Source: Limnobaculum xujianqingii (GTDB lineage Bacteria > Pseudomonadota > Gammaproteobacteria > Enterobacterales > Enterobacteriaceae). From it: a DNA stretch of 64,000 nucleotides. The stretch is from the NCBI RefSeq assembly GCF_013394855.1, contig NZ_JABMLK010000001.1, positions 2,437,501-2,501,500 of the forward strand, written 5' to 3'. Shown one piece after another: positions 1 to 64,000 of the stretch. Under the pieces are notes generated by a model. It worked only from the letters and a program-made list of their open reading frames with translations. It had not been told where the DNA came from and did no database searches. Each line of letters begins with the position of its first letter. The first letter of the stretch is position 1. The translations under genes and the position numbers were made by a program.

Positions 1-162
1 AATAAACTGTTCAGGCAATTCGGCAAAACCAAAACGCGCTTTGATAACTTCACTCGAAATACAGCAGTGAACCTGAAATCCATTAGCCAATGCCGTGCAG
101 ACAACAGCATTACGAATCGGATCCCATTCTTCATTATCGGTGAAAATGATTGCCTGATTCAC
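1..162 (-). CDS. yrdB: DUF1488 family protein YrdB, N-terminal part (runs off window)
   Basis: Small protein of unknown function. The 54 visible codons read from a GTG ([14 protein letters not shown], then [18 protein letters not shown] text), which matches the start of the YrdB/DUF1488 family (about 85 residues in E. coli). The GTG overlaps the TGA stop of aroE in a GTGA junction, so translation is probably coupled, and yrdB follows aroE in E. coli too. The C-terminus lies beyond base 1. Family assignment rests on remembered similarity plus synteny; no function is implied. Confidence 0.8.
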
Positions 163-977
163 TTAGCCAGCTCTTTGCGCAATTCATTCAGCACTGGTTC
201 AACTTCTGGCATTACATCATGCCAAAGATAAAAAGCATGAGCTGCTTGCCCCACCAGCATCCCTAAACCGTCAGCATGTTTCCCCACCCCATGTTCTACA
301 GCCCATTTCAGAAACGGAGTTAATGCGGCCTGATAAAACATGTCATAACATGCTGTATCTGAAGATATTAATGATGATGGAATGGAAGGAGTATCTCCAC
401 TAATCCCTGTCGAAGTCGCATTAATGATCAGATCAAACTGCTCTTCTGCTAATGCATGGGATTCTTTACTGCTAATGCTGCCAAACGATGAAAATAATGT
501 GGCTAGCATTTCTGCCTTTGCATATGTTCGGTTAGTAACTACTAACTTACAGCCGTGTGACAGTAACGGTAAAATAACGCCTCTCGCTGCCCCACCAGCA
601 CCTATCAATAAAACTCGCGATCCGGGTATAACCATGCCCAAACGCTGCAAATCGCTCAGTAATCCAATACCATCGGTGTTATCACCTAACAGACGTCCAT
701 CATCCAGACGTTTTATGGTATTGACTGCACCAGCAGAAGCCGCACGTTTAGTAAGCTCATCGCATATTGCATAAGCTCGCTCTTTAAAAGGCAAAGTAAT
801 ATTGGCGCCTTTGGCTCCATCAGCAAAAAATGTCCTGATTTCATTTTCAAATTCATCAAGAGAGCCTAACTGCGTAGCATAGTGCAAATCGATCCGGCAA
901 CCTTCGGCAAAAAGATGGTGAATACGCGGTGATTTACTATGAGCGATTGGATTACCAAAAACAGCGAATTGTTGCAT
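159..977 (-). CDS. aroE: Shikimate dehydrogenase (NADP+)
   Basis: Catalyses the NADPH-dependent reduction of 3-dehydroshikimate to shikimate, the fourth step of the cytosolic chorismate pathway. The 272 residues match the family length. Visible are the substrate-binding SKS near residues 14-16, catalytic Lys65 in [11 protein letters not shown], Asp102 in GDNTDGIG, and the nucleotide-binding glycine loop GAGGA at 126-130 followed by an NRT motif typical of NADP preference. It lies 17 bp downstream of tsaC on the same strand and overlaps yrdB by 4 bp, so it belongs to a yrdD-tsaC-aroE-yrdB operon. Confidence 0.97.
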
Positions 978-994
978 AAAACCCCTGAGAATTA

Positions 995-1552
995 TTATCC
1001 CTGTCTGTATAATTTTCCGGTTAATACGTCCCGGATTTCTGAAGGTTTTTGACGACCACCCACCAGACCTTTCAATACTGGAAAGCTATCACCAAACTGC
1101 TGCTGAACACATTGTTCTGTTTTGCAGGGCTCTAATCCACTTAAATTGGCACTGGTTGAAACCAGAGGCTTACCAAACGCCTGACAAAGTTTCTGTACCA
1201 GTAAGTGATCGCTAACCCTGACGGCCAGTGAGTTAAACCGCCCGGTTAACCACTTTGGCGTGGAAGGTCGTGCCGGTATGACCCAGGTTACAGGCCCCGG
1301 CCAGCTAGAAAACATCGCTATTTTTTGTTCTGCAGTTAACTGTGCATCATTGATATAAGGCTGTAATTGCTCATAATTTGCAGCAATCAATATTAACCCT
1401 TTCTCCCATGAGCGCTGTTTTAATTGCAGAAGATGTTCCACTGCTGATCGATCGTCTGGATCACAACCCAAACCAAATACTGCTTCTGTTGGATAAGCAA
1501 CAACTTGCTGTTGCTGAAGTTGCTCTACTATAAATTCTAAATTATCAGTCAT
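995..1552 (-). CDS. tsaC: Threonylcarbamoyl-AMP synthase
   Basis: Makes threonylcarbamoyl-AMP from threonine, bicarbonate and ATP for t6A37 modification of ANN-decoding tRNAs (YrdC/RimN family). The preferred ATG at 1552 gives 185 residues starting [12 protein letters not shown], close to the E. coli length. An upstream in-frame start would add 14 basic residues unlike the family. Visible family motifs are [15 protein letters not shown] near the N-terminus and [11 protein letters not shown] in the nucleotide-binding core. The start overlaps the end of yrdD by 8 bp, which suggests coupled translation. Confidence 0.95.
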
Positions 1553-2096
1553 CTTTCTCTGTCGAAACTTCTTTGCCGCACACTTTACTTGCACAAAACA
1601 GGCGATTACCTTTGGAGGTGCGTTTTTCCATCAAAAGAGGATAGCTGCATATTGGGCAGATTCCAGCTACAGGAGTATGATTAAGTGCAAATTGACACTC
1701 AGGATAGCGATCGCAGGCGTGAAAAACCTTGCCATAACGAGACTTTCGCTGGAGTAACTTCCCTTGCTTACACTGTGGACAAGCGATCTGTGTTTCATCA
1801 GGCTTATCAATCACCGCAATATATTCACAGTCAGGATAACTACTGCACCCAATAAACATACCGTAGCGTCCCTGGCGTAATACCAGAGTTTCACCGCATT
1901 GAGGGCAATTCTGTCCATCCAACACTTTAACCACATGACCATCGCTTTGCGATGTCAACGAGTGAATATAGGTACATTCAGGATAACGAGAACATCCTTG
2001 AAATGGCCCCTGCTTTCCCGTGCGAATAACTAATGGTGCGCCACACTCGGGACAGAGCTCTTCGCTTTTTCCTGTAAACAATGCTGTTTTACTCAT
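1545..2096 (-). CDS. yrdD: Topoisomerase-type C4 zinc-finger protein YrdD
   Basis: The 183-residue protein consists almost entirely of four zinc-ribbon modules resembling the C-terminal DNA-binding repeats of topoisomerase I. Each has a CPxC...C(x)nC pattern: [35 protein letters not shown], and a fourth ending CASKVC. No topoisomerase catalytic domain is present. Binding of single-stranded nucleic acid is the family expectation, but the biological role is not established. It is the first gene of the tsaC-aroE group. In E. coli smg lies between it and dprA; here the gap is only 77 bp. Confidence 0.9.
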
Positions 2097-2173
2097 AGCC
2101 TCACTGCTAATCGTTTAAAGCCGATTGATAACTACAGTCTACCTGATTAAAACCATTTTTAGATCCCCCTTGT

Positions 2174-3274
2174 TTATCTGGCTCTGATATATCCTCCCTG
2201 AACCACCTGCACCGCACCAGACAATTCCAACTCAAGCAGTTGAATCATCACCTCAGTAACTGATAAAGACATTTTCTCCGCTATAACATCAACGGAAATG
2301 GGCTGAGAACTAACATGTTCATACAATGGTGAATCCACCAGCGGACAATCCGGACTAAACAACAAAGGAACTGGTTCAGCCGACAGTTCAGATGATAGCG
2401 GCGTTATCCAACATAATGAACTGTTAAGGTTTTCTATAATATCTTCTGGTTGAGCTACCAAAAGTGCGCCTTGCTGAATCAGACTATGAGTTCCTTCACT
2501 ATTACGGCTATCTAATGGGCCTGGAATTGCAAATACTTCCCGACCTTGCTCCAGTGCATATTTTGCCGTAATCAGTGAACCGCTGCGTAAACCAGCTTCA
2601 ATGACCAGAACCCCCAAACAGAGGCCGCTGATAATTCGATTTCGTCGTGGAAAATACTCAGCCCTTGGTGCTTCAAAAGGTAAAAACTCAGAAACTAACG
2701 AACCCTGATTTTCCAATATCTTTTGAGCCAGTCCCAAATGACTTCTGGGGTGAAGTTTGGCAAGTCCGCTTCCCAAAACAGCTATTGTAATTCCCCCCAC
2801 AGCCAAAGCTCCCTGATGACTGATACCATCAATACCTACAGCTAAGCCACTGGTTATTACTAATCCCGTAGTTGCCAGCTGTTGTGAGAAATAGCTAGCC
2901 CAAATTTGGCCATAGTGACTGTAATGACGACTACCTACTATTGCCAATTGAGGCTTGGTTAAATTAACTTTTTCTCCACGAACGAATAAAGCCAGCGGAG
3001 CCGAAGAGATATTTCGTAAAAGGTCCGGATATTCCGGGTCAATATAGGTGACTAAATGGCAATCCTCCCCTTCCAACCATCTGAGGTTTTTTATCAGCTG
3101 ATGTGGTTCTACCTGTAAAAATGCATCCACTTGGTCACGGCTGAACCCCAGCACAGGTAAAAGCTGTTCACTAAAAACGATCTGCGATGGTTCTACATTT
3201 CTTAGCCGACGGATATAAGGAAGCTTTTGCCCTGATATCATCAGCAATCTTAGCCACCACTCGTCCCTTTCCAT
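2174..3274 (-). CDS. dprA: DNA-processing protein DprA (Smf)
   Basis: Loads RecA on incoming single-stranded DNA during natural transformation; in non-competent enterics its role is unclear. The chosen ATG at 3274 gives 366 residues (MERDEWWLRLL). It has a CAGGTAA ribosome-binding site 7 nt upstream; a longer reading to 3331 lacks this. A SAM-like N-terminal segment is followed by a Rossmann-like DprA domain with GSRHYSHYG and SGLAVGIDGISHQGAL, then EYFPRRNRIISGL and SLITAKYALEQGREVFAIPG. The C-terminal winged-helix-like segment ends VQGGYIRAR. It is transcribed divergently from def. Confidence 0.95.
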   Translation of the reverse strand: MERDEWWLRLLMISGQKLPYIRRLRNVEPSQIVFSEQLLPVLGFSRDQVDAFLQVEPHQLIKNLRWLEGEDCHLVTYIDPEYPDLLRNISSAPLALFVRGEKVNLTKPQLAIVGSRHYSHYGQIWASYFSQQLATTGLVITSGLAVGIDGISHQGALAVGGITIAVLGSGLAKLHPRSHLGLAQKILENQGSLVSEFLPFEAPRAEYFPRRNRIISGLCLGVLVIEAGLRSGSLITAKYALEQGREVFAIPGPLDSRNSEGTHSLIQQGALLVAQPEDIIENLNSSLCWITPLSSELSAEPVPLLFSPDCPLVDSPLYEHVSSQPISVDVIAEKMSLSVTEVMIQLLELELSGAVQVVQGGYIRAR

Positions 3275-3566
3275 TAAATTACCTGCATCATGCCGTAGCC
3301 TGTTTAGCAGATTAAAATGAAAAATCATCAAAAACGAACACCAGAATTGCTTATTTTGAGAGTGTTCTCATTGATGTAATAACAACATCGCCCATATGAC
3401 TTAATTCTTCGCTAAAGCTCGCATTTATGAAGATTGAATATTCGACAAACCCGCTACCACTAGGTTATCTATCACTTCAATAGTTGACTGATACTGTCAA
3501 TCATCGCCGGAAAGGTCTAGAATATAAGCATGATATTTTACCCATTAATTGGTGATTTAAAGAGAT
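3275..3566. promoter_or_regulatory. Divergent dprA/def intergenic region
   Basis: This 292-bp AT-rich spacer separates dprA (minus) from def (plus) and should hold the promoters of both directions. A plausible def -10 region lies in the TATAAGCATGATATTTTA stretch just upstream of AAAGAGAT, the def ribosome-binding site. I see no conserved operator or RNA gene. Confidence 0.4.
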
Positions 3567-4079
3567 ATGGCAGTATTACCTGTATTACATTTTCCCGATG
3601 AAAGACTACGCATCAAAGCCAAACCGGTTGCGGAAGTTACGCCAGAAATACAGCAGATCGTCGATGATATGCTGGAAACGATGTATGCCGAAGAAGGTAT
3701 TGGCCTTGCAGCTACGCAAGTTAATATCCATCAGCGTATTATCGTGATTGATGTTTCGGAAAATCGCGATGAACATTTCGTTATTATTAATCCGGAAGTA
3801 CTGGAAAAATCTGGTGACACAGGTATTGAAGAAGGTTGTCTTTCCGTACCTGAATCCAGAGGCTTTGTGCCTCGTGCAGAACAGATCAAGATTCGCGCTT
3901 TAGATCGCGATGGAAAACCGTTCGAATTAGAAGCTGATGACCTGTTGGCAATCTGTATTCAGCATGAGATGGATCATCTGGAAGGCAAACTGTTCGTTGA
4001 CTATCTTTCTCCGCTTAAACGCCAGAGAATCCGCCAGAAATTAGAAAAAATTGCCAGACAGGAAGCTCGTTCACAGTAA
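3567..4079 (+). CDS. def: Peptide deformylase
   Basis: Removes the N-formyl group from nascent proteins; an essential Fe2+ enzyme acting at the ribosome exit. All three family motifs are present in the 170 residues: GIGLAATQV (45-53), EGCLS (89-93, metal ligand Cys91) and QHEMDHLEG (132-140, metal ligands His133 and His137, catalytic Glu134). The ATG follows an AAAGAG ribosome-binding site. It is the first gene of def-fmt-rsmB-trkA; Fmt adds the formyl group that Def removes. Confidence 0.98.
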
Positions 4080-4121
4080 CAGCGTGGCAACTTAATCCAT
4101 CAGATAGGGTAGGAAATTGTA

Positions 4122-5069
4122 GTGTCTCAACCTTTGCGAATTATTTTTGCCGGTACCCCTGATTTTGCAGCGCGTCATCTGGACGCACTGCTTTCATCCC
4201 ATCACCAAATCGTAGGTGTATTCACTCAACCCGATCGCCCTGCTGGCAGAGGCAACAAGCTGACGCCAAGCCCTGTTAAACAATTGGCTGAACAACATAA
4301 CATCCCTGTATTTCAGCCCAAATCATTGCGGCCAGAAGAGAACCAACAGTTAGTTGCTCAACTTAATGCAGATGTTATGGTGGTCGTTGCCTATGGTCTG
4401 ATTCTGCCTCTGGCTGTATTAAACATGCCCAGATTAGGCTGTATCAATGCGCATGGTTCGCTATTGCCTCGCTGGCGTGGTGCTGCACCTATTCAGCGCT
4501 CACTATGGGCTGGGGACAGTGAAACAGGTATCACCATTATGCAAATGGATGAAGGGCTTGATACTGGCGATATGCTATACAAGCTTACCTGCCCTATTTT
4601 ACCTGAAGATACCAGCGCCACTCTGTATGACAAACTGGCTAAACTGGGTCCTGAAGGCTTACTTAACACACTAACGGGACTAGCCGAAGGTTCTATCAAG
4701 GCAGAAAAACAAGATAATGCCTTGGCTAACTATGCCGATAAGCTGAGCAAAGAAGAGGCTAAACTCGACTGGTCACTCTCAGCGGCCCAGTTAGAGCGCT
4801 GTATTCGTGCCTTTAACCCCTGGCCTGTCAGCTATTTCATCATTGACGATCAACCGATAAAAGTCTGGGCTGCTGATGTTATTGAAGATAATACTCAGGC
4901 AGAACCTGGTACCATCGTTGAAGCCAGTAAGTCAGGTATTCAGGTTGCTACTGCTCAAGGTATTTTGAATATCACTCAACTTCAACCTGCCGGTAAAAAA
5001 GCGATGTCCGCTCAGGATTTGCTAAATTCTCGCCGGGAATGGTTTGTCTCAGGTCATCGATTAGCCTGA
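4122..5069 (+). CDS. fmt: Methionyl-tRNA formyltransferase
   Basis: Transfers the formyl group from 10-formyl-THF to Met-tRNA(fMet) for translation initiation. The 315 residues start at a GTG preceded by GGGTAGGAAA. The catalytic core shows [17 protein letters not shown] (Asn/His of the formyltransferase triad and the SLLPRWRG signature) and, further on, LDTGDML with the catalytic Asp. The C-terminal part (from about residue 210) is the OB-fold tRNA-binding domain. It lies 42 bp after def. Confidence 0.98.
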
Positions 5070-5136
5070 TTTCAGGTGCTGGTCATCCTGACCAGCACAG
5101 TTATGAATAGCCTAATAATGGCTCGGTCCACTTTCT

Positions 5137-6426
5137 ATGAATAACAAATATAATCTTCGGGCTATTGCTGCCAGCGCTATCAGCCAGGTTCTGGATAAGG
5201 GACAATCCCTCAGTACGGTACTTCCTGAATACCAAAAAAACATTTCTGATAAAGATAAATCACTACTGCAAGAACTTTGTTTCGGCACGCTGCGCGTTCT
5301 ACCTGAGCTAGAGTGGTATGTACAGCAGCTAATGGCAAAGGTCATGACTGGTAAACAAAGACCATTACACTATCTGTTAATGGTTGGCCTCTACCAACTG
5401 TTATATACCCGAATTCCTGCTCATGCTGCTGTCGCAGAAACAGTAAATGGCGCGGTTGTATTAAAACGGCCACAAATGAAAGGCCTAATCAATGGCGTAA
5501 TGCGTCAATTTCAACGCCAGCAACAGATTATGTCCGAACAATTTCAATCCCAAAATGGCCGCTTCTTGCATCCCGGATGGCTGTTACAACGAATACAACT
5601 TGCCTATCCACAACAGTGGCAAGCCATTATCGATGCCAATAATCAAAAACCTCCAATGTGGCTACGAGTAAATCGCCAGCATCACTCATGCGAGCAATAT
5701 CTGCAATTATTGCAGCAAGCAGGTATCGAGGCTTTTCCTCATCCTGATTATTCTGACGCTTTACGTTTAGCTGCTCCTTGTTCCGTTACGCTTTTACCTG
5801 GTTTTGAACAAGGTTGGGTTACCGTTCAGGATGCATCAGCCCAAGGCTGTGTATCTGTTCTCGAACCACAAAATGGCGAAATTATTCTGGATCTGTGTGC
5901 GGCCCCAGGTGGAAAAACCACTCATATACTGGAAGCAGCTCCAGAAGCTAAAGTTATTGCTGTGGATGTTGATGAAGGACGCCTGAAGCGCGTTACTGAA
6001 AATCTGGTCCGTTTAAATCAGCAAGCAACTGTCATTGCCGGGGATGGTCGAGAACCACTGACCTGGAGCAATGGTCAAATATACGATCGCATCTTATTAG
6101 ATGCCCCATGCTCAGCTACTGGTGTGATTCGCCGCCATCCGGATATCAAGTGGTTGCGCCGTAACAGTGATATTGATGAGTTGGTATCACTACAGAAAGA
6201 GATCATTAATGCTATCTGGCCACAATTAAAGTCAGGCGGCACCATGATTTATGCAACCTGTTCTATTCTTCCTGAAGAGAATAAATTGCAGATTGATGAT
6301 TTTATTCAAAATCATAGTGATGCTAAATTGGTGAGTATTGGTGATTCACCATCACCCTATCGACAAAATTTACCTTCACCTGATGGTGGTGACGGATTTT
6401 TTTATGCCAAACTGATAAAGGCATAA
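5137..6426 (+). CDS. rsmB: 16S rRNA (cytosine-967-C5)-methyltransferase
   Basis: Methylates C967 of 16S rRNA using S-adenosylmethionine. The 429 residues consist of an N-terminal NusB-like RNA-binding domain (about 1-140) and a C-terminal Rossmann methyltransferase domain. The latter shows the SAM-binding motif [16 protein letters not shown] and both catalytic cysteines of the RCMT family: [18 protein letters not shown] and [13 protein letters not shown]. It is the third gene of the def operon, 67 bp after fmt and 45 bp before trkA. Confidence 0.98.
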
Positions 6427-6471
6427 GCTGGGTCAGTAACAAAATATCTTCGGCGCTAAAAAGAGAAAAAA

Positions 6472-7848
6472 ATGAAAATTATCATTCTCGGTGCAGGTCA
6501 GGTTGGTGGAACACTGGCAGAAAATCTGGTTGGTGAAAATAACGATATTACTCTGGTTGATAATAATATTGTTCGCTTACGCCAATTGCAGGATAAGTTT
6601 GACCTGCGCGTAGTACAAGGGCATGCCTGTCATCCCCGGGTATTACGTGAGGCCGGTGCTGACGATGCAGATATGTTGGTAGCCGTTACTAACTCTGACG
6701 AAATCAATATGGTGGCCTGTCAGATTGCTTATTCTTTATTTAATACCCCAAACCGTATTGCCCGTATTCGTTCACCAGAATATATCCGTGAAGAAGACAA
6801 GCTGTTTGAACCTGAAGTTATTCCTGTCGATCACATAATCTCTCCTGAACAGTTAGTTACTGATTACGTATACAAGTTAGTTGAATACCCAGGGGCTTTA
6901 CAGGTAGTGAATTTTGCCGAAGGTAAGGTCAGTATTGCTGGCGTTAATGCCTATTATGGCGGCCCGTTAGTAGGTAATGCATTATCTTCTCTGCGTGAAC
7001 ATATGCCCCATATTGAAACTCGCGTGGCTGCAATATTCCGTCAGGACCGTCCAATTCGCCCACAGGCTTCCACGATTATTGAAGCAGGTGATGAAGTATT
7101 CTTCGTTGTCGCCTCTGAAAATATTCGCGCGGTAATGAGTGAATTACAGCGTCTGGAAAAGCCTTACAAGCGATTAATGATTGTTGGAGGCGGTAACGTA
7201 GGAGCCGGTCTCGCCAAGCGTTTAGAGAAAGACTACAGCGTCAAGCTTATTGAACGGGATGCAGAGCGCGCGGCTGAATTAGCAGAGATCCTACAAGATA
7301 CGGTGGTGTTTTGTGGCGATGCGTCAGATCAGGAGCTCCTTTCAGAAGAACATATTGAACAAATAGATCTGTTTATCGCCCTAACCAATGATGACGAAGC
7401 CAATATCATGTCGGCAATGTTAGCCAAACGATTAGGTGCCAAAAAAGTCATTGTACTGATTCAGCGACATGCTTATATCGATCTGGTTCAGGGTAGCGTT
7501 ATTGATATTGCCGTTTCTCCTCAGCAGGCCACTATTTCAGCACTGTTAGGTCATGTCAGAAAAGCAGATATCGTCAGCGTTTCTACACTACGCCGTGGAG
7601 TGGCTGAAGCCATAGAAGCTATTGCCCATGGTGATGACACTACGTCCAAAGTTGTTGGCCGTCAGCTTGAAAATATTAAGCTACCACCGGGCACCACCAT
7701 CGGGGCGCTTGTTCGTGGGAACGATGTAATTATCGCCGACAGAACGACAGTCATTGAGCAAGGTGACCATGTCATCATGTTCCTGGCAGATAAAAAATAT
7801 ATTTCTGATGTTGAACGGCTATTCCAACCAAGTCCATTCTTCCTCTGA
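6472..7848 (+). CDS. trkA: Trk system potassium uptake protein TrkA
   Basis: Cytosolic NAD(H)-binding gating subunit of the TrkH/TrkG K+ transporter. The 458-residue protein has two tandem RCK units. Each begins with a Rossmann motif ([13 protein letters not shown] near residue 6, [14 protein letters not shown] near residue 239) and ends in a TrkA_C subdomain. Length and layout match the enterobacterial family. It follows rsmB by 45 bp, and the likely operon terminator lies immediately downstream. Confidence 0.98.
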
Positions 7849-7856
7849 TAACTCAG

Positions 7857-7898
7857 GGCTTATTCACTGAACACAGTAGTAATAAGCCTATATTTTTC
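7857..7898 (+). terminator. Probable rho-independent terminator after trkA
   Basis: GGCTTATT (7857-7864) pairs perfectly with AATAAGCC (7881-7888). TATATTTTTCC follows, giving an 8-bp stem and a T-rich tail directly after the trkA stop codon. The 16-nt loop is long, so efficiency is uncertain. Confidence 0.6.
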
Positions 7899-7968
7899 CT
7901 CATTTATCTGGAAAAATACCGATCGATTGTTATGCTTATAACACACGTTGAATTAAAGGTAATTGAAT

Positions 7969-8370
7969 ATGAGTCTGCTTAAAGAATTTCGCGAATTTGC
8001 AATGCGCGGTAATGTTGTTGACCTGGCTGTCGGTGTCATTATTGGTGCAGCATTCGGTAAAATCGTATCATCACTGGTATCTGATATCATCATGCCGCCA
8101 CTGGGATTATTGATTGGCGGAATAGATTTTAAGCAATTTGAATGGGTGCTGCGTGCCGCACAAGGAGACACTCCTGCTGTTGTGATGCATTACGGCGTTT
8201 TCATTCAGAATATTTTTGATTTTATTATTGTTGCTTTTGCTATCTTTATGGCTATTAAGCTGATGAATAAAGTGCGTCGTGAACAACCGCCAGCGACTCC
8301 ACCGGCCCCAACAACAGAAGAAAAGCTGTTAACCGATATCCGCGATATCTTAAAACAACAGCAAAAGTAA
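7969..8370 (+). CDS. mscL: Large-conductance mechanosensitive channel MscL
   Basis: Homopentameric inner-membrane safety valve that opens under extreme membrane tension during hypo-osmotic shock. From ATG 7969 (AAAGG ribosome-binding site 9 nt upstream) it has 133 residues. Visible are the N-terminal amphipathic helix ([13 protein letters not shown]), pore-lining TM1 ([20 protein letters not shown]), a periplasmic loop, TM2 ([18 protein letters not shown]) and the cytoplasmic C-terminal helix bundle with a Pro-rich linker. A TTG two codons upstream is a less likely start. It converges on arfA with only 13 bp between. Confidence 0.97.
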
Positions 8371-8383
8371 TATAGACTGAAAA

Positions 8384-8590
8384 TTAACAGAAGGCTGGAG
8401 ATAAAAAGACGCTCTGCATCACCTTATCTCCAGCCTCCCGCACTATTTTTCCTGCATGTTTTGGTTTGCGCTGATAGCTGCCTTTTCCTTTCACATTCTT
8501 TTCTATGCGCTGCCGAAACAACGGATCGTGTAATAACGCCTGCAACGCATTATCCTGAATAGTTCCTTTTTGGTGCTGATATTTCGCCAT
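8384..8590 (-). CDS. arfA: Alternative ribosome-rescue factor ArfA
   Basis: Recruits RF2 to release ribosomes stalled on non-stop mRNAs when tmRNA is unavailable. The 68 residues begin [20 protein letters not shown], followed by [19 protein letters not shown], both highly characteristic of the family. The C-terminal codons (from about residue 52) are written inside a perfect hairpin (8393-8435). In E. coli the equivalent hairpin is cut by RNase III or ends transcription, so the arfA mRNA itself lacks a stop codon and its product is destroyed by tmRNA tagging. It lies between mscL and zntR as in E. coli. Confidence 0.93.
8393..8435 (-). promoter_or_regulatory. Hairpin inside the arfA reading frame (non-stop mRNA generator)
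   Basis: GGCTGGAGATAA (8393-8404) and TTATCTCCAGCC (8424-8435) form a perfect 12-bp stem with a 19-nt loop, entirely upstream of the arfA stop codon in the direction of translation. This matches the known E. coli arrangement, where cleavage or termination at the hairpin makes ArfA expression depend on tmRNA failure. The stem is seen directly; the function is by homology. It may also act as a terminator for mscL on the plus strand. Confidence 0.8.
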
Positions 8591-8655
8591 AACGACCTCT
8601 CAAATTTATATTGGCTATAAAACGCGCGCATCATAGTACAAAAATGATTTATTGC

Positions 8656-9096
8656 CTATCTGGTTCTTAGATCTATATGTGGCAACTTGTTAGTTGCACC
8701 ATACTCTAATGCTTCAAGAATAGAACAATAAGCACTACTGTGAGCGCTACCACAACAGGCATCACTTAATCTTTGCAGTGATACTCGCATATGTTCCAAC
8801 TCTTTCAGTTTCTTTTCCACTTCATCTAATCTGGCTTGAACAATAGACTTAGATTCCTGACAAGTATGTTGTTCAGGTTCAACTCTGATAGATAGCAATT
8901 CGGCAATAGATTCCAGCGTAAAGCCCAATTGTTTAGCATAACGAATAAACTTAAGCCGCTGTAAATCCTGTTCAGTATAAAGACGGTAACCACCTTCAGA
9001 GCGGATATCGTGTGACATCATACCCTGCTTCTCATAATAACGAATGGTGTCTGGCGTAACACTGGCTAATTTAGCCAACTGCCCAATACGATACAT
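8656..9096 (-). CDS. zntR: Zn(II)-responsive MerR-family regulator ZntR
   Basis: MerR-type activator that untwists the promoter of the zinc exporter gene zntA when Zn2+ is bound. From ATG 9096 (strong AGGGGGAGAG ribosome-binding site) it has 146 residues. The winged helix (MYRIGQLAKLASVTPDTIRY) is followed by a dimerisation helix and the Zn-binding loop with Cys in HTCQE, DACCGSAHSSAYCSILEALE. The double Cys and the HSSxYC motif separate ZntR from CueR. zntA is not in the window. Confidence 0.93.
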   Translation of the reverse strand: MYRIGQLAKLASVTPDTIRYYEKQGMMSHDIRSEGGYRLYTEQDLQRLKFIRYAKQLGFTLESIAELLSIRVEPEQHTCQESKSIVQARLDEVEKKLKELEHMRVSLQRLSDACCGSAHSSAYCSILEALEYGATNKLPHIDLRTR

Positions 9097-9252
9097 TGTG
9101 CTCTCCCCCTTCTTATCGTCAATTTCTATCCCACATGTTAAAATGAAAGGATATATATAGAATACCACTAACCCACTTCCGGCGTTTTGAAAAAGAGTTC
9201 TCTTTATAAAGTAGCCTTGTAAGTGACAAATAATTCAAATATGAGGTATCAC

Positions 9253-10542
9253 ATGCGCCCTGTTCAAAATAACAGACGCTCTGCTGATTTAATCGCAAAA
9301 CAAGAGCAGCAGTTTCATCAACTGGCCAGTCAATTTCAGGAGGCCATGAGAAAAGCTGATTACCAGAAAGGTAAAGAGCTTGCTGAAGCCACGCTGAGAA
9401 TAATGCCGCGCAACCAGGATGTTCAGGCCAGTTATGCACTTTGTTTAATGCGTACCGGTGAATATGAAAAGTCATACAAGCTTTATAAGCGTCTTTTAAA
9501 AACCGCCCCCCTGAATCAACTGCCATCAACTATGATTGATGGATTAACTGAGGTTTGTGGCTGGTTACAACGTCCTGAAGAAGTTCGCCGCTATGGTCTG
9601 ATGTCACTCGAAGAAGCAGATAAAATCTTTAGCGCAGGAAAAGTTTACCCATTACCTACGGGCAACCCACCTCCGTTCAATCCAAATAATCCACAAGAAA
9701 ACGTTATCTCCTTCACGCTATTCGGCTCTGCACCGCGTTATTGCGAAGCGGCCGTAATGAATGCGATTGTTAGCAAAGATCTATTTCCGGATTGGGAATG
9801 TCGCTTTTATCTGGATGACACCGTTCCTCAGGGTGTTCAGGAACGTCTTAGCAAAGCTGGAGCTAACGTCATTAAAGTGGACGAGGCGACTCGTCAGGCT
9901 CTACCGGCCCTGATGTGGCGTTTTCTGGTACTGGATGACCCTAAAGTTAAACGCTATATTATCCGCGATGCTGACTCACTGCTTTCTGAACGTGAGCAAG
10001 CAGCTATAAATGAATGGGTCAATAGTGATTATTGGTATCACCATATTCGTGACTACTTTACCCATTCAGAGCTGATTCTTGCGGGATTATGGGGTGGATG
10101 CCACAATGAGAACCTTCCTTCTGTTATCGATGCAACTCGTGAATACCTAAGCCAACAGGAAGCGCATAAACGTTTTGTGGATCAATACTTCCTGCGTCAA
10201 TATATTTGGCCTACGGTTCGGCAAAGTGTGCTCTCTCATGATGATATATTTGGTTTTCACCACGCTAAACCTTTCCCTGTACATCCACCAATTCGTTGGA
10301 AAACCAATAAATTCCATGTCGGTAGTAATGCCAGCTATCAGCGAGTTGAAGTCAGCAGCAAATTAGCTGATGGAGAACTACAGTCCTGGGAACTAACAGA
10401 CGAGAATGGCGTGAAGCAGGCTGAATATCGCTCAGTTGTACATAATGGTGTCTGGGAAGAATTTCTACCATTCTTCACATTAGATCAGATTAACGACAAA
10501 AAATTGACGATCCGAAATATCAATACGCCAGAGAAAGCATAA
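9253..10542 (+). CDS. TPR-containing putative glycosyltransferase, function unknown
   Basis: I do not recognise a named gene. From ATG 9253 (GAGGT ribosome-binding site 6 nt upstream; further in-frame starts at 9223 and 9241 lack one) it has 429 residues. Residues 20-100 form a helical TPR-like region (EATLRIMPRNQDVQASYALC, RTGEYEKSYKLYKRLLKTAP). Residues 150-360 resemble a GT-A fold: FTLFGSAPRYCEAAVMNA, MWRFLVLDDP, a DxD-like RDADS at 238-242, EWVNSD, HHIRDYFTH and LAGLWGGCH. The RDxDS/EWxxS/IRD/GxWG pattern recalls nucleotide-sugar-dependent transferases of surface polysaccharide loci. No signal peptide or transmembrane segment is seen. It occupies the place held by yhdN in E. coli, on the opposite strand, and shares a bidirectional terminator with rplQ. 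Confidence 0.7.
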   Translation: MRPVQNNRRSADLIAKQEQQFHQLASQFQEAMRKADYQKGKELAEATLRIMPRNQDVQASYALCLMRTGEYEKSYKLYKRLLKTAPLNQLPSTMIDGLTEVCGWLQRPEEVRRYGLMSLEEADKIFSAGKVYPLPTGNPPPFNPNNPQENVISFTLFGSAPRYCEAAVMNAIVSKDLFPDWECRFYLDDTVPQGVQERLSKAGANVIKVDEATRQALPALMWRFLVLDDPKVKRYIIRDADSLLSEREQAAINEWVNSDYWYHHIRDYFTHSELILAGLWGGCHNENLPSVIDATREYLSQQEAHKRFVDQYFLRQYIWPTVRQSVLSHDDIFGFHHAKPFPVHPPIRWKTNKFHVGSNASYQRVEVSSKLADGELQSWELTDENGVKQAEYRSVVHNGVWEEFLPFFTLDQINDKKLTIRNINTPEKA

Positions 10543-10581
10543 TTCGAAAAGAATTTGATGTAATAAACATCAGACGTAAAA

Positions 10582-10610
10582 AAGCCGGGATAAACCCGGC
10601 TTTTTCTTTC
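10582..10610. terminator. Bidirectional terminator between the TPR-glycosyltransferase gene and rplQ
   Basis: AAGCCGGG (10582-10589), loop ATAAA, CCCGGCTT (10595-10602), then TTTTCTTTC on the plus strand. On the minus strand the stem is followed by a run of Ts from the AAAAAA preceding it. It serves as the terminator of the alpha operon (rplQ) and of the plus-strand gene. Confidence 0.9.
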
Positions 10611-10621
10611 AGCAACAAATA

Positions 10622-11032
<411 letters not shown>

Positions 11033-11048
11033 TTAACCTGTGATCCGG

Positions 11049-12038
11049 TTACTCGTCAGCAATGCTCGCTGGTGGCCAGTTTTCCAGGCGCATGCCCAGA
11101 GACAAACCACGAGATGCAAGCACGTCTTTAATCTCAGTAAGAGATTTTTTACCCAAGTTAGGAGTTTTTAACAACTCAACTTCGGTACGCTGTACCAGAT
11201 CACCGATGTAGTGGATAGCTTCTGCCTTGAGGCAGTTAGCGGAGCGGACAGTCAGTTCCAGATCGTCAACAGGGCGTAGCAAGATCGGATCGAACTCTGG
11301 CTTCTCTTCTTTAACTTCTGGCTGACGTACATCACGTAAGTCAACGAAAGCTTCAAGTTGTTCAGCCAGGATGGTTGCCGCACGGCGAATTGATTCTTCC
11401 GGATCAATCGTACCGTTAGTTTCCATCTCGATGACCAGCTTATCCAAGTCAGTACGCTGTTCTACACGCGCTGCTTCAACATTGTAGGCAATACGCTCTA
11501 CCGGGCTGTAGCATGCGTCAACCAACAGACGACCAATTGGACGCTCATCTTCTTCCGTATGAATACGGGCAGAAGCCGGCACATAACCACGACCACGCTG
11601 AACTTTGATACGCATACTAATAGATGCGTTCTCATCAGTCAGATGGCAGATCAAGTGCTGAGGTTTGACGACTTCAACATCCCCATCATGGGTAATGTCG
11701 GCTGCAGTCACAGGGCCAATGCCAGACTTATTCAAGCTAAGAATAACTTCATCTTTACCATGAACTTTCACCGCCAGCCCTTTCAGGTTGAGCAGGATTT
11801 CCAGGATATCTTCCTGTACGCCTTCTTTGGTGCTGTACTCATGTAGTACACCATCAATCTCAACTTCAGTTACCGCACAACCCGGCATTGATGAAAGCAG
11901 AATGCGGCGCAGTGCGTTACCTAAAGTATGGCCGAAGCCACGCTCTAACGGCTCAAGGGTCACCTTAGCGTGCGTCGAACTCACTTGCTCGATATCTACC
12001 AGGCGTGGTTTTAGAAACTCTGTCACAGAACCCTGCAT
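11049..12038 (-). CDS. rpoA: RNA polymerase subunit alpha
   Basis: Forms the dimer on which RNA polymerase assembles and contacts UP elements and activators. The 329 residues match E. coli length. The N-terminal assembly domain shows [20 protein letters not shown]; the linker is rich in Glu/Pro ([11 protein letters not shown]); the C-terminal domain shows [17 protein letters not shown] and [20 protein letters not shown] for DNA contact. It is in the alpha operon between rpsD and rplQ. CRP, also encoded here, activates through this C-terminal domain. Confidence 0.99.
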
Positions 12039-12063
12039 TGTGTCCTCTCTTTGGTACTAAACT

Positions 12064-12702
<639 letters not shown>

Positions 12703-12718
12703 CTAGAAACTGTGGCGA

Positions 12719-13111
<393 letters not shown>

Positions 13112-13124
13112 TCAATCACCCCGA

Positions 13125-13481
13125 TTATTTCTTGATCGGTTTACGCGGACCCTTACGGGTACGGGCGTTAGTCTTGGTACGCTGACCGCGAACCGGTAGA
13201 CCACGACGATGACGTACACCACGGTAACAACCAAGGTCCATCAGACGCTTGATGCTCATGGTAACTTCACGACGTAGATCACCTTCAACAACGTACTTGG
13301 CAACTTCGTCACGCAGCTTGTCAATTTGCTCTTCAGACAGTTCACTGATCTTAACATTTTCAGCAATACCAGACGCTACACAGATAGCCTGTGAACGGGT
13401 TTTGCCGATACCGAAGATCGCAGTTAATGCGATAACAGTATGTTTATGATCAGGAATGTTAATGCCTGCTATACGGGCCAC
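13125..13481 (-). CDS. rpsM: 30S ribosomal protein S13
   Basis: Head protein of the small subunit forming bridge B1 and contacting P-site tRNA. The 118 residues start at a GTG, with GTGGCCCGTATAGC just as in E. coli, where this start is part of the S4-binding pseudoknot. Signatures are [20 protein letters not shown] and [17 protein letters not shown]. It is the first gene of the alpha operon. Confidence 0.98.
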
Positions 13482-13560
13482 TATGCACTCCTACAATAAA
13501 ATAAGGCAACATTACTCTGAAAAGCCCGTTTTCAGGATACTCAAATAATGTTGCTTGTCT
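13479..13560 (-). promoter_or_regulatory. Alpha-operon leader (S4 autoregulatory RNA)
   Basis: On the minus-strand transcript GCAACATTA (from 13554) pairs with TAATGTTGC (to 13506), enclosing a second stem CTGAAAA / TTTTCAG with a CGGGC loop (13517-13535). The sequence runs on to AGGAGTGCATAGTGGCCC at the rpsM start. This closely follows the E. coli alpha leader, where S4 traps the ribosome on a pseudoknot that includes the GTG start. The outer stem sequence differs from E. coli as I remember it but keeps pairing. Confidence 0.85.
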
Positions 13561-13581
13561 TACACAAAAGATTGGCTGGCT

Positions 13582-13610
13582 AATCTAGCCAGCTCAATCA
13601 CACTTTGCAA
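13582..13610 (-). promoter_or_regulatory. Alpha-operon promoter
   Basis: On the minus strand TTGCAA (13605-13610) and TAGATT (13582-13587) are separated by exactly 17 bp. The -10 lies inside a perfect GCTGGCTA/TAGCCAGC inverted repeat (13575-13593), an arrangement I also recall from E. coli. The inverted repeat may double as a weak terminator for the spc operon that ends at rpmJ. Confidence 0.75.
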
Positions 13611-13644
13611 GAAAAATATGTCAAAATTTTAGCATTAACAACAA

Positions 13645-13758
13645 TCAGCCTTGACGCTGTTTGTGTTTCGCTTCAACGCAAATCACACGAACAACGCCGT
13701 GGCGCTTGATGATTTTGCAGTTGCGACATAACTTCTTGACGGAAGCACGAACTTTCAT
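13645..13758 (-). CDS. rpmJ: 50S ribosomal protein L36
   Basis: Smallest large-subunit protein, with a Zn ribbon. The 37 residues ([19 protein letters not shown] at the start, KHKQRQG at the end) keep Cys11, Cys14 and Cys27 and a His close to the C-terminus for zinc, so this is the C+ form. It is one residue shorter than E. coli L36. It lies between secY and the alpha leader as the last gene of the spc operon. Confidence 0.96.
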
Positions 13759-13791
13759 TTTAACTCTCCGTAACTTCTCAAGCTAGCTGAA

Positions 13792-15120
13792 TTAACGGCC
13801 ATAGCCTTTCAGATTTGCTTTCTTCAATGCAGACTCATATTGACTCGACATCATCAGAGTTTGCACTTGAGCCATAAAGTCCATGATGACGACAACGACG
13901 ATAAGTAGTGAAGTACCACCAAAGTTGAAAGGTACTTTCATTGCGTCACGCATAAACTCCGGGATCAGGCAGATAAAGGTAATGTACATAGCACCAACAA
14001 AGGTTAACCGAGTCATTACTTTATCGATATATTTAGCCGTTTGCTCTCCCGGACGAATCCCTGGTACAAACGCACCGGACTTCTTCAGGTTATCTGCTGT
14101 TTCACGAGGGTTGAAAACCAACGCTGTATAGAAGAAACAGAAGAATATGATCGCGGCCGCATAGAGTAACACATAAAGTGGCTGTCCGGGTTGCAAATAC
14201 ATAGAAATAGTTGTCAACCAGTTCCAACCAGTACCACCACCGAACCATGAGGCAATTGTAGCAGGGAACAGAATGATACTTGAAGCAAAAATCGCAGGTA
14301 TTACACCGGCCATGTTCACTTTCAACGGTAAATGGGTACTTTGTGCAGCATAAACGCGGCGACCTTGTTGGCGTTTTGCATAGTTAACGACGATACGACG
14401 CTGACCACGTTCAACAAACACAACAAAGAAAGTAACTGCGAATACTAAAACCGCAACCAACAGCAGCAGAAGAACATGTAAGTCACCCTGCCGAGCTTGC
14501 TCGATAGTCTGTCCAATAGCAGGTGGTAAACCAGCAACAATACCTGCAAAAATGATGATAGAAATACCGTTACCGATACCCCTTTCAGTCACCTGCTCAC
14601 CCAGCCACATCAGGAACATAGTCCCCGTCACTAAGCTCACAACAGCAGTAAAGTAGAACGCAAAACCTGGATTAATTACCAGACCTGGCATTCCCATATT
14701 CGGCAAACCGGTAGCGATACCGACTGACTGGAATATGGCCAGAACCAACGTACCATATCGAGTGTACTGGCTAATCTTGCGACGGCCAGACTCGCCCTCT
14801 TTCTTCAATTCCGCTAACTTAGGATGAACCACAGTTAACAGCTGCACGATAATAGAAGCCGAAATGTACGGCATAATACCGAGCGCGAAGACAGAAGCAC
14901 GACTGAGGGCGCCACCAGAGAACATGTTAAACATGTCAATGATGGTGCCTCTCTGCTCTTCGACTAACTTAGCAAGCACAGTGGCGTCAATACCAGGAAT
15001 TGGAATGAAAGAGCCGATACGGAACACGATCAGAGCACCGACAACAAATAAGAGTCTGCGCTTAAGCTCGCCTATTCCGCCTTTTGCACTTTGAAAATCT
15101 AATCCTGGTTGCTTAGCCAT
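13792..15120 (-). CDS. secY: Protein translocase subunit SecY
   Basis: Channel-forming subunit of the SecYEG translocon, ten membrane segments. The 442 residues match the family. Visible are the N-terminal [20 protein letters not shown] segment, the plug region after [19 protein letters not shown], and the cytosolic loop [20 protein letters not shown] near the C-terminus. It lies 7 bp after rplO in the spc operon. Confidence 0.99.
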
Positions 15121-15127
15121 CTGCTAC

Positions 15128-15562
15128 TTATTCCTCAATTTTCCCGCCAGCGGCTTCGATTGCAGCACGAGCGCCTTTGGTAACACGCAGACCGCGTACA
15201 GTAACTGGACGACTGATTTCGCCAGAAAGCATAACTTTCGCGAATTCAATTTGAATGCCAACTACGTTTGCCGCTTTCAGCGCATTCAGGTCAATAACTT
15301 CGCCTTCAACTAAAGCCAGTTCAGACAGACGAACTTCTGCCGTGATCATTGCTTTACGAGAAGTAAAACCGAATTTCGGTAAACGACGATATAAAGGCAT
15401 TTGGCCGCCTTCAAAACCACGACGTACGCCACCGCCAGAACGAGACTTCTGACCTTTGTGACCACGGCCGCCGGTTTTACCCAGGCCAGAACCAATACCA
15501 CGACCTAAACGCTTAGCAGCGTGTTTTGCACCTTCGGCCGGAGCCAGAGTATTTAAACGCAT
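15128..15562 (-). CDS. rplO: 50S ribosomal protein L15
   Basis: Large-subunit assembly protein. The 144 residues carry the Gly/Arg-rich N-terminal extension [20 protein letters not shown] typical of L15 and the C-terminal [20 protein letters not shown]. It lies 3 bp after rpmD in the spc operon. Confidence 0.98.
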
Positions 15563-15565
15563 CTC

Positions 15566-15745
15566 TTACTCCTCCACTTTAACCATGTAAGAAACCAGGT
15601 TGATCATGCCACGTACAGCAGGAGTATCCTCGCGCTCTACGGTGTGACCGATGCGACGCAGACCTAAACCGACCAGAGTTGCCTTATGTTTAGGCAAACG
15701 GCCGATGGAGCTGCGAATTTGAGTAACTTTAATAGTCTTTGCCAT
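15566..15745 (-). CDS. rpmD: 50S ribosomal protein L30
   Basis: Small large-subunit protein of 59 residues. The translation reads [20 protein letters not shown], then [20 protein letters not shown], and ends SYMVKVEE, all family hallmarks. The ATG at 15745 lies 6 bp downstream of rpsE and the stop 3 bp before rplO. Confidence 0.97.
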
Positions 15746-15751
15746 TGCTCA

Positions 15752-16261
<510 letters not shown>

Positions 16262-16266
16262 CTACC

Positions 16267-16620
16267 TTAGAACTGAAGGCCAGCTTCGCGGGCAGCATCT
16301 GCCAGCGCCTGGACTCTACCATGATATTGGAAACCAGAGCGGTCAAAAGATACTTTCGTAATCTCTTTAGCTAATGCACGCTCAGCGATAGCTTTACCTA
16401 CTGCTGCTGCTGCATCTTTGTTTCCGGTATACTTCACTTGTTCTGCGATAGCCTTTTCTACTGTAGAAGCGGCTGCCAGAACTTCAGAACCGTTTGGTGC
16501 GATAATCTGCGCATAAATATGGCGCGGAGTACGGTGAACCACCAGGCGAGTCGCACACAGTTCTTTAATCTTACGACGTGCGCGGGTCGCACGACGGATA
16601 CGAGCTGCTTTCTTATCCAT
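16267..16620 (-). CDS. rplR: 50S ribosomal protein L18
   Basis: Binds 5S rRNA together with L5 and L25. The 117 residues start [20 protein letters not shown] and include [16 protein letters not shown] and the C-terminal [19 protein letters not shown]. It is in the spc operon between rplF and rpsE. Confidence 0.98.
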
Positions 16621-16629
16621 AGTGTTACC

Positions 16630-17163
16630 TTACTTCTTCTTAGCCTCTTTGGTACGCACGACTTCGTCGGCGTAACGGACACCCTTGCCTTTATATGGCT
16701 CAGGACGACGGTAGGCACGCAATTCTGCTGCGATTTGACCAATTACCTGCTTATCAGCCCCTTTCAGGATGATTTCAGTTTGGCTTGGACATTCAGCAGT
16801 AATGCCTGCTGGCAGTTTATGGTCAATAGGATGAGAAAAGCCTAAAGCTAAATTCACCACATCACCTTTAACTGCTGCACGGTAACCTACGCCTACCAGC
16901 TGTAGCTTCTTAGTGAAGCCTTCAGTAACACCGATCACCATTCCGTTAATCAGAGAACGTACGGTACCCGCTTGGGCCCATCCGTCTACAAAACCTTCGC
17001 GTGGAGCGAAAGTAATTGCATTATTTTCCTGTTTAACTTCAACGGAATCATGGACTGTACGCGACAGCTCGCCGTTTTTACCCTTAATAGTTATAACCTG
17101 ACCGTTGAGTTTTACCTCTACGCCAGCAGGAATAACGACGGGTGCTTTTGCAACACGAGACAT
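16630..17163 (-). CDS. rplF: 50S ribosomal protein L6
   Basis: Two-domain large-subunit protein near the sarcin-ricin loop. The 177 residues begin [20 protein letters not shown]. The signature [18 protein letters not shown] sits near the C-terminus. Length equals E. coli L6. Confidence 0.98.
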
Positions 17164-17176
17164 TTTTTCCTCCTGA

Positions 17177-17575
<399 letters not shown>

Positions 17576-17600
17576 CTACTCCCGTGATTCAATGGTGATA

Positions 17601-18459
<859 letters not shown>

Positions 18460-18473
18460 CGTACTACTCCAAA

Positions 18474-19250
<777 letters not shown>

Positions 19251-19272
19251 CCACCGCTTTTCGATGTTGGGT

Positions 19273-19306
19273 AGAAAAAATAAACGGCTCGTTAACTGAG
19301 CCGTTT
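19273..19306 (-). terminator. S10-operon terminator
   Basis: AAACGGCTC (19282-19290) pairs with GAGCCGTTT (19298-19306) around a 7-nt loop. In the minus-strand direction it is followed by ATTTTTTC, a good T tract, just after the rpsQ stop. It separates the S10 and spc transcription units. Confidence 0.85.
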
Positions 19307-19331
19307 ATTCTGTTTAAGAAAGCATACTCTA

Positions 19332-21260
<1,929 letters not shown>

Positions 21261-21265
21261 CTACC

Positions 21266-21547
<282 letters not shown>

Positions 21548-21558
21548 TTATCCTCTAA

Positions 21559-22389
<831 letters not shown>

Positions 22390-22402
22390 TCAATCCTCCG
22401 AC

Positions 22403-23965
<1,563 letters not shown>

Positions 23966-23985
23966 TCAATCGCTCAATGACCTGA

Positions 23986-24496
<511 letters not shown>

Positions 24497-24502
24497 CTGA
24501 GC

Positions 24503-24530
24503 ATTTTACAGATTTAGGGCCATAGCGCAA
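24503..24530 (-). promoter_or_regulatory. S10-operon promoter
   Basis: On the minus strand TTGCGC (24525-24530) and TAAAAT (24503-24508) are 16 bp apart, which places the transcription start near 24496. The hexamers match the E. coli S10 promoter as I remember it. Confidence 0.8.
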
Positions 24531-24725
24531 GGGCTATATGGGATTAAATTCAACAATACTGGTTCAAACGGAGGTTTAGCGGGGCTTTTCTGACTGTGCT
24601 TGGCTGAAGTAGAACACTTAACATTTGCTGTATTTCTAAGCTGCTCTTTCGGCTTACCTCTGAATATGATAAATCAGCCAACACTCACTTATCAAAATAC
24701 CTTATATTAAGCTGCAAATATAATA

Positions 24726-26402
24726 ATGATGATGACTATGAATTTGAATAATCATTTGAGAGCTTATCTCTCAGTATCCAACATTTATCTAAGCCTGATG
24801 ACAATTGCTGCACTGGCAATATGTGGCACCCGCTTTAGCTTTTCTTATGTGGGCTTTATTTCTTTTGCTTCTTTTGTTTCTATTTTTGGTTGTCTGCTAT
24901 TACTTTCAGGCCGTATTAAGTTGTCATTAAGTATTACCAGTACGTTGATAGTTATCCTGCAACTGTTGAATCAGATAAAAGTTCATTACTATAAAGAGCG
25001 GTTATTCTTTTCTGATGTCAGTATTGCTCTTGACCCAACCAACTTCAGCACTCTGTTTCATTACCCTCTGGCATTATTAGGTATTATTGGCCTGATTATC
25101 CTGCTGATTCTTAATATTGCGCTCTATATTCGAACGCCCAAAATACGCACCTCTTCTCGTTTACTTTCATTAGTTGTAGTTGGAGGTTTAGTTACCGGTA
25201 TTCTTTTTGCCAGTCAGAACAAAACAAATATTGAACATTGGCAGGCATCACTCCCAAAAGGCAAGGGAACCATTGTTAACTTATTTATGTCCGCTCAACA
25301 AATGTATTATCAGCCACCGCAATATGACGGTTCTGCGAAGTACTTTTTATCAGCTTCATCATTTAAATATCTGCCAAATGCAGAAACTAAAAAACCCGAT
25401 ATTGTCGTAATGTTGCAAGAGTCAACCGTTAATCCGGCGCTTTATCATTTACCAGATATTACGTTACCTGAGTTTAAAATGTTTGTCGCTGATGAAGGAA
25501 CTCGTGCCAACAGTCCACTCAGGGTACAAACATTTGGTGGAGGAACATGGCTATCCGAATTTTCTCTTCTTACTGGCCTAAATACCGATGACTTTAAGTT
25601 TCGTAAGAATTCGGTTTTCTATACCGTTGCCCCACATATTAAAACCAGTTTGTTTCGTGAGCTAAAGAATAATGGTTACTATACGGTAGTTCTAACCCCG
25701 ATGTATAAGATGAACTACAATGCAGGGCCAACCTATAACCACTTGGGTATTGATCTAATTATTCAGCCACAAGAATTGGGATATCCCGCTGAGCTGGATG
25801 ATAATTTATGGACTATTCCAACCAAAACCATGCTGGATTATGTGAAAACATTACTAGCCCGTTATACCGATAAGCCGGTATTCATTTTTGTTCTTACCAT
25901 GAATGAGCATGGACCATACAACACCGGACATTCTGATGACTTCGGTATAGAAAATTCAATTGATAATCGCGATGTAGCCGGTGCTTTAAGTCACTATATT
26001 AGTAAGCTCAAACTGTTGAATGAAGCAACTGAGGAATTCTCTCAATTTGTCATCCATCGAGAAAAACCAACCATGTTTCTGTATTTCGGCGATCACCAAC
26101 CTAACATCGGTTGGGATGACGATTACAATACAGGTTGGACAAAAGAATCTCGTATAACTCAATTCTTTCTAAAAGATAATTTATCCTCAAAACCCATTGC
26201 TAATATCGGGGGTTTAACTGATATTTCGTTTTTAGGCGGCATGCTACTTGAGCGTGCGGGCTTAAAAACATCACCGTTCTATGAAGCAAACATCCGTATG
26301 CGGAATCTTTGTCTGGGACTTCTTGATGATTGTCCCGATGAACAACTGATTAAAAGCTATAAACATTATATCTATCAGGATTTAAAAAATGCAGGTGAAT
26401 GA
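24726..26402 (+). CDS. Membrane sulfatase-fold (LtaS/OpgB-like) transferase or hydrolase
   Basis: A 558-residue inner-membrane protein with about five N-terminal hydrophobic helices (residues 12-165) and a periplasmic alkaline-phosphatase-superfamily domain (from about 220). Catalytic-site motifs are visible: VVMLQEST (metal ligand Glu232), FGGGTWLSEFSLLTG (nucleophile Thr274), TMNEHGPYN (His395) and YFGDHQPN (Asp456, His457). This layout fits enzymes that move phosphoglycerol or phosphoethanolamine groups onto envelope glycans or lipids. It lacks the EptA-type signature, so the substrate cannot be named. Three tandem ATGs begin at 24726 and no clear ribosome-binding site is visible. It sits alone on the plus strand between the S10 and str operons, where E. 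coli has bfr and gsp genes. Confidence 0.8.
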   Translation: MMMTMNLNNHLRAYLSVSNIYLSLMTIAALAICGTRFSFSYVGFISFASFVSIFGCLLLLSGRIKLSLSITSTLIVILQLLNQIKVHYYKERLFFSDVSIALDPTNFSTLFHYPLALLGIIGLIILLILNIALYIRTPKIRTSSRLLSLVVVGGLVTGILFASQNKTNIEHWQASLPKGKGTIVNLFMSAQQMYYQPPQYDGSAKYFLSASSFKYLPNAETKKPDIVVMLQESTVNPALYHLPDITLPEFKMFVADEGTRANSPLRVQTFGGGTWLSEFSLLTGLNTDDFKFRKNSVFYTVAPHIKTSLFRELKNNGYYTVVLTPMYKMNYNAGPTYNHLGIDLIIQPQELGYPAELDDNLWTIPTKTMLDYVKTLLARYTDKPVFIFVLTMNEHGPYNTGHSDDFGIENSIDNRDVAGALSHYISKLKLLNEATEEFSQFVIHREKPTMFLYFGDHQPNIGWDDDYNTGWTKESRITQFFLKDNLSSKPIANIGGLTDISFLGGMLLERAGLKTSPFYEANIRMRNLCLGLLDDCPDEQLIKSYKHYIYQDLKNAGE

Positions 26403-26453
26403 TTGAAAATAATAGTGCGGTTAATCGAGTGATATTAACAAAATTTAGACAGT

Positions 26454-26482
26454 AAAAAGGGTGCCGAAGCACCCTTTTTTAT
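26454..26482. terminator. Bidirectional terminator between the sulfatase-fold gene and tufA
   Basis: AAAAAGGGTGC (26454-26464), loop CGAA, GCACCCTTTTTT (26469-26480): an 11-bp stem with T tracts on both strands, ending the str operon and the convergent gene. Confidence 0.93.
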
Positions 26483-26498
26483 CGATAAGTAATAATTA

Positions 26499-27695
<1,197 letters not shown>

Positions 27696-27704
27696 TTACA
27701 CTAT

Positions 27705-27723
27705 CCCCCTCTATCCGAGGGGG
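27705..27723 (-). promoter_or_regulatory. Intercistronic hairpin between fusA and tufA
   Basis: CCCCCTC (27705-27711), loop TATCC, GAGGGGG (27717-27723). The stem has no T tract, so it is more likely a processing or stabilising element, or a partial attenuator, than a full terminator. Function is not established from sequence. Confidence 0.5.
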
Positions 27724-27753
27724 ACTGGGATATAAATTTATTACCCGTGAGGC

Positions 27754-29859
27754 TTATTTAGCCTTGCGAGCTTCGATAATTGCTGTAGCAACGTTATTAG
27801 GTGCTTCACTGTACTTCAAGAACTCCATAGAGTAAGAAGCACGACCCTGTGTTTGTGAACGCAGGTCTGTAGCATAACCAAACATTTCAGATAGTGGAAC
27901 TTGAGCACGTACAATTTTACCTGTAGCCAAGTCTTCCATACCTTCGATGATACCACGACGACGGTTTAAGTCACCGATCACATCACCCATGTAGTCTTCT
28001 GGAGTTTCTACTTCAACCTTCATGATTGGTTCCAGCAGAATTGGTTTTGCCTTCATGAAGCCTTCTTTAAAGGCGATAGAAGCAGCCAATTTAAACGCCA
28101 GTTCTGAGGAGTCGACATCATGGTAAGAACCGTAGTGCAGACGCACTTTGATATCAACAACCGGATAACCAGCCAGAGGACCAGATTTCAGTTGCTCCTG
28201 AATACCTTTGTCAACCGCAGGGATGAATTCACCAGGAATCACACCACCTTTAATATCGTTGACGAACTCGTAGCCTGGGCCACCCGCTTCCAGTGGAGAC
28301 ATATCAATAATGACGTCACCATACTGACCACGACCACCAGATTGTTTAGCGTGTTTACCCTGAACGTCTTTAATCGTTTCACGGATAGTTTCACGATAAG
28401 CTACCTGAGGTTTACCAATGTTAGCTTCAACGTTGAATTCACGACGCATACGGTCAACTAACACGTCTAAGTGTAGCTCACCCATACCCGCGATAATGGT
28501 CTGGCCTGATTCTTCATCAGTCTGAACGCGGAATGATGGATCTTCTTGTGCCAGACGGCCTAAAGCGATACCCATTTTTTCCTGGTCAGCTTTAGTTTTT
28601 GGCTCAACAGCTACAGAAATCACTGGCTCTGGGAATTCCATACGTTCCAGGATAATAGGCTTAGCCTGATCACATAATGTGTCACCAGTAGTCACGTCTT
28701 TCAGACCGATAGCAGCTGCGATGTCACCAGCACGAACTTCTTTGATCTCTTCACGTTTGTTAGCGTGCATCTGAACGATACGGCCAAAACGCTCACGTTT
28801 GTCTTTTACTGAGTTCAGTACTGTGTCACCAGAGTTAACAACGCCGGAATAAACACGGAAGAACGTCAGGTTACCAACAAATGGGTCGGTGGCAATTTTA
28901 AATGCTAACGCAGAGAACGGTTCGGCATCGTCAGCGTGACGAGCAGCTGGAGTACCATCATCCAGTTCGCCGTTGATCGCTTCGATATCGGTTGGTGCAG
29001 GTAAATATTCAATTACCGCATCCAACATTGCCTGAACGCCTTTGTTCTTAAACGCAGAACCACAGGTAACCAGAATAATTTCATTATTCAGGACACGCTT
29101 ACGTAATGCTGCAGTAACTTCTTCTTCAGTCAGCTCTTCGCCGCCTAAATACTTGTCCATCAGCTCTTCTGAAGCTTCAGCTGCTGCTTCAAATGCATTC
29201 TGCTGCCATTTTTTCGCATCTTCAAGCAAATGAGCTGGAACATCTTCATAGGTAAAGGTAACGCCTTGATCGGCTTCGCTCCAGTTGATTGCTTTCATTT
29301 TCAGCAAGTCAACGATACCGGTGAAGCTATCTTCAGCACCAATTGGTAACTGAATAGGAACAGCATTTGCTGCCAGACGCGATTTTAATTGCTCAACTAC
29401 GCGCAGGAAGTTAGCTCCCATACGGTCCATTTTGTTAACGAACGCGATACGTGGAACTTTATATTTGTTAGCCTGACGCCAAACGGTTTCAGACTGTGGC
29501 TGAACACCACCAACTGCACAGTAAACCATTACTGCACCATCCAGAACACGCATAGAACGTTCTACTTCGATAGTGAAGTCAACGTGTCCCGGGGTATCAA
29601 TAATATTGATACGGTGTGCGTCGAATTGTTTAGCCATACCAGACCAGAATGCCGTAGTCGCAGCGGAGGTGATAGTGATACCACGCTCTTGCTCCTGTTC
29701 CATCCAGTCCATAGTTGCTGAACCTTCGTGAGTTTCACCGATTTTATGGTTTACACCAGTATAAAAAAGGATACGTTCAGTAGTGGTTGTTTTACCGGCA
29801 TCAATGTGAGCACTGATACCGATGTTGCGATAACGCTCAATAGGGGTTACACGAGCCAT
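27754..29859 (-). CDS. fusA: Elongation factor G
   Basis: GTPase catalysing translocation and, with RRF, ribosome recycling. The 701 residues carry [16 protein letters not shown] (P-loop), [16 protein letters not shown] (switch II) and NKMDRMGA, followed by domains II-V. The C-terminus reads [20 protein letters not shown]. It lies between rpsG and tufA in the str operon. Confidence 0.99.
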
Positions 29860-29954
29860 TTTATTCCTCGATTACTAGGTCGTTCTTCAGATAACCCATG
29901 CGGGTCAACTTAAAAAGCGCCCGCATGATGATTAGCATAACTACCGAAAACAAA

Positions 29955-30440
<486 letters not shown>

Positions 30441-30521
30441 TTAATTCAGGATTGTCCAAAACTCGATGAGTTTATTTTGACATTAAGTTAAAAATGTTTG
30501 GCCTTACTTAACGGGTAACCA

Positions 30522-30917
<396 letters not shown>

Positions 30918-30979
30918 TTACTTTCGTAAACACGTAATAAATCGATCCCTGAATGCATAGGTACACTGAGGGACGCAAA

Positions 30980-31008
30980 ATTTTATGGCTGAAGTGGGTA
31001 ACTGTCAA
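30980..31008 (-). promoter_or_regulatory. str-operon promoter
   Basis: On the minus strand a consensus TTGACA (31003-31008) and TAAAAT (30980-30985) are separated by exactly 17 bp, about 85 bp upstream of rpsL. This is a near-perfect sigma-70 promoter. Confidence 0.9.
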
Positions 31009-31091
31009 GAAATATACAGTATTGAACAATGAACAAAGGAGTGGACAGCTTGATTTATCAGAATATTCACTAAAACAATAATAAATAAATG

Positions 31092-31382
31092 TCACCAATT
31101 CACTTGAGGATAATGGTCAACACTGAGATCCACTAAGCCTGAGTAATCAATAATCTCAACATGACTATCAATAAGTAGCAATAACCCCCGGGCCTCAATA
31201 TCTTCCCGAAGCACATAAATATTTATTGGGTTACGCTGAATAAACAGTGCCAACCAGCGGCTATCTTTCAATGCCGCCGTTACACCATCCTGCAACAATA
31301 CCAACACATCATCCTGCGCGATGGTATTGACCAGTGCATTCATATCAATTTGATAAGGCGAATGTGAGACAGTATGTAACAC
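31092..31382 (-). CDS. tusB: Sulfurtransferase complex subunit TusB
   Basis: Part of the TusBCD heterohexamer that relays sulfur from TusA to TusE for 2-thiolation of the tRNA wobble uridine. The 96 residues begin MLHTVSHSPYQID and contain VLVLLQDGVTAALKD and EDIEARGLLLLIDSHVEIID, matching TusB. It lies 9 bp after tusC and upstream of the str promoter, as in E. coli. Confidence 0.93.
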   Translation of the reverse strand: MLHTVSHSPYQIDMNALVNTIAQDDVLVLLQDGVTAALKDSRWLALFIQRNPINIYVLREDIEARGLLLLIDSHVEIIDYSGLVDLSVDHYPQVNW

Positions 31383-31391
31383 GCTTAATCC

Positions 31392-31751
31392 TTAAAAAGT
31401 TAACACTACGTCATAACCCGATAAATGCTCATGCATTTGCTGCTGATTCAGGCGAATTGCGTTAATGATTAATGCGGCATCCTGATTAATCCCACGTTCA
31501 AACATTGAATCCGTACAAACAAAACATTGCTCAATATCGTATAACGCCAGGACACCAAAGGTGGCAATATAGTTACGCATCAGTATCTGCTCAGGTTGTT
31601 GTCCGGGAAGTAACTGAAAAACACCATCTGAAAGAAAGAACAGGCCGATTTCTTCTGTCAGGGCAGAGGTTGCTAAAACAGCGTCTAACCCTTCTCTACC
31701 GCCTGAAGAACCATGAGGAACATGAGTAAAAACAAAGGCTATTTTCTTCAT
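31392..31751 (-). CDS. tusC: Sulfurtransferase complex subunit TusC
   Basis: Second subunit of TusBCD. The ATG at 31751 gives 119 residues ([20 protein letters not shown]), equal to E. coli TusC; a longer reading would add 12 residues of no family character. It shows [20 protein letters not shown] and the C-terminal SGYDVVLTF. Tight spacing to tusD (11 bp) and tusB indicates one operon. Confidence 0.94.
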
Positions 31752-31762
31752 ATCCAGCCTGC

Positions 31763-32155
31763 CTAAAACTGCATGACGCGATCGCAAGTCAGCATCGCTT
31801 CCGCTAATGAACCCAATCCACTTAGCACAAATCCCGGTTGCAAATTAGCCGTCGTTTGTTGACGCAATGCAGCTTCTTGTTCATCCACTACGCCACGACG
31901 CAACGCGGCGGCGACACAAACATTCAGCACGGTTCCTTGTTGCTCCGCTAATCGTTGCCAGGCTCGGACTAAATCAAATTCGTCACTGGCAGGCGATATC
32001 AGCTGATTAGCATTGCTAATCCCTTCCTGATAAAAGAATACGCTCTCCAACTTATGACCACGGGTAATCAATGCCTGCGCAAATTGCCAAGCGCTGGTTG
32101 CCTGCTGAGTACCATAAGCCGGGCCGGTAACTACCAGCGTATAGCTCAGACTCAC
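31763..32155 (-). CDS. tusD: Sulfurtransferase complex subunit TusD
   Basis: Catalytic subunit of TusBCD that takes the persulfide from TusA. The 130 residues show [39 protein letters not shown] and the active Cys80 in [13 protein letters not shown]. Its ATG overlaps the yheO stop by 4 bp, so it is translationally coupled to yheO. Confidence 0.95.
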
Positions 32156-32865
32156 CGCTCATTTCCTGAAAAATCACCGTTCTTAAACTGACGGATATAG
32201 AGATAAACCGTGTGTTTAGAGATATTCAGACGATCGGCGACCTGATTAATTGAATCTTTAATATCGAAAATCCCTTTTTCATACAGATTAAGTACAATTT
32301 GGCGATTCTTGGCATTATTTGATACGTTCCGATCCGCATTCACTTCTTCGATACTGAATTCCAAAGTTTGAGCAACCAGATCGTCAACCGATGAGGCAAA
32401 GTTAACATTAGAATGAACGTCTTTGGTTTCCGGTGGAATAAAGGTTTGCATAATCTGGGAGAAAGGCACATCCAGATTCATATTAATACACAGCAATCCA
32501 ATAACCCGATGATCTTTATTGCGAATAGCAATAGTCAGCGATTTCATTAATGAACCGCTTTTTGCACGAGTGAAGTAGGCTTTAGAAACACTACTGTCAT
32601 CATTTGACATGGCGTGTAGCATTCGCAATGCCATATCAGTAATTGGAGAACCTATTTTACGACCGGTATGTTCGCCATTAGCAATGCGAATAGCCGAACA
32701 CTTCAAATCTTCCAGCGAATGTAAAACGATTTCACAATGCGAGCCAATCAGCATAGCTAAGCCATCAACTACCGATTCATAAGAGCGTAGAATATCGTGG
32801 TCTTCACTGGTAAATGGCTGCTCATCCAACGTCTCATATTCGCCGGATAGCGGTGAATCAGACAT
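32152..32865 (-). CDS. yheO: YheO family PAS/HTH transcriptional regulator
   Basis: The 237-residue protein has an N-terminal YheO-like PAS-type sensor domain ([38 protein letters not shown]) and a C-terminal helix-turn-helix ([20 protein letters not shown]). The ligand is unknown. The family includes DauR, which regulates D-arginine use in Pseudomonas. It precedes and overlaps tusD as in E. coli, but a role in sulfur relay is not shown. Confidence 0.9.
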
Positions 32866-32980
32866 GATAACTCTCCAATATATTTAGTCCATATTGGTCC
32901 TCAGACTGAAAAAAACCTGGAGACTCATTCTTAACAAGTGTTGGATAGTTTAACAAAAACAGTACCGACATAAGAAATAA

Positions 32981-33009
32981 AAAAACCGCAGTGATATTCT
33001 GCGGTTTTT
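32981..33009 (-). terminator. Terminator after fkpA
   Basis: AAAAACCGCAG (32981-32991), 7-nt loop, CTGCGGTTTTT (32999-33009). In the minus-strand direction the stem is followed by a T-rich tail (TTTATTTC). It lies 15 bp after the fkpA stop codon. Confidence 0.9.
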
Positions 33010-33024
33010 CTTAAGGTCAAAAAA

Positions 33025-33810
33025 TTATTGCTTATCTTTTGCCGGAGCTGCTGGCGCTTCCGCTTTCTCAGACTTAACATCCAGTAATTCAACCTGGAAT
33101 ACTAATGTAGAATTAATTGGAATTCCTGGAACAACGTTTTCACCGTAGGCTAAAGATGGTGGAATAACCATGGTCATTTTTCCGCCTTTCTTCAGGAATT
33201 TTAATCCTTCAGTCCAGCCTGGAATCACGCTATCCAGACGGAAAGTAGCTGGCTGGCCACGGGTATAAGAGTTATCAAACTCAGTACCATCGATGAGTGT
33301 GCCTTTATAGTTCACTACAACAGAATCGCTGTCAGTCGGTGCGTTACCTGTACCTGCGGTTTCTACTTTATACAATAACCCTGATGCAGTTTTCTTCACA
33401 CCAGCTTCTTTAGCGAAAGTATCACGATAGGCTGCGCCTTTTTCTTCGTTAACTTTGCCATCAGCCAGCATTTTCGCATGAGCTTTTTCTTTCACGCGGG
33501 CTTCAAAGGTCTGTAAGGTTTGTTCAATTTCAGCATCTGTTAATTTGCTTTTGCTTTCAAAAGCATCTTTAAAACCAGCCTGGATTTGGGAGCGATCCAG
33601 CACTACACCTAACTTATCCTGATCCTTCAGAGAGTTAGTCATATAACCACCCAGAGAAGCACCTAACGCATAGGCAGCCTTCTGGTCTTCGCTGTCAAAC
33701 TTAGCCGGCGCGGCACTTTTTGGTGCTGCTGTTGCAGCAGTATTGGCCATTGCCCCGGTAGCGAAAGCCATTGCGGTCGCTAACAGCGTTACTTTAAATA
33801 ATGATTTCAT
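33025..33810 (-). CDS. fkpA: Periplasmic FKBP-type peptidyl-prolyl isomerase FkpA
   Basis: Periplasmic chaperone and prolyl isomerase. The 261 residues start with a signal peptide (MKSLFKVTLLATAMAFATG, cleavage after AMA near residue 22). An N-terminal dimerisation domain (about 38-140) is followed by the FKBP domain (about 145-246). FKBP pocket residues are intact: Tyr168 (VNYKG), Phe178-Asp179 (TEFDN), Ile196 and Trp199 (VIPGW), Tyr222 (AYG) and Phe238. The C-terminal tail is Ala/Pro/Lys-rich. A diverged paralogue lies just upstream on the same strand. Confidence 0.97.
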   Translation of the reverse strand: MKSLFKVTLLATAMAFATGAMANTAATAAPKSAAPAKFDSEDQKAAYALGASLGGYMTNSLKDQDKLGVVLDRSQIQAGFKDAFESKSKLTDAEIEQTLQTFEARVKEKAHAKMLADGKVNEEKGAAYRDTFAKEAGVKKTASGLLYKVETAGTGNAPTDSDSVVVNYKGTLIDGTEFDNSYTRGQPATFRLDSVIPGWTEGLKFLKKGGKMTMVIPPSLAYGENVVPGIPINSTLVFQVELLDVKSEKAEAPAAPAKDKQ

Positions 33811-33978
33811 CTACATCTCCGGTGATAGGACATATGTTGTTATGCGATAAAACAGAATTCGAATTCTATACCATACAGGCTAATTCTAAACCGGCACAAA
33901 GAATATCAGAAATATATTATTGCTCAGAAATAATAGCCCATTATGCTAATTACTCATGTTTGACAACATAAATTAAAA

Positions 33979-34018
33979 TGGTTCGCTGAAATGAGGAATT
34001 GTCTTCATTAGCGAACCA
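33979..34018 (-). promoter_or_regulatory. Inverted repeat between the FkpA paralogue and fkpA
   Basis: TGGTTCGCT (33979-33987) pairs perfectly with AGCGAACCA (34010-34018); the inner bases pair partially. No T tract follows, so it may be an attenuator, mRNA-stability hairpin or an operator for fkpA. It lies 61 bp after the paralogue stop. Confidence 0.45.
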
Positions 34019-34079
34019 TAAATCATTATATCGCACAGATAAATAACCACACTCAGTCTTTCGGCTAAGCTATTGGTGA

Positions 34080-35282
34080 TTATTTCGATTTAGCCGGATT
34101 AACCTGCAGTACTTTAATATTAAAAATTAACGTAGCATTTGGAGGAATGCCCGGTAAAGCACCCTTAGCACCATAACCTTGCTCTGGCGGTACGACCAAT
34201 TTAATTTCTCCGCCTCTGCCCGCCAGTTTAATACCGCTACGTAATGCAGGAATAACATCCGCTACTTTTAAAGTAATTGGCGAAGCTGTTTTTTCAAACA
34301 CGGCACCATTTACCCGCATACCCTGTAGCTCAACGACAACAATGTCTTTATCTGTAATTGCTGCACCACTGCCTTTCTTATCAACGAAATAAAGCAATCC
34401 TGTTTTGCTTTTCTTCACGCCATCCATTTTAGAGAATTCAGCCTGATACGCATCACCCATCTCACGTTCCCGTGCGGCTTCTTGCTCCATCTTGGCTTTA
34501 TTCAAGGTGTTGACCTGATCGTCAAACGCCGCCATGGTTTTTTTGACCATCGCTTCATCCATTTTTATATCACTGGCAAAAGTATCAACAATACCCGCCA
34601 GCACAATATTAGGATCAAGCGTAATATGCAGTTTCTTCTGTTGAGCCATATTTTCCTGCAGGTAACGCGCCAGCGTTACGCCACTGGCATAGGCGCGTTT
34701 CTGTTCTTCACTGTTCAGAGAAAATTTTACTGATGATAATGGCGTGGTTTCCAACTCAGTGACTGCCGGGGCAGGCTCTTTCTTTGGCTCTGCGGTTGAG
34801 ACGACTTCACCAGTTGTCGATACCGAAGTAGCATTAGCCGGGGCCGTTTCTGCAACTGGAGTGGCTTCTGTAGCGGCTGTTTTTTCCGCAGATGCTGGCG
34901 CTGCATCGGTTGCAGCAGGAGTTTCACTCACTACCGGAGCTGTTTCTACAACAGGGGTAGAGTTTGTCGCCGCAGGCTCAGTGACAGCTTGCTGCGTACT
35001 CGTCTTTGGGTCTGTTGGTACGCTATCCTTAGCAGGTTCTGCAGTTGAAGATGGCTGGCTATTCTTCTGTTCTTCCGCTGTAACGGGTGCCGTATCAGCC
35101 GCTTGTTCAACCTTTGCTGCTTCAGGTTGAGATGGTGCAGCCGTTGTCGCTGGTTGAACAGCAGTAGCACTTTGTTCAGCTTTAGTATCTGACGCAGCAG
35201 GATTAGCGAATACGGTAAAAACAGGTAGCGTTAACAACAACGCCCCAATCGCATATGAAGGCTTATTTAAAAAAGACATCAA
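34080..35282 (-). CDS. Diverged FkpA paralogue with long Ala/Thr/Pro/Glu linker
   Basis: A 400-residue exported protein: signal peptide (about 1-26, ending TVFA), a low-complexity Ala/Thr/Pro/Glu segment (about 30-180), an FkpA-like N-terminal domain (about 186-290) and an FKBP fold (about 295-395, ending LIFNIKVLQVNPAKSK). Compared with the adjacent FkpA, the pocket is altered: Tyr168 is Leu319, Asp179 is Glu330 and Trp199 is Leu347. Phe329, Ile344, Tyr370 and Phe387 remain. Weak or absent isomerase activity is inferred; a chaperone or scaffold role is possible. The linker may span peptidoglycan or keep the domain away from a partner. It lies 269 bp upstream of fkpA, with slyX divergent, and has no counterpart in E. 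coli. Confidence 0.85.
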   Translation of the reverse strand: MMSFLNKPSYAIGALLLTLPVFTVFANPAASDTKAEQSATAVQPATTAAPSQPEAAKVEQAADTAPVTAEEQKNSQPSSTAEPAKDSVPTDPKTSTQQAVTEPAATNSTPVVETAPVVSETPAATDAAPASAEKTAATEATPVAETAPANATSVSTTGEVVSTAEPKKEPAPAVTELETTPLSSVKFSLNSEEQKRAYASGVTLARYLQENMAQQKKLHITLDPNIVLAGIVDTFASDIKMDEAMVKKTMAAFDDQVNTLNKAKMEQEAAREREMGDAYQAEFSKMDGVKKSKTGLLYFVDKKGSGAAITDKDIVVVELQGMRVNGAVFEKTASPITLKVADVIPALRSGIKLAGRGGEIKLVVPPEQGYGAKGALPGIPPNATLIFNIKVLQVNPAKSK

Positions 35283-35448
35283 TATATTCCTTGTGTTTCA
35301 TTGTAGAATAGAGCCATTAACGGTCATCATCTCCTGCCAGTTGCATTACTGGCAAGCACACAGATATTTATGCGCATCTTACAAATTTATGCGCTGATTT
35401 AATATCACATTCATAGTACGAGATTCATCATGATTCACCGGAGAAAAT

Positions 35449-35676
35449 ATGCAACAACTAAACTCTGACAGCCTGTTACAACGACTGGAACTACTGGAGA
35501 GTCGTCTGGCTTTTCAAGAGGTGACTATTGAAGATCTCAATCAGGCGGTCATTCAGCATCAACTTGAAATTGCTAAACTTCAGGAGCAGTTAAGACTACT
35601 GACAGATAAACTGAAAGCCTCTCAGCCATCGATGATAGCTTCACAGTCAGAAGAATTGCCTCCCCCACATTACTGA
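35449..35676 (+). CDS. slyX: SlyX family coiled-coil protein
   Basis: A 75-residue protein, mostly one coiled coil: [20 protein letters not shown] and [20 protein letters not shown], then a short C-terminal PPPHY tail. This matches SlyX in length and ending. Function is unknown. It lies between the FKBP genes and slyD as in E. coli, and it converges on slyD. Confidence 0.93.
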
Positions 35677-35715
35677 TATTTCATCAACGCTATAGCGGCG
35701 ACTCAGACAAAAAAT

Positions 35716-35749
35716 AAAATGGCAGCTTTAGTTAAGCTGCCATTTTTTT
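35716..35749. terminator. Bidirectional terminator between slyX and slyD
   Basis: AAAATGGCAGCTT (35716-35728), loop TAGTT, AAGCTGCCATTTTTTT (from 35734). It is a 13-bp perfect stem with T tracts on both strands. Confidence 0.93.
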
Positions 35750-35765
35750 ACTTCTTAAATGATGA

Positions 35766-36392
35766 TTAGTGGCTGCAGCCACAACCACCATGACCTTTAC
35801 CATGACCACCACAGCCACCTTCACCGTGTTCGTGATCATGATCGTGACCGCCACCACCGCAGCAACCACCGCCATCACCGTGACCATGACCGCCACAGCA
35901 GCCACCTTCACCATGTTCGTGATCGTGCTCACCGTGAACATGACCATGAGCCAGTTCTTCCGGTGTTGCTTCACGAATAGCAACAACTTCAACATTAAAG
36001 TTAAGGTTTTGGCCGGCCAGCATATGGTTGCCATCAACGACTACGTGGTCGTCTTCTACTTCAGTGATTTCAACCGGCACAGGACCTTGATCGGTATCAG
36101 CCAGGAAACGCATACCTACCTGAAGCTCGTCAACACCCATAAATACATCTTTAGGTACACGCTGAACCAAGACTTCATCATAGTTACCATAAGCTTCGTT
36201 AGCCGGTACAAACACGTCAAAACGATCGCCTACGTTATGATCTTCTAATGCTTTTTCTAAACCTGCGATCAGAGAACCATGTCCATGCAGATAATCTAAC
36301 GGTGCGCTCACCGGAGACTCATCAACTAATACACCGTCTTCTGTACGAACCTGATAGGCCAGGCTGACCACTAGGTCTTTTGCTACTTTCAT
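35766..36392 (-). CDS. slyD: FKBP-type prolyl isomerase and metallochaperone SlyD
   Basis: Cytosolic prolyl isomerase, chaperone and Ni(II) donor for hydrogenase maturation with HypB. The 208 residues comprise the split FKBP domain (1-69 and about 130-150), the inserted chaperone flap (IF domain, about 70-129) and a metal-binding tail from residue 150. The tail is built of His, Gly, Cys, Asp and Glu (HVHGEHDHEHGEGGCCGGHG, HDHDHEHGEGGCGGHG, GCGCSH). It is about 12 residues longer than E. coli SlyD, mainly in this tail. In E. coli yheV follows on the kefB side; here it is absent. Confidence 0.97.
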   Translation of the reverse strand: MKVAKDLVVSLAYQVRTEDGVLVDESPVSAPLDYLHGHGSLIAGLEKALEDHNVGDRFDVFVPANEAYGNYDEVLVQRVPKDVFMGVDELQVGMRFLADTDQGPVPVEITEVEDDHVVVDGNHMLAGQNLNFNVEVVAIREATPEELAHGHVHGEHDHEHGEGGCCGGHGHGDGGGCCGGGGHDHDHEHGEGGCGGHGKGHGGCGCSH

Positions 36393-36554
36393 GATTTCTC
36401 CTACCGTTGATACTTAATTTCCGCTGATTGTAGCTGAAATCAACGGCGCTGTACTCACTGAGATAAAAATTTAGGCAACTTTATATTACTAAGTATGATG
36501 AAAGTCGACTAATTGATTGAGATCCTGTGGCCCTTCAGCCTATCTTTTTTTCGA

Positions 36555-38393
36555 CTAATCACGTTCTTCATGCCGGGCTTCCTGTACTTCATCATCCAGA
36601 TCCCAGGCGTCAGATAGCTTACTGTCATGCTGAATTTCTCGCTGGAACAGATTTTCCAGTTCACGCCGCGCTTCCGCTACCCGAGATATCTGCTGAACTT
36701 CACCCTGTCGAACAGGTACCAGTTCACGCAGCATATTCTCATCCAGACGCTTAAAGTACTGTTGAGCACGATAGGCCTGATGAGGATGCATGCCCAAATC
36801 GATAAGTGCCTTACGCCCTAAATCAAGAGCACTGGAGAATGTTTCCCGGGAAAATAATTCAACACCGGCGCTCAACAGTTCATGAGCCTCTACCCGCCCT
36901 CTGGCTCGCGCCAGAATCGACAGATTAGGGAAGTATTGCTGACACAGACGAACTACCGTCATAGTCTCTTCCGGTAAATCACTGGCGATAATAATGGCTT
37001 TGGCTTTTTCCGCACCAGCAGCGCGTAGCAAATCAAGTTCTGTTGCATCACCGTAATAAACTTTATAACCGTAGCTGCGCAATATACTTACCTGACTGAC
37101 ATCCCGCTCCAGTACGGTCAGACGGATTTCATTTGCCATCAACAAGCGGCCAATCACCTGACCGAAACGACCAAATCCAACCACTATCACCTGAGGTTCA
37201 TCATCTTCGACATCAGATGCCTGAGTCGGTTCATCTCCAGGGTTATAACGGCGGGCCAATATCTTATCAACCAACTGCATTAATATTGGTGTGGTCATCA
37301 TAGAGATAGTCACCACCACCAACAGCATAGCTATCTGTTCTGAATTGAAAATATTCTGAGACTTCGCCGCAGCAAACAGTACAAAGGCAAATTCACCTCC
37401 CTGGCTGAGTACCGCAGAAAACTGTAATCGTTCTGAACGGTTAATTCGGAAGAAACGGGCTAACCCATATAACACGACGCTTTTGACCAGTAACAGAACA
37501 CATACCCCCACTAACACCTGTAGGATATGAGAATAGAAAACCCCTAAGTTGAGTACCATTCCGACGGAAATAAAAAACAGCCCTAACAGCAGACCCTTAA
37601 ACGGTTCAATAGCCACTTCAAGTTCATGCTGATACTCGCTTTCTGCCAGTAGCACACCCGCCAGGAAAGTACCCAGCGCCATGGAGAATCCTATCTGCTG
37701 CATAAGCACGGCTGCGCCCAATACCACCAACAGCGCGGTGGCGGTAAACACTTCCCGTACCCCTGAAGCAGCAACATAGCGAAAAATTGGACGCAATAAA
37801 TAACGACAGCCCAACACTAAAATTGCCAGTCCAACCACTTTACTGAGAATGGTAAACCAATCTGCGCCGGTTCCACCTGTTCCCGCTAAAATGGGTACCA
37901 GTGCCAGTGCCGGAACAACAGCCATATCCTGAAACAGCAGCACCGCAAAGCCTGACTGTCCGCCATCACCGCGCATTCCCTTCTCTTTCATCAACTGTAG
38001 GGCCATTGCAGTAGATGACATGGACAGGCCAATGGCACCAATAATTGCCGCAGACAAACCAAACCCGGCCCAATATAGCAATCCGCAAAGAACGGCGCTG
38101 GTTATCAATACCTGAGCAGTACCCAAGCCAAAAATGGGCTTTCTCATTTTCCACAGCTTGGCCGGATTCAATTCCAGACCAATAACAAACAGCAGCAGAA
38201 CTACGCCCATTTCAGAAAAATGAAGGATTTCATCAACATCATTAATCAGTCGAAATCCCCAAGGCCCAATAGCAATACCGGCTACCAAATAACCCAGCAC
38301 CGCGCCAATACCAATACGTTTTGCCAGAGGAACCGCCAAAACGGCCACGGAGAGAAAAACTAAAACAGCGATAAGTTGGGGTGAAGTATCCAT
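36555..38393 (-). CDS. kefB: Glutathione-regulated potassium-efflux protein KefB
   Basis: K+/H+ antiporter that is held shut by glutathione and opened by glutathione adducts, acidifying the cytoplasm against electrophiles. The 612 residues show a CPA2 membrane domain of 12-13 helices (with [15 protein letters not shown] and the family's [17 protein letters not shown]) and an RCK domain from about residue 400 ([17 protein letters not shown], Rossmann). A C-terminal coiled segment ends [17 protein letters not shown]. The adjacent kefG supports KefB rather than KefC. The start overlaps the kefG stop by one base. Confidence 0.95.
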
Positions 38394-38944
38394 TATTCGC
38401 TATCCTCTTCTGCGGACACACTAAGCCATTCGGCATATTTCAGCGCATGTTGCTGTAATTCATCCTCTTCCAGGCGGCGGGCACGATAAATGATCATTGG
38501 GTCAACCCACTCCATTCCACAGGCTTTAGCCATGATCCTGAATGGCAGCAGGATATCGTCGAAGGTATAACCCACCGACCCTCCAGGCTGATAGTTACTC
38601 TCGGTGGCGCCAGCTGTGACCACCAGACGAAAACGCTTACCAGAAAGTTCATTAGCACCAATACTGCCAGCAAATTGCAGGTTTAATACCCGATCAATCC
38701 ACTCTTTCATTAATGCAGGGCAGCTATAGGTATGGATGGGGAACTGAAAAATAATAACCTCGTGATCTCTTAATAATTGATGTTCACGATGGGCATTAAT
38801 AAAAAAATCGGGATAGTAAGCATACAAATCACGGACTGTGACGTTATCCAAATTGCGGATAACCTTTAATAACGCCTTATTGGCAACCGAGCGCTTGGGC
38901 TCCGGATGAGCAAACAAGACGAGGGCTTTTGGCAAGTGCGACAT
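38393..38944 (-). CDS. kefG: KefB ancillary flavoprotein KefG
   Basis: Flavodoxin-fold, quinone-reductase-like subunit needed for full KefB activity. The 183 residues show [39 protein letters not shown] with the flavin-contacting [19 protein letters not shown] signature, and [20 protein letters not shown]. It shares the TAATG junction with kefB. Confidence 0.94.
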
Positions 38945-39300
38945 TTTCGCTTCCCCTAAACATCGTCATCACTGACATTTTCCGCTACCATGCATGGCTT
39001 ATAAATTACTGGTGTGAATCAATGGTGGTTTTATACAACCGTCGCACTCTGTAAGTTTAGCCAGTAAATTGAAATATTGAACAATAATAATATTAAAAAG
39101 AGGCTGTTACGAATAAGCAGGCTCTCAATTGTCAATATGGCTAAGTGCTTTACTTTTAAACAATAATATTAAAAATAGTGTAGCGGCTGCTGTTGTACTC
39201 CTCTCACTGTTTTCTATCAATAGTTTCATGCCGTACTTATTTTTAAAGTCGGGTATTCACTGTTGATGACCCAGCGACTAATAACTTGATATGTGGCCCT
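38945..39300. other. Divergent kefG/yheS intergenic region
   Basis: This 356-bp AT-rich spacer lies between kefG (minus) and yheS (plus). It must contain both promoters, but I find no coding sequence, convincing operator or repeat in it. Confidence 0.6.
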
Positions 39301-41220
39301 ATGATTGTTTTTTCTTCATTACAGATTCGACGTGGCGTTAACGTCCTGCTTGATAACGCAACAGCAACCATCAATCCTGGACAAAAAGTGGGACTGGTAG
39401 GTAAAAACGGCTGTGGAAAATCGACGCTGCTAGCACTACTAAAAGGTGAACTGTCGGCAGACGGTGGCAACGCCACCTTTCCGGCCAGTTGGGCTTTATC
39501 ATGGGTCAATCAGGAAACACCGGCATTAGATATTCCCGCCGTTGAATATGTGATTGATGGCGATCGGGAGTACCGTCGGCTTGAACATGCGTTAGCAGAA
39601 GCCAATGAGAAAAACGACGGTAACGAAATTGCTTCACTGCACGGCAAACTGGATGCCATACAGGCATGGACCATCTATCCTCGCGCTTCCAGTTTGTTAC
39701 ACGGTTTAGGTTTCTCTCAGGAACAGTTACAACAACCGGTAAGTGCCTTTTCCGGCGGCTGGCGTATGCGACTGAACCTGGCTCAGGCTCTGCTTTGCCG
39801 TTCCGACTTACTGCTGCTCGATGAACCGACCAACCACCTCGATTTAGATGCGGTAATCTGGCTGGAGAAATGGCTGAAAAGCTATGAAGGTACTCTGATC
39901 CTGATTTCCCACGACCGGGATTTCCTTGATCCTATCGTGGATAAAATTTTGCATATCGAGCAGCAACAGCTGTTTGAATATACCGGCAACTACTCCTCCT
40001 TTGAACGCCAGCGCGCCACTAAGCTGTCGCAACAGCAGGCGCTGTATCAAAGCCAGCAAGAGAAAGTTGCTCATCTACAAAGCTATATCGATCGCTTTAA
40101 AGCTCAGGCAACCAAAGCCAAACAGGCACAAAGCCGAATTAAAATGTTAGAGCGCATGGAGCTGATCGCTCCTGCTCACGTTGATAACCCTTTCAGCTTT
40201 AGTTTCCGCCAGCCAGAAAGCTTACCGAATCCACTATTGAGAATGGAAAAAGTCAGTGCGGGTTACGGCGATAAAACCATTTTGCAATCCATCAAGCTGA
40301 ATCTGGTACCCGGCTCACGTATCGGTTTACTGGGGCGTAACGGTGCAGGTAAATCTACATTAATCAAACTTTTGGCGGGAGAATTAGCACCTCAACAGGG
40401 GGAAATTGGTTTAGCTAAGGGGATCAAATTGGGTTACTTTGCCCAGCATCAATTGGAAACCCTTCGTCCTGACGAATCACCATTACAACATCTTAGCCGT
40501 CTGGCCCCGCAAGAATATGAGCAACCGCTACGGGATTATCTGGGAGGTTTTGGTTTTCGCGGTGATAAAGTCAGCGAAAATACCGAGCGCTTCTCCGGAG
40601 GAGAAAAAGCCCGTTTAGTGTTGGCATTAATTGTCTGGCTGCGTCCGAATTTACTGCTGCTCGATGAACCTACTAACCACCTCGATCTGGATATGCGTCA
40701 GGCACTGACCGAAGCGCTGATTGATTTTGATGGCGCTCTGGTGGTTGTTTCCCACGATCGTCATTTACTACGTTCCACTACCGATGAGCTCTATTTAGTT
40801 CATGACAAAAAGGTAGAGCCTTTCGACGGTGATTTAGAAGATTACCAGCAGTGGTTAGTTGAGCTGCAAAAACAAGAAATGCAACCGGAAGCGAATGATA
40901 AAGAGCCAACCGCGAACAGCGCTCAGGCACGTAAAGATCAGAAACGTCGTGAAGCAGACTTCCGCACTCAAACTCAGCCCATTCGTAAAAAGATCGACAA
41001 ACTGGATATTGAACTCAATAAGCTGGCAAAACAGTTGAGTGATATTGAGCTGGCACTGTCGGATACCGCTATTTATGAGGCGGATAAAAAAGCCGAACTG
41101 ACAAAACTGCTGCAACAGCAGGTTAGCGTGAAGTTAGCTCAGGAAGAAACCGAGATGAACTGGCTGGAATTGCAGGAGCAGTTGGAAGAGATGACGGCGG
41201 TGTTTAATCAAGGGGAATGA
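39301..41220 (+). CDS. yheS: ABC-F family ATPase YheS
   Basis: Soluble twin-ATPase of the ABC-F (translation factor) class, expected to act at the ribosomal E site. From ATG 39301 it has 639 residues. The first domain has GKNGCGKST, FSGGWRMRLNLAQALL and LLLLDEPTNHLDLD; the second has GRNGAGKST, FSGGEKARLVLALI and a second LLLLDEPTNHLDLD. The interdomain linker is charged and Gln-rich, and the C-terminus carries a coiled coil (KKIDKLDIELNKLAKQLSDI). In E. coli yheT follows on the same strand; here a repeat element and an exporter gene intervene. Confidence 0.95.
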   Translation: MIVFSSLQIRRGVNVLLDNATATINPGQKVGLVGKNGCGKSTLLALLKGELSADGGNATFPASWALSWVNQETPALDIPAVEYVIDGDREYRRLEHALAEANEKNDGNEIASLHGKLDAIQAWTIYPRASSLLHGLGFSQEQLQQPVSAFSGGWRMRLNLAQALLCRSDLLLLDEPTNHLDLDAVIWLEKWLKSYEGTLILISHDRDFLDPIVDKILHIEQQQLFEYTGNYSSFERQRATKLSQQQALYQSQQEKVAHLQSYIDRFKAQATKAKQAQSRIKMLERMELIAPAHVDNPFSFSFRQPESLPNPLLRMEKVSAGYGDKTILQSIKLNLVPGSRIGLLGRNGAGKSTLIKLLAGELAPQQGEIGLAKGIKLGYFAQHQLETLRPDESPLQHLSRLAPQEYEQPLRDYLGGFGFRGDKVSENTERFSGGEKARLVLALIVWLRPNLLLLDEPTNHLDLDMRQALTEALIDFDGALVVVSHDRHLLRSTTDELYLVHDKKVEPFDGDLEDYQQWLVELQKQEMQPEANDKEPTANSAQARKDQKRREADFRTQTQPIRKKIDKLDIELNKLAKQLSDIELALSDTAIYEADKKAELTKLLQQQVSVKLAQEETEMNWLELQEQLEEMTAVFNQGE

Positions 41221-41280
41221 TTAACGTTAAATATCAGATGCGGTGATACACATCGCCTCTGACAGTTCAGTTTAGTCCCT

Positions 41281-41446
41281 TAAGATAGCCAATCGACGGG
41301 AGGGACGGGTGTTGGGGTCGACTTGGCGTGAGCCAACGAAGCGCCCCTAACCCGGCCAGGCCTGGCGCGCTCTACAGCTGAGTACAAACGATCTTCCGGC
41401 CGAGTACGAAGGTGATTTGGGCAACATCGTTTTTACGGCCGGAATA
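41281..41446 (-). repeat. Convergent-intergenic structured repeat, copy 1 (minus orientation)
   Basis: 166 bp. Read on the minus strand it starts TATTCCGGCCGTAAAAAC at 41446 and ends GATTGGCTATCTTA at 41281. It contains the terminal hairpin arms TTCCGGCCG/CGGCCGGAA, the GGCCTGGCCGGGTTAGGGG core, the small hairpin TTGGC-TCAC-GCCAA, and the C-rich end GTCGACCCCAACACCCGTC. It lies between convergent yheS and the LysE-type gene. The 3' half is almost identical to copy 3. Confidence 0.93.
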
Positions 41447-41519
41447 TTCACCAAAGCTGATTTAATAGCAGTTTCAGGCGACAATACACACCGCCTCTGC
41501 TGATAATGTTCTGGTTTCA

Positions 41520-42122
41520 CTACAACCAGATAAGCACCACGCAGCCTGCCGTCAAAATACCCATGGTGATATTAAAAATCGCCCACGATTTGCGACTTTG
41601 CAGCAAACGACCAATGGCAGAACCAAAACCCATCCAGATAAATCCGGCCACCAGATTTACCATAAACATGGCAATACTAATGGCTATCACTGATGCACTG
41701 TACATACTCCCTGCCAGGCTGTAGCTGGCTATCGAGCCAATGCCCATTAACCAGGCTTTAGGATTTAATGCCTGTAACAGTAACCCCTGATATAACCGAA
41801 CCGGCTGTGCTGTGCCTTTTTCAGTCTCCAGCTTTTCATAACGAGAAGTGGCTATTTTCCACGCCAGCCAAATCAGGTAGAGGCTACCCGCAATTTTCAG
41901 CGCCAGATGTAACGAAGGATAAGCAGTTACCAATGTACCAACACCCATGGCAACTAACAGCAGCAGCAATTGCATGCCAATCATAATGCCAAACATCAAC
42001 GGTAAAGAACGGGTGAAACCGAAGTTAGCAGTTGAAGAGGTGAGTAACATATTATTTGGACCCGGTGTAACTGCCGCTATCCATAGAAACATCGACATAG
42101 AAAGAAACCAGCCTAACTCCAT
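41520..42122 (-). CDS. LysE/RhtB family amino-acid exporter
   Basis: A 200-residue inner-membrane protein with six hydrophobic segments. The family signature AAVTPGPNNMLLTSST is near the N-terminus, IWLAWKIATSRYEK follows the third helix, and NPKAWLMGIGSIASY is at the fourth. This resembles the EamB (cysteine/O-acetylserine) branch of LysE exporters, but the substrate cannot be told from sequence. Together with repeat copy 1 it interrupts the yheS-yheT neighbourhood seen in E. coli, so the pair may have been inserted. Confidence 0.85.
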   Translation of the reverse strand: MELGWFLSMSMFLWIAAVTPGPNNMLLTSSTANFGFTRSLPLMFGIMIGMQLLLLLVAMGVGTLVTAYPSLHLALKIAGSLYLIWLAWKIATSRYEKLETEKGTAQPVRLYQGLLLQALNPKAWLMGIGSIASYSLAGSMYSASVIAISIAMFMVNLVAGFIWMGFGSAIGRLLQSRKSWAIFNITMGILTAGCVVLIWL

Positions 42123-42223
42123 TCTGTATAACCCTTTACCAGTGAGAGATGTTTAATCATTCCATTCAAGCTAGCAGTGTGATATTGATCGCACAAGTCC
42201 CCAAGAGTGAATTTAATTTTGTT

Positions 42224-43204
42224 ATGGATGCACAATTTCGGCCCATACCGGGCACCGGTAACCCACACATACAAACTCTGCTACCCCGGATTATCCGCAG
42301 AAAGATTAGTCTGGACCCCGTGTGGCAGCGTCTGGAACTTCCGGACGGCGATTTTATTGATGTTGCCTGGAGCGAAGACCCTCATCAGGCCAAACATAAA
42401 CCGCGTCTGATATTGTTTCATGGTTTAGAAGGCAATTTTTATAGCCCTTATGCCCATGGTTTGCTGGCGGTTTGTCGGCAAAACGGCTGGTTGGGGGCCG
42501 TTATGCATTTTCGCGGTTGTAGCGGTGAACCTAACCGTAGCCCTCGTGCTTATCATTCTGGCGAAACCAGCGATACTCGATTTTTTCTCAACTGGTTACA
42601 AGATACATTGGGAGAAGCACCTACTGCCGCAGTAGGTTACTCGCTGGGTGGCAATATGTTAGGTTGCTATCTGGCTGAAGAAGGTGACAAAGTTCCACTT
42701 GAGGCAGCAGTCATTGTCTCCGCTCCGCTGATGCTCGGTCCCTGTTCCCGTCGTTTAGAGCAAGGTCTGTCGAGAGTTTATCACCGCTATCTGCTGGGTT
42801 TACTTAAGCAAAGTACCAAACGTAAGCTCATTCGCTATCCTGGTATTATGCCGCTGCCCGGCTTATCACTGAAAAATATACGTTCTATTCGTGAGTTTGA
42901 TGATGCTCTTACAGCACCATTACATGGATTTAAAGATTCCACCGATTATTATCAAAAGTGCAGTGCTCTACCGGTATTGCATCAGGTACGCATTCCTTTG
43001 CTGATTATTCACGCCAAAGACGATCCCTTTATGTCACCGGAAGTGATTCCGGCAAAAAACAGCCTGCCCGAAAATATTGAATATCAGTTAACGGAACACG
43101 GCGGTCACGTTGGCTTTGTCAGTGGTACATGGAAAAAGCCACAGATGTGGCTGGAACATCGTATCCCTGAATGGTTAACCCGCTATCTGGAGAAAAACAA
43201 ATGA
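42224..43204 (+). CDS. yheT: YheT family alpha/beta hydrolase
   Basis: Putative hydrolase of the AB-hydrolase/YheT family, substrate unknown. From ATG 42224 it has 326 residues ([20 protein letters not shown]); earlier in-frame starts at 42149 or 42179 are possible because E. coli YheT has about 15 more N-terminal residues and the ribosome-binding site here is weak. The nucleophile Ser lies in [13 protein letters not shown], the acid in HAKDDPFM, and the His in EHGGHVGFV. It overlaps yheU by 4 bp. Confidence 0.9.
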
Positions 43205-43449
43205 TGATCCCGTGGCAGCAACTGGCTCCCGAAACGCTGGAAAGTATTATTGAATCCTTTGTTTTGCGTGAAGGCACCGATTACGGAGAACACGAAAGAT
43301 CACTACAGCAGAAAGTCGATGACGTTAAGCGTCAGCTAAAAAGCGGTCAGGTCATATTGGTTTGGTCAGAACTACATGAAACCATCAATATTATGCCCAA
43401 AGATCGTTTCAGTGATGATATGGAAGAACAACCTTATCCGGAGTATTGA
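43201..43449 (+). CDS. yheU: YheU family protein (UPF0270)
   Basis: A small 82-residue protein of unknown function: [38 protein letters not shown], then [20 protein letters not shown], all typical of the family. Start is either 43201 or 43204 (tandem ATGs). The first has a GGAG at better distance and overlaps the yheT TGA. The C-terminal [13 protein letters not shown] extension is longer than in E. coli. Confidence 0.93.
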
Positions 43450-43533
43450 TTCATCTGAATAAAATTTTATGACAGCCCTGCATCAATCCGACTATGCTCT
43501 GGTAATAATAATGAAAATTAAGGAATCAGGTTA

Positions 43534-44403
43534 ATGTCAGCAAAACATCCAATCATTGCAGTTACTGGTTCCAGTGGAGCCGGTACTACTACCACCAGTC
43601 TGGCCTTCAGGAAGATCTTTCAGCAGTTAAATTTAAGTGCCGCACGCATTGATGGTGATGCATATCATCGCTATACACGCCCGGAGATGGATGCGGAAAT
43701 CCGTAAAGCCAGAGAGCAAGGTCGCCATATCAGCTATTTTGGCCCCGAGGCCAATGACTTTGCACTGTTGGAAAACAGCTTTATTGAATACGGAAAAACC
43801 GGAAACGGACGCACACGTAAGTACTTGCATACTTATGATGAAGCGGTCCCCTATAACCAAACCCCGGGTACCTTTACTCCCTGGCAACCGTTACCTGAAA
43901 CCACAGACTTGCTGTTTTATGAAGGACTGCATGGTGGCATCGTCACCGCTAAGCATAATGTTGCCCAGCATGTCGATCTGCTGGTTGGCGTAGTTCCTAT
44001 CGTTAACCTGGAATGGATACAAAAGCTAATCCGCGACACGGTGGAGCGAGAACACTCCCGGGAAGCCGTGCTGGATTCCGTAGTTCGCTCTATGGATGAC
44101 TACATCAATTACATCACCCCACAGTTTTCCCGGACTCATATCAACTTCCAGCGCGTCCCCACCGTTGATACTTCTGATCCATTTTCTGCGAAGAGTATTC
44201 CAACGATGGACGAAAGTCTGGTAGTTATTCACTTCAGGGGGCTGACAGGCATTGATTTTCCCTATTTACTGGTCATGTTACAGGGATCGTTTATCTCCCA
44301 AACAAACACTCTGGTCATTCCGGGAGGAAAATTGGGGCTGGCAATGGAGTTAATTATCACACCATTAATACAGCAACTATTAGAAGGCAGAATATTAGAA
44401 TAG
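43534..44403 (+). CDS. prkB: Phosphoribulokinase-like protein PrkB
   Basis: P-loop kinase of the phosphoribulokinase/uridine kinase family, 289 residues. The Walker A motif is GSSGAGTTTTS (12-22). Family text includes RIDGDAYHRYTRPEMD and FYEGLHGGIVTAKHNVAQH. Enterics lack a Calvin cycle, so the physiological substrate is unknown. It lies in the yheT-yheU-prkB cluster upstream of crp. E. coli yhfA, normally between prkB and crp, is missing. Confidence 0.93.
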   Translation: MSAKHPIIAVTGSSGAGTTTTSLAFRKIFQQLNLSAARIDGDAYHRYTRPEMDAEIRKAREQGRHISYFGPEANDFALLENSFIEYGKTGNGRTRKYLHTYDEAVPYNQTPGTFTPWQPLPETTDLLFYEGLHGGIVTAKHNVAQHVDLLVGVVPIVNLEWIQKLIRDTVEREHSREAVLDSVVRSMDDYINYITPQFSRTHINFQRVPTVDTSDPFSAKSIPTMDESLVVIHFRGLTGIDFPYLLVMLQGSFISQTNTLVIPGGKLGLAMELIITPLIQQLLEGRILE

Positions 44404-44699
44404 GGAAATGAGGGTAAAACAGGCGAATAACCCGAATCAGCGCCGCTTAACCCTCATTTTAGTAAGACAACACGAGACTCTTGGCTCAACCTGTGTTAAA
44501 ATCATAGTGTGGGTACAATAGATAAATTAGAGTTCGCTCAGGCTGATGTGGCACCAGCCCACAAACACCTCTATATTCTTTTTTACATCAGCTATAATAG
44601 CGCTCACCTGGCAAGTTATATGCTTCGGGGCGGGTAAGATTTTCGGCAAGCTTCTCGCTTTGCTGTGTTAGGCAGTGACTACAAAGAGGATAACAACAA
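44404..44699 (+). promoter_or_regulatory. crp upstream region
   Basis: This 296-bp spacer holds the crp promoter. TATAAT at 44593-44598 is a good -10 without a clear -35. The transcript leader of about 95 nt ends in AAGAGGATAACAACA before the ATG. There is no coding sequence; the E. coli gene yhfA is not here. Confidence 0.6.
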
Positions 44700-45332
44700 A
44701 TGGTTCTCGGCAAACCGCAAACAGACCCTACTCTCGAATGGTTTTTATCTCATTGTCATATTCATAAATATCCATCCAAGAGCACACTTATTCACCAAGG
44801 TGAAAAAGCAGAAACTCTTTACTATATTGTAAAGGGTGCCGTAGCCGTTCTGATTAAGGATGAAGAAGGTAAAGAGATGATCCTCTCCTATCTCAATCAG
44901 GGGGATTTCATCGGAGAACTTGGCCTGTTTGAAGAAGGTCAGGAACGCAGTGCCTGGGTCAGGGCAAAAACAGCATGTGAAGTTGCTGAAATTTCATATA
45001 AGAAATTTCGCCAGCTGATTCAAGTTAACCCGGATATTTTAATGCGTTTATCCGCTCAGATGGCCAGCCGCTTACAGGTTACCTCTGAGAAAGTAGGAAG
45101 CCTTGCCTTCCTTGATGTTACGGGCCGTATCGCACAAACATTACTCAATCTGGCTAAACAACCGGATGCAATGACCCATCCAGACGGAATGCAAATCAAG
45201 ATCACCCGTCAGGAAATTGGTCAAATTGTTGGATGTTCCCGTGAAACGGTAGGACGTATTTTAAAAATGCTGGAAGATCAAAATCTGATCTCCGCTCATG
45301 GAAAGACTATCGTTGTCTACGGGACTCGTTAA
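44700..45332 (+). CDS. crp: cAMP receptor protein (catabolite activator)
   Basis: Global regulator that binds TGTGA-N6-TCACA sites when complexed with cAMP and contacts the RNA polymerase alpha C-terminal domain. The 210 residues equal E. coli CRP. cAMP pocket residues appear in [19 protein letters not shown] (Glu, Arg, Ser), and the recognition helix in [21 protein letters not shown] matching CRP site is present upstream of rspA in this window (49125-49140). Confidence 0.99.
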
Positions 45333-45337
45333 ATAAT

Positions 45338-45402
45338 AAAGAGAAGCGGATAGGTTTAGGGCCTCCAGTTGCCATATCCGCTTCCCTTTACCCGGGAGGC
45401 CT
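45338..45402 (+). promoter_or_regulatory. crp terminator-like hairpin forming a possible pseudoknot over the yhfK ribosome-binding site
   Basis: GAAGCGGATA (45343-45352) pairs perfectly with TATCCGCTTC (45375-45384). Beyond one mismatch the stem extends to 45338/45389, followed by a short pyrimidine tract. The loop contains GGCCTCC (45360-45366), perfectly complementary to GGAGGCC (45395-45401), which includes the yhfK Shine-Dalgarno GGGAGG (45394-45399). Together they could form an H-type pseudoknot that ends crp transcription and hides the yhfK start. Pairings are seen; function is inferred. Confidence 0.6.
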
Positions 45403-47487
45403 ATGTGGCGACGAGTCATTTATCATCCAGAAGTCAATTATGCTCTGCGCCAAACGTTAGTTCTCTGTTTGCCTGTCTTGCTGTTTTGGCTACTCGACGA
45501 CCTGGCAACCGGCTTTTTACTCTCCCTTGTTCCTGCCTGCTGCAGTATTGGTGGTTTGGATACTCCCCATAAACACTTTTTCAAACGGCTGGCTATTGGC
45601 GGCGGGTTGTTTGTTATCAGTAGTGTATTGTTGCAGTTTCTTCTGTTGTGGTCGGTTCCACTACCGATCTGCATGCTTATTCTGACGCTATTATTTGGCG
45701 TAACGGCAGAAATTAGTCCGCTTTATGGTCGGTTAATGCCTGCTGCATTAGTCACCGCTATTTTTACCCTCAGTATGGCGGGCAACTTACCTGTTTGGCG
45801 AGTAGCCATGTTATTTGCCATTGGCACAGTCTGGTATGGTTTGTTTATCCATCTGTGGTTTCGGCTTTGGCAAGAACAGCCCATGCGAGAATCACTTAAC
45901 CTGCTTTTCCGTCAGTTAGCCTGTTATTTTGAAGAGAAGTACAGCTTACTGACCCAGCACACCGACCCGGAGAAAGCTCTCCCTCCACTACTGTTACAAC
46001 AACAGAAAGTGATGGACATCATCTCATTGATTTATCAGCAAATTTATATGATCCCTAACCTGAAACACCCTCGTCATCGGCGATTAATTCAGGCGTTTCA
46101 AGTGGCCCTCGATTTGCAGGAACACATTACCGTCAGTTTGCACCAGCCAGTCGAGGTACAAAAACTGGTTGAACAGAGTCAGGCCGAAGCCATCATTCGT
46201 CATAATGCAAAGACCATTAGTCAACGTTTGCAGGCATTAGCCGATAATATTCTCTATCACCGCCGTTCAACGCCTTTCAATATGGATTCTGAGTTATCAG
46301 CACTGGCAAAAATTGCCCGACAGCATCCGGATAATCCGGTAGGAACTTTTTGTTATTATCATTTCAGCCGTATTGCTCACTTACTTAGCCGCCAAAAGCC
46401 TCTATACAACCGAACACTGATGCCGATGCAAAGTCGTCTTCCTTTTTTGCAGGCGCTAAAAAGTTATTGTTCCCTTAAATCTGCCGCATTCAAAAATGCC
46501 GCACGCCTTGGCCTCACATTAGCGGCAGGCGCCGGCATTGGGCTGACGCTCAATCTACCCAAGCCTTATTGGATACTAATGACCATTATGGTGGTCAGCC
46601 AGAATGGCTATAACGCGACCCGTATTCGAATTCAGCACCGCTCACTGGGCACCATGATAGGTATTCTTGCCGGAGCGGCAATTTTGCATCTCTACTACTC
46701 TCAGAACCTGATGTTGATTTTGATGTTGGTACTGACATTTTGCTCTTATCTAATAGTACGTAAGAATTATGGTATGGCGGTGATTGGGTTCACCATTACC
46801 GCGCTCTATACCTTACAGATTATCTCTAACAGTGGTATGAACTACCTGTTGCCACGTCTTATCGATACGGTTATTGGCTGTATGCTGGCATTTGCCAGTA
46901 GCCTGTGGCTGTGGCCTCAATGGCAAAGCGCACTGTTACGTAAAAATGCTCACAACGCACTGGAGACCTATCAACAGCATCTGCGGCAAATATTTAATAT
47001 GGGCACAGATGTTGCTGAACTGGCCTATACCCGAATGAGAGTTAATCAGGCTCACAATACGCTTTTTACCGCATTGAATCAGGCCATGCAGGAACCGGGA
47101 TTCAATACCCGCTATCTGGCCGATATGCGTCTTTGGGTTACCCATAGCCAGTTTTTGGTTGAGCATCTGAACGCGATAACAACCATCGCCCGAGACCAAT
47201 ATGTACTGGTTCCCGCGTTGGCACAGAAGTATTTAAACGCTTGTGAAGTCCTGATTCAGATTTGTCAGCAGCGTCTGGAATATGACGGCCCCAGCGGTGA
47301 TACCAGCATATTACCGATTGTGGAATCCGGGGATGATAAAGATGAGTTATCAGAGATCTCGATGGAGAAACATATCGAAAGGATACTGGCACACCTTACG
47401 ACAATGCATACTATTTCTTCACTAGCGTGGCAGCAGAGGCCGCATCATGGAATGTGGTTGAAGAGGAGATTGAGAGAAGAGGGGTAG
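45403..47487 (+). CDS. yhfK: YhfK (YccS/YhfK family) inner-membrane protein
   Basis: Fusaric-acid-resistance/AaeB-like membrane protein of unknown substrate, 694 residues. It has two clusters of membrane helices (about 20-150 and 365-520) separated by a helical cytoplasmic domain, with a helical C-terminal domain. It begins MWRRVIYHPEVNYALRQTLV and keeps QHTDPEKALPPLL, IARQHPDNPVGTFCYYHFSR and THSQFLVEHLNAITT, all matching YhfK. It follows crp by 70 bp and converges on argD. Confidence 0.94.
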   Translation: MWRRVIYHPEVNYALRQTLVLCLPVLLFWLLDDLATGFLLSLVPACCSIGGLDTPHKHFFKRLAIGGGLFVISSVLLQFLLLWSVPLPICMLILTLLFGVTAEISPLYGRLMPAALVTAIFTLSMAGNLPVWRVAMLFAIGTVWYGLFIHLWFRLWQEQPMRESLNLLFRQLACYFEEKYSLLTQHTDPEKALPPLLLQQQKVMDIISLIYQQIYMIPNLKHPRHRRLIQAFQVALDLQEHITVSLHQPVEVQKLVEQSQAEAIIRHNAKTISQRLQALADNILYHRRSTPFNMDSELSALAKIARQHPDNPVGTFCYYHFSRIAHLLSRQKPLYNRTLMPMQSRLPFLQALKSYCSLKSAAFKNAARLGLTLAAGAGIGLTLNLPKPYWILMTIMVVSQNGYNATRIRIQHRSLGTMIGILAGAAILHLYYSQNLMLILMLVLTFCSYLIVRKNYGMAVIGFTITALYTLQIISNSGMNYLLPRLIDTVIGCMLAFASSLWLWPQWQSALLRKNAHNALETYQQHLRQIFNMGTDVAELAYTRMRVNQAHNTLFTALNQAMQEPGFNTRYLADMRLWVTHSQFLVEHLNAITTIARDQYVLVPALAQKYLNACEVLIQICQQRLEYDGPSGDTSILPIVESGDDKDELSEISMEKHIERILAHLTTMHTISSLAWQQRPHHGMWLKRRLREEG

Positions 47488-47519
47488 CTAATAATTTTTT
47501 GAAAATTTACCTCGGTGGA

Positions 47520-47683
47520 TATTCCGGCCGTAAACACTATGTATTCATATCTTCACTGTGCTCGGCCGGAAGGGCTATGTACTCAGCTTCGGAGTGCTTC
47601 GGGCCTAGCCGGGCTACGGGCACTTCGTTGGCTTACGCCAAATCGACCCCCACGCCCGTCTTTCCCTCAGTTTAACTCTGCTA
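47520..47683 (+). repeat. Convergent-intergenic structured repeat, copy 2 (plus orientation)
   Basis: About 164 bp. It has TATTCCGGCCGTAAACAC at the left, second arm CGGCCGGAA (47563-47571), core GGGCCTAGCCGGGCTACGGG, the conserved CTTCG, hairpin TTGGC-TTAC-GCCAA (47629-47642), and a TCGACCCCCACGCCCGTC end. The last 20 bp are more diverged than in the other copies. ACGGGC and GCCCGT can pair around the small hairpin. It lies between convergent yhfK and argD. Confidence 0.92.
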
Positions 47684-47707
47684 GTTCATAACTATTTTCA
47701 GTTTCAA

Positions 47708-49261
<1,554 letters not shown>

Positions 49262-50476
49262 ATGAAAATCGTAAAGGCTGAAGTTTTTGTTACCTGCCCG
49301 GGCCGTAACTTCGTTACCGTCAAGATCACTACTGATGAAGGCATTTATGGCGTGGGTGATGCCACTCTCAATGGGCGAGAGCTCTCCGTTGCCTCCTACC
49401 TTAAAGACCATCTTTGCCCACAATTGATTGGTCGCGACGCTCACCAAATTGAAGATATCTGGCAATTTTTCTATAAAGGCGCTTACTGGCGTCGTGGTCC
49501 GGTCACCATGTCTGCTATCTCCGCTATTGATATGGCCCTATGGGATATCAAAGGTAAAGCGGCAAACATGCCAGTTTATCAACTGCTCGGTGGTGCTTCA
49601 CGTACCGGGGTTATGGTTTATTGCCATACCACTGGCCGCACCATTGATGAAGTACTGGAAGACTACGCTAAACACAAAGAGATGGGCTTTAAAGCTATTC
49701 GTGTTCAGTGTGGCGTGCCAGGAATGAAAACCACCTATGGTTTAAGCAAAGGTAAAAACCTGGCTTATGAACCAGCTACCAAAGGTCACCACCCGGAAGA
49801 ACAGCTGTGGTCTACCGAGAAATATCTGGATTTCACACCAAAACTATTTGATGCCGTACGTAATAAGTTCGGTTTTGATGAGCATCTGCTGCACGACATG
49901 CATCATCGCCTGACGCCAATTGAAGCCGCGCGTTTTGGCAAAAGCATTGAAGATTACCGTATGTTCTGGATGGAAGATCCAACACCAGCGGAAAATCAGG
50001 AGTGCTTCCGTCTGATCCGTCAACATACCGTTACCCCTATCGCCGTAGGCGAAGTGTTCAACAGTATCTGGGACTGCAAACAGCTGATTGAAGAACAGCT
50101 GATCGACTATATCCGTACCACCATCACTCATGCCGGCGGAATTACCCATATGCACCGCATTGCTGATTTTGCAGCCATGTACCAGGTGCGTACCGGTTCT
50201 CATGGTCCATCCGATCTCTCACCAATTTGCCACGCTGCAGCCCTGCATTTTGACCTGTGGGTGCCGAATTTTGGCGTGCAGGAATATATGGGTTACTCCG
50301 AGCAAATGCTGGAAGTCTTCCCCCATAACTGGACCTTTGATGATGGCTATATGCACCCAAGCGATAAGCCTGGTCTGGGCATCGACTTCGATGAAAAGCT
50401 GGCTGCCAAATATCCCTATGAAGCCGCCTACTTACCTGTTGCCCGTTTAACTGACGGCACACTGTGGAACTGGTGA
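49262..50476 (+). CDS. rspA: D-mannonate dehydratase family protein RspA
   Basis: Enolase-superfamily sugar-acid dehydratase of the ManD group (mannonate to 2-keto-3-deoxygluconate). The 404 residues equal E. coli RspA. Family residues are all present: metal ligands Asp212, Glu238 and Glu264, acid/base His214 and His314, and the Arg147-Tyr159 pair, in [37 protein letters not shown] and VGEVFNS. It is therefore likely active, though members vary between D-mannonate and D-gluconate. It is the first gene of rspA-rspB-ydfJ-ydfI, 14 bp before rspB. Confidence 0.93.
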
Positions 50477-50490
50477 TTAAGGAAAACAAT

Positions 50491-51504
50491 ATGAAAAGCG
50501 TAGTCATTCAACAACCCGAAGTTTTAGTGATTGAAGATCGCCCGGTACCACAGCCACAAGCTGGTGAAGTGCGTCTGCGGGTGGAAAGTGCCGGTATCTG
50601 TGGTTCCGACGTGCATATTTATCGTGGTCATAATCCTTTTGCGAAATACCCGCGCGTTATCGGTCATGAGTTCTTTGGCCGCATTGATGCGGTTGGTGAA
50701 GGCGTTGATACATCCCGTGTTGGTCAGCGTGTGGTTGGCGATCCGGTGGTCAGCTGTGGTCACTGCTACCCGTGCTCAGTGGGCCGCCCGAATGTTTGTA
50801 CCTCTTTACAAGTTATTGGGGTTCATCGTGATGGCGGGTTCAGTGAATACATCACTCTGCCAGCCAAGAATGCCCATATTATTCCTGACAGCATCCCGGA
50901 TCGGGAAGCGACCATGATTGAGCCTTTTACTATCGCTGCAAATATCTGCAGTCAGATGAACCCTGGCCCTCTGGATGTTGCTCTGGTATATGGCGCAGGC
51001 CCAATGGGTTTGACCTCTATTCAGGCACTACGTGGCGTATACGGCGTTAAAGAGATTATTGTTGCGGATCGTATTGATGAGCGCTTAGCCATGGCTAAAG
51101 AAAACGGTGCCGATCGCGTAATTAACAATACCGATATCGACCTTACCGCAGAGCTGGCAAAGCTGGGTATCCGCCCCACTCTGATTATTGATGCTGCATG
51201 TCACCCGTCAATTTTGCCGGAAGCCATTGGTTTGGCATCACCAGCAGCCCGTATTGGCATTATGGGTTTCTCTTCCGACCCTTGCGTCATTAACCAACAG
51301 GGTATCACCAGTAAAGAGCTGACTATTTATAGCTCCCGCCTCAACAGTAATCGTTTCCCGATGGTTATTGACTGGATGAACAGCAAAAAAATCCATCCAG
51401 AAAAACTCATTACACATCAATTTGATTACACACAAGTCGTTGAAGCAATGGAGATATTTGAAAAAGATCCTAAGTTCTGTTGCAAAGTTTTATTGAAGTT
51501 TTAA
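50491..51504 (+). CDS. rspB: Zn-dependent alcohol/polyol dehydrogenase RspB
   Basis: Medium-chain NAD(P)-dependent dehydrogenase, likely oxidising a sugar acid such as L-gulonate or L-idonate. From ATG 50491 (AAGGAAA ribosome-binding site) it has 337 residues. Catalytic zinc ligands are Cys37 and His59-Glu60 (AGICGSD, RVIGHEFFGR). The structural zinc site is Cys89, 92, 95 and 103. The Rossmann loop is VYGAGPMGLTSIQAL. An ACAGAAAA/TTTTCTGT inverted repeat (51504-51535) follows in the gap to the transporter gene. Confidence 0.93.
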   Translation: MKSVVIQQPEVLVIEDRPVPQPQAGEVRLRVESAGICGSDVHIYRGHNPFAKYPRVIGHEFFGRIDAVGEGVDTSRVGQRVVGDPVVSCGHCYPCSVGRPNVCTSLQVIGVHRDGGFSEYITLPAKNAHIIPDSIPDREATMIEPFTIAANICSQMNPGPLDVALVYGAGPMGLTSIQALRGVYGVKEIIVADRIDERLAMAKENGADRVINNTDIDLTAELAKLGIRPTLIIDAACHPSILPEAIGLASPAARIGIMGFSSDPCVINQQGITSKELTIYSSRLNSNRFPMVIDWMNSKKIHPEKLITHQFDYTQVVEAMEIFEKDPKFCCKVLLKF

Positions 51505-51566
51505 CAGAAAACCTCTGTACCCAAACCTTTTCTGTATATATAACAACAACTGTAGAGAGCAGAAAT

Positions 51567-52985
51567 ATGACTAAAAGCATGGAATCAACAAATAATAAAC
51601 CGGAAAGAAGTACTTCTGATCTGGTTAAGGCCGCAGTTTCCGGCTGGCTGGGAACCGCACTCGAATTTATGGATTTTCAGCTGTACTCACTGGGTGCCGC
51701 GCTGGTTTTCCATGAGATTTTTTTCCCTGAGCAATCGGCAGCGATGGCGCTGATTCTGGCAATGGGAACCTACGGCGCAGGATATATTGCGCGTATCGTT
51801 GGCGCCTTTATCTTCGGCAGAATGGGCGACACCCTTGGCAGAAAAAAAGTTCTGTTTATTACCATCACCATGATGGGTATCTGTACCACGCTAATTGGCG
51901 TACTACCTACTTACGCTCAAATTGGTATCTTTGCGCCTCTATTATTGATTACTTTACGTATCATTCAGGGGCTGGGCGCAGGAGCTGAAATCTCCGGTGC
52001 AGGCACTATGCTGGCAGAATACGCCCCTAAAGGTAAGCGCGGCATTATCTCTTCACTGGTTGCTATGGGAACCAACTGCGGAACATTGAGCGCAACAGCG
52101 ATTTGGGCAGTAATGTTTGTTCTGCTCGACAGAGAACAGCTGCTTGACTGGGGATGGCGTATCCCGTTCCTGTCCAGCGTAGTTGTTATGATCTTTGCAG
52201 TTTGGTTACGGATGAACCTGAAAGAAAGCCCGGTCTTTGAGCAGGCCAGCGAAACCGCCGCTACTGAAACAGCAGCCGCGAAAAAGGCCGCCTCTGAAGA
52301 AAGCTCCATTCTTTCAATGTTCACCAGCAAATCCTTCTGGCTGGCAACCGGACTACGCTTTGGGCAGGCGGGTAACTCTGGCCTGATTCAAACCTTTCTG
52401 GCTGGTTATTTAGTACAAACACTGCTATTTGAAAAACGTATTCCAACTGATGCATTAATGATCAGTTCAATTCTTGGATTCCTGACCATTCCGCTGTTGG
52501 GCTGGCTGTCTGACAAAATTGGTCGCCGTCTGCCTTATATTGTGCTGAGCATCAGTGCCATTATCTTAGCCTACCCAATGCTATCAATGATTGTTGATAA
52601 AACCGGCGAAGTTAATGTGATTATGGCCTGCATTATCGTTATCCATAACGTTGCGGTACTGGGTCTGTTCGCCCTTGAAAACATTACTATGGCCGAAATG
52701 TTTGGCTCACGTAATCGCTTTACCCGGATGGCTATTTCTAAAGAGACTGGTGGTCTGGTCGCGGTAGGTTTTGGCCCGGTACTGGCAGGTATTTTCTGTA
52801 ACATGACCGACTCCTGGTGGCCAATCGTGGTGATGATTATTGTCTATTCATCTATCGGTTTAATCTCGGCTATCTGCATGCCTGAAGTGAAAGATCGCGA
52901 CCTGAGCGATCCAAGAGATGCGGCGGAAGTTCCAGCCCATGAGGCAGCAGAGGTTGACGTTCGCCGTGGTGCGGCAGAAGTTTAA
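51567..52985 (+). CDS. ydfJ: MFS metabolite:H+ symporter (YdfJ type)
   Basis: Twelve-helix major facilitator of the metabolite:H+ symporter (ShiA/ProP-like) family, 472 residues from ATG 51567. Visible are [18 protein letters not shown], the loop motif [31 protein letters not shown], and [11 protein letters not shown] in the second half. The neighbours suggest import of the sugar acid that RspA, RspB and YdfI process. The C-terminal tail repeats AAEV three times (about 450-472). In E. coli K-12 the homologous ydfJ is a damaged gene; here it is intact. Confidence 0.88.
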
Positions 52986-53028
52986 TCGCATCAGCGCTTA
53001 TTTATCATTTAACGGGTTAACCGACGAT

Positions 53029-54510
53029 ATGAATTTATCAAACAAATCATTACGCGATCTGCCGAAAAATGTCGTAGTGCCGAGCTACGACAGAACCAAA
53101 CTTCAGACTCGAATTGTGCATTTAGGCTTCGGCGCGTTTCACCGCGCCCACCAGGCAGTTTATGCCGATATTCTGGCATCAGAATACGGTAGCAACTGGG
53201 GATATTGTGAAGTTAACCTGATTGGTGGCGAACAGCAGATTAGTGACTTGAACGCACAGGAGCTGTTGTATTCGGTAGCTGAAATGGCTTCTGAAGGCTG
53301 GTCAGGTCGTGTGGTGGGCGTGGTTCGCCGCGCTATTCATGGTGAAGTTGATGGAATCAACAGCGTGCTGGAAGCCATGGCACAACCAGAGATTGCCATC
53401 GTTTCCATTACCATTACTGAGAAAGGCTATTGTTACCAGCCAGCTACCGGTACGTTAATTGAAGATCACCCACTGATTCAGCATGATATCGCTAACCCAT
53501 CAATGCCAAAATCAGCACCCGGCGCGATAGTTCAGGCTTTACGGTTGCGTCGTGACCGCAATCTTCCCGCTTTTAGCGTGATGTCCTGCGATAATATGCC
53601 GGAAAACGGTTACGTAACCCGTAATGTGGTTCTGGCGTTAGCCCGTATTCAGGATGCTCAACTGGCAAACTGGATTGAAACTAACGTCAGTTTCCCATCC
53701 ACGATGGTGGACCGTATTGTACCTGCCGTTACCCCGGAAACGCTGGAGAAAATAACGCAACAGCTTGGTGGAATTAACGATCCGGCAGGCGTAGCCTGCG
53801 AACCGTTCCGCCAGTGGGTGATTGAGGATAACTTTGTTAATGGTCGCCCTGAGTGGGAAAAAGCCGGGGCAGAGCTGGTAGAAGATGTGCTGCCATTTGA
53901 AGAAATGAAACTGCGTATGCTAAACGGCAGCCATTCATTTCTGGCCTATCTCGGCTATCTGGCAGGATATCAGCATATTAACGACTGTATGCAGGACGAC
54001 AACTACGCCACAGCTGCTCGCCATCTGATGCTAAGCGAGCAGGCACCAACGTTGCGTACTCAGGGTGTTGATTTGGAAGCCTATGCCGATTCATTACTTA
54101 ACCGCTATCGCAATACAGCCCTGAAGCACCGTACCTGGCAAATCGCGATGGATGGAACGCAGAAGCTGCCACAGCGGATGCTGGATTCAGTACGCTACCA
54201 TCTTGCCCATAACAGCCGCTTTGACTGTCTGGCGTTGGGGATTGCGGCCTGGATGCGCTACGTTGGTGGTATTGATGAGCAAGGGCAACCGATTGAAGTT
54301 AGCGATCCATTGCTGGAACAGTTAAAAGCACTGGTTGCTGCAAGTGATGAAGGTGCTGAACGAGTAAAAGCATTGCTGTCACTGGAAGTGGTGTTTGGTA
54401 AAGAGCTGCCGCAAAACACTCGCTTTGTTACGGTTGTGACAGAAGCCTATTTGCAGTTGTTAAAGTCTGGCGCGAAACAGAGTGTTGCTTTGTTACTTAG
54501 ACAGTTCTGA
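53029..54510 (+). CDS. ydfI: Mannitol dehydrogenase/fructuronate reductase family oxidoreductase YdfI
   Basis: Long-chain, NAD-dependent polyol dehydrogenase family (with UxuB and MtlK-like enzymes). From ATG 53029 it has 493 residues. The nucleotide-binding motif is [15 protein letters not shown] and the catalytic Lys-x(4)-Asn-x(2)-His appears in [16 protein letters not shown]. Likely substrate is D-mannonate/fructuronate or a related acid, feeding the dehydratase RspA. It is the last gene of the operon. A longer in-frame reading from 52918 would overlap the transporter gene and is not supported. Confidence 0.9.
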
Positions 54511-54528
54511 TAAATCAGCAACTGTGTA

Positions 54529-54763
54529 TATTCCGACCGTAAAAACACAGTGCTTATGTCTACACTGGTAACGGTCGGAAAACCGTCTGTACTTAGCTAC
54601 GAAGTGCGTCGGGCCTGGCCGGGTTAGGGGCCGTTACAAAACACCTTCGGTGTTTTGCCCTACGGGCCAGCGCTAGCGCTGTTCAAACAGGCTTTGCCTG
54701 TTTGTCGTTGGCTTACGCCAAGTCGACCCCAACACCCGTCCCTCCCGTCGATTAGCTATCTTA
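54529..54763 (+). repeat. Convergent-intergenic structured repeat, copy 3 (235 bp, with hairpin insertion)
   Basis: Starts TATTCCGACCGTAAAAAC. Its arms TTCCGACCG/CGGTCGGAA carry a compensatory change relative to the other copies. The core GGGCCTGGCCGGGTTAGGGG is followed by about 75 extra bp (54631-54705) made of three perfect fold-backs, then TTGGC-TTAC-GCCAA and the GTCGACCCCAACACCCGTC end running to 54763. It lies between convergent ydfI and the histidine-kinase gene. Confidence 0.93.
54637..54704 (+). repeat. Three-hairpin insertion inside repeat copy 3
   Basis: CAAAACACC-TTC-GGTGTTTTG (54637-54657), the self-complementary CAGCGCTAGCGCTG (54668-54681), and CAAACAGGC-TTT-GCCTGTTTG (54684-54704). 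All stems are perfect, the two outer ones with 9 bp and triloops. The other three copies lack this segment at the corresponding point. Confidence 0.85.
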
Positions 54764-54833
54764 GGAACTATCTGGCTTTATCATCAATCTGAAATAACCT
54801 CCCTCTCGGGTGGTTATTTTTCATCATTCAAAA

Positions 54834-56231
54834 CTAAACAACCGGAAAACTCATCACGAACCGACTGCCGTGTCCCACTTCACTTTCTACCCAAATAGTA
54901 CCGTTATGCAGCTCTATAATAGATTTCACCAAAGCCAGCCCCAGTCCGGTGCTTTCATTCGAGCTTCTGGCGCTATCGGCACAGTAAAAACGTTCGAATA
55001 TATGGTCGATGTGTAATGGTTCAATCCCTTCACCGGTATCAGTCACCGACAAAATCAGGCGATCGTTCTCTCTTTCTGCTGCCAGCGTAATTTTTCCGCC
55101 TACTGGCGTATAGCGTAATGCGTTATCAACCAGATTAGAAAATGCCCGTCGTAATAACATCACGTCAGCCTGCATGGTGTAATCGCCAGAAATTGATAAC
55201 TCAACCTGCCTCTCTTCCGCCAAACCGCTAAAGAATTCAGCCACCTGATTAAACAGAATCGAAGTTGATACCGGCTCAATATGAATAACTTCCCGAGAGT
55301 TATCTGCTCTGGCAAGAAACAGCATGGAGGAGATCATTCGGGATAACCGTTCCCCTTCTTCCATAATTTTCTCCAGCGTTTCCTGATACTCTTCCGGAGT
55401 ACGAAGCTGGGACTGTGTTACGCTGGCGGCGGCAACCATATTATTGATGGGCGCGCGGAATTCGTGAGCAATATCCGATGAGAAGCGCGATAGTTCAGCA
55501 AAAGAGCTTTCTAATCGACTAAGCATATCGTCGAAAGAAGCGGCTAACTCTTTTAGCTCTCTGGGCCATTTTTGTTGGCCTATGCGAGTATTGAGCCGTT
55601 CCACATGAATATTCTGTATTTGCTTATTCAGAATATTTAATGGTTTAAGACCACTTCGTACTATCAACCATCCAAGCAGTGCTGAAATAACCAGTGCAAT
55701 GGATACCACCACTTTCAGAATATCCAGACAAAGATCCAGAATTTCTCGTTCCTGGCTAACGTTCAGCGCTGCCTGTACTAACCATACTTGCCCGTTAGCC
55801 TGAGCTACCTTGCGGCTTCCCAGTAACATCTTGCTCTTGCGTTCTCCCTGCTTAGAGAAGGTTATTTTATAGTTAAACTTCTCGTCAGCATCGGGAAACT
55901 CCTCTGGTGAAATCGTCAATTGGGGAGATTCCGCAAACAGTTGCCCGTTCGGCATAATCACTCGCAAAAATGCCCGCTTATCCGGATCGATATTTTCAAA
56001 CCAGCGTTGCTGCCAAACCCTCAACTTACGATTATCGTGAATACTTTCAATAACACTGCTTTGCGACTGAAGAATATTATTTAATTCAAGTTGGTTCTTT
56101 TTCTTTAGCTGTTCGACCAGTGCAGTAAATACGATCACAGAGACGATTAGCACTATTATCGTCATGGCTAAAGTAAAAAAGATACTCAGCCGCTGGGTTA
56201 ACGACCAGCTACGGATATCAAACAGTTTCAT
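54834..56231 (-). CDS. Heavy-metal/oxidant-type sensor histidine kinase (CusS/HprS-like)
   Basis: A 465-residue membrane sensor kinase: TM1 (about 15-38), a periplasmic loop of about 130 residues, TM2 (about 172-192), HAMP (about 193-245), and a HisKA domain with phosphorylated His256 in SSDIAHEFRAPINNM. The ATPase domain has NLVDNALRYTP (Asn366, Asn370), DTGEGIEP and TGLGLALVKSI. The HEFRAPI box is typical of the CusS/CopS/HprS subfamily. Its start overlaps the response-regulator gene by 14 bp. The inducing signal cannot be read from sequence; copper or reactive oxygen or chlorine species are the family precedents. Confidence 0.88.
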   Translation of the reverse strand: MKLFDIRSWSLTQRLSIFFTLAMTIIVLIVSVIVFTALVEQLKKKNQLELNNILQSQSSVIESIHDNRKLRVWQQRWFENIDPDKRAFLRVIMPNGQLFAESPQLTISPEEFPDADEKFNYKITFSKQGERKSKMLLGSRKVAQANGQVWLVQAALNVSQEREILDLCLDILKVVVSIALVISALLGWLIVRSGLKPLNILNKQIQNIHVERLNTRIGQQKWPRELKELAASFDDMLSRLESSFAELSRFSSDIAHEFRAPINNMVAAASVTQSQLRTPEEYQETLEKIMEEGERLSRMISSMLFLARADNSREVIHIEPVSTSILFNQVAEFFSGLAEERQVELSISGDYTMQADVMLLRRAFSNLVDNALRYTPVGGKITLAAERENDRLILSVTDTGEGIEPLHIDHIFERFYCADSARSSNESTGLGLALVKSIIELHNGTIWVESEVGHGSRFVMSFPVV

Positions 56232-56910
56232 CTCTCAACTCCATCACGTAGCCGGCACCCCGGATAGTGTGTAACAGCTTGACCGAATAGGGATCATCCA
56301 CTTTGGTACGTAATCGGCGAATAGCCACATCTACCACATTAGTTCCGGAGTCAAAATTCATATCCCAGACCATTTCGGATATCACAATACGCGATAACAC
56401 CTCGCCGCTGCGGCGCATCAGCAAACTTAACAAAGTGAATTCTCTTGGTGTCAGCTCCAGACGTTTTCCCTGCCGATAAACCTGATGTTTCAATAGATCG
56501 AGTTCCAGGTCGGCTACTCGCAATACTGTAGATTCCGGCTGTTGTGGATCAATCTGGCGTCGCTGAATAACACGAATACGCGCCAACAGTTCACTGAAGG
56601 AAAACGGTTTTATCAGATAATCATCCGCCCCTAACTCCAGACCCCGCACCCGATCTTCAACATTATCTCTGGCGGTCAGATACATTACCGTAGTTTGCTT
56701 ACCCGCTTTACGCGCCATTTCCAAAATATCCCAACCGCTCAGGCCTGGCAGCATGACATCCAGAATCGCCAAATCATATTCATTGGTTAACAGATAGTGC
56801 AAACCATCGGGACCATTGGTCGCAATATCGACCACCATGCCTTGCTCTTTGAGCCCACGGGCGATGTATTCCGATGCCATTTTCTGATCTTCTACCAATA
56901 ATATTTTCAT
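56218..56910 (-). CDS. OmpR/PhoB-family response regulator (CusR/HprR-like)
   Basis: The 230 residues comprise a receiver domain (Glu7-Asp8, phospho-acceptor Asp51 in LAILDVMLPG, Lys in LIKPFSF) and a winged helix (LTPREFTLLSLLMRRSGEV, DVAIRRLRTKVDD). It partners the kinase encoded directly downstream. An ATTACA-N4-TGTCAT box resembling the CusR/HprR target lies upstream of the flavocytochrome gene (58454-58469), which is the likely regulated gene. Confidence 0.92.
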   Translation of the reverse strand: MKILLVEDQKMASEYIARGLKEQGMVVDIATNGPDGLHYLLTNEYDLAILDVMLPGLSGWDILEMARKAGKQTTVMYLTARDNVEDRVRGLELGADDYLIKPFSFSELLARIRVIQRRQIDPQQPESTVLRVADLELDLLKHQVYRQGKRLELTPREFTLLSLLMRRSGEVLSRIVISEMVWDMNFDSGTNVVDVAIRRLRTKVDDPYSVKLLHTIRGAGYVMELRDETV

Positions 56911-56982
56911 AGCAGTTATCCGTTTACTTTATGCATATCAACAGGATTTTCTTTTTGTATCTGACTTAATTAAAACGACCCA

Positions 56983-57012
56983 ATCAGAGCCATGATGATT
57001 AATGGCTCTGAT
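56983..57012 (-). promoter_or_regulatory. Hairpin between the flavocytochrome and response-regulator genes
   Basis: ATCAGAGCCAT (56983-56993) pairs perfectly with ATGGCTCTGAT (57002-57012) around an 8-nt loop. In the direction of transcription no T tract follows, so it could lower read-through from the flavocytochrome gene into the regulator genes or mark mRNA processing. Confidence 0.55.
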
Positions 57013-57065
57013 GATGTAAATAAATATAAAAGTCCCGCTTTCATCTGGATTGGTAAAATGAGCCA

Positions 57066-58358
57066 TCAACGCATTGAAAATATTTCATGGTGAAACTGAC
57101 TCTGACACCACCCTGAAGCGGATAAACCTTTCTTTAAATGTTCAGCAAACACTTCCGGACCACAAAAACTAACGGAATAATCGGTGCAGTTATCCATCTG
57201 GTGAATAATCTCTTCCGGCGTTAATAGTTCTCCGTCGTCCGCCAGCAATACTCGCAGCTCCACATGAGATATTCGTTTGGTTAAAAGCTGCAGGCGTTCA
57301 ATAAAAAAGGCCTCTTGCCGATTTCTGGCACAGTAGAAAAATATTACTTTTTCCAGTGGAGCTTGAGCACTTCTGCCTGACGCGAGGGATTCCAGCCAGG
57401 CAATAAATGGCGTAACCCCAATACCAGCACCGACCCATACTTGCTTCTTGTTATCCGACAGCAGAAATTTGCCGTAACCTCCTTCAACTTCAACCTGCTG
57501 CCCTGCTTGCAAATCATTTACCAGCTTAGCGGTATAGTCACCCAACGCTTTAACTGCTATTTCGATGATTTTTTGCTGTTTGTCATAATTAACCACGGTA
57601 AAAGGATGAGGGGATTCACCATCATGAAAGTTGAGATAGGCAAACTGCCCCGGCTGATACTTCATCGGCTGATCGACAGTTATCTGAAAATGAACAGTAT
57701 TGCTGGCATAACGCTCAACATTAATTACCGTACCGTTAACCTTTTTCTTATTACCAATCTGGCTGGTCAGTGACAACAGAGCACAATAACAGCCAACAAA
57801 TACCATGGCTATAACCGTAATATCATACAACAGGGTATTCATCAGATATTTTAGTGACATAACAGAATGAAGCGCTCCGGCGATAAATATGATCCCCGCC
57901 AACTTATGCAGAATCACAAATCTTTTATAACTGATGGCTTTTAACAGGCTTACCAGCGCAAAAACGACAAAAGCATAAAACGCCCACTCACCAATATCAT
58001 TAGCAATGGCATGCCAGTTAATCCCTTCCGCTTCAGGACGAAAAGGTCGTTGCACCACACCGGCTTGCGTTAGCCATTTACCGGCTTTAAATGCCAGCCA
58101 ATGGGCCGATAGCGCCACTAATGACCCAATTCCCAGATATTTATGCAGGCGATACATTTTATCCAATCCGTTCAGGCGTTTTTCAAGCCAGGCGGGGCGG
58201 ATAGCCAATAACATTGCGGCACTCATATAGCCAAAGCTAAGAATACCGGTCAATAAAATGAGCTGGCGTCGCCAGAAGAAGAAGTTGAATGTCTCTGGTA
58301 ATGAAAACAGAAAAGTCACTGCCCAAATTAAAATTAAACCACCCGTTAACCGGCGCAT
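57066..58358 (-). CDS. Ferric-reductase-like transmembrane flavocytochrome
   Basis: A 430-residue protein of the NOX/FRE superfamily. Six membrane helices (about 1-200) carry two bis-His pairs, His72/His86 and His151/His164, fitting two stacked b hemes. The cytosolic part has an FAD domain (QPGQFAYLNF, HPFTVVN at 251-257) and an NAD(P) domain (VGAGIGVTPFIAW at 309-321, ending with FCGPEVF and FHHEIF). It should move electrons from NAD(P)H across the inner membrane to Fe(III), oxygen or another acceptor. It lies upstream of the two-component genes on the same strand (155-bp gap), suggesting a dedicated stress-responsive module. Confidence 0.85.
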   Translation of the reverse strand: MRRLTGGLILIWAVTFLFSLPETFNFFFWRRQLILLTGILSFGYMSAAMLLAIRPAWLEKRLNGLDKMYRLHKYLGIGSLVALSAHWLAFKAGKWLTQAGVVQRPFRPEAEGINWHAIANDIGEWAFYAFVVFALVSLLKAISYKRFVILHKLAGIIFIAGALHSVMSLKYLMNTLLYDITVIAMVFVGCYCALLSLTSQIGNKKKVNGTVINVERYASNTVHFQITVDQPMKYQPGQFAYLNFHDGESPHPFTVVNYDKQQKIIEIAVKALGDYTAKLVNDLQAGQQVEVEGGYGKFLLSDNKKQVWVGAGIGVTPFIAWLESLASGRSAQAPLEKVIFFYCARNRQEAFFIERLQLLTKRISHVELRVLLADDGELLTPEEIIHQMDNCTDYSVSFCGPEVFAEHLKKGLSASGWCQSQFHHEIFSMR

Positions 58359-58453
58359 AAGCTATTCCCTCTATGACAATGATTGCTGGCTTAATAGCCC
58401 AATAAATTGCAAAAAGAATAACAATGTCCGAATGACAAACCGCCAATGCACAG

Positions 58454-58469
58454 ATTACATTTCTGTCAT
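58454..58469 (-). promoter_or_regulatory. CusR/HprR-type response-regulator box
   Basis: ATTACA-TTTC-TGTCAT is an imperfect palindrome with five of six positions symmetric, starting 96 bp upstream of the flavocytochrome ATG. Known boxes are ATTACA-N4-TGTAAT for HprR (YedW) and ATGACA-N4-TGTCAT for CusR; this site joins one half of each. Binding by the adjacent regulator is inferred. Confidence 0.6.
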
Positions 58470-58758
58470 TTTTATCTGCACGCAGGCAATTACATAACAC
58501 GCCAATGAATTGCTGATTTACACGCCAAAGATCAAATTAAATGGACTTTAATCATGATAGGTTCATTTATATTTAAGGCGGTTTGTGGGTGAAATACCGG
58601 TTTTATGGTCAAAAACAACCTGTTCTCTGCTAAATAACCTTTGTGCTAGTTAACTGGGTAATATATTCCAGTGAAAATATTCATTCGCTACTCAATTGGA
58701 TTTGTTAAAAATGACGCTTTTCCATAAGAATTCTGGCGAATTATCCGTGAAATTCCGC

Positions 58759-58764
58759 TATAAT
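58759..58764 (+). promoter_or_regulatory. rspR -10 hexamer
   Basis: A consensus TATAAT in CCGCTATAATGCGG, 42 bp before the rspR ATG; the -35 is poor. The start of transcription near 58771 would nearly coincide with the alternative TTG codon at 58773, which favours the ATG at 58806 as translation start. The hexamer is inside a small palindrome (CCGC/GCGG) that could be an operator. Confidence 0.55.
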
Positions 58765-58805
58765 GCGGAAAGTTGCTAACTACAGTAAGAGCTCTATCGA
58801 CATCA

Positions 58806-59495
58806 ATGACCATTGCTTACCCATTCGCTACCAGTGAGCCCGTCAATCAGCAAATCTACCGCCTGTTAAGGCAGGAGATCGTTGATTGTACGATTCGTCC
58901 GGGTACTTTACTGTCAGAAAAAGAGATCTCAACTCGCTTCAATGTATCCCGGCAGCCAGTCAGAGAAGCATTTATCAAACTGTCAGAAACCGGATTAGTC
59001 CAAATTCTGCCGCAGCGAGGCACCTTCGTAATGAAGATTTCCGCCAAGCGCGTGTCTGATGGGCGTTTTATCCGAGAAGCCGTCGAAATAGCGATTATTC
59101 GCCGGGCTGCGTTAGCTATCACTCCTGAACACTTGATGCAGTTAAAACACAATCTCCATCGTCAGGAGCTTGCTGCCAGCAATAAGCGTATCAAAGAGTT
59201 TTTAGAGCTGGATGATGAGTTTCATCGCACTTTCACCCAGATCGTCGATTGCCCAATGGCCTGGGAAACCATCGAAACCATTAAAGCCACTATGGACCGT
59301 GTACGGTTTATGAGCCTGGCCGATGTTTCTCCACCAGAGAGCCTGATTGAGCAGCACTACAAAATCTATGACGGGCTGGAAAAACGCGATCCCGATGCAG
59401 CAGAAGCCGCAATGAAACAGCACCTTGGAGAGATGATCTCCACCGTCACGACCATTTCCCAACGCAATACTGACTGGTTCGAAGCTGACGAATAA
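58806..59495 (+). CDS. rspR: GntR/FadR-family regulator RspR
   Basis: FCD-type GntR repressor, 229 residues from ATG 58806. N-terminal winged helix: VNQQIYRLLRQEIVDCTIRP, SEKEISTRFNVSRQPVREAF. C-terminal FCD ligand domain: ELDDEFHRTFTQIVDCPMAW and VSPPESLIEQHYKIYDGLEK. These segments closely match E. coli RspR (YdfH), the regulator of rspAB. The rsp structural operon ends at 54510, so the regulator is separated from it by the two-component/flavocytochrome module; in E. coli it is adjacent. A TTG at 58773 would add 11 residues. Confidence 0.9.
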   Translation: MTIAYPFATSEPVNQQIYRLLRQEIVDCTIRPGTLLSEKEISTRFNVSRQPVREAFIKLSETGLVQILPQRGTFVMKISAKRVSDGRFIREAVEIAIIRRAALAITPEHLMQLKHNLHRQELAASNKRIKEFLELDDEFHRTFTQIVDCPMAWETIETIKATMDRVRFMSLADVSPPESLIEQHYKIYDGLEKRDPDAAEAAMKQHLGEMISTVTTISQRNTDWFEADE

Positions 59496-59523
59496 CGTTT
59501 CGCTTTAGTTGGTAGGTGTAAAC

Positions 59524-59560
59524 AATAAAAAATAGCGGCATTAAGCCGCTATTTTTTATT
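59524..59560 (+). terminator. rspR terminator
   Basis: AATAAAAAATAGCGGC (59524-59539), loop ATTAA, GCCGCTATTTTTTATT (59545-59560): a perfect 16-bp stem with T tracts on both strands. Its central arms are the same as those of the hairpin at 59795-59821. Confidence 0.93.
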
Positions 59561-59588
59561 GTAAACGTATTTAATTCAGTTCTGAGAA

Positions 59589-59753
59589 TATTCCGGCCAC
59601 AATTACAAAATACCAATATCTACATTGTGCCTGGCCGGAAGACCATCTGTACTTAAGCCCCAAGCGCGTCGGGCCTAGGCTGCCTACGGGCACTTCGTTG
59701 GCTGACGCCAAGTCGACCCCCACGGCACCCTCTCCCTCCGATTAGCTACTTTT
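59589..59753 (+). repeat. Convergent-intergenic structured repeat, copy 4 (plus orientation)
   Basis: About 165 bp. It starts TATTCCGGCCACAATTAC. Arms TTCCGGCCA/TGGCCGGAA show a compensatory change at the ninth pair. The core GGGCCTAGGCTGCCTACGGG is followed by CTTCG, TTGGC-TGAC-GCCAA, and GTCGACCCCCACGGCACCC, with GATTAGCTA at the right end. It lies between convergent rspR and yjgR and is flanked by two conventional terminators. Confidence 0.92.
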
Positions 59754-59794
59754 AAAAACAAACACTGAATAACCAAACTTTGTCATTTATTTTT

Positions 59795-59821
59795 AAATAG
59801 CGGCCTCTAAGGCCGCTATTT
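59795..59821 (-). terminator. yjgR terminator
   Basis: AAATAGCGGCC (59795-59805), loop TCTAA, GGCCGCTATTT (59811-59821). In the minus direction it follows the yjgR stop by 20 bp and is trailed by an AT-rich tail (AAAAATAAATGAC), so the U tract is imperfect on that strand. Confidence 0.75.
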
Positions 59822-59840
59822 TTATCGGATAACTAATTAA

Positions 59841-61355
59841 TTATCTACGTTTACCACCCAGAATACTCCCCAAGATACCCCTTACTATCTGGTTACCCAG
59901 CTGGCGGGTCATCGATTTAGCCGCAGTCTGTACTATGCCATCTTTTTTGCCGCCACGTGGACCCGTAGTGCCAAACAGAATATCGTTCAGGCTACCCAGT
60001 AAACCGCCATCTTCGTTCTCTTTCTGTTCAGCCTCTTGCTTAGTCGCTGGAACATCTTTCGCTGCTGGCGTTGCTACACCTGCGCCTGCCATTAGTTTTT
60101 CATAGGCAGACTCGCGATCGATCATCTCTTCATAGCGACCATACAGCGGAGAGCGATTAATCAAGCCATTACGCTCATCATCACTCAGCGCTCCCATACG
60201 AGAGCAAGGTGCGATAACAAAACCGCGTTCGACAATATTTGGACGCCCTTTCTCATCTAAAAATGAAATCAGTGCTTCGCCAACGCCCAATTCAGTAATC
60301 GCCTGCTCTGCATTAAATGCCGGGTTTGCCCGCATGGTTTCTGCCGCAGCTCTGACCGCTTTTTGATCCCGTGGTGTAAACGCACGCAGAGCATGCTGTA
60401 CCCGGTTACCTAACTGTCCCAGTACGCTGTCCGGAATATCCAGTGGGTTTTGAGTAACAAAATAGATACCTACACCTTTAGAACGAATCAGGCGAACCAC
60501 TTGTTCAATTTTTTCCAGCAATGCGGTTGGGGCATCGTTAAACAACAGATGGGCCTCATCAAAGAAAAACACCATCTTCGGTTTATCCATATCACCCACT
60601 TCCGGCAAATGCTCAAACAGCTCAGACAATAGCCATAACAGGAAGATCGCATACAGTTTTGGTTGGTTATACAGCTTATCTGCTGCCAGAATGTTAACGA
60701 TACCCTGACCAGATGCTTTGGTTTTAATCAGGTCGAAAATATCTAACATCGGCTCGCCAAAGAAGCTCTCTGCCCCTTGTTGTTCTAACGTCAGCAAACC
60801 GCGCTGAATAGCGCCAATGGAAGCGCTGGAGATATTCCCGTATTGGGTTTGGAACTGTTTGGCATTATCACCAACAAACTGCACCATTGAGCGCAGATCT
60901 TTCATATCTAACAGCAGCAGGCCGTTATCATCAGCAATTTTGAATACTAATTGCAGCACGCCAGACTGAACATCATTCAGATTCAGTAAACGGGAAAGCA
61001 AAATCGGCCCCATATCAGAAACCGTTGCGCGAACCGGATGTCCTTTCTCACCAAAAACATCCCAGAATACGGTAGGGCAAGCAGCCGGATCCCAATCAGT
61101 TACTTTCAACGCTTCCAGACGCGACTGAAGTTTCGGGTTCATCACCCCTTCTGCAGCGATACCCGACAGGTCGCCTTTGACGTCAGCCATAAATACCGGC
61201 ACGCCAATTCGTGAAAAACTCTCTGCCATTTTCTGCAGCGAGACGGTCTTTCCTGTTCCGGTTGCTCCGGTAATCAATCCATGACGGTTAGCCAGCGCAG
61301 GCAAAATCGCCAGCTCTAACTCATTGCTTTTGGCAATAACAAGAGATTCTAACAT
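59841..61355 (-). CDS. yjgR: HerA/FtsK-type ATPase YjgR (DUF853)
   Basis: A 504-residue P-loop ATPase of the HerA-like superfamily. Walker A is GATGTGKT (30-37) and Walker B is MVFFFDEAH (261-269). It has a conserved DVKGDLSG after the first strand and [20 protein letters not shown] near residue 315. The C-terminal segment is Gly/Lys-rich ([20 protein letters not shown]) and ends in a basic GSILGGKRR. Its cellular role is not established; no NurA-like nuclease is adjacent. Confidence 0.9.
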
Positions 61356-61711
61356 CAGAGTTCATCCTATATATAACGACTCCACTGAGTCGAAAAGTGC
61401 ACCTGTCAGACGTTTTATTCAGAAAGGCCACGGCATGTCACTATGCGCAATGTCCTATACTGACACAGTATAAATGACTCAACCGAGGATGATTAATAAA
61501 AATTCCGTTTATCTCGACCCGTAGCACATCAGCTAAAAATATCGGGATATTTTTCTCACCGGACAACGCCATGGAAACACATTTGTAATATGAATCGATT
61601 CAATAGCGATTAAAGATAGAGTGCGATCACAATAATTTCATGATTTTACTATTATAATCAACAACAAAGAAACGCATTTATTGCGCAAAAAGTAAAATAA
61701 AGGAAGTATAA
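61356..61711. promoter_or_regulatory. Divergent yjgR/Dld-II regulatory region
   Basis: 356 bp without a gene between yjgR (minus) and the dehydrogenase gene (plus), AT-rich in its right half. AAAGGAAG at 61700-61707 is the ribosome-binding site of the dehydrogenase gene. No operator or repeat is recognised. Confidence 0.55.
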
Positions 61712-64000
61712 ATGAAAGTGTCGTACCAACTTTTTTATCGTGAGCTTTGTCGTGTTATCTCTAAAGAATTTATCTATACCGATCCATCAAGAACCATGGC
61801 TTATGGCACAGATGCCAGCTGTTATCGTTTAATCCCTCAAATTGTTGTGCGGGTTAATAACGAACGGGAAGTACAGCAAACCTTAGTATTGGCAAGAAAA
61901 CATAAACTTCCGGTAACTTTCCGGGCGGCGGGTACCAGCCTGTCCGGTCAGGCGATTACGGACTCGATTCTGATCATTCTGGGCGATAGTTGGCGCCAGT
62001 ATAAAATTTTTGGTGATGCAGGTTATATATCCCTGAAGCCGGGAGTTATAGGCGCAGACGCTAACCGCTATCTGGCACCTTTTGGCCGTAAAATTGGCCC
62101 TGACCCGGCGTCTATTGATGCCTGTAAAATTGGCGGCATTGCAGCCAATAACGCCAGCGGCATGTGTTGCGGCACCGCCCAAAACTCTTACCAAACGTTA
62201 CAGGCAATGCGCCTGATTCTGGCAGATGGCACTCTGATTGATACCGCCGATAGCGAATCTGTTGCTTCCTTCAATAGAACCCACGGAAAAATGCTGGAGC
62301 AGCTTGGGCTACTGGCTCAACAAACTAAAGCCAATAGCCATTTGTCAGAGCTGATTCACCATAAGTATCGACTGAAAAACACCACCGGATACAGCCTGAA
62401 TGCGCTGGTTGATTTTGTCCATCCGCTGGATATCCTGACTCACCTGATGATTGGTTCAGAAGGTACATTAGGATTTATTGCAGAAATCACCTACCGCACG
62501 GTGGAAGAGCATCCATTTAAAGCCTCTGCTCTGTTTGTATTCGGTGATATTGAAGCCGCCTGTGAGGCAACCCGAATCCTCAAACAACAGCCGGTCTCTG
62601 CCGTAGAGTTAATGGACCGCGGTGCACTGGCCTCAGTAGAGAATGAAGAGGGTCTGCCTGACTTCATGCCTCATCTCAGTGAAGATGCCACGGCGCTGTT
62701 AGTCGAAGTCCGTGCCGCCGATGCTGATACGTTAAAAGATAAGATGGCACAAATCATGTCATCCATTGCCAGCTTCACGCTGGAACAGCAGGTTCCCTTC
62801 ACCGATAAACCTGAAGAATTCGGTCGCCTGTGGGCAATCCGTAAAGGCATTTTCCCGGCAATTGGTGCCGTTCGCCCTGTGGGTTCAACGGTTATTATTG
62901 AAGATGTGGCGTTCCCTATTGAACAACTGGCCGCTGGCGTACGCGACCTGCGCAAACTATTTATTAAACATGACTATAACGCGGTGATTTATGGCCATGC
63001 TTTGGATGGCAATATGCACTTTGTCTTCCAGCAATCGTTTGACTCCCCGGCAGAAGTTTCTCGCTATCAGTTATTTATGGAAGACATTGCTCACTTAGTG
63101 GCGGTTGAGTACAAAGGTTCACTCAAAGCAGAGCATGGTACTGGTCGTAATATGGCCTCTTTTGTGGAGCTGGAGTGGGGAAGTGAAGCCTATGAGCTAA
63201 TGTGGCAGCTGAAAAATCTGCTCGACCCGAATCATCTGTTAAGTCCTGGAGTCTTGCTTAACCGCGATCATCAGGCCCATCTGCAAAACTTAAAGTTACT
63301 GCCCGCCGCCGATAAGCGTGTAGATAGCTGTATTGAATGTGGATTCTGTGAACCAGTTTGCCCTTCCACCAGTCTTTCTTTCACACCACGTCAACGCATC
63401 GTTATGTGGCGTGAGATTAATCGCCTGCGCCGCAGCGGTGATGATAATAAACGGCTGAAAAAGCTGGAGAAAGACTTCCTGTATCTGGGTGATGTTACCT
63501 GCGCGGCTACTGGCCTGTGTGCCCGTCGCTGTCCGGTAGGGATTAATACCGGCGAACTTATTCGTGATATTCGCACTCAACGCAATATGCGCTATGAGCG
63601 CATCGCCCGCTGGACCGCAGATCACTTCACTACTATTACTGGTGGAGCCCGTCTGGCATTAAATACCGTAGCTGCAACCGGTAAGGTTATTGGTCAGCCA
63701 CGCTTTGGCAAAATCACTAAAGCACTCCACGTTGCCAGCGCCGGATATATCCCTCTGCTAACGCCATCATTCCCACGAGGAGCCACTTCGCCAAAAGCAC
63801 CGAAGTTAGTGGCTGGCGATTTAAAAGTAGTCTATTTACCAAGCTGTGCATCACGCACCATGGGAGCATCAGCCAATGATGCAGACCAACGTCCTCTGAC
63901 GGACATTGTAGAAAGCCTGTTAAACAAAGCGGGTTTCTCGGTGATTTATCCACAAAAGCTGGATAGTTTGTGCTGCGGAATGCCTTATAACAGTAAAGGT
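61712..64000 (+). CDS. FAD/Fe-S D-lactate (D-2-hydroxyacid) dehydrogenase, Dld-II type, 3' end outside window
   Basis: 763 codons are open to the window edge. Residues 40-250 form the FAD-binding domain (RAAGTSLSGQAITDS, KIGPDPASIDACKIGGIAAN, MIGSEGTLGFIAEIT); 270-530 the FAD-oxidase C-terminal domain (VIIEDVAFP, YGHALDGNMHFVFQ, AEHGTGRN). Two 4Fe-4S clusters follow (Cys540, 543, 546, 550 in CIECGFCEPVCPS; CAATGLCARRCPVG), then the start of a CCG domain (SLCCGMPYN at the edge). This layout matches the membrane-associated Dld-II enzymes of about 930-950 residues, known from Shewanella, which pass electrons from D-lactate to quinone. The exact 2-hydroxyacid is inferred. Confidence 0.85.
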   Translation, partial: MKVSYQLFYRELCRVISKEFIYTDPSRTMAYGTDASCYRLIPQIVVRVNNEREVQQTLVLARKHKLPVTFRAAGTSLSGQAITDSILIILGDSWRQYKIFGDAGYISLKPGVIGADANRYLAPFGRKIGPDPASIDACKIGGIAANNASGMCCGTAQNSYQTLQAMRLILADGTLIDTADSESVASFNRTHGKMLEQLGLLAQQTKANSHLSELIHHKYRLKNTTGYSLNALVDFVHPLDILTHLMIGSEGTLGFIAEITYRTVEEHPFKASALFVFGDIEAACEATRILKQQPVSAVELMDRGALASVENEEGLPDFMPHLSEDATALLVEVRAADADTLKDKMAQIMSSIASFTLEQQVPFTDKPEEFGRLWAIRKGIFPAIGAVRPVGSTVIIEDVAFPIEQLAAGVRDLRKLFIKHDYNAVIYGHALDGNMHFVFQQSFDSPAEVSRYQLFMEDIAHLVAVEYKGSLKAEHGTGRNMASFVELEWGSEAYELMWQLKNLLDPNHLLSPGVLLNRDHQAHLQNLKLLPAADKRVDSCIECGFCEPVCPSTSLSFTPRQRIVMWREINRLRRSGDDNKRLKKLEKDFLYLGDVTCAATGLCARRCPVGINTGELIRDIRTQRNMRYERIARWTADHFTTITGGARLALNTVAATGKVIGQPRFGKITKALHVASAGYIPLLTPSFPRGATSPKAPKLVAGDLKVVYLPSCASRTMGASANDADQRPLTDIVESLLNKAGFSVIYPQKLDSLCCGMPYNSKG

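What the first reader, a model, noticed from the sequence alone, without database searches (positions are those of the whole stretch)
41281..59753. A four-copy family of structured intergenic repeats that I cannot match to a named family
Copies at 41281-41446 (minus), 47520-47683, 54529-54763 and 59589-59753 (plus) share one plan. First comes a TATTCCGGCC arm, a variable loop of about 30-35 bp, and a GGCCGGAA arm. Then come GTACTYAGC, a GGGCCTRGCCGGG-like core, CTTCG, the hairpin TTGGC-NNAC-GCCAA, a C-rich TCGACCCCMACRCCCGTC, and a GATTAGCTA-like end. They are not REP/BIME or ERIC as I know those cores, and they encode no protein. Four copies within 18.5 kb of this genome suggest hundreds in the chromosome.
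Basis: partly seen in the sequence, partly recalled or inferred. Interest (0 to 1): 0.85.

Follow-up and report, generated by a model that had tools for sequence, protein, structure and literature searches.

The report
Mini-transposon that inserts beside terminators
The four repeats are copies of a small mobile DNA element, present about 150 times in this Limnobaculum genome, whose ends match those of IS1182-family transposons and of the known Yersinia repeat YPAL, and which inserts at transcription-terminator hairpins and duplicates them.

Summary
The four copies belong to a family of about 150 in the host genome (127 and 31 pattern matches, controls 7 and 0). The genus is Limnobaculum.

The missing ends show what it is. 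TCAGACTGCTGACAAACC...GACTTTGTCATCAATCTGA matches the ends of the Yersinia repeat YPAL/RU-2 (18 of 18 bases on the left) and of IS1182-family insertion sequences. Like these, well-kept copies lie between two copies of a terminator palindrome of 15-30 bp, while sister genomes hold single-palindrome empty sites.

So this is a non-autonomous, palindrome-seeking, IS1182-type miniature transposon. None of 4 Limnobaculum genomes has the transposase.

The interior is unlike YPAL: a covarying rod with interchangeable parts, one of them shared with YPAL-type elements of two other genera. G-U pairs (9) are no commoner than A-C mismatches (13), hinting at DNA-level pairing.

Verdict: a new variant of a known kind. 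I found no paper linking YPAL with IS1182.

The parts
41235..41261 (.). Site 1, first copy of the duplicated terminator palindrome
   Evidence: CAGATGCGGTGATACACATCGCCTCTG; one such palindrome at the empty site in G003 and G001
41262..41474 (-). Site 1, element (minus strand), ends partly worn
   Evidence: empty site in G003 and G001; an element in plus orientation at the same place in G002
41475..41499 (.). Site 1, second copy of the duplicated palindrome
   Evidence: CAGGCGACAATACACACCGCCTCTG
47520..47683 (+). Site 2, element without recognisable ends or flanking palindromes
   Evidence: same orientation in G003; in G001 the apex is deleted
54529..54792 (+). Site 3, element; left end worn, right inverted repeat at 54772-54792 (CTGGCTTTATCATCAATCTGA)
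   Evidence: G003 and G001 hold minus-strand elements in this gap
54633..54704 (+). Hairpin-chain module (four stems) inserted at the apex of the rod
   Evidence: 16 of 103 copies have it
54792..54819 (.). Terminator palindrome directly after the right end of site 3
   Evidence: AAATAACCTCCCTCTCGGGTGGTTATTT
59530..59554 (.). Site 4, first copy of the duplicated terminator palindrome
   Evidence: AAATAGCGGCATTAAGCCGCTATTT; one palindrome at the empty site in G002, where the two flank alignments overlap by 28 bp
59555..59794 (+). Site 4, element with worn ends
   Evidence: minus-strand elements at this place in G003 and G001
59795..59821 (.). Site 4, second copy of the duplicated palindrome
   Evidence: AAATAGCGGCCTCTAAGGCCGCTATTT

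Best explanation
A family of non-autonomous miniature transposons with IS1182-family ends, a sister group of YPAL/RU-2. SHOWN: copies with both ends are mostly 244-246 bp (316-317 with the hairpin chain) and carry terminal inverted repeats; the best kept lie between direct repeats of 15-30 bp that are a terminator palindrome; sister genomes hold empty sites with one palindrome; IS1182 insertion sequences elsewhere have the same ends and the same duplicated palindromic target. INFERRED: an IS1182-type transposase, not found in the four genomes, bound the ends, cut the two strands at the two feet of a palindrome (perhaps extruded as a cruciform) and the filled-in stagger became the duplication, so its length equals the hairpin. 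INFERRED: because a terminator survives on each side, insertion harms no gene, which allowed about 150 copies, mostly after genes, and repeated insertion at one terminator in either orientation. INFERRED: the interior is a rod of stems paired at the DNA level, with helix blocks and apical hairpin modules exchanged between copies by recombination.
For: Ends: 18 of 18 bases equal to RU-2 in 2 of 4 copies tested, score 36 against a maximum of 27 in 300 shuffles; right end shares ACTTTGTCA. IS1182 elements with TCAGACTGCTGACAAA ends: G119 (transposase 493 bits to NF033551, cut-off 270; 20 places over the cut-off) and named plasmids of Salinivibrio, Klebsiella and Providencia. Target: empty sites with one palindrome at site 1 (G003, G001), site 4 (G002) and S177 (G003). 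Of 23 copies with both ends, 13 have flank repeats above the 99th percentile of mispaired flanks; in six the repeat begins exactly at both junctions and folds as one hairpin, 30, 29, 18, 17, 16-17 and 15-16 bp; three G119 elements have 24, 21 and 17 bp, Salinivibrio and Klebsiella 19 bp. Context: 56 of 103 copies between convergent genes, 4 between divergent genes. Interior: 13 of 28 pairs with two-sided changes, 234 cells; G-U 9, A-C 13, shuffled 109 and 110; mosaic S165 and chimera L090.
Against: No IS1182 transposase in 4 of 4 Limnobaculum genomes at E<=0.001, so current movement is unlikely and the link to the enzyme is by resemblance. 80 of 103 copies lack one or both recognisable ends, and 10 of the 23 with both show no clear duplication. 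One copy with exact junctions (L137, 19 bp, A+T-rich) is not a hairpin, and the Providencia IS has no duplication (its two flanking palindromes differ). IS1272, the studied IS1182 member, replaces the hairpin and makes no duplication. Site 4 elements in G000 and G003 share a helix type in opposite orientation, so inversion is not excluded there.
Confidence: 0.88

Rival explanations
1. A functional RNA element of 3' untranslated regions (stabiliser, processing or termination signal), kept because the folded RNA acts in the transcript; mobility is only its origin. Not exclusive with the best explanation.
For: Strong covariation; most copies lie after genes; 29 copies follow a gene on their own strand with the next gene also on it, against 14 the other way; passages in PMC2229807 and PMC2267715 say YPAL and ERIC repeats influence RNA stability.
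Against: G-U pairs (9) are no commoner than A-C mismatches (13), unlike an RNA of either strand. At the same gap, sister species hold elements in opposite orientation (3 of 8 simple shared sites). Terminator targeting alone explains the position.
Confidence: 0.15
2. The matched arms of the interior reflect copying rather than selection: whole rods or apical blocks, both arms together, are exchanged between copies by gene conversion or mended by hairpin-templated repair, so arms agree without a function of the structure.
For: Helix-3 types are almost decoupled from the rest of the element: 59 parsimony changes against a shuffled mean of 66.1 and minimum of 60. Mosaic S165; chimera L090 with a broken helix. 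No G-U excess.
Against: The hairpin chain keeps its stems with other letters in two other genera (R2 hits at E 1.1e-11, 3.7e-11 and 2e-8 with few broken pairs), which suggests long-term maintenance.
Confidence: 0.35
3. The ends resemble YPAL and IS1182 by convergence, and another transposase moved the family.
For: No IS1182 transposase in 4 of 4 Limnobaculum genomes; interiors of YPAL and this family do not match.
Against: 18 identical bases, matching right end, and the same unusual target with palindrome-length duplication in IS1182 elements, a YPAL-type element and this family; the hairpin chain is shared with YPAL-type elements.
Confidence: 0.07

Closest known systems
YPAL / RU-2 (Yersinia palindromic sequence, about 168 bp)
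   Same: Ends (18 of 18 left, ACTTTGTCA right). Passages in PMC2229807 report target duplications of 3-26 bp and targets that span or adjoin dyad symmetry. YPAL-type elements of two other genera carry the same hairpin-chain module. An E. coli plasmid copy 75% like RU-2 lies between two 19-bp palindromes.
   Different: Interior without significant similarity (model R1 finds none of the YPAL-type loci); 244 or 316 bp instead of about 168.
IS1182-family insertion sequences (NF033551), G119, Salinivibrio kushneri and Klebsiella plasmid elements
   Same: Same end TCAGACTGCTGACAAA and partner (TTCGTCAGCAATCTGA or similar), insertion at terminator palindromes, palindrome-length duplication.
   Different: They encode the transposase; the Limnobaculum element does not.
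IS1272 / TnSha1 of staphylococci (IS1182 family)
   Same: Targets hairpins and terminators without sequence specificity; repeated insertion at one terminator in both orientations (PMC4923244, passages).
   Different: Replaces the inverted repeat and makes no duplication (PMC5678879, abstract and section 22).
Short rod elements in Yersinia frederiksenii and Serratia proteamaculans plasmids and in genome G276
   Same: Similar rod core (84% and 80% over 69 bp; G276 74% and 72%) and TGATGACAAA-like ends in Y. frederiksenii and G276; one G276 element lies between two copies of a palindrome.
   Different: Shorter (about 100-130 bp by eye), without the TATTCCGGCC hairpin; two matches in G276.
ERIC/RU-1, RU-3 (REP-like), Rfam families
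   Same: Intergenic, structured, high copy.
   Different: No sequence similarity to the RU-1 and RU-3 sequences printed in PMC2759123; no Rfam match.

Membership tests
YPAL / RU-2 | Terminal sequences TTCAGACTGCTGACAAACCC...CACTTTGTCAATAACCTCA | tested here: met
   4 copies tested: 18 of 18 bases left in two, 15 of 15 and 15 of 17 in the others; right ACTTTGTCA in two
YPAL / RU-2 | Interior sequence | tested here: not met
   interior scores 13-20 against shuffle maxima of 22-29; R1 finds no YPAL-type locus
YPAL / RU-2 | Length of about 168 bp | tested here: not met
   18 of 23 copies with both ends are 244-246 bp
YPAL / RU-2 | Variable target duplication at dyad symmetry | tested here: met
   feature taken from passages of PMC2229807
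IS1182-type miniature transposon | Inverted repeats of an IS1182-family element | tested here: met
IS1182-type miniature transposon | Palindromic or terminator target | tested here: met
IS1182-type miniature transposon | Matching transposase in the same genome | tested here: not met
   0 of 4 Limnobaculum genomes at E<=0.001
IS1182-type miniature transposon | Movement by that transposase | not testable with these tools
   Needs an assay
ERIC (RU-1) | Sequence similarity | tested here: not met
   3 copies, both strands, at or below the shuffle mean
REP/BIME with REP-associated transposase | REP-like sequence | tested here: not met
   RU-3 scores 12-18 against shuffle maxima of 23-28
REP/BIME with REP-associated transposase | REP-associated tyrosine transposase | tested here: inconclusive
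   two PF01797 places; each beside a 402-codon frame that looks like an IS605 TnpB (recalled, not searched)
Rfam families | Match at gathering score | tested here: not met
   only Alpha_RBS in the window; nothing below E 0.5 near the repeats

The most novel reading that the evidence does not exclude
The structured interior is part of the transposition machinery. Palindrome-seeking IS1182-type miniature elements carry a rod of DNA hairpins, with interchangeable helix blocks and a hairpin-chain cassette passed between element families across Enterobacterales, that must fold (as a cruciform or single strand) for movement. They would be transposons whose cargo is DNA structure rather than sequence, and YPAL and the Limnobaculum repeat would be two lineages of one such class.
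Probability: 0.3. Interest if true: 0.75.

Novelty: new variant of a known kind. Interest (0 to 1): 0.55.

Why it matters
In the passages I read, no transposase is named for YPAL-type repeats (PMC2229807 says movement by transposases is hypothesised without experimental support). Ends, target and duplication here point to the IS1182 family, which makes the question directly testable in a laboratory strain. The family also shows how a transposon may reach about 150 copies without harm, by duplicating the terminator on which it lands, and it offers sister-genome empty sites and opposite insertions at the same gaps. A structure with matched arms but no G-U excess is a useful case for telling DNA-level from RNA-level pairing.

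Tried and rejected
Rfam: no family over the repeats. RU-1 (ERIC) and RU-3 (REP-like) sequences: no similarity. REP-associated transposase: two Y1_Tnp places that look like IS605 (by recall). Longer element with the same ends in the own genome: I fetched ten regions; their end-like matches were further copies of the repeat or lay in or near other sequence without a paired end; one search lists only its first 100 of 147 places, so this is not exhaustive. Pairing of GTGC with GCAC across the rod was looked at by eye and dropped because copies do not keep it. Simple inversion between the two palindromes was considered for the opposite orientations: at S138 and site 3 the two species hold different helix types, so separate insertion is preferred; at site 4 G000 and G003 share a type and inversion stays possible. 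Core pattern in viral contigs: 0. One copy (alternative apex, L252) against phages and E. coli genomes: no match.

Limits. The 103 copies are those in DNA held after (mostly exact cores) of about 150; 16 of them with the hairpin chain were set apart; one of the other 87 (L128) was left out of alignment A1 by hand because its left arm is degenerate. Copies with the alternative apex are not in A1. Gene context rests on a simple open-frame caller of my own. Counts are capped. The p-value treats mispaired flanks as independent and is rough. In one search one of five measures (further pair types) is reached by 42 of 500 shuffles; (hairpin chain) pairs with two-sided changes are reached by 257 of 500. 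E-values of models R1 and R2 are rough by the tool's own statement. De Gregorio et al. 2006, the YPAL paper, is not held; I know it only through passages of other papers. Papers: passages of PMC2229807, PMC2267715, PMC2759123, PMC4923244, PMC10969869, PMC2847712, PMC5193452 and PMC3733652; abstract, section list and section 22 of PMC5678879; Siguier et al. 2015 only as cited in PMC4923244. That I found no paper linking YPAL with IS1182 rests on searches; most papers listed there, including all five, were not opened.
Full report
1. THE OBSERVATION. The four copies are at the stated places and share the stated plan. Rfam has nothing for them. The host genome G000 has 4,761,652 bases in 3 contigs. 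Blastn with copy 2 finds 42 matches, with 40 of 155 candidates scored. The core pattern finds 127 places with up to 3 mismatches (64 forward, 63 reverse) against 7 for the reversed control. A second apical type finds 31 (15 and 16) against 0. So there are about 150 copies, evenly on both strands.

2. HOST AND RANGE. An exact core search of one genome per species gave 21 stretches: 11 in Leminorella grimontii, 8 in Limnobaculum allomyrinae, 2 in Pragia fontium (the host's own records may be left out there). Contig C25 of the same-genus genome G001 has 346,778 bases, the length of L. allomyrinae contig 4, so the genus is Limnobaculum. With covariance model R1, 5 of 40 genomes match: the 4 Limnobaculum genomes with 70-71 matches each (a cap) and one genome of another genus with 7.

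3. TRUE BORDERS. Two exact pairs of the end motif and its inverted partner lie 242-243 bp apart in the genome. Of 103 copies examined, 23 keep both ends (left up to 6 of 18 mismatches, right up to 7 of 19); 18 of these are 244-246 bp, two of the three with the hairpin chain are 316 and 317 bp, and the other three lie at 222, 260 and 299 bp. The intact unit is TCAGACTGCTGACAAACC ... GACTTTGTCATCAATCTGA.

4. TARGET. At S177 (G000 C1 about 2,614,700; the copy also held as L107) the element lies between two copies of a 30-bp palindrome, AGCCCCGG...CCGGGGCT, and sister genome G003 has one such palindrome and no element. Window site 1 is empty in G003 and G001, and site 4 is empty in G002, each with one palindrome where this genome has two. 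Over the 23 copies with both ends, 13 have flank repeats above the 99th percentile of mispaired flanks, and the flanks fold better than DNA about 100 bp away (p 0.0005 left, 0.017 right). In seven of the 23 the repeat begins exactly at both junctions; six of these fold as one hairpin (30, 29, 18, 17, 16-17, 15-16 bp) and one (L137, 19 bp) does not. L252, an alternative-apex copy outside the 23, has an exact 24-bp palindromic repeat one base off. Ten of the 23 show no clear repeat.

5. CONTEXT. By a simple open-frame caller, 56 of 103 copies lie between convergent genes, 29 follow a gene on their own strand with the next gene also on it, 14 the reverse, and 4 lie between divergent genes. All four window copies lie between convergent genes. 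This is what insertion at terminators predicts.

6. ORIENTATION AND TURNOVER. At eight simple sites held by both G000 and G003, orientation agrees at five (site 2, S101, S165, S243 and a deletion remnant at S116) and differs at three (sites 3, 4 and S138); S161 is complex. At site 1 G000 and G002 also differ. At S138 each species has its own element between two copies of the same palindrome, in opposite orientation and of different helix type. Repeated insertion at one terminator in both orientations is reported for the IS1182-family element TnSha1 (PMC4923244, passages).

7. THE ENDS NAME THE FAMILY. RU-2/YPAL, as printed in Table 1b of PMC2759123 (passage), begins TTCAGACTGCTGACAAACCC and ends CACTTTGTCAATAACCTCA. 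Of four copies tested, two have a left end identical over 18 bases (score 36; maximum of 300 shuffles 27); the interiors do not match. PMC2229807 (passages) says YPAL makes duplications of 3-26 bp and that its targets span or adjoin dyad symmetry. The exact 16-mer TCAGACTGCTGACAAA occurs in 9 of 295 genomes of the order, this one included, with no reversed-control match among the genomes listed. In G119 it opens an insertion sequence whose 478-codon gene scores 493 bits to NF033551, IS1182 family transposase (cut-off 270), with 20 places over the cut-off. Three of these elements, all that I checked, have exact duplications of 24, 21 and 17 bp that are palindromes. Named plasmids repeat the picture: Salinivibrio kushneri and Klebsiella pneumoniae elements have the same ends and 19-bp palindromic duplications; a Providencia element has the same ends, but its two sides are different palindromes. 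An E. coli plasmid carries a YPAL-type element (75% like RU-2) between CAGGGGCCATATGCCCCTG and CAGGGGCAAAATGCCCCTG.

8. NO RESIDENT ENZYME FOUND. None of the 4 Limnobaculum genomes has an IS1182 transposase at E<=0.001. Among ten other genomes with such ends or rods, G119 alone passes the cut-off, four have weaker or partial matches and five none. The Limnobaculum family therefore seems orphaned, which fits its worn ends.

9. THE INTERIOR. Alignment A1 (86 of the 87 copies without the chain) gives 28 pairs in five helices. Of 2400 cells 98.3% are standard pairs; 13 pairs have two-sided changes, in 234 cells. No shuffle of 500 reaches four of the five measures; 42 reach the fifth, further pair types. 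Such shuffles ignore relatedness. Helix 3 has 28 arm combinations, most of them matched, such as AGAUUCCC with GGAAAUCU and ACCUUUCC with GGAAAGCU. G-U cells are 9 and A-C cells 13, where shuffled arms give 109 and 110. An RNA of either strand should tolerate its own G-U, so pairing looks kept at the DNA level or copied as matched blocks; this is inference. Helix-3 types change 59 times on a tree of the other columns (shuffled mean 66.1, minimum 60), so blocks seem to move between copies; S165 is a mosaic and L090 a chimera with a broken helix.

10. THE HAIRPIN CHAIN. Sixteen of 103 copies have a chain of four stems of about 72 bp at the apex. Between orthologous copies it is present or absent exactly at S243; at S101 G000 has it while G003 has the alternative apex. 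A covariance model of it (R2), tried on 18 loci, finds YPAL-type elements of two other genera (L257 E 1.1e-11, L258 3.7e-11, L272 2e-8) and, weakly, a Leminorella locus (0.0012) and L265 (0.0072). L257, L258, L272 and L265 align to RU-2 around the chain. So a structured cassette is shared between element families with different interiors. The rod itself occurs in shorter elements of Yersinia and Serratia plasmids and of G276, the only other genome of 295 to match at E<=1e-5.

11. MECHANISM. Most likely: a transposase binds the shared ends, recognises a terminator palindrome by shape, cuts at its two feet on opposite strands and joins, and repair of the stagger doubles the palindrome. The geometry is inference. 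It differs from IS1272, which replaces the hairpin without duplication (PMC5678879, abstract and section 22). Why the interior stays paired is open: a need for folding in transposition, block-wise gene conversion, or a role in transcripts.

12. VERDICT. A real and abundant family with an interior not seen before in what I searched, filed as an IS1182-type miniature transposon and a sister of YPAL/RU-2, and not as YPAL itself, because interior and length fail.

Noticed in passing
window 13449-13559 (minus): Alpha operon ribosome binding site (RF00140, 103 bits), inside what looks like a ribosomal protein operon.
   Followed up: no
G003 C1 about 4,190,540 (sequence B about 66,540): A lone left end (CAGACTACTGACAAAACGGATAAATC) right after a terminator-like palindrome, perhaps the scar of a lost element; G000 has two partial elements there.
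   Followed up: no
L052 (two copies about 199 bp apart), L120, L119, L129: Tandem and inverted neighbouring copies of the repeat.
   Followed up: no
L082, L083 (G000 C1:2842015 and 2706901): Two IS605-like loci (Y1_Tnp beside a 402-codon frame); in L083 the transposase match holds a TGA stop.
   Followed up: partly
columns 158 and 192 of the alignment: Two rod positions vary together as G with A (50 rows) or C with C (32 rows), not as a standard pair; a non-standard contact or two lineages.
   Followed up: no
G228, ends of many contigs (L254, L263, L270, L275, L279, L283): Contigs break just after TCAGACTGCTGACAAAC, each after a palindrome, as if a repeated insertion sequence had stopped the assembly.
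   Followed up: no
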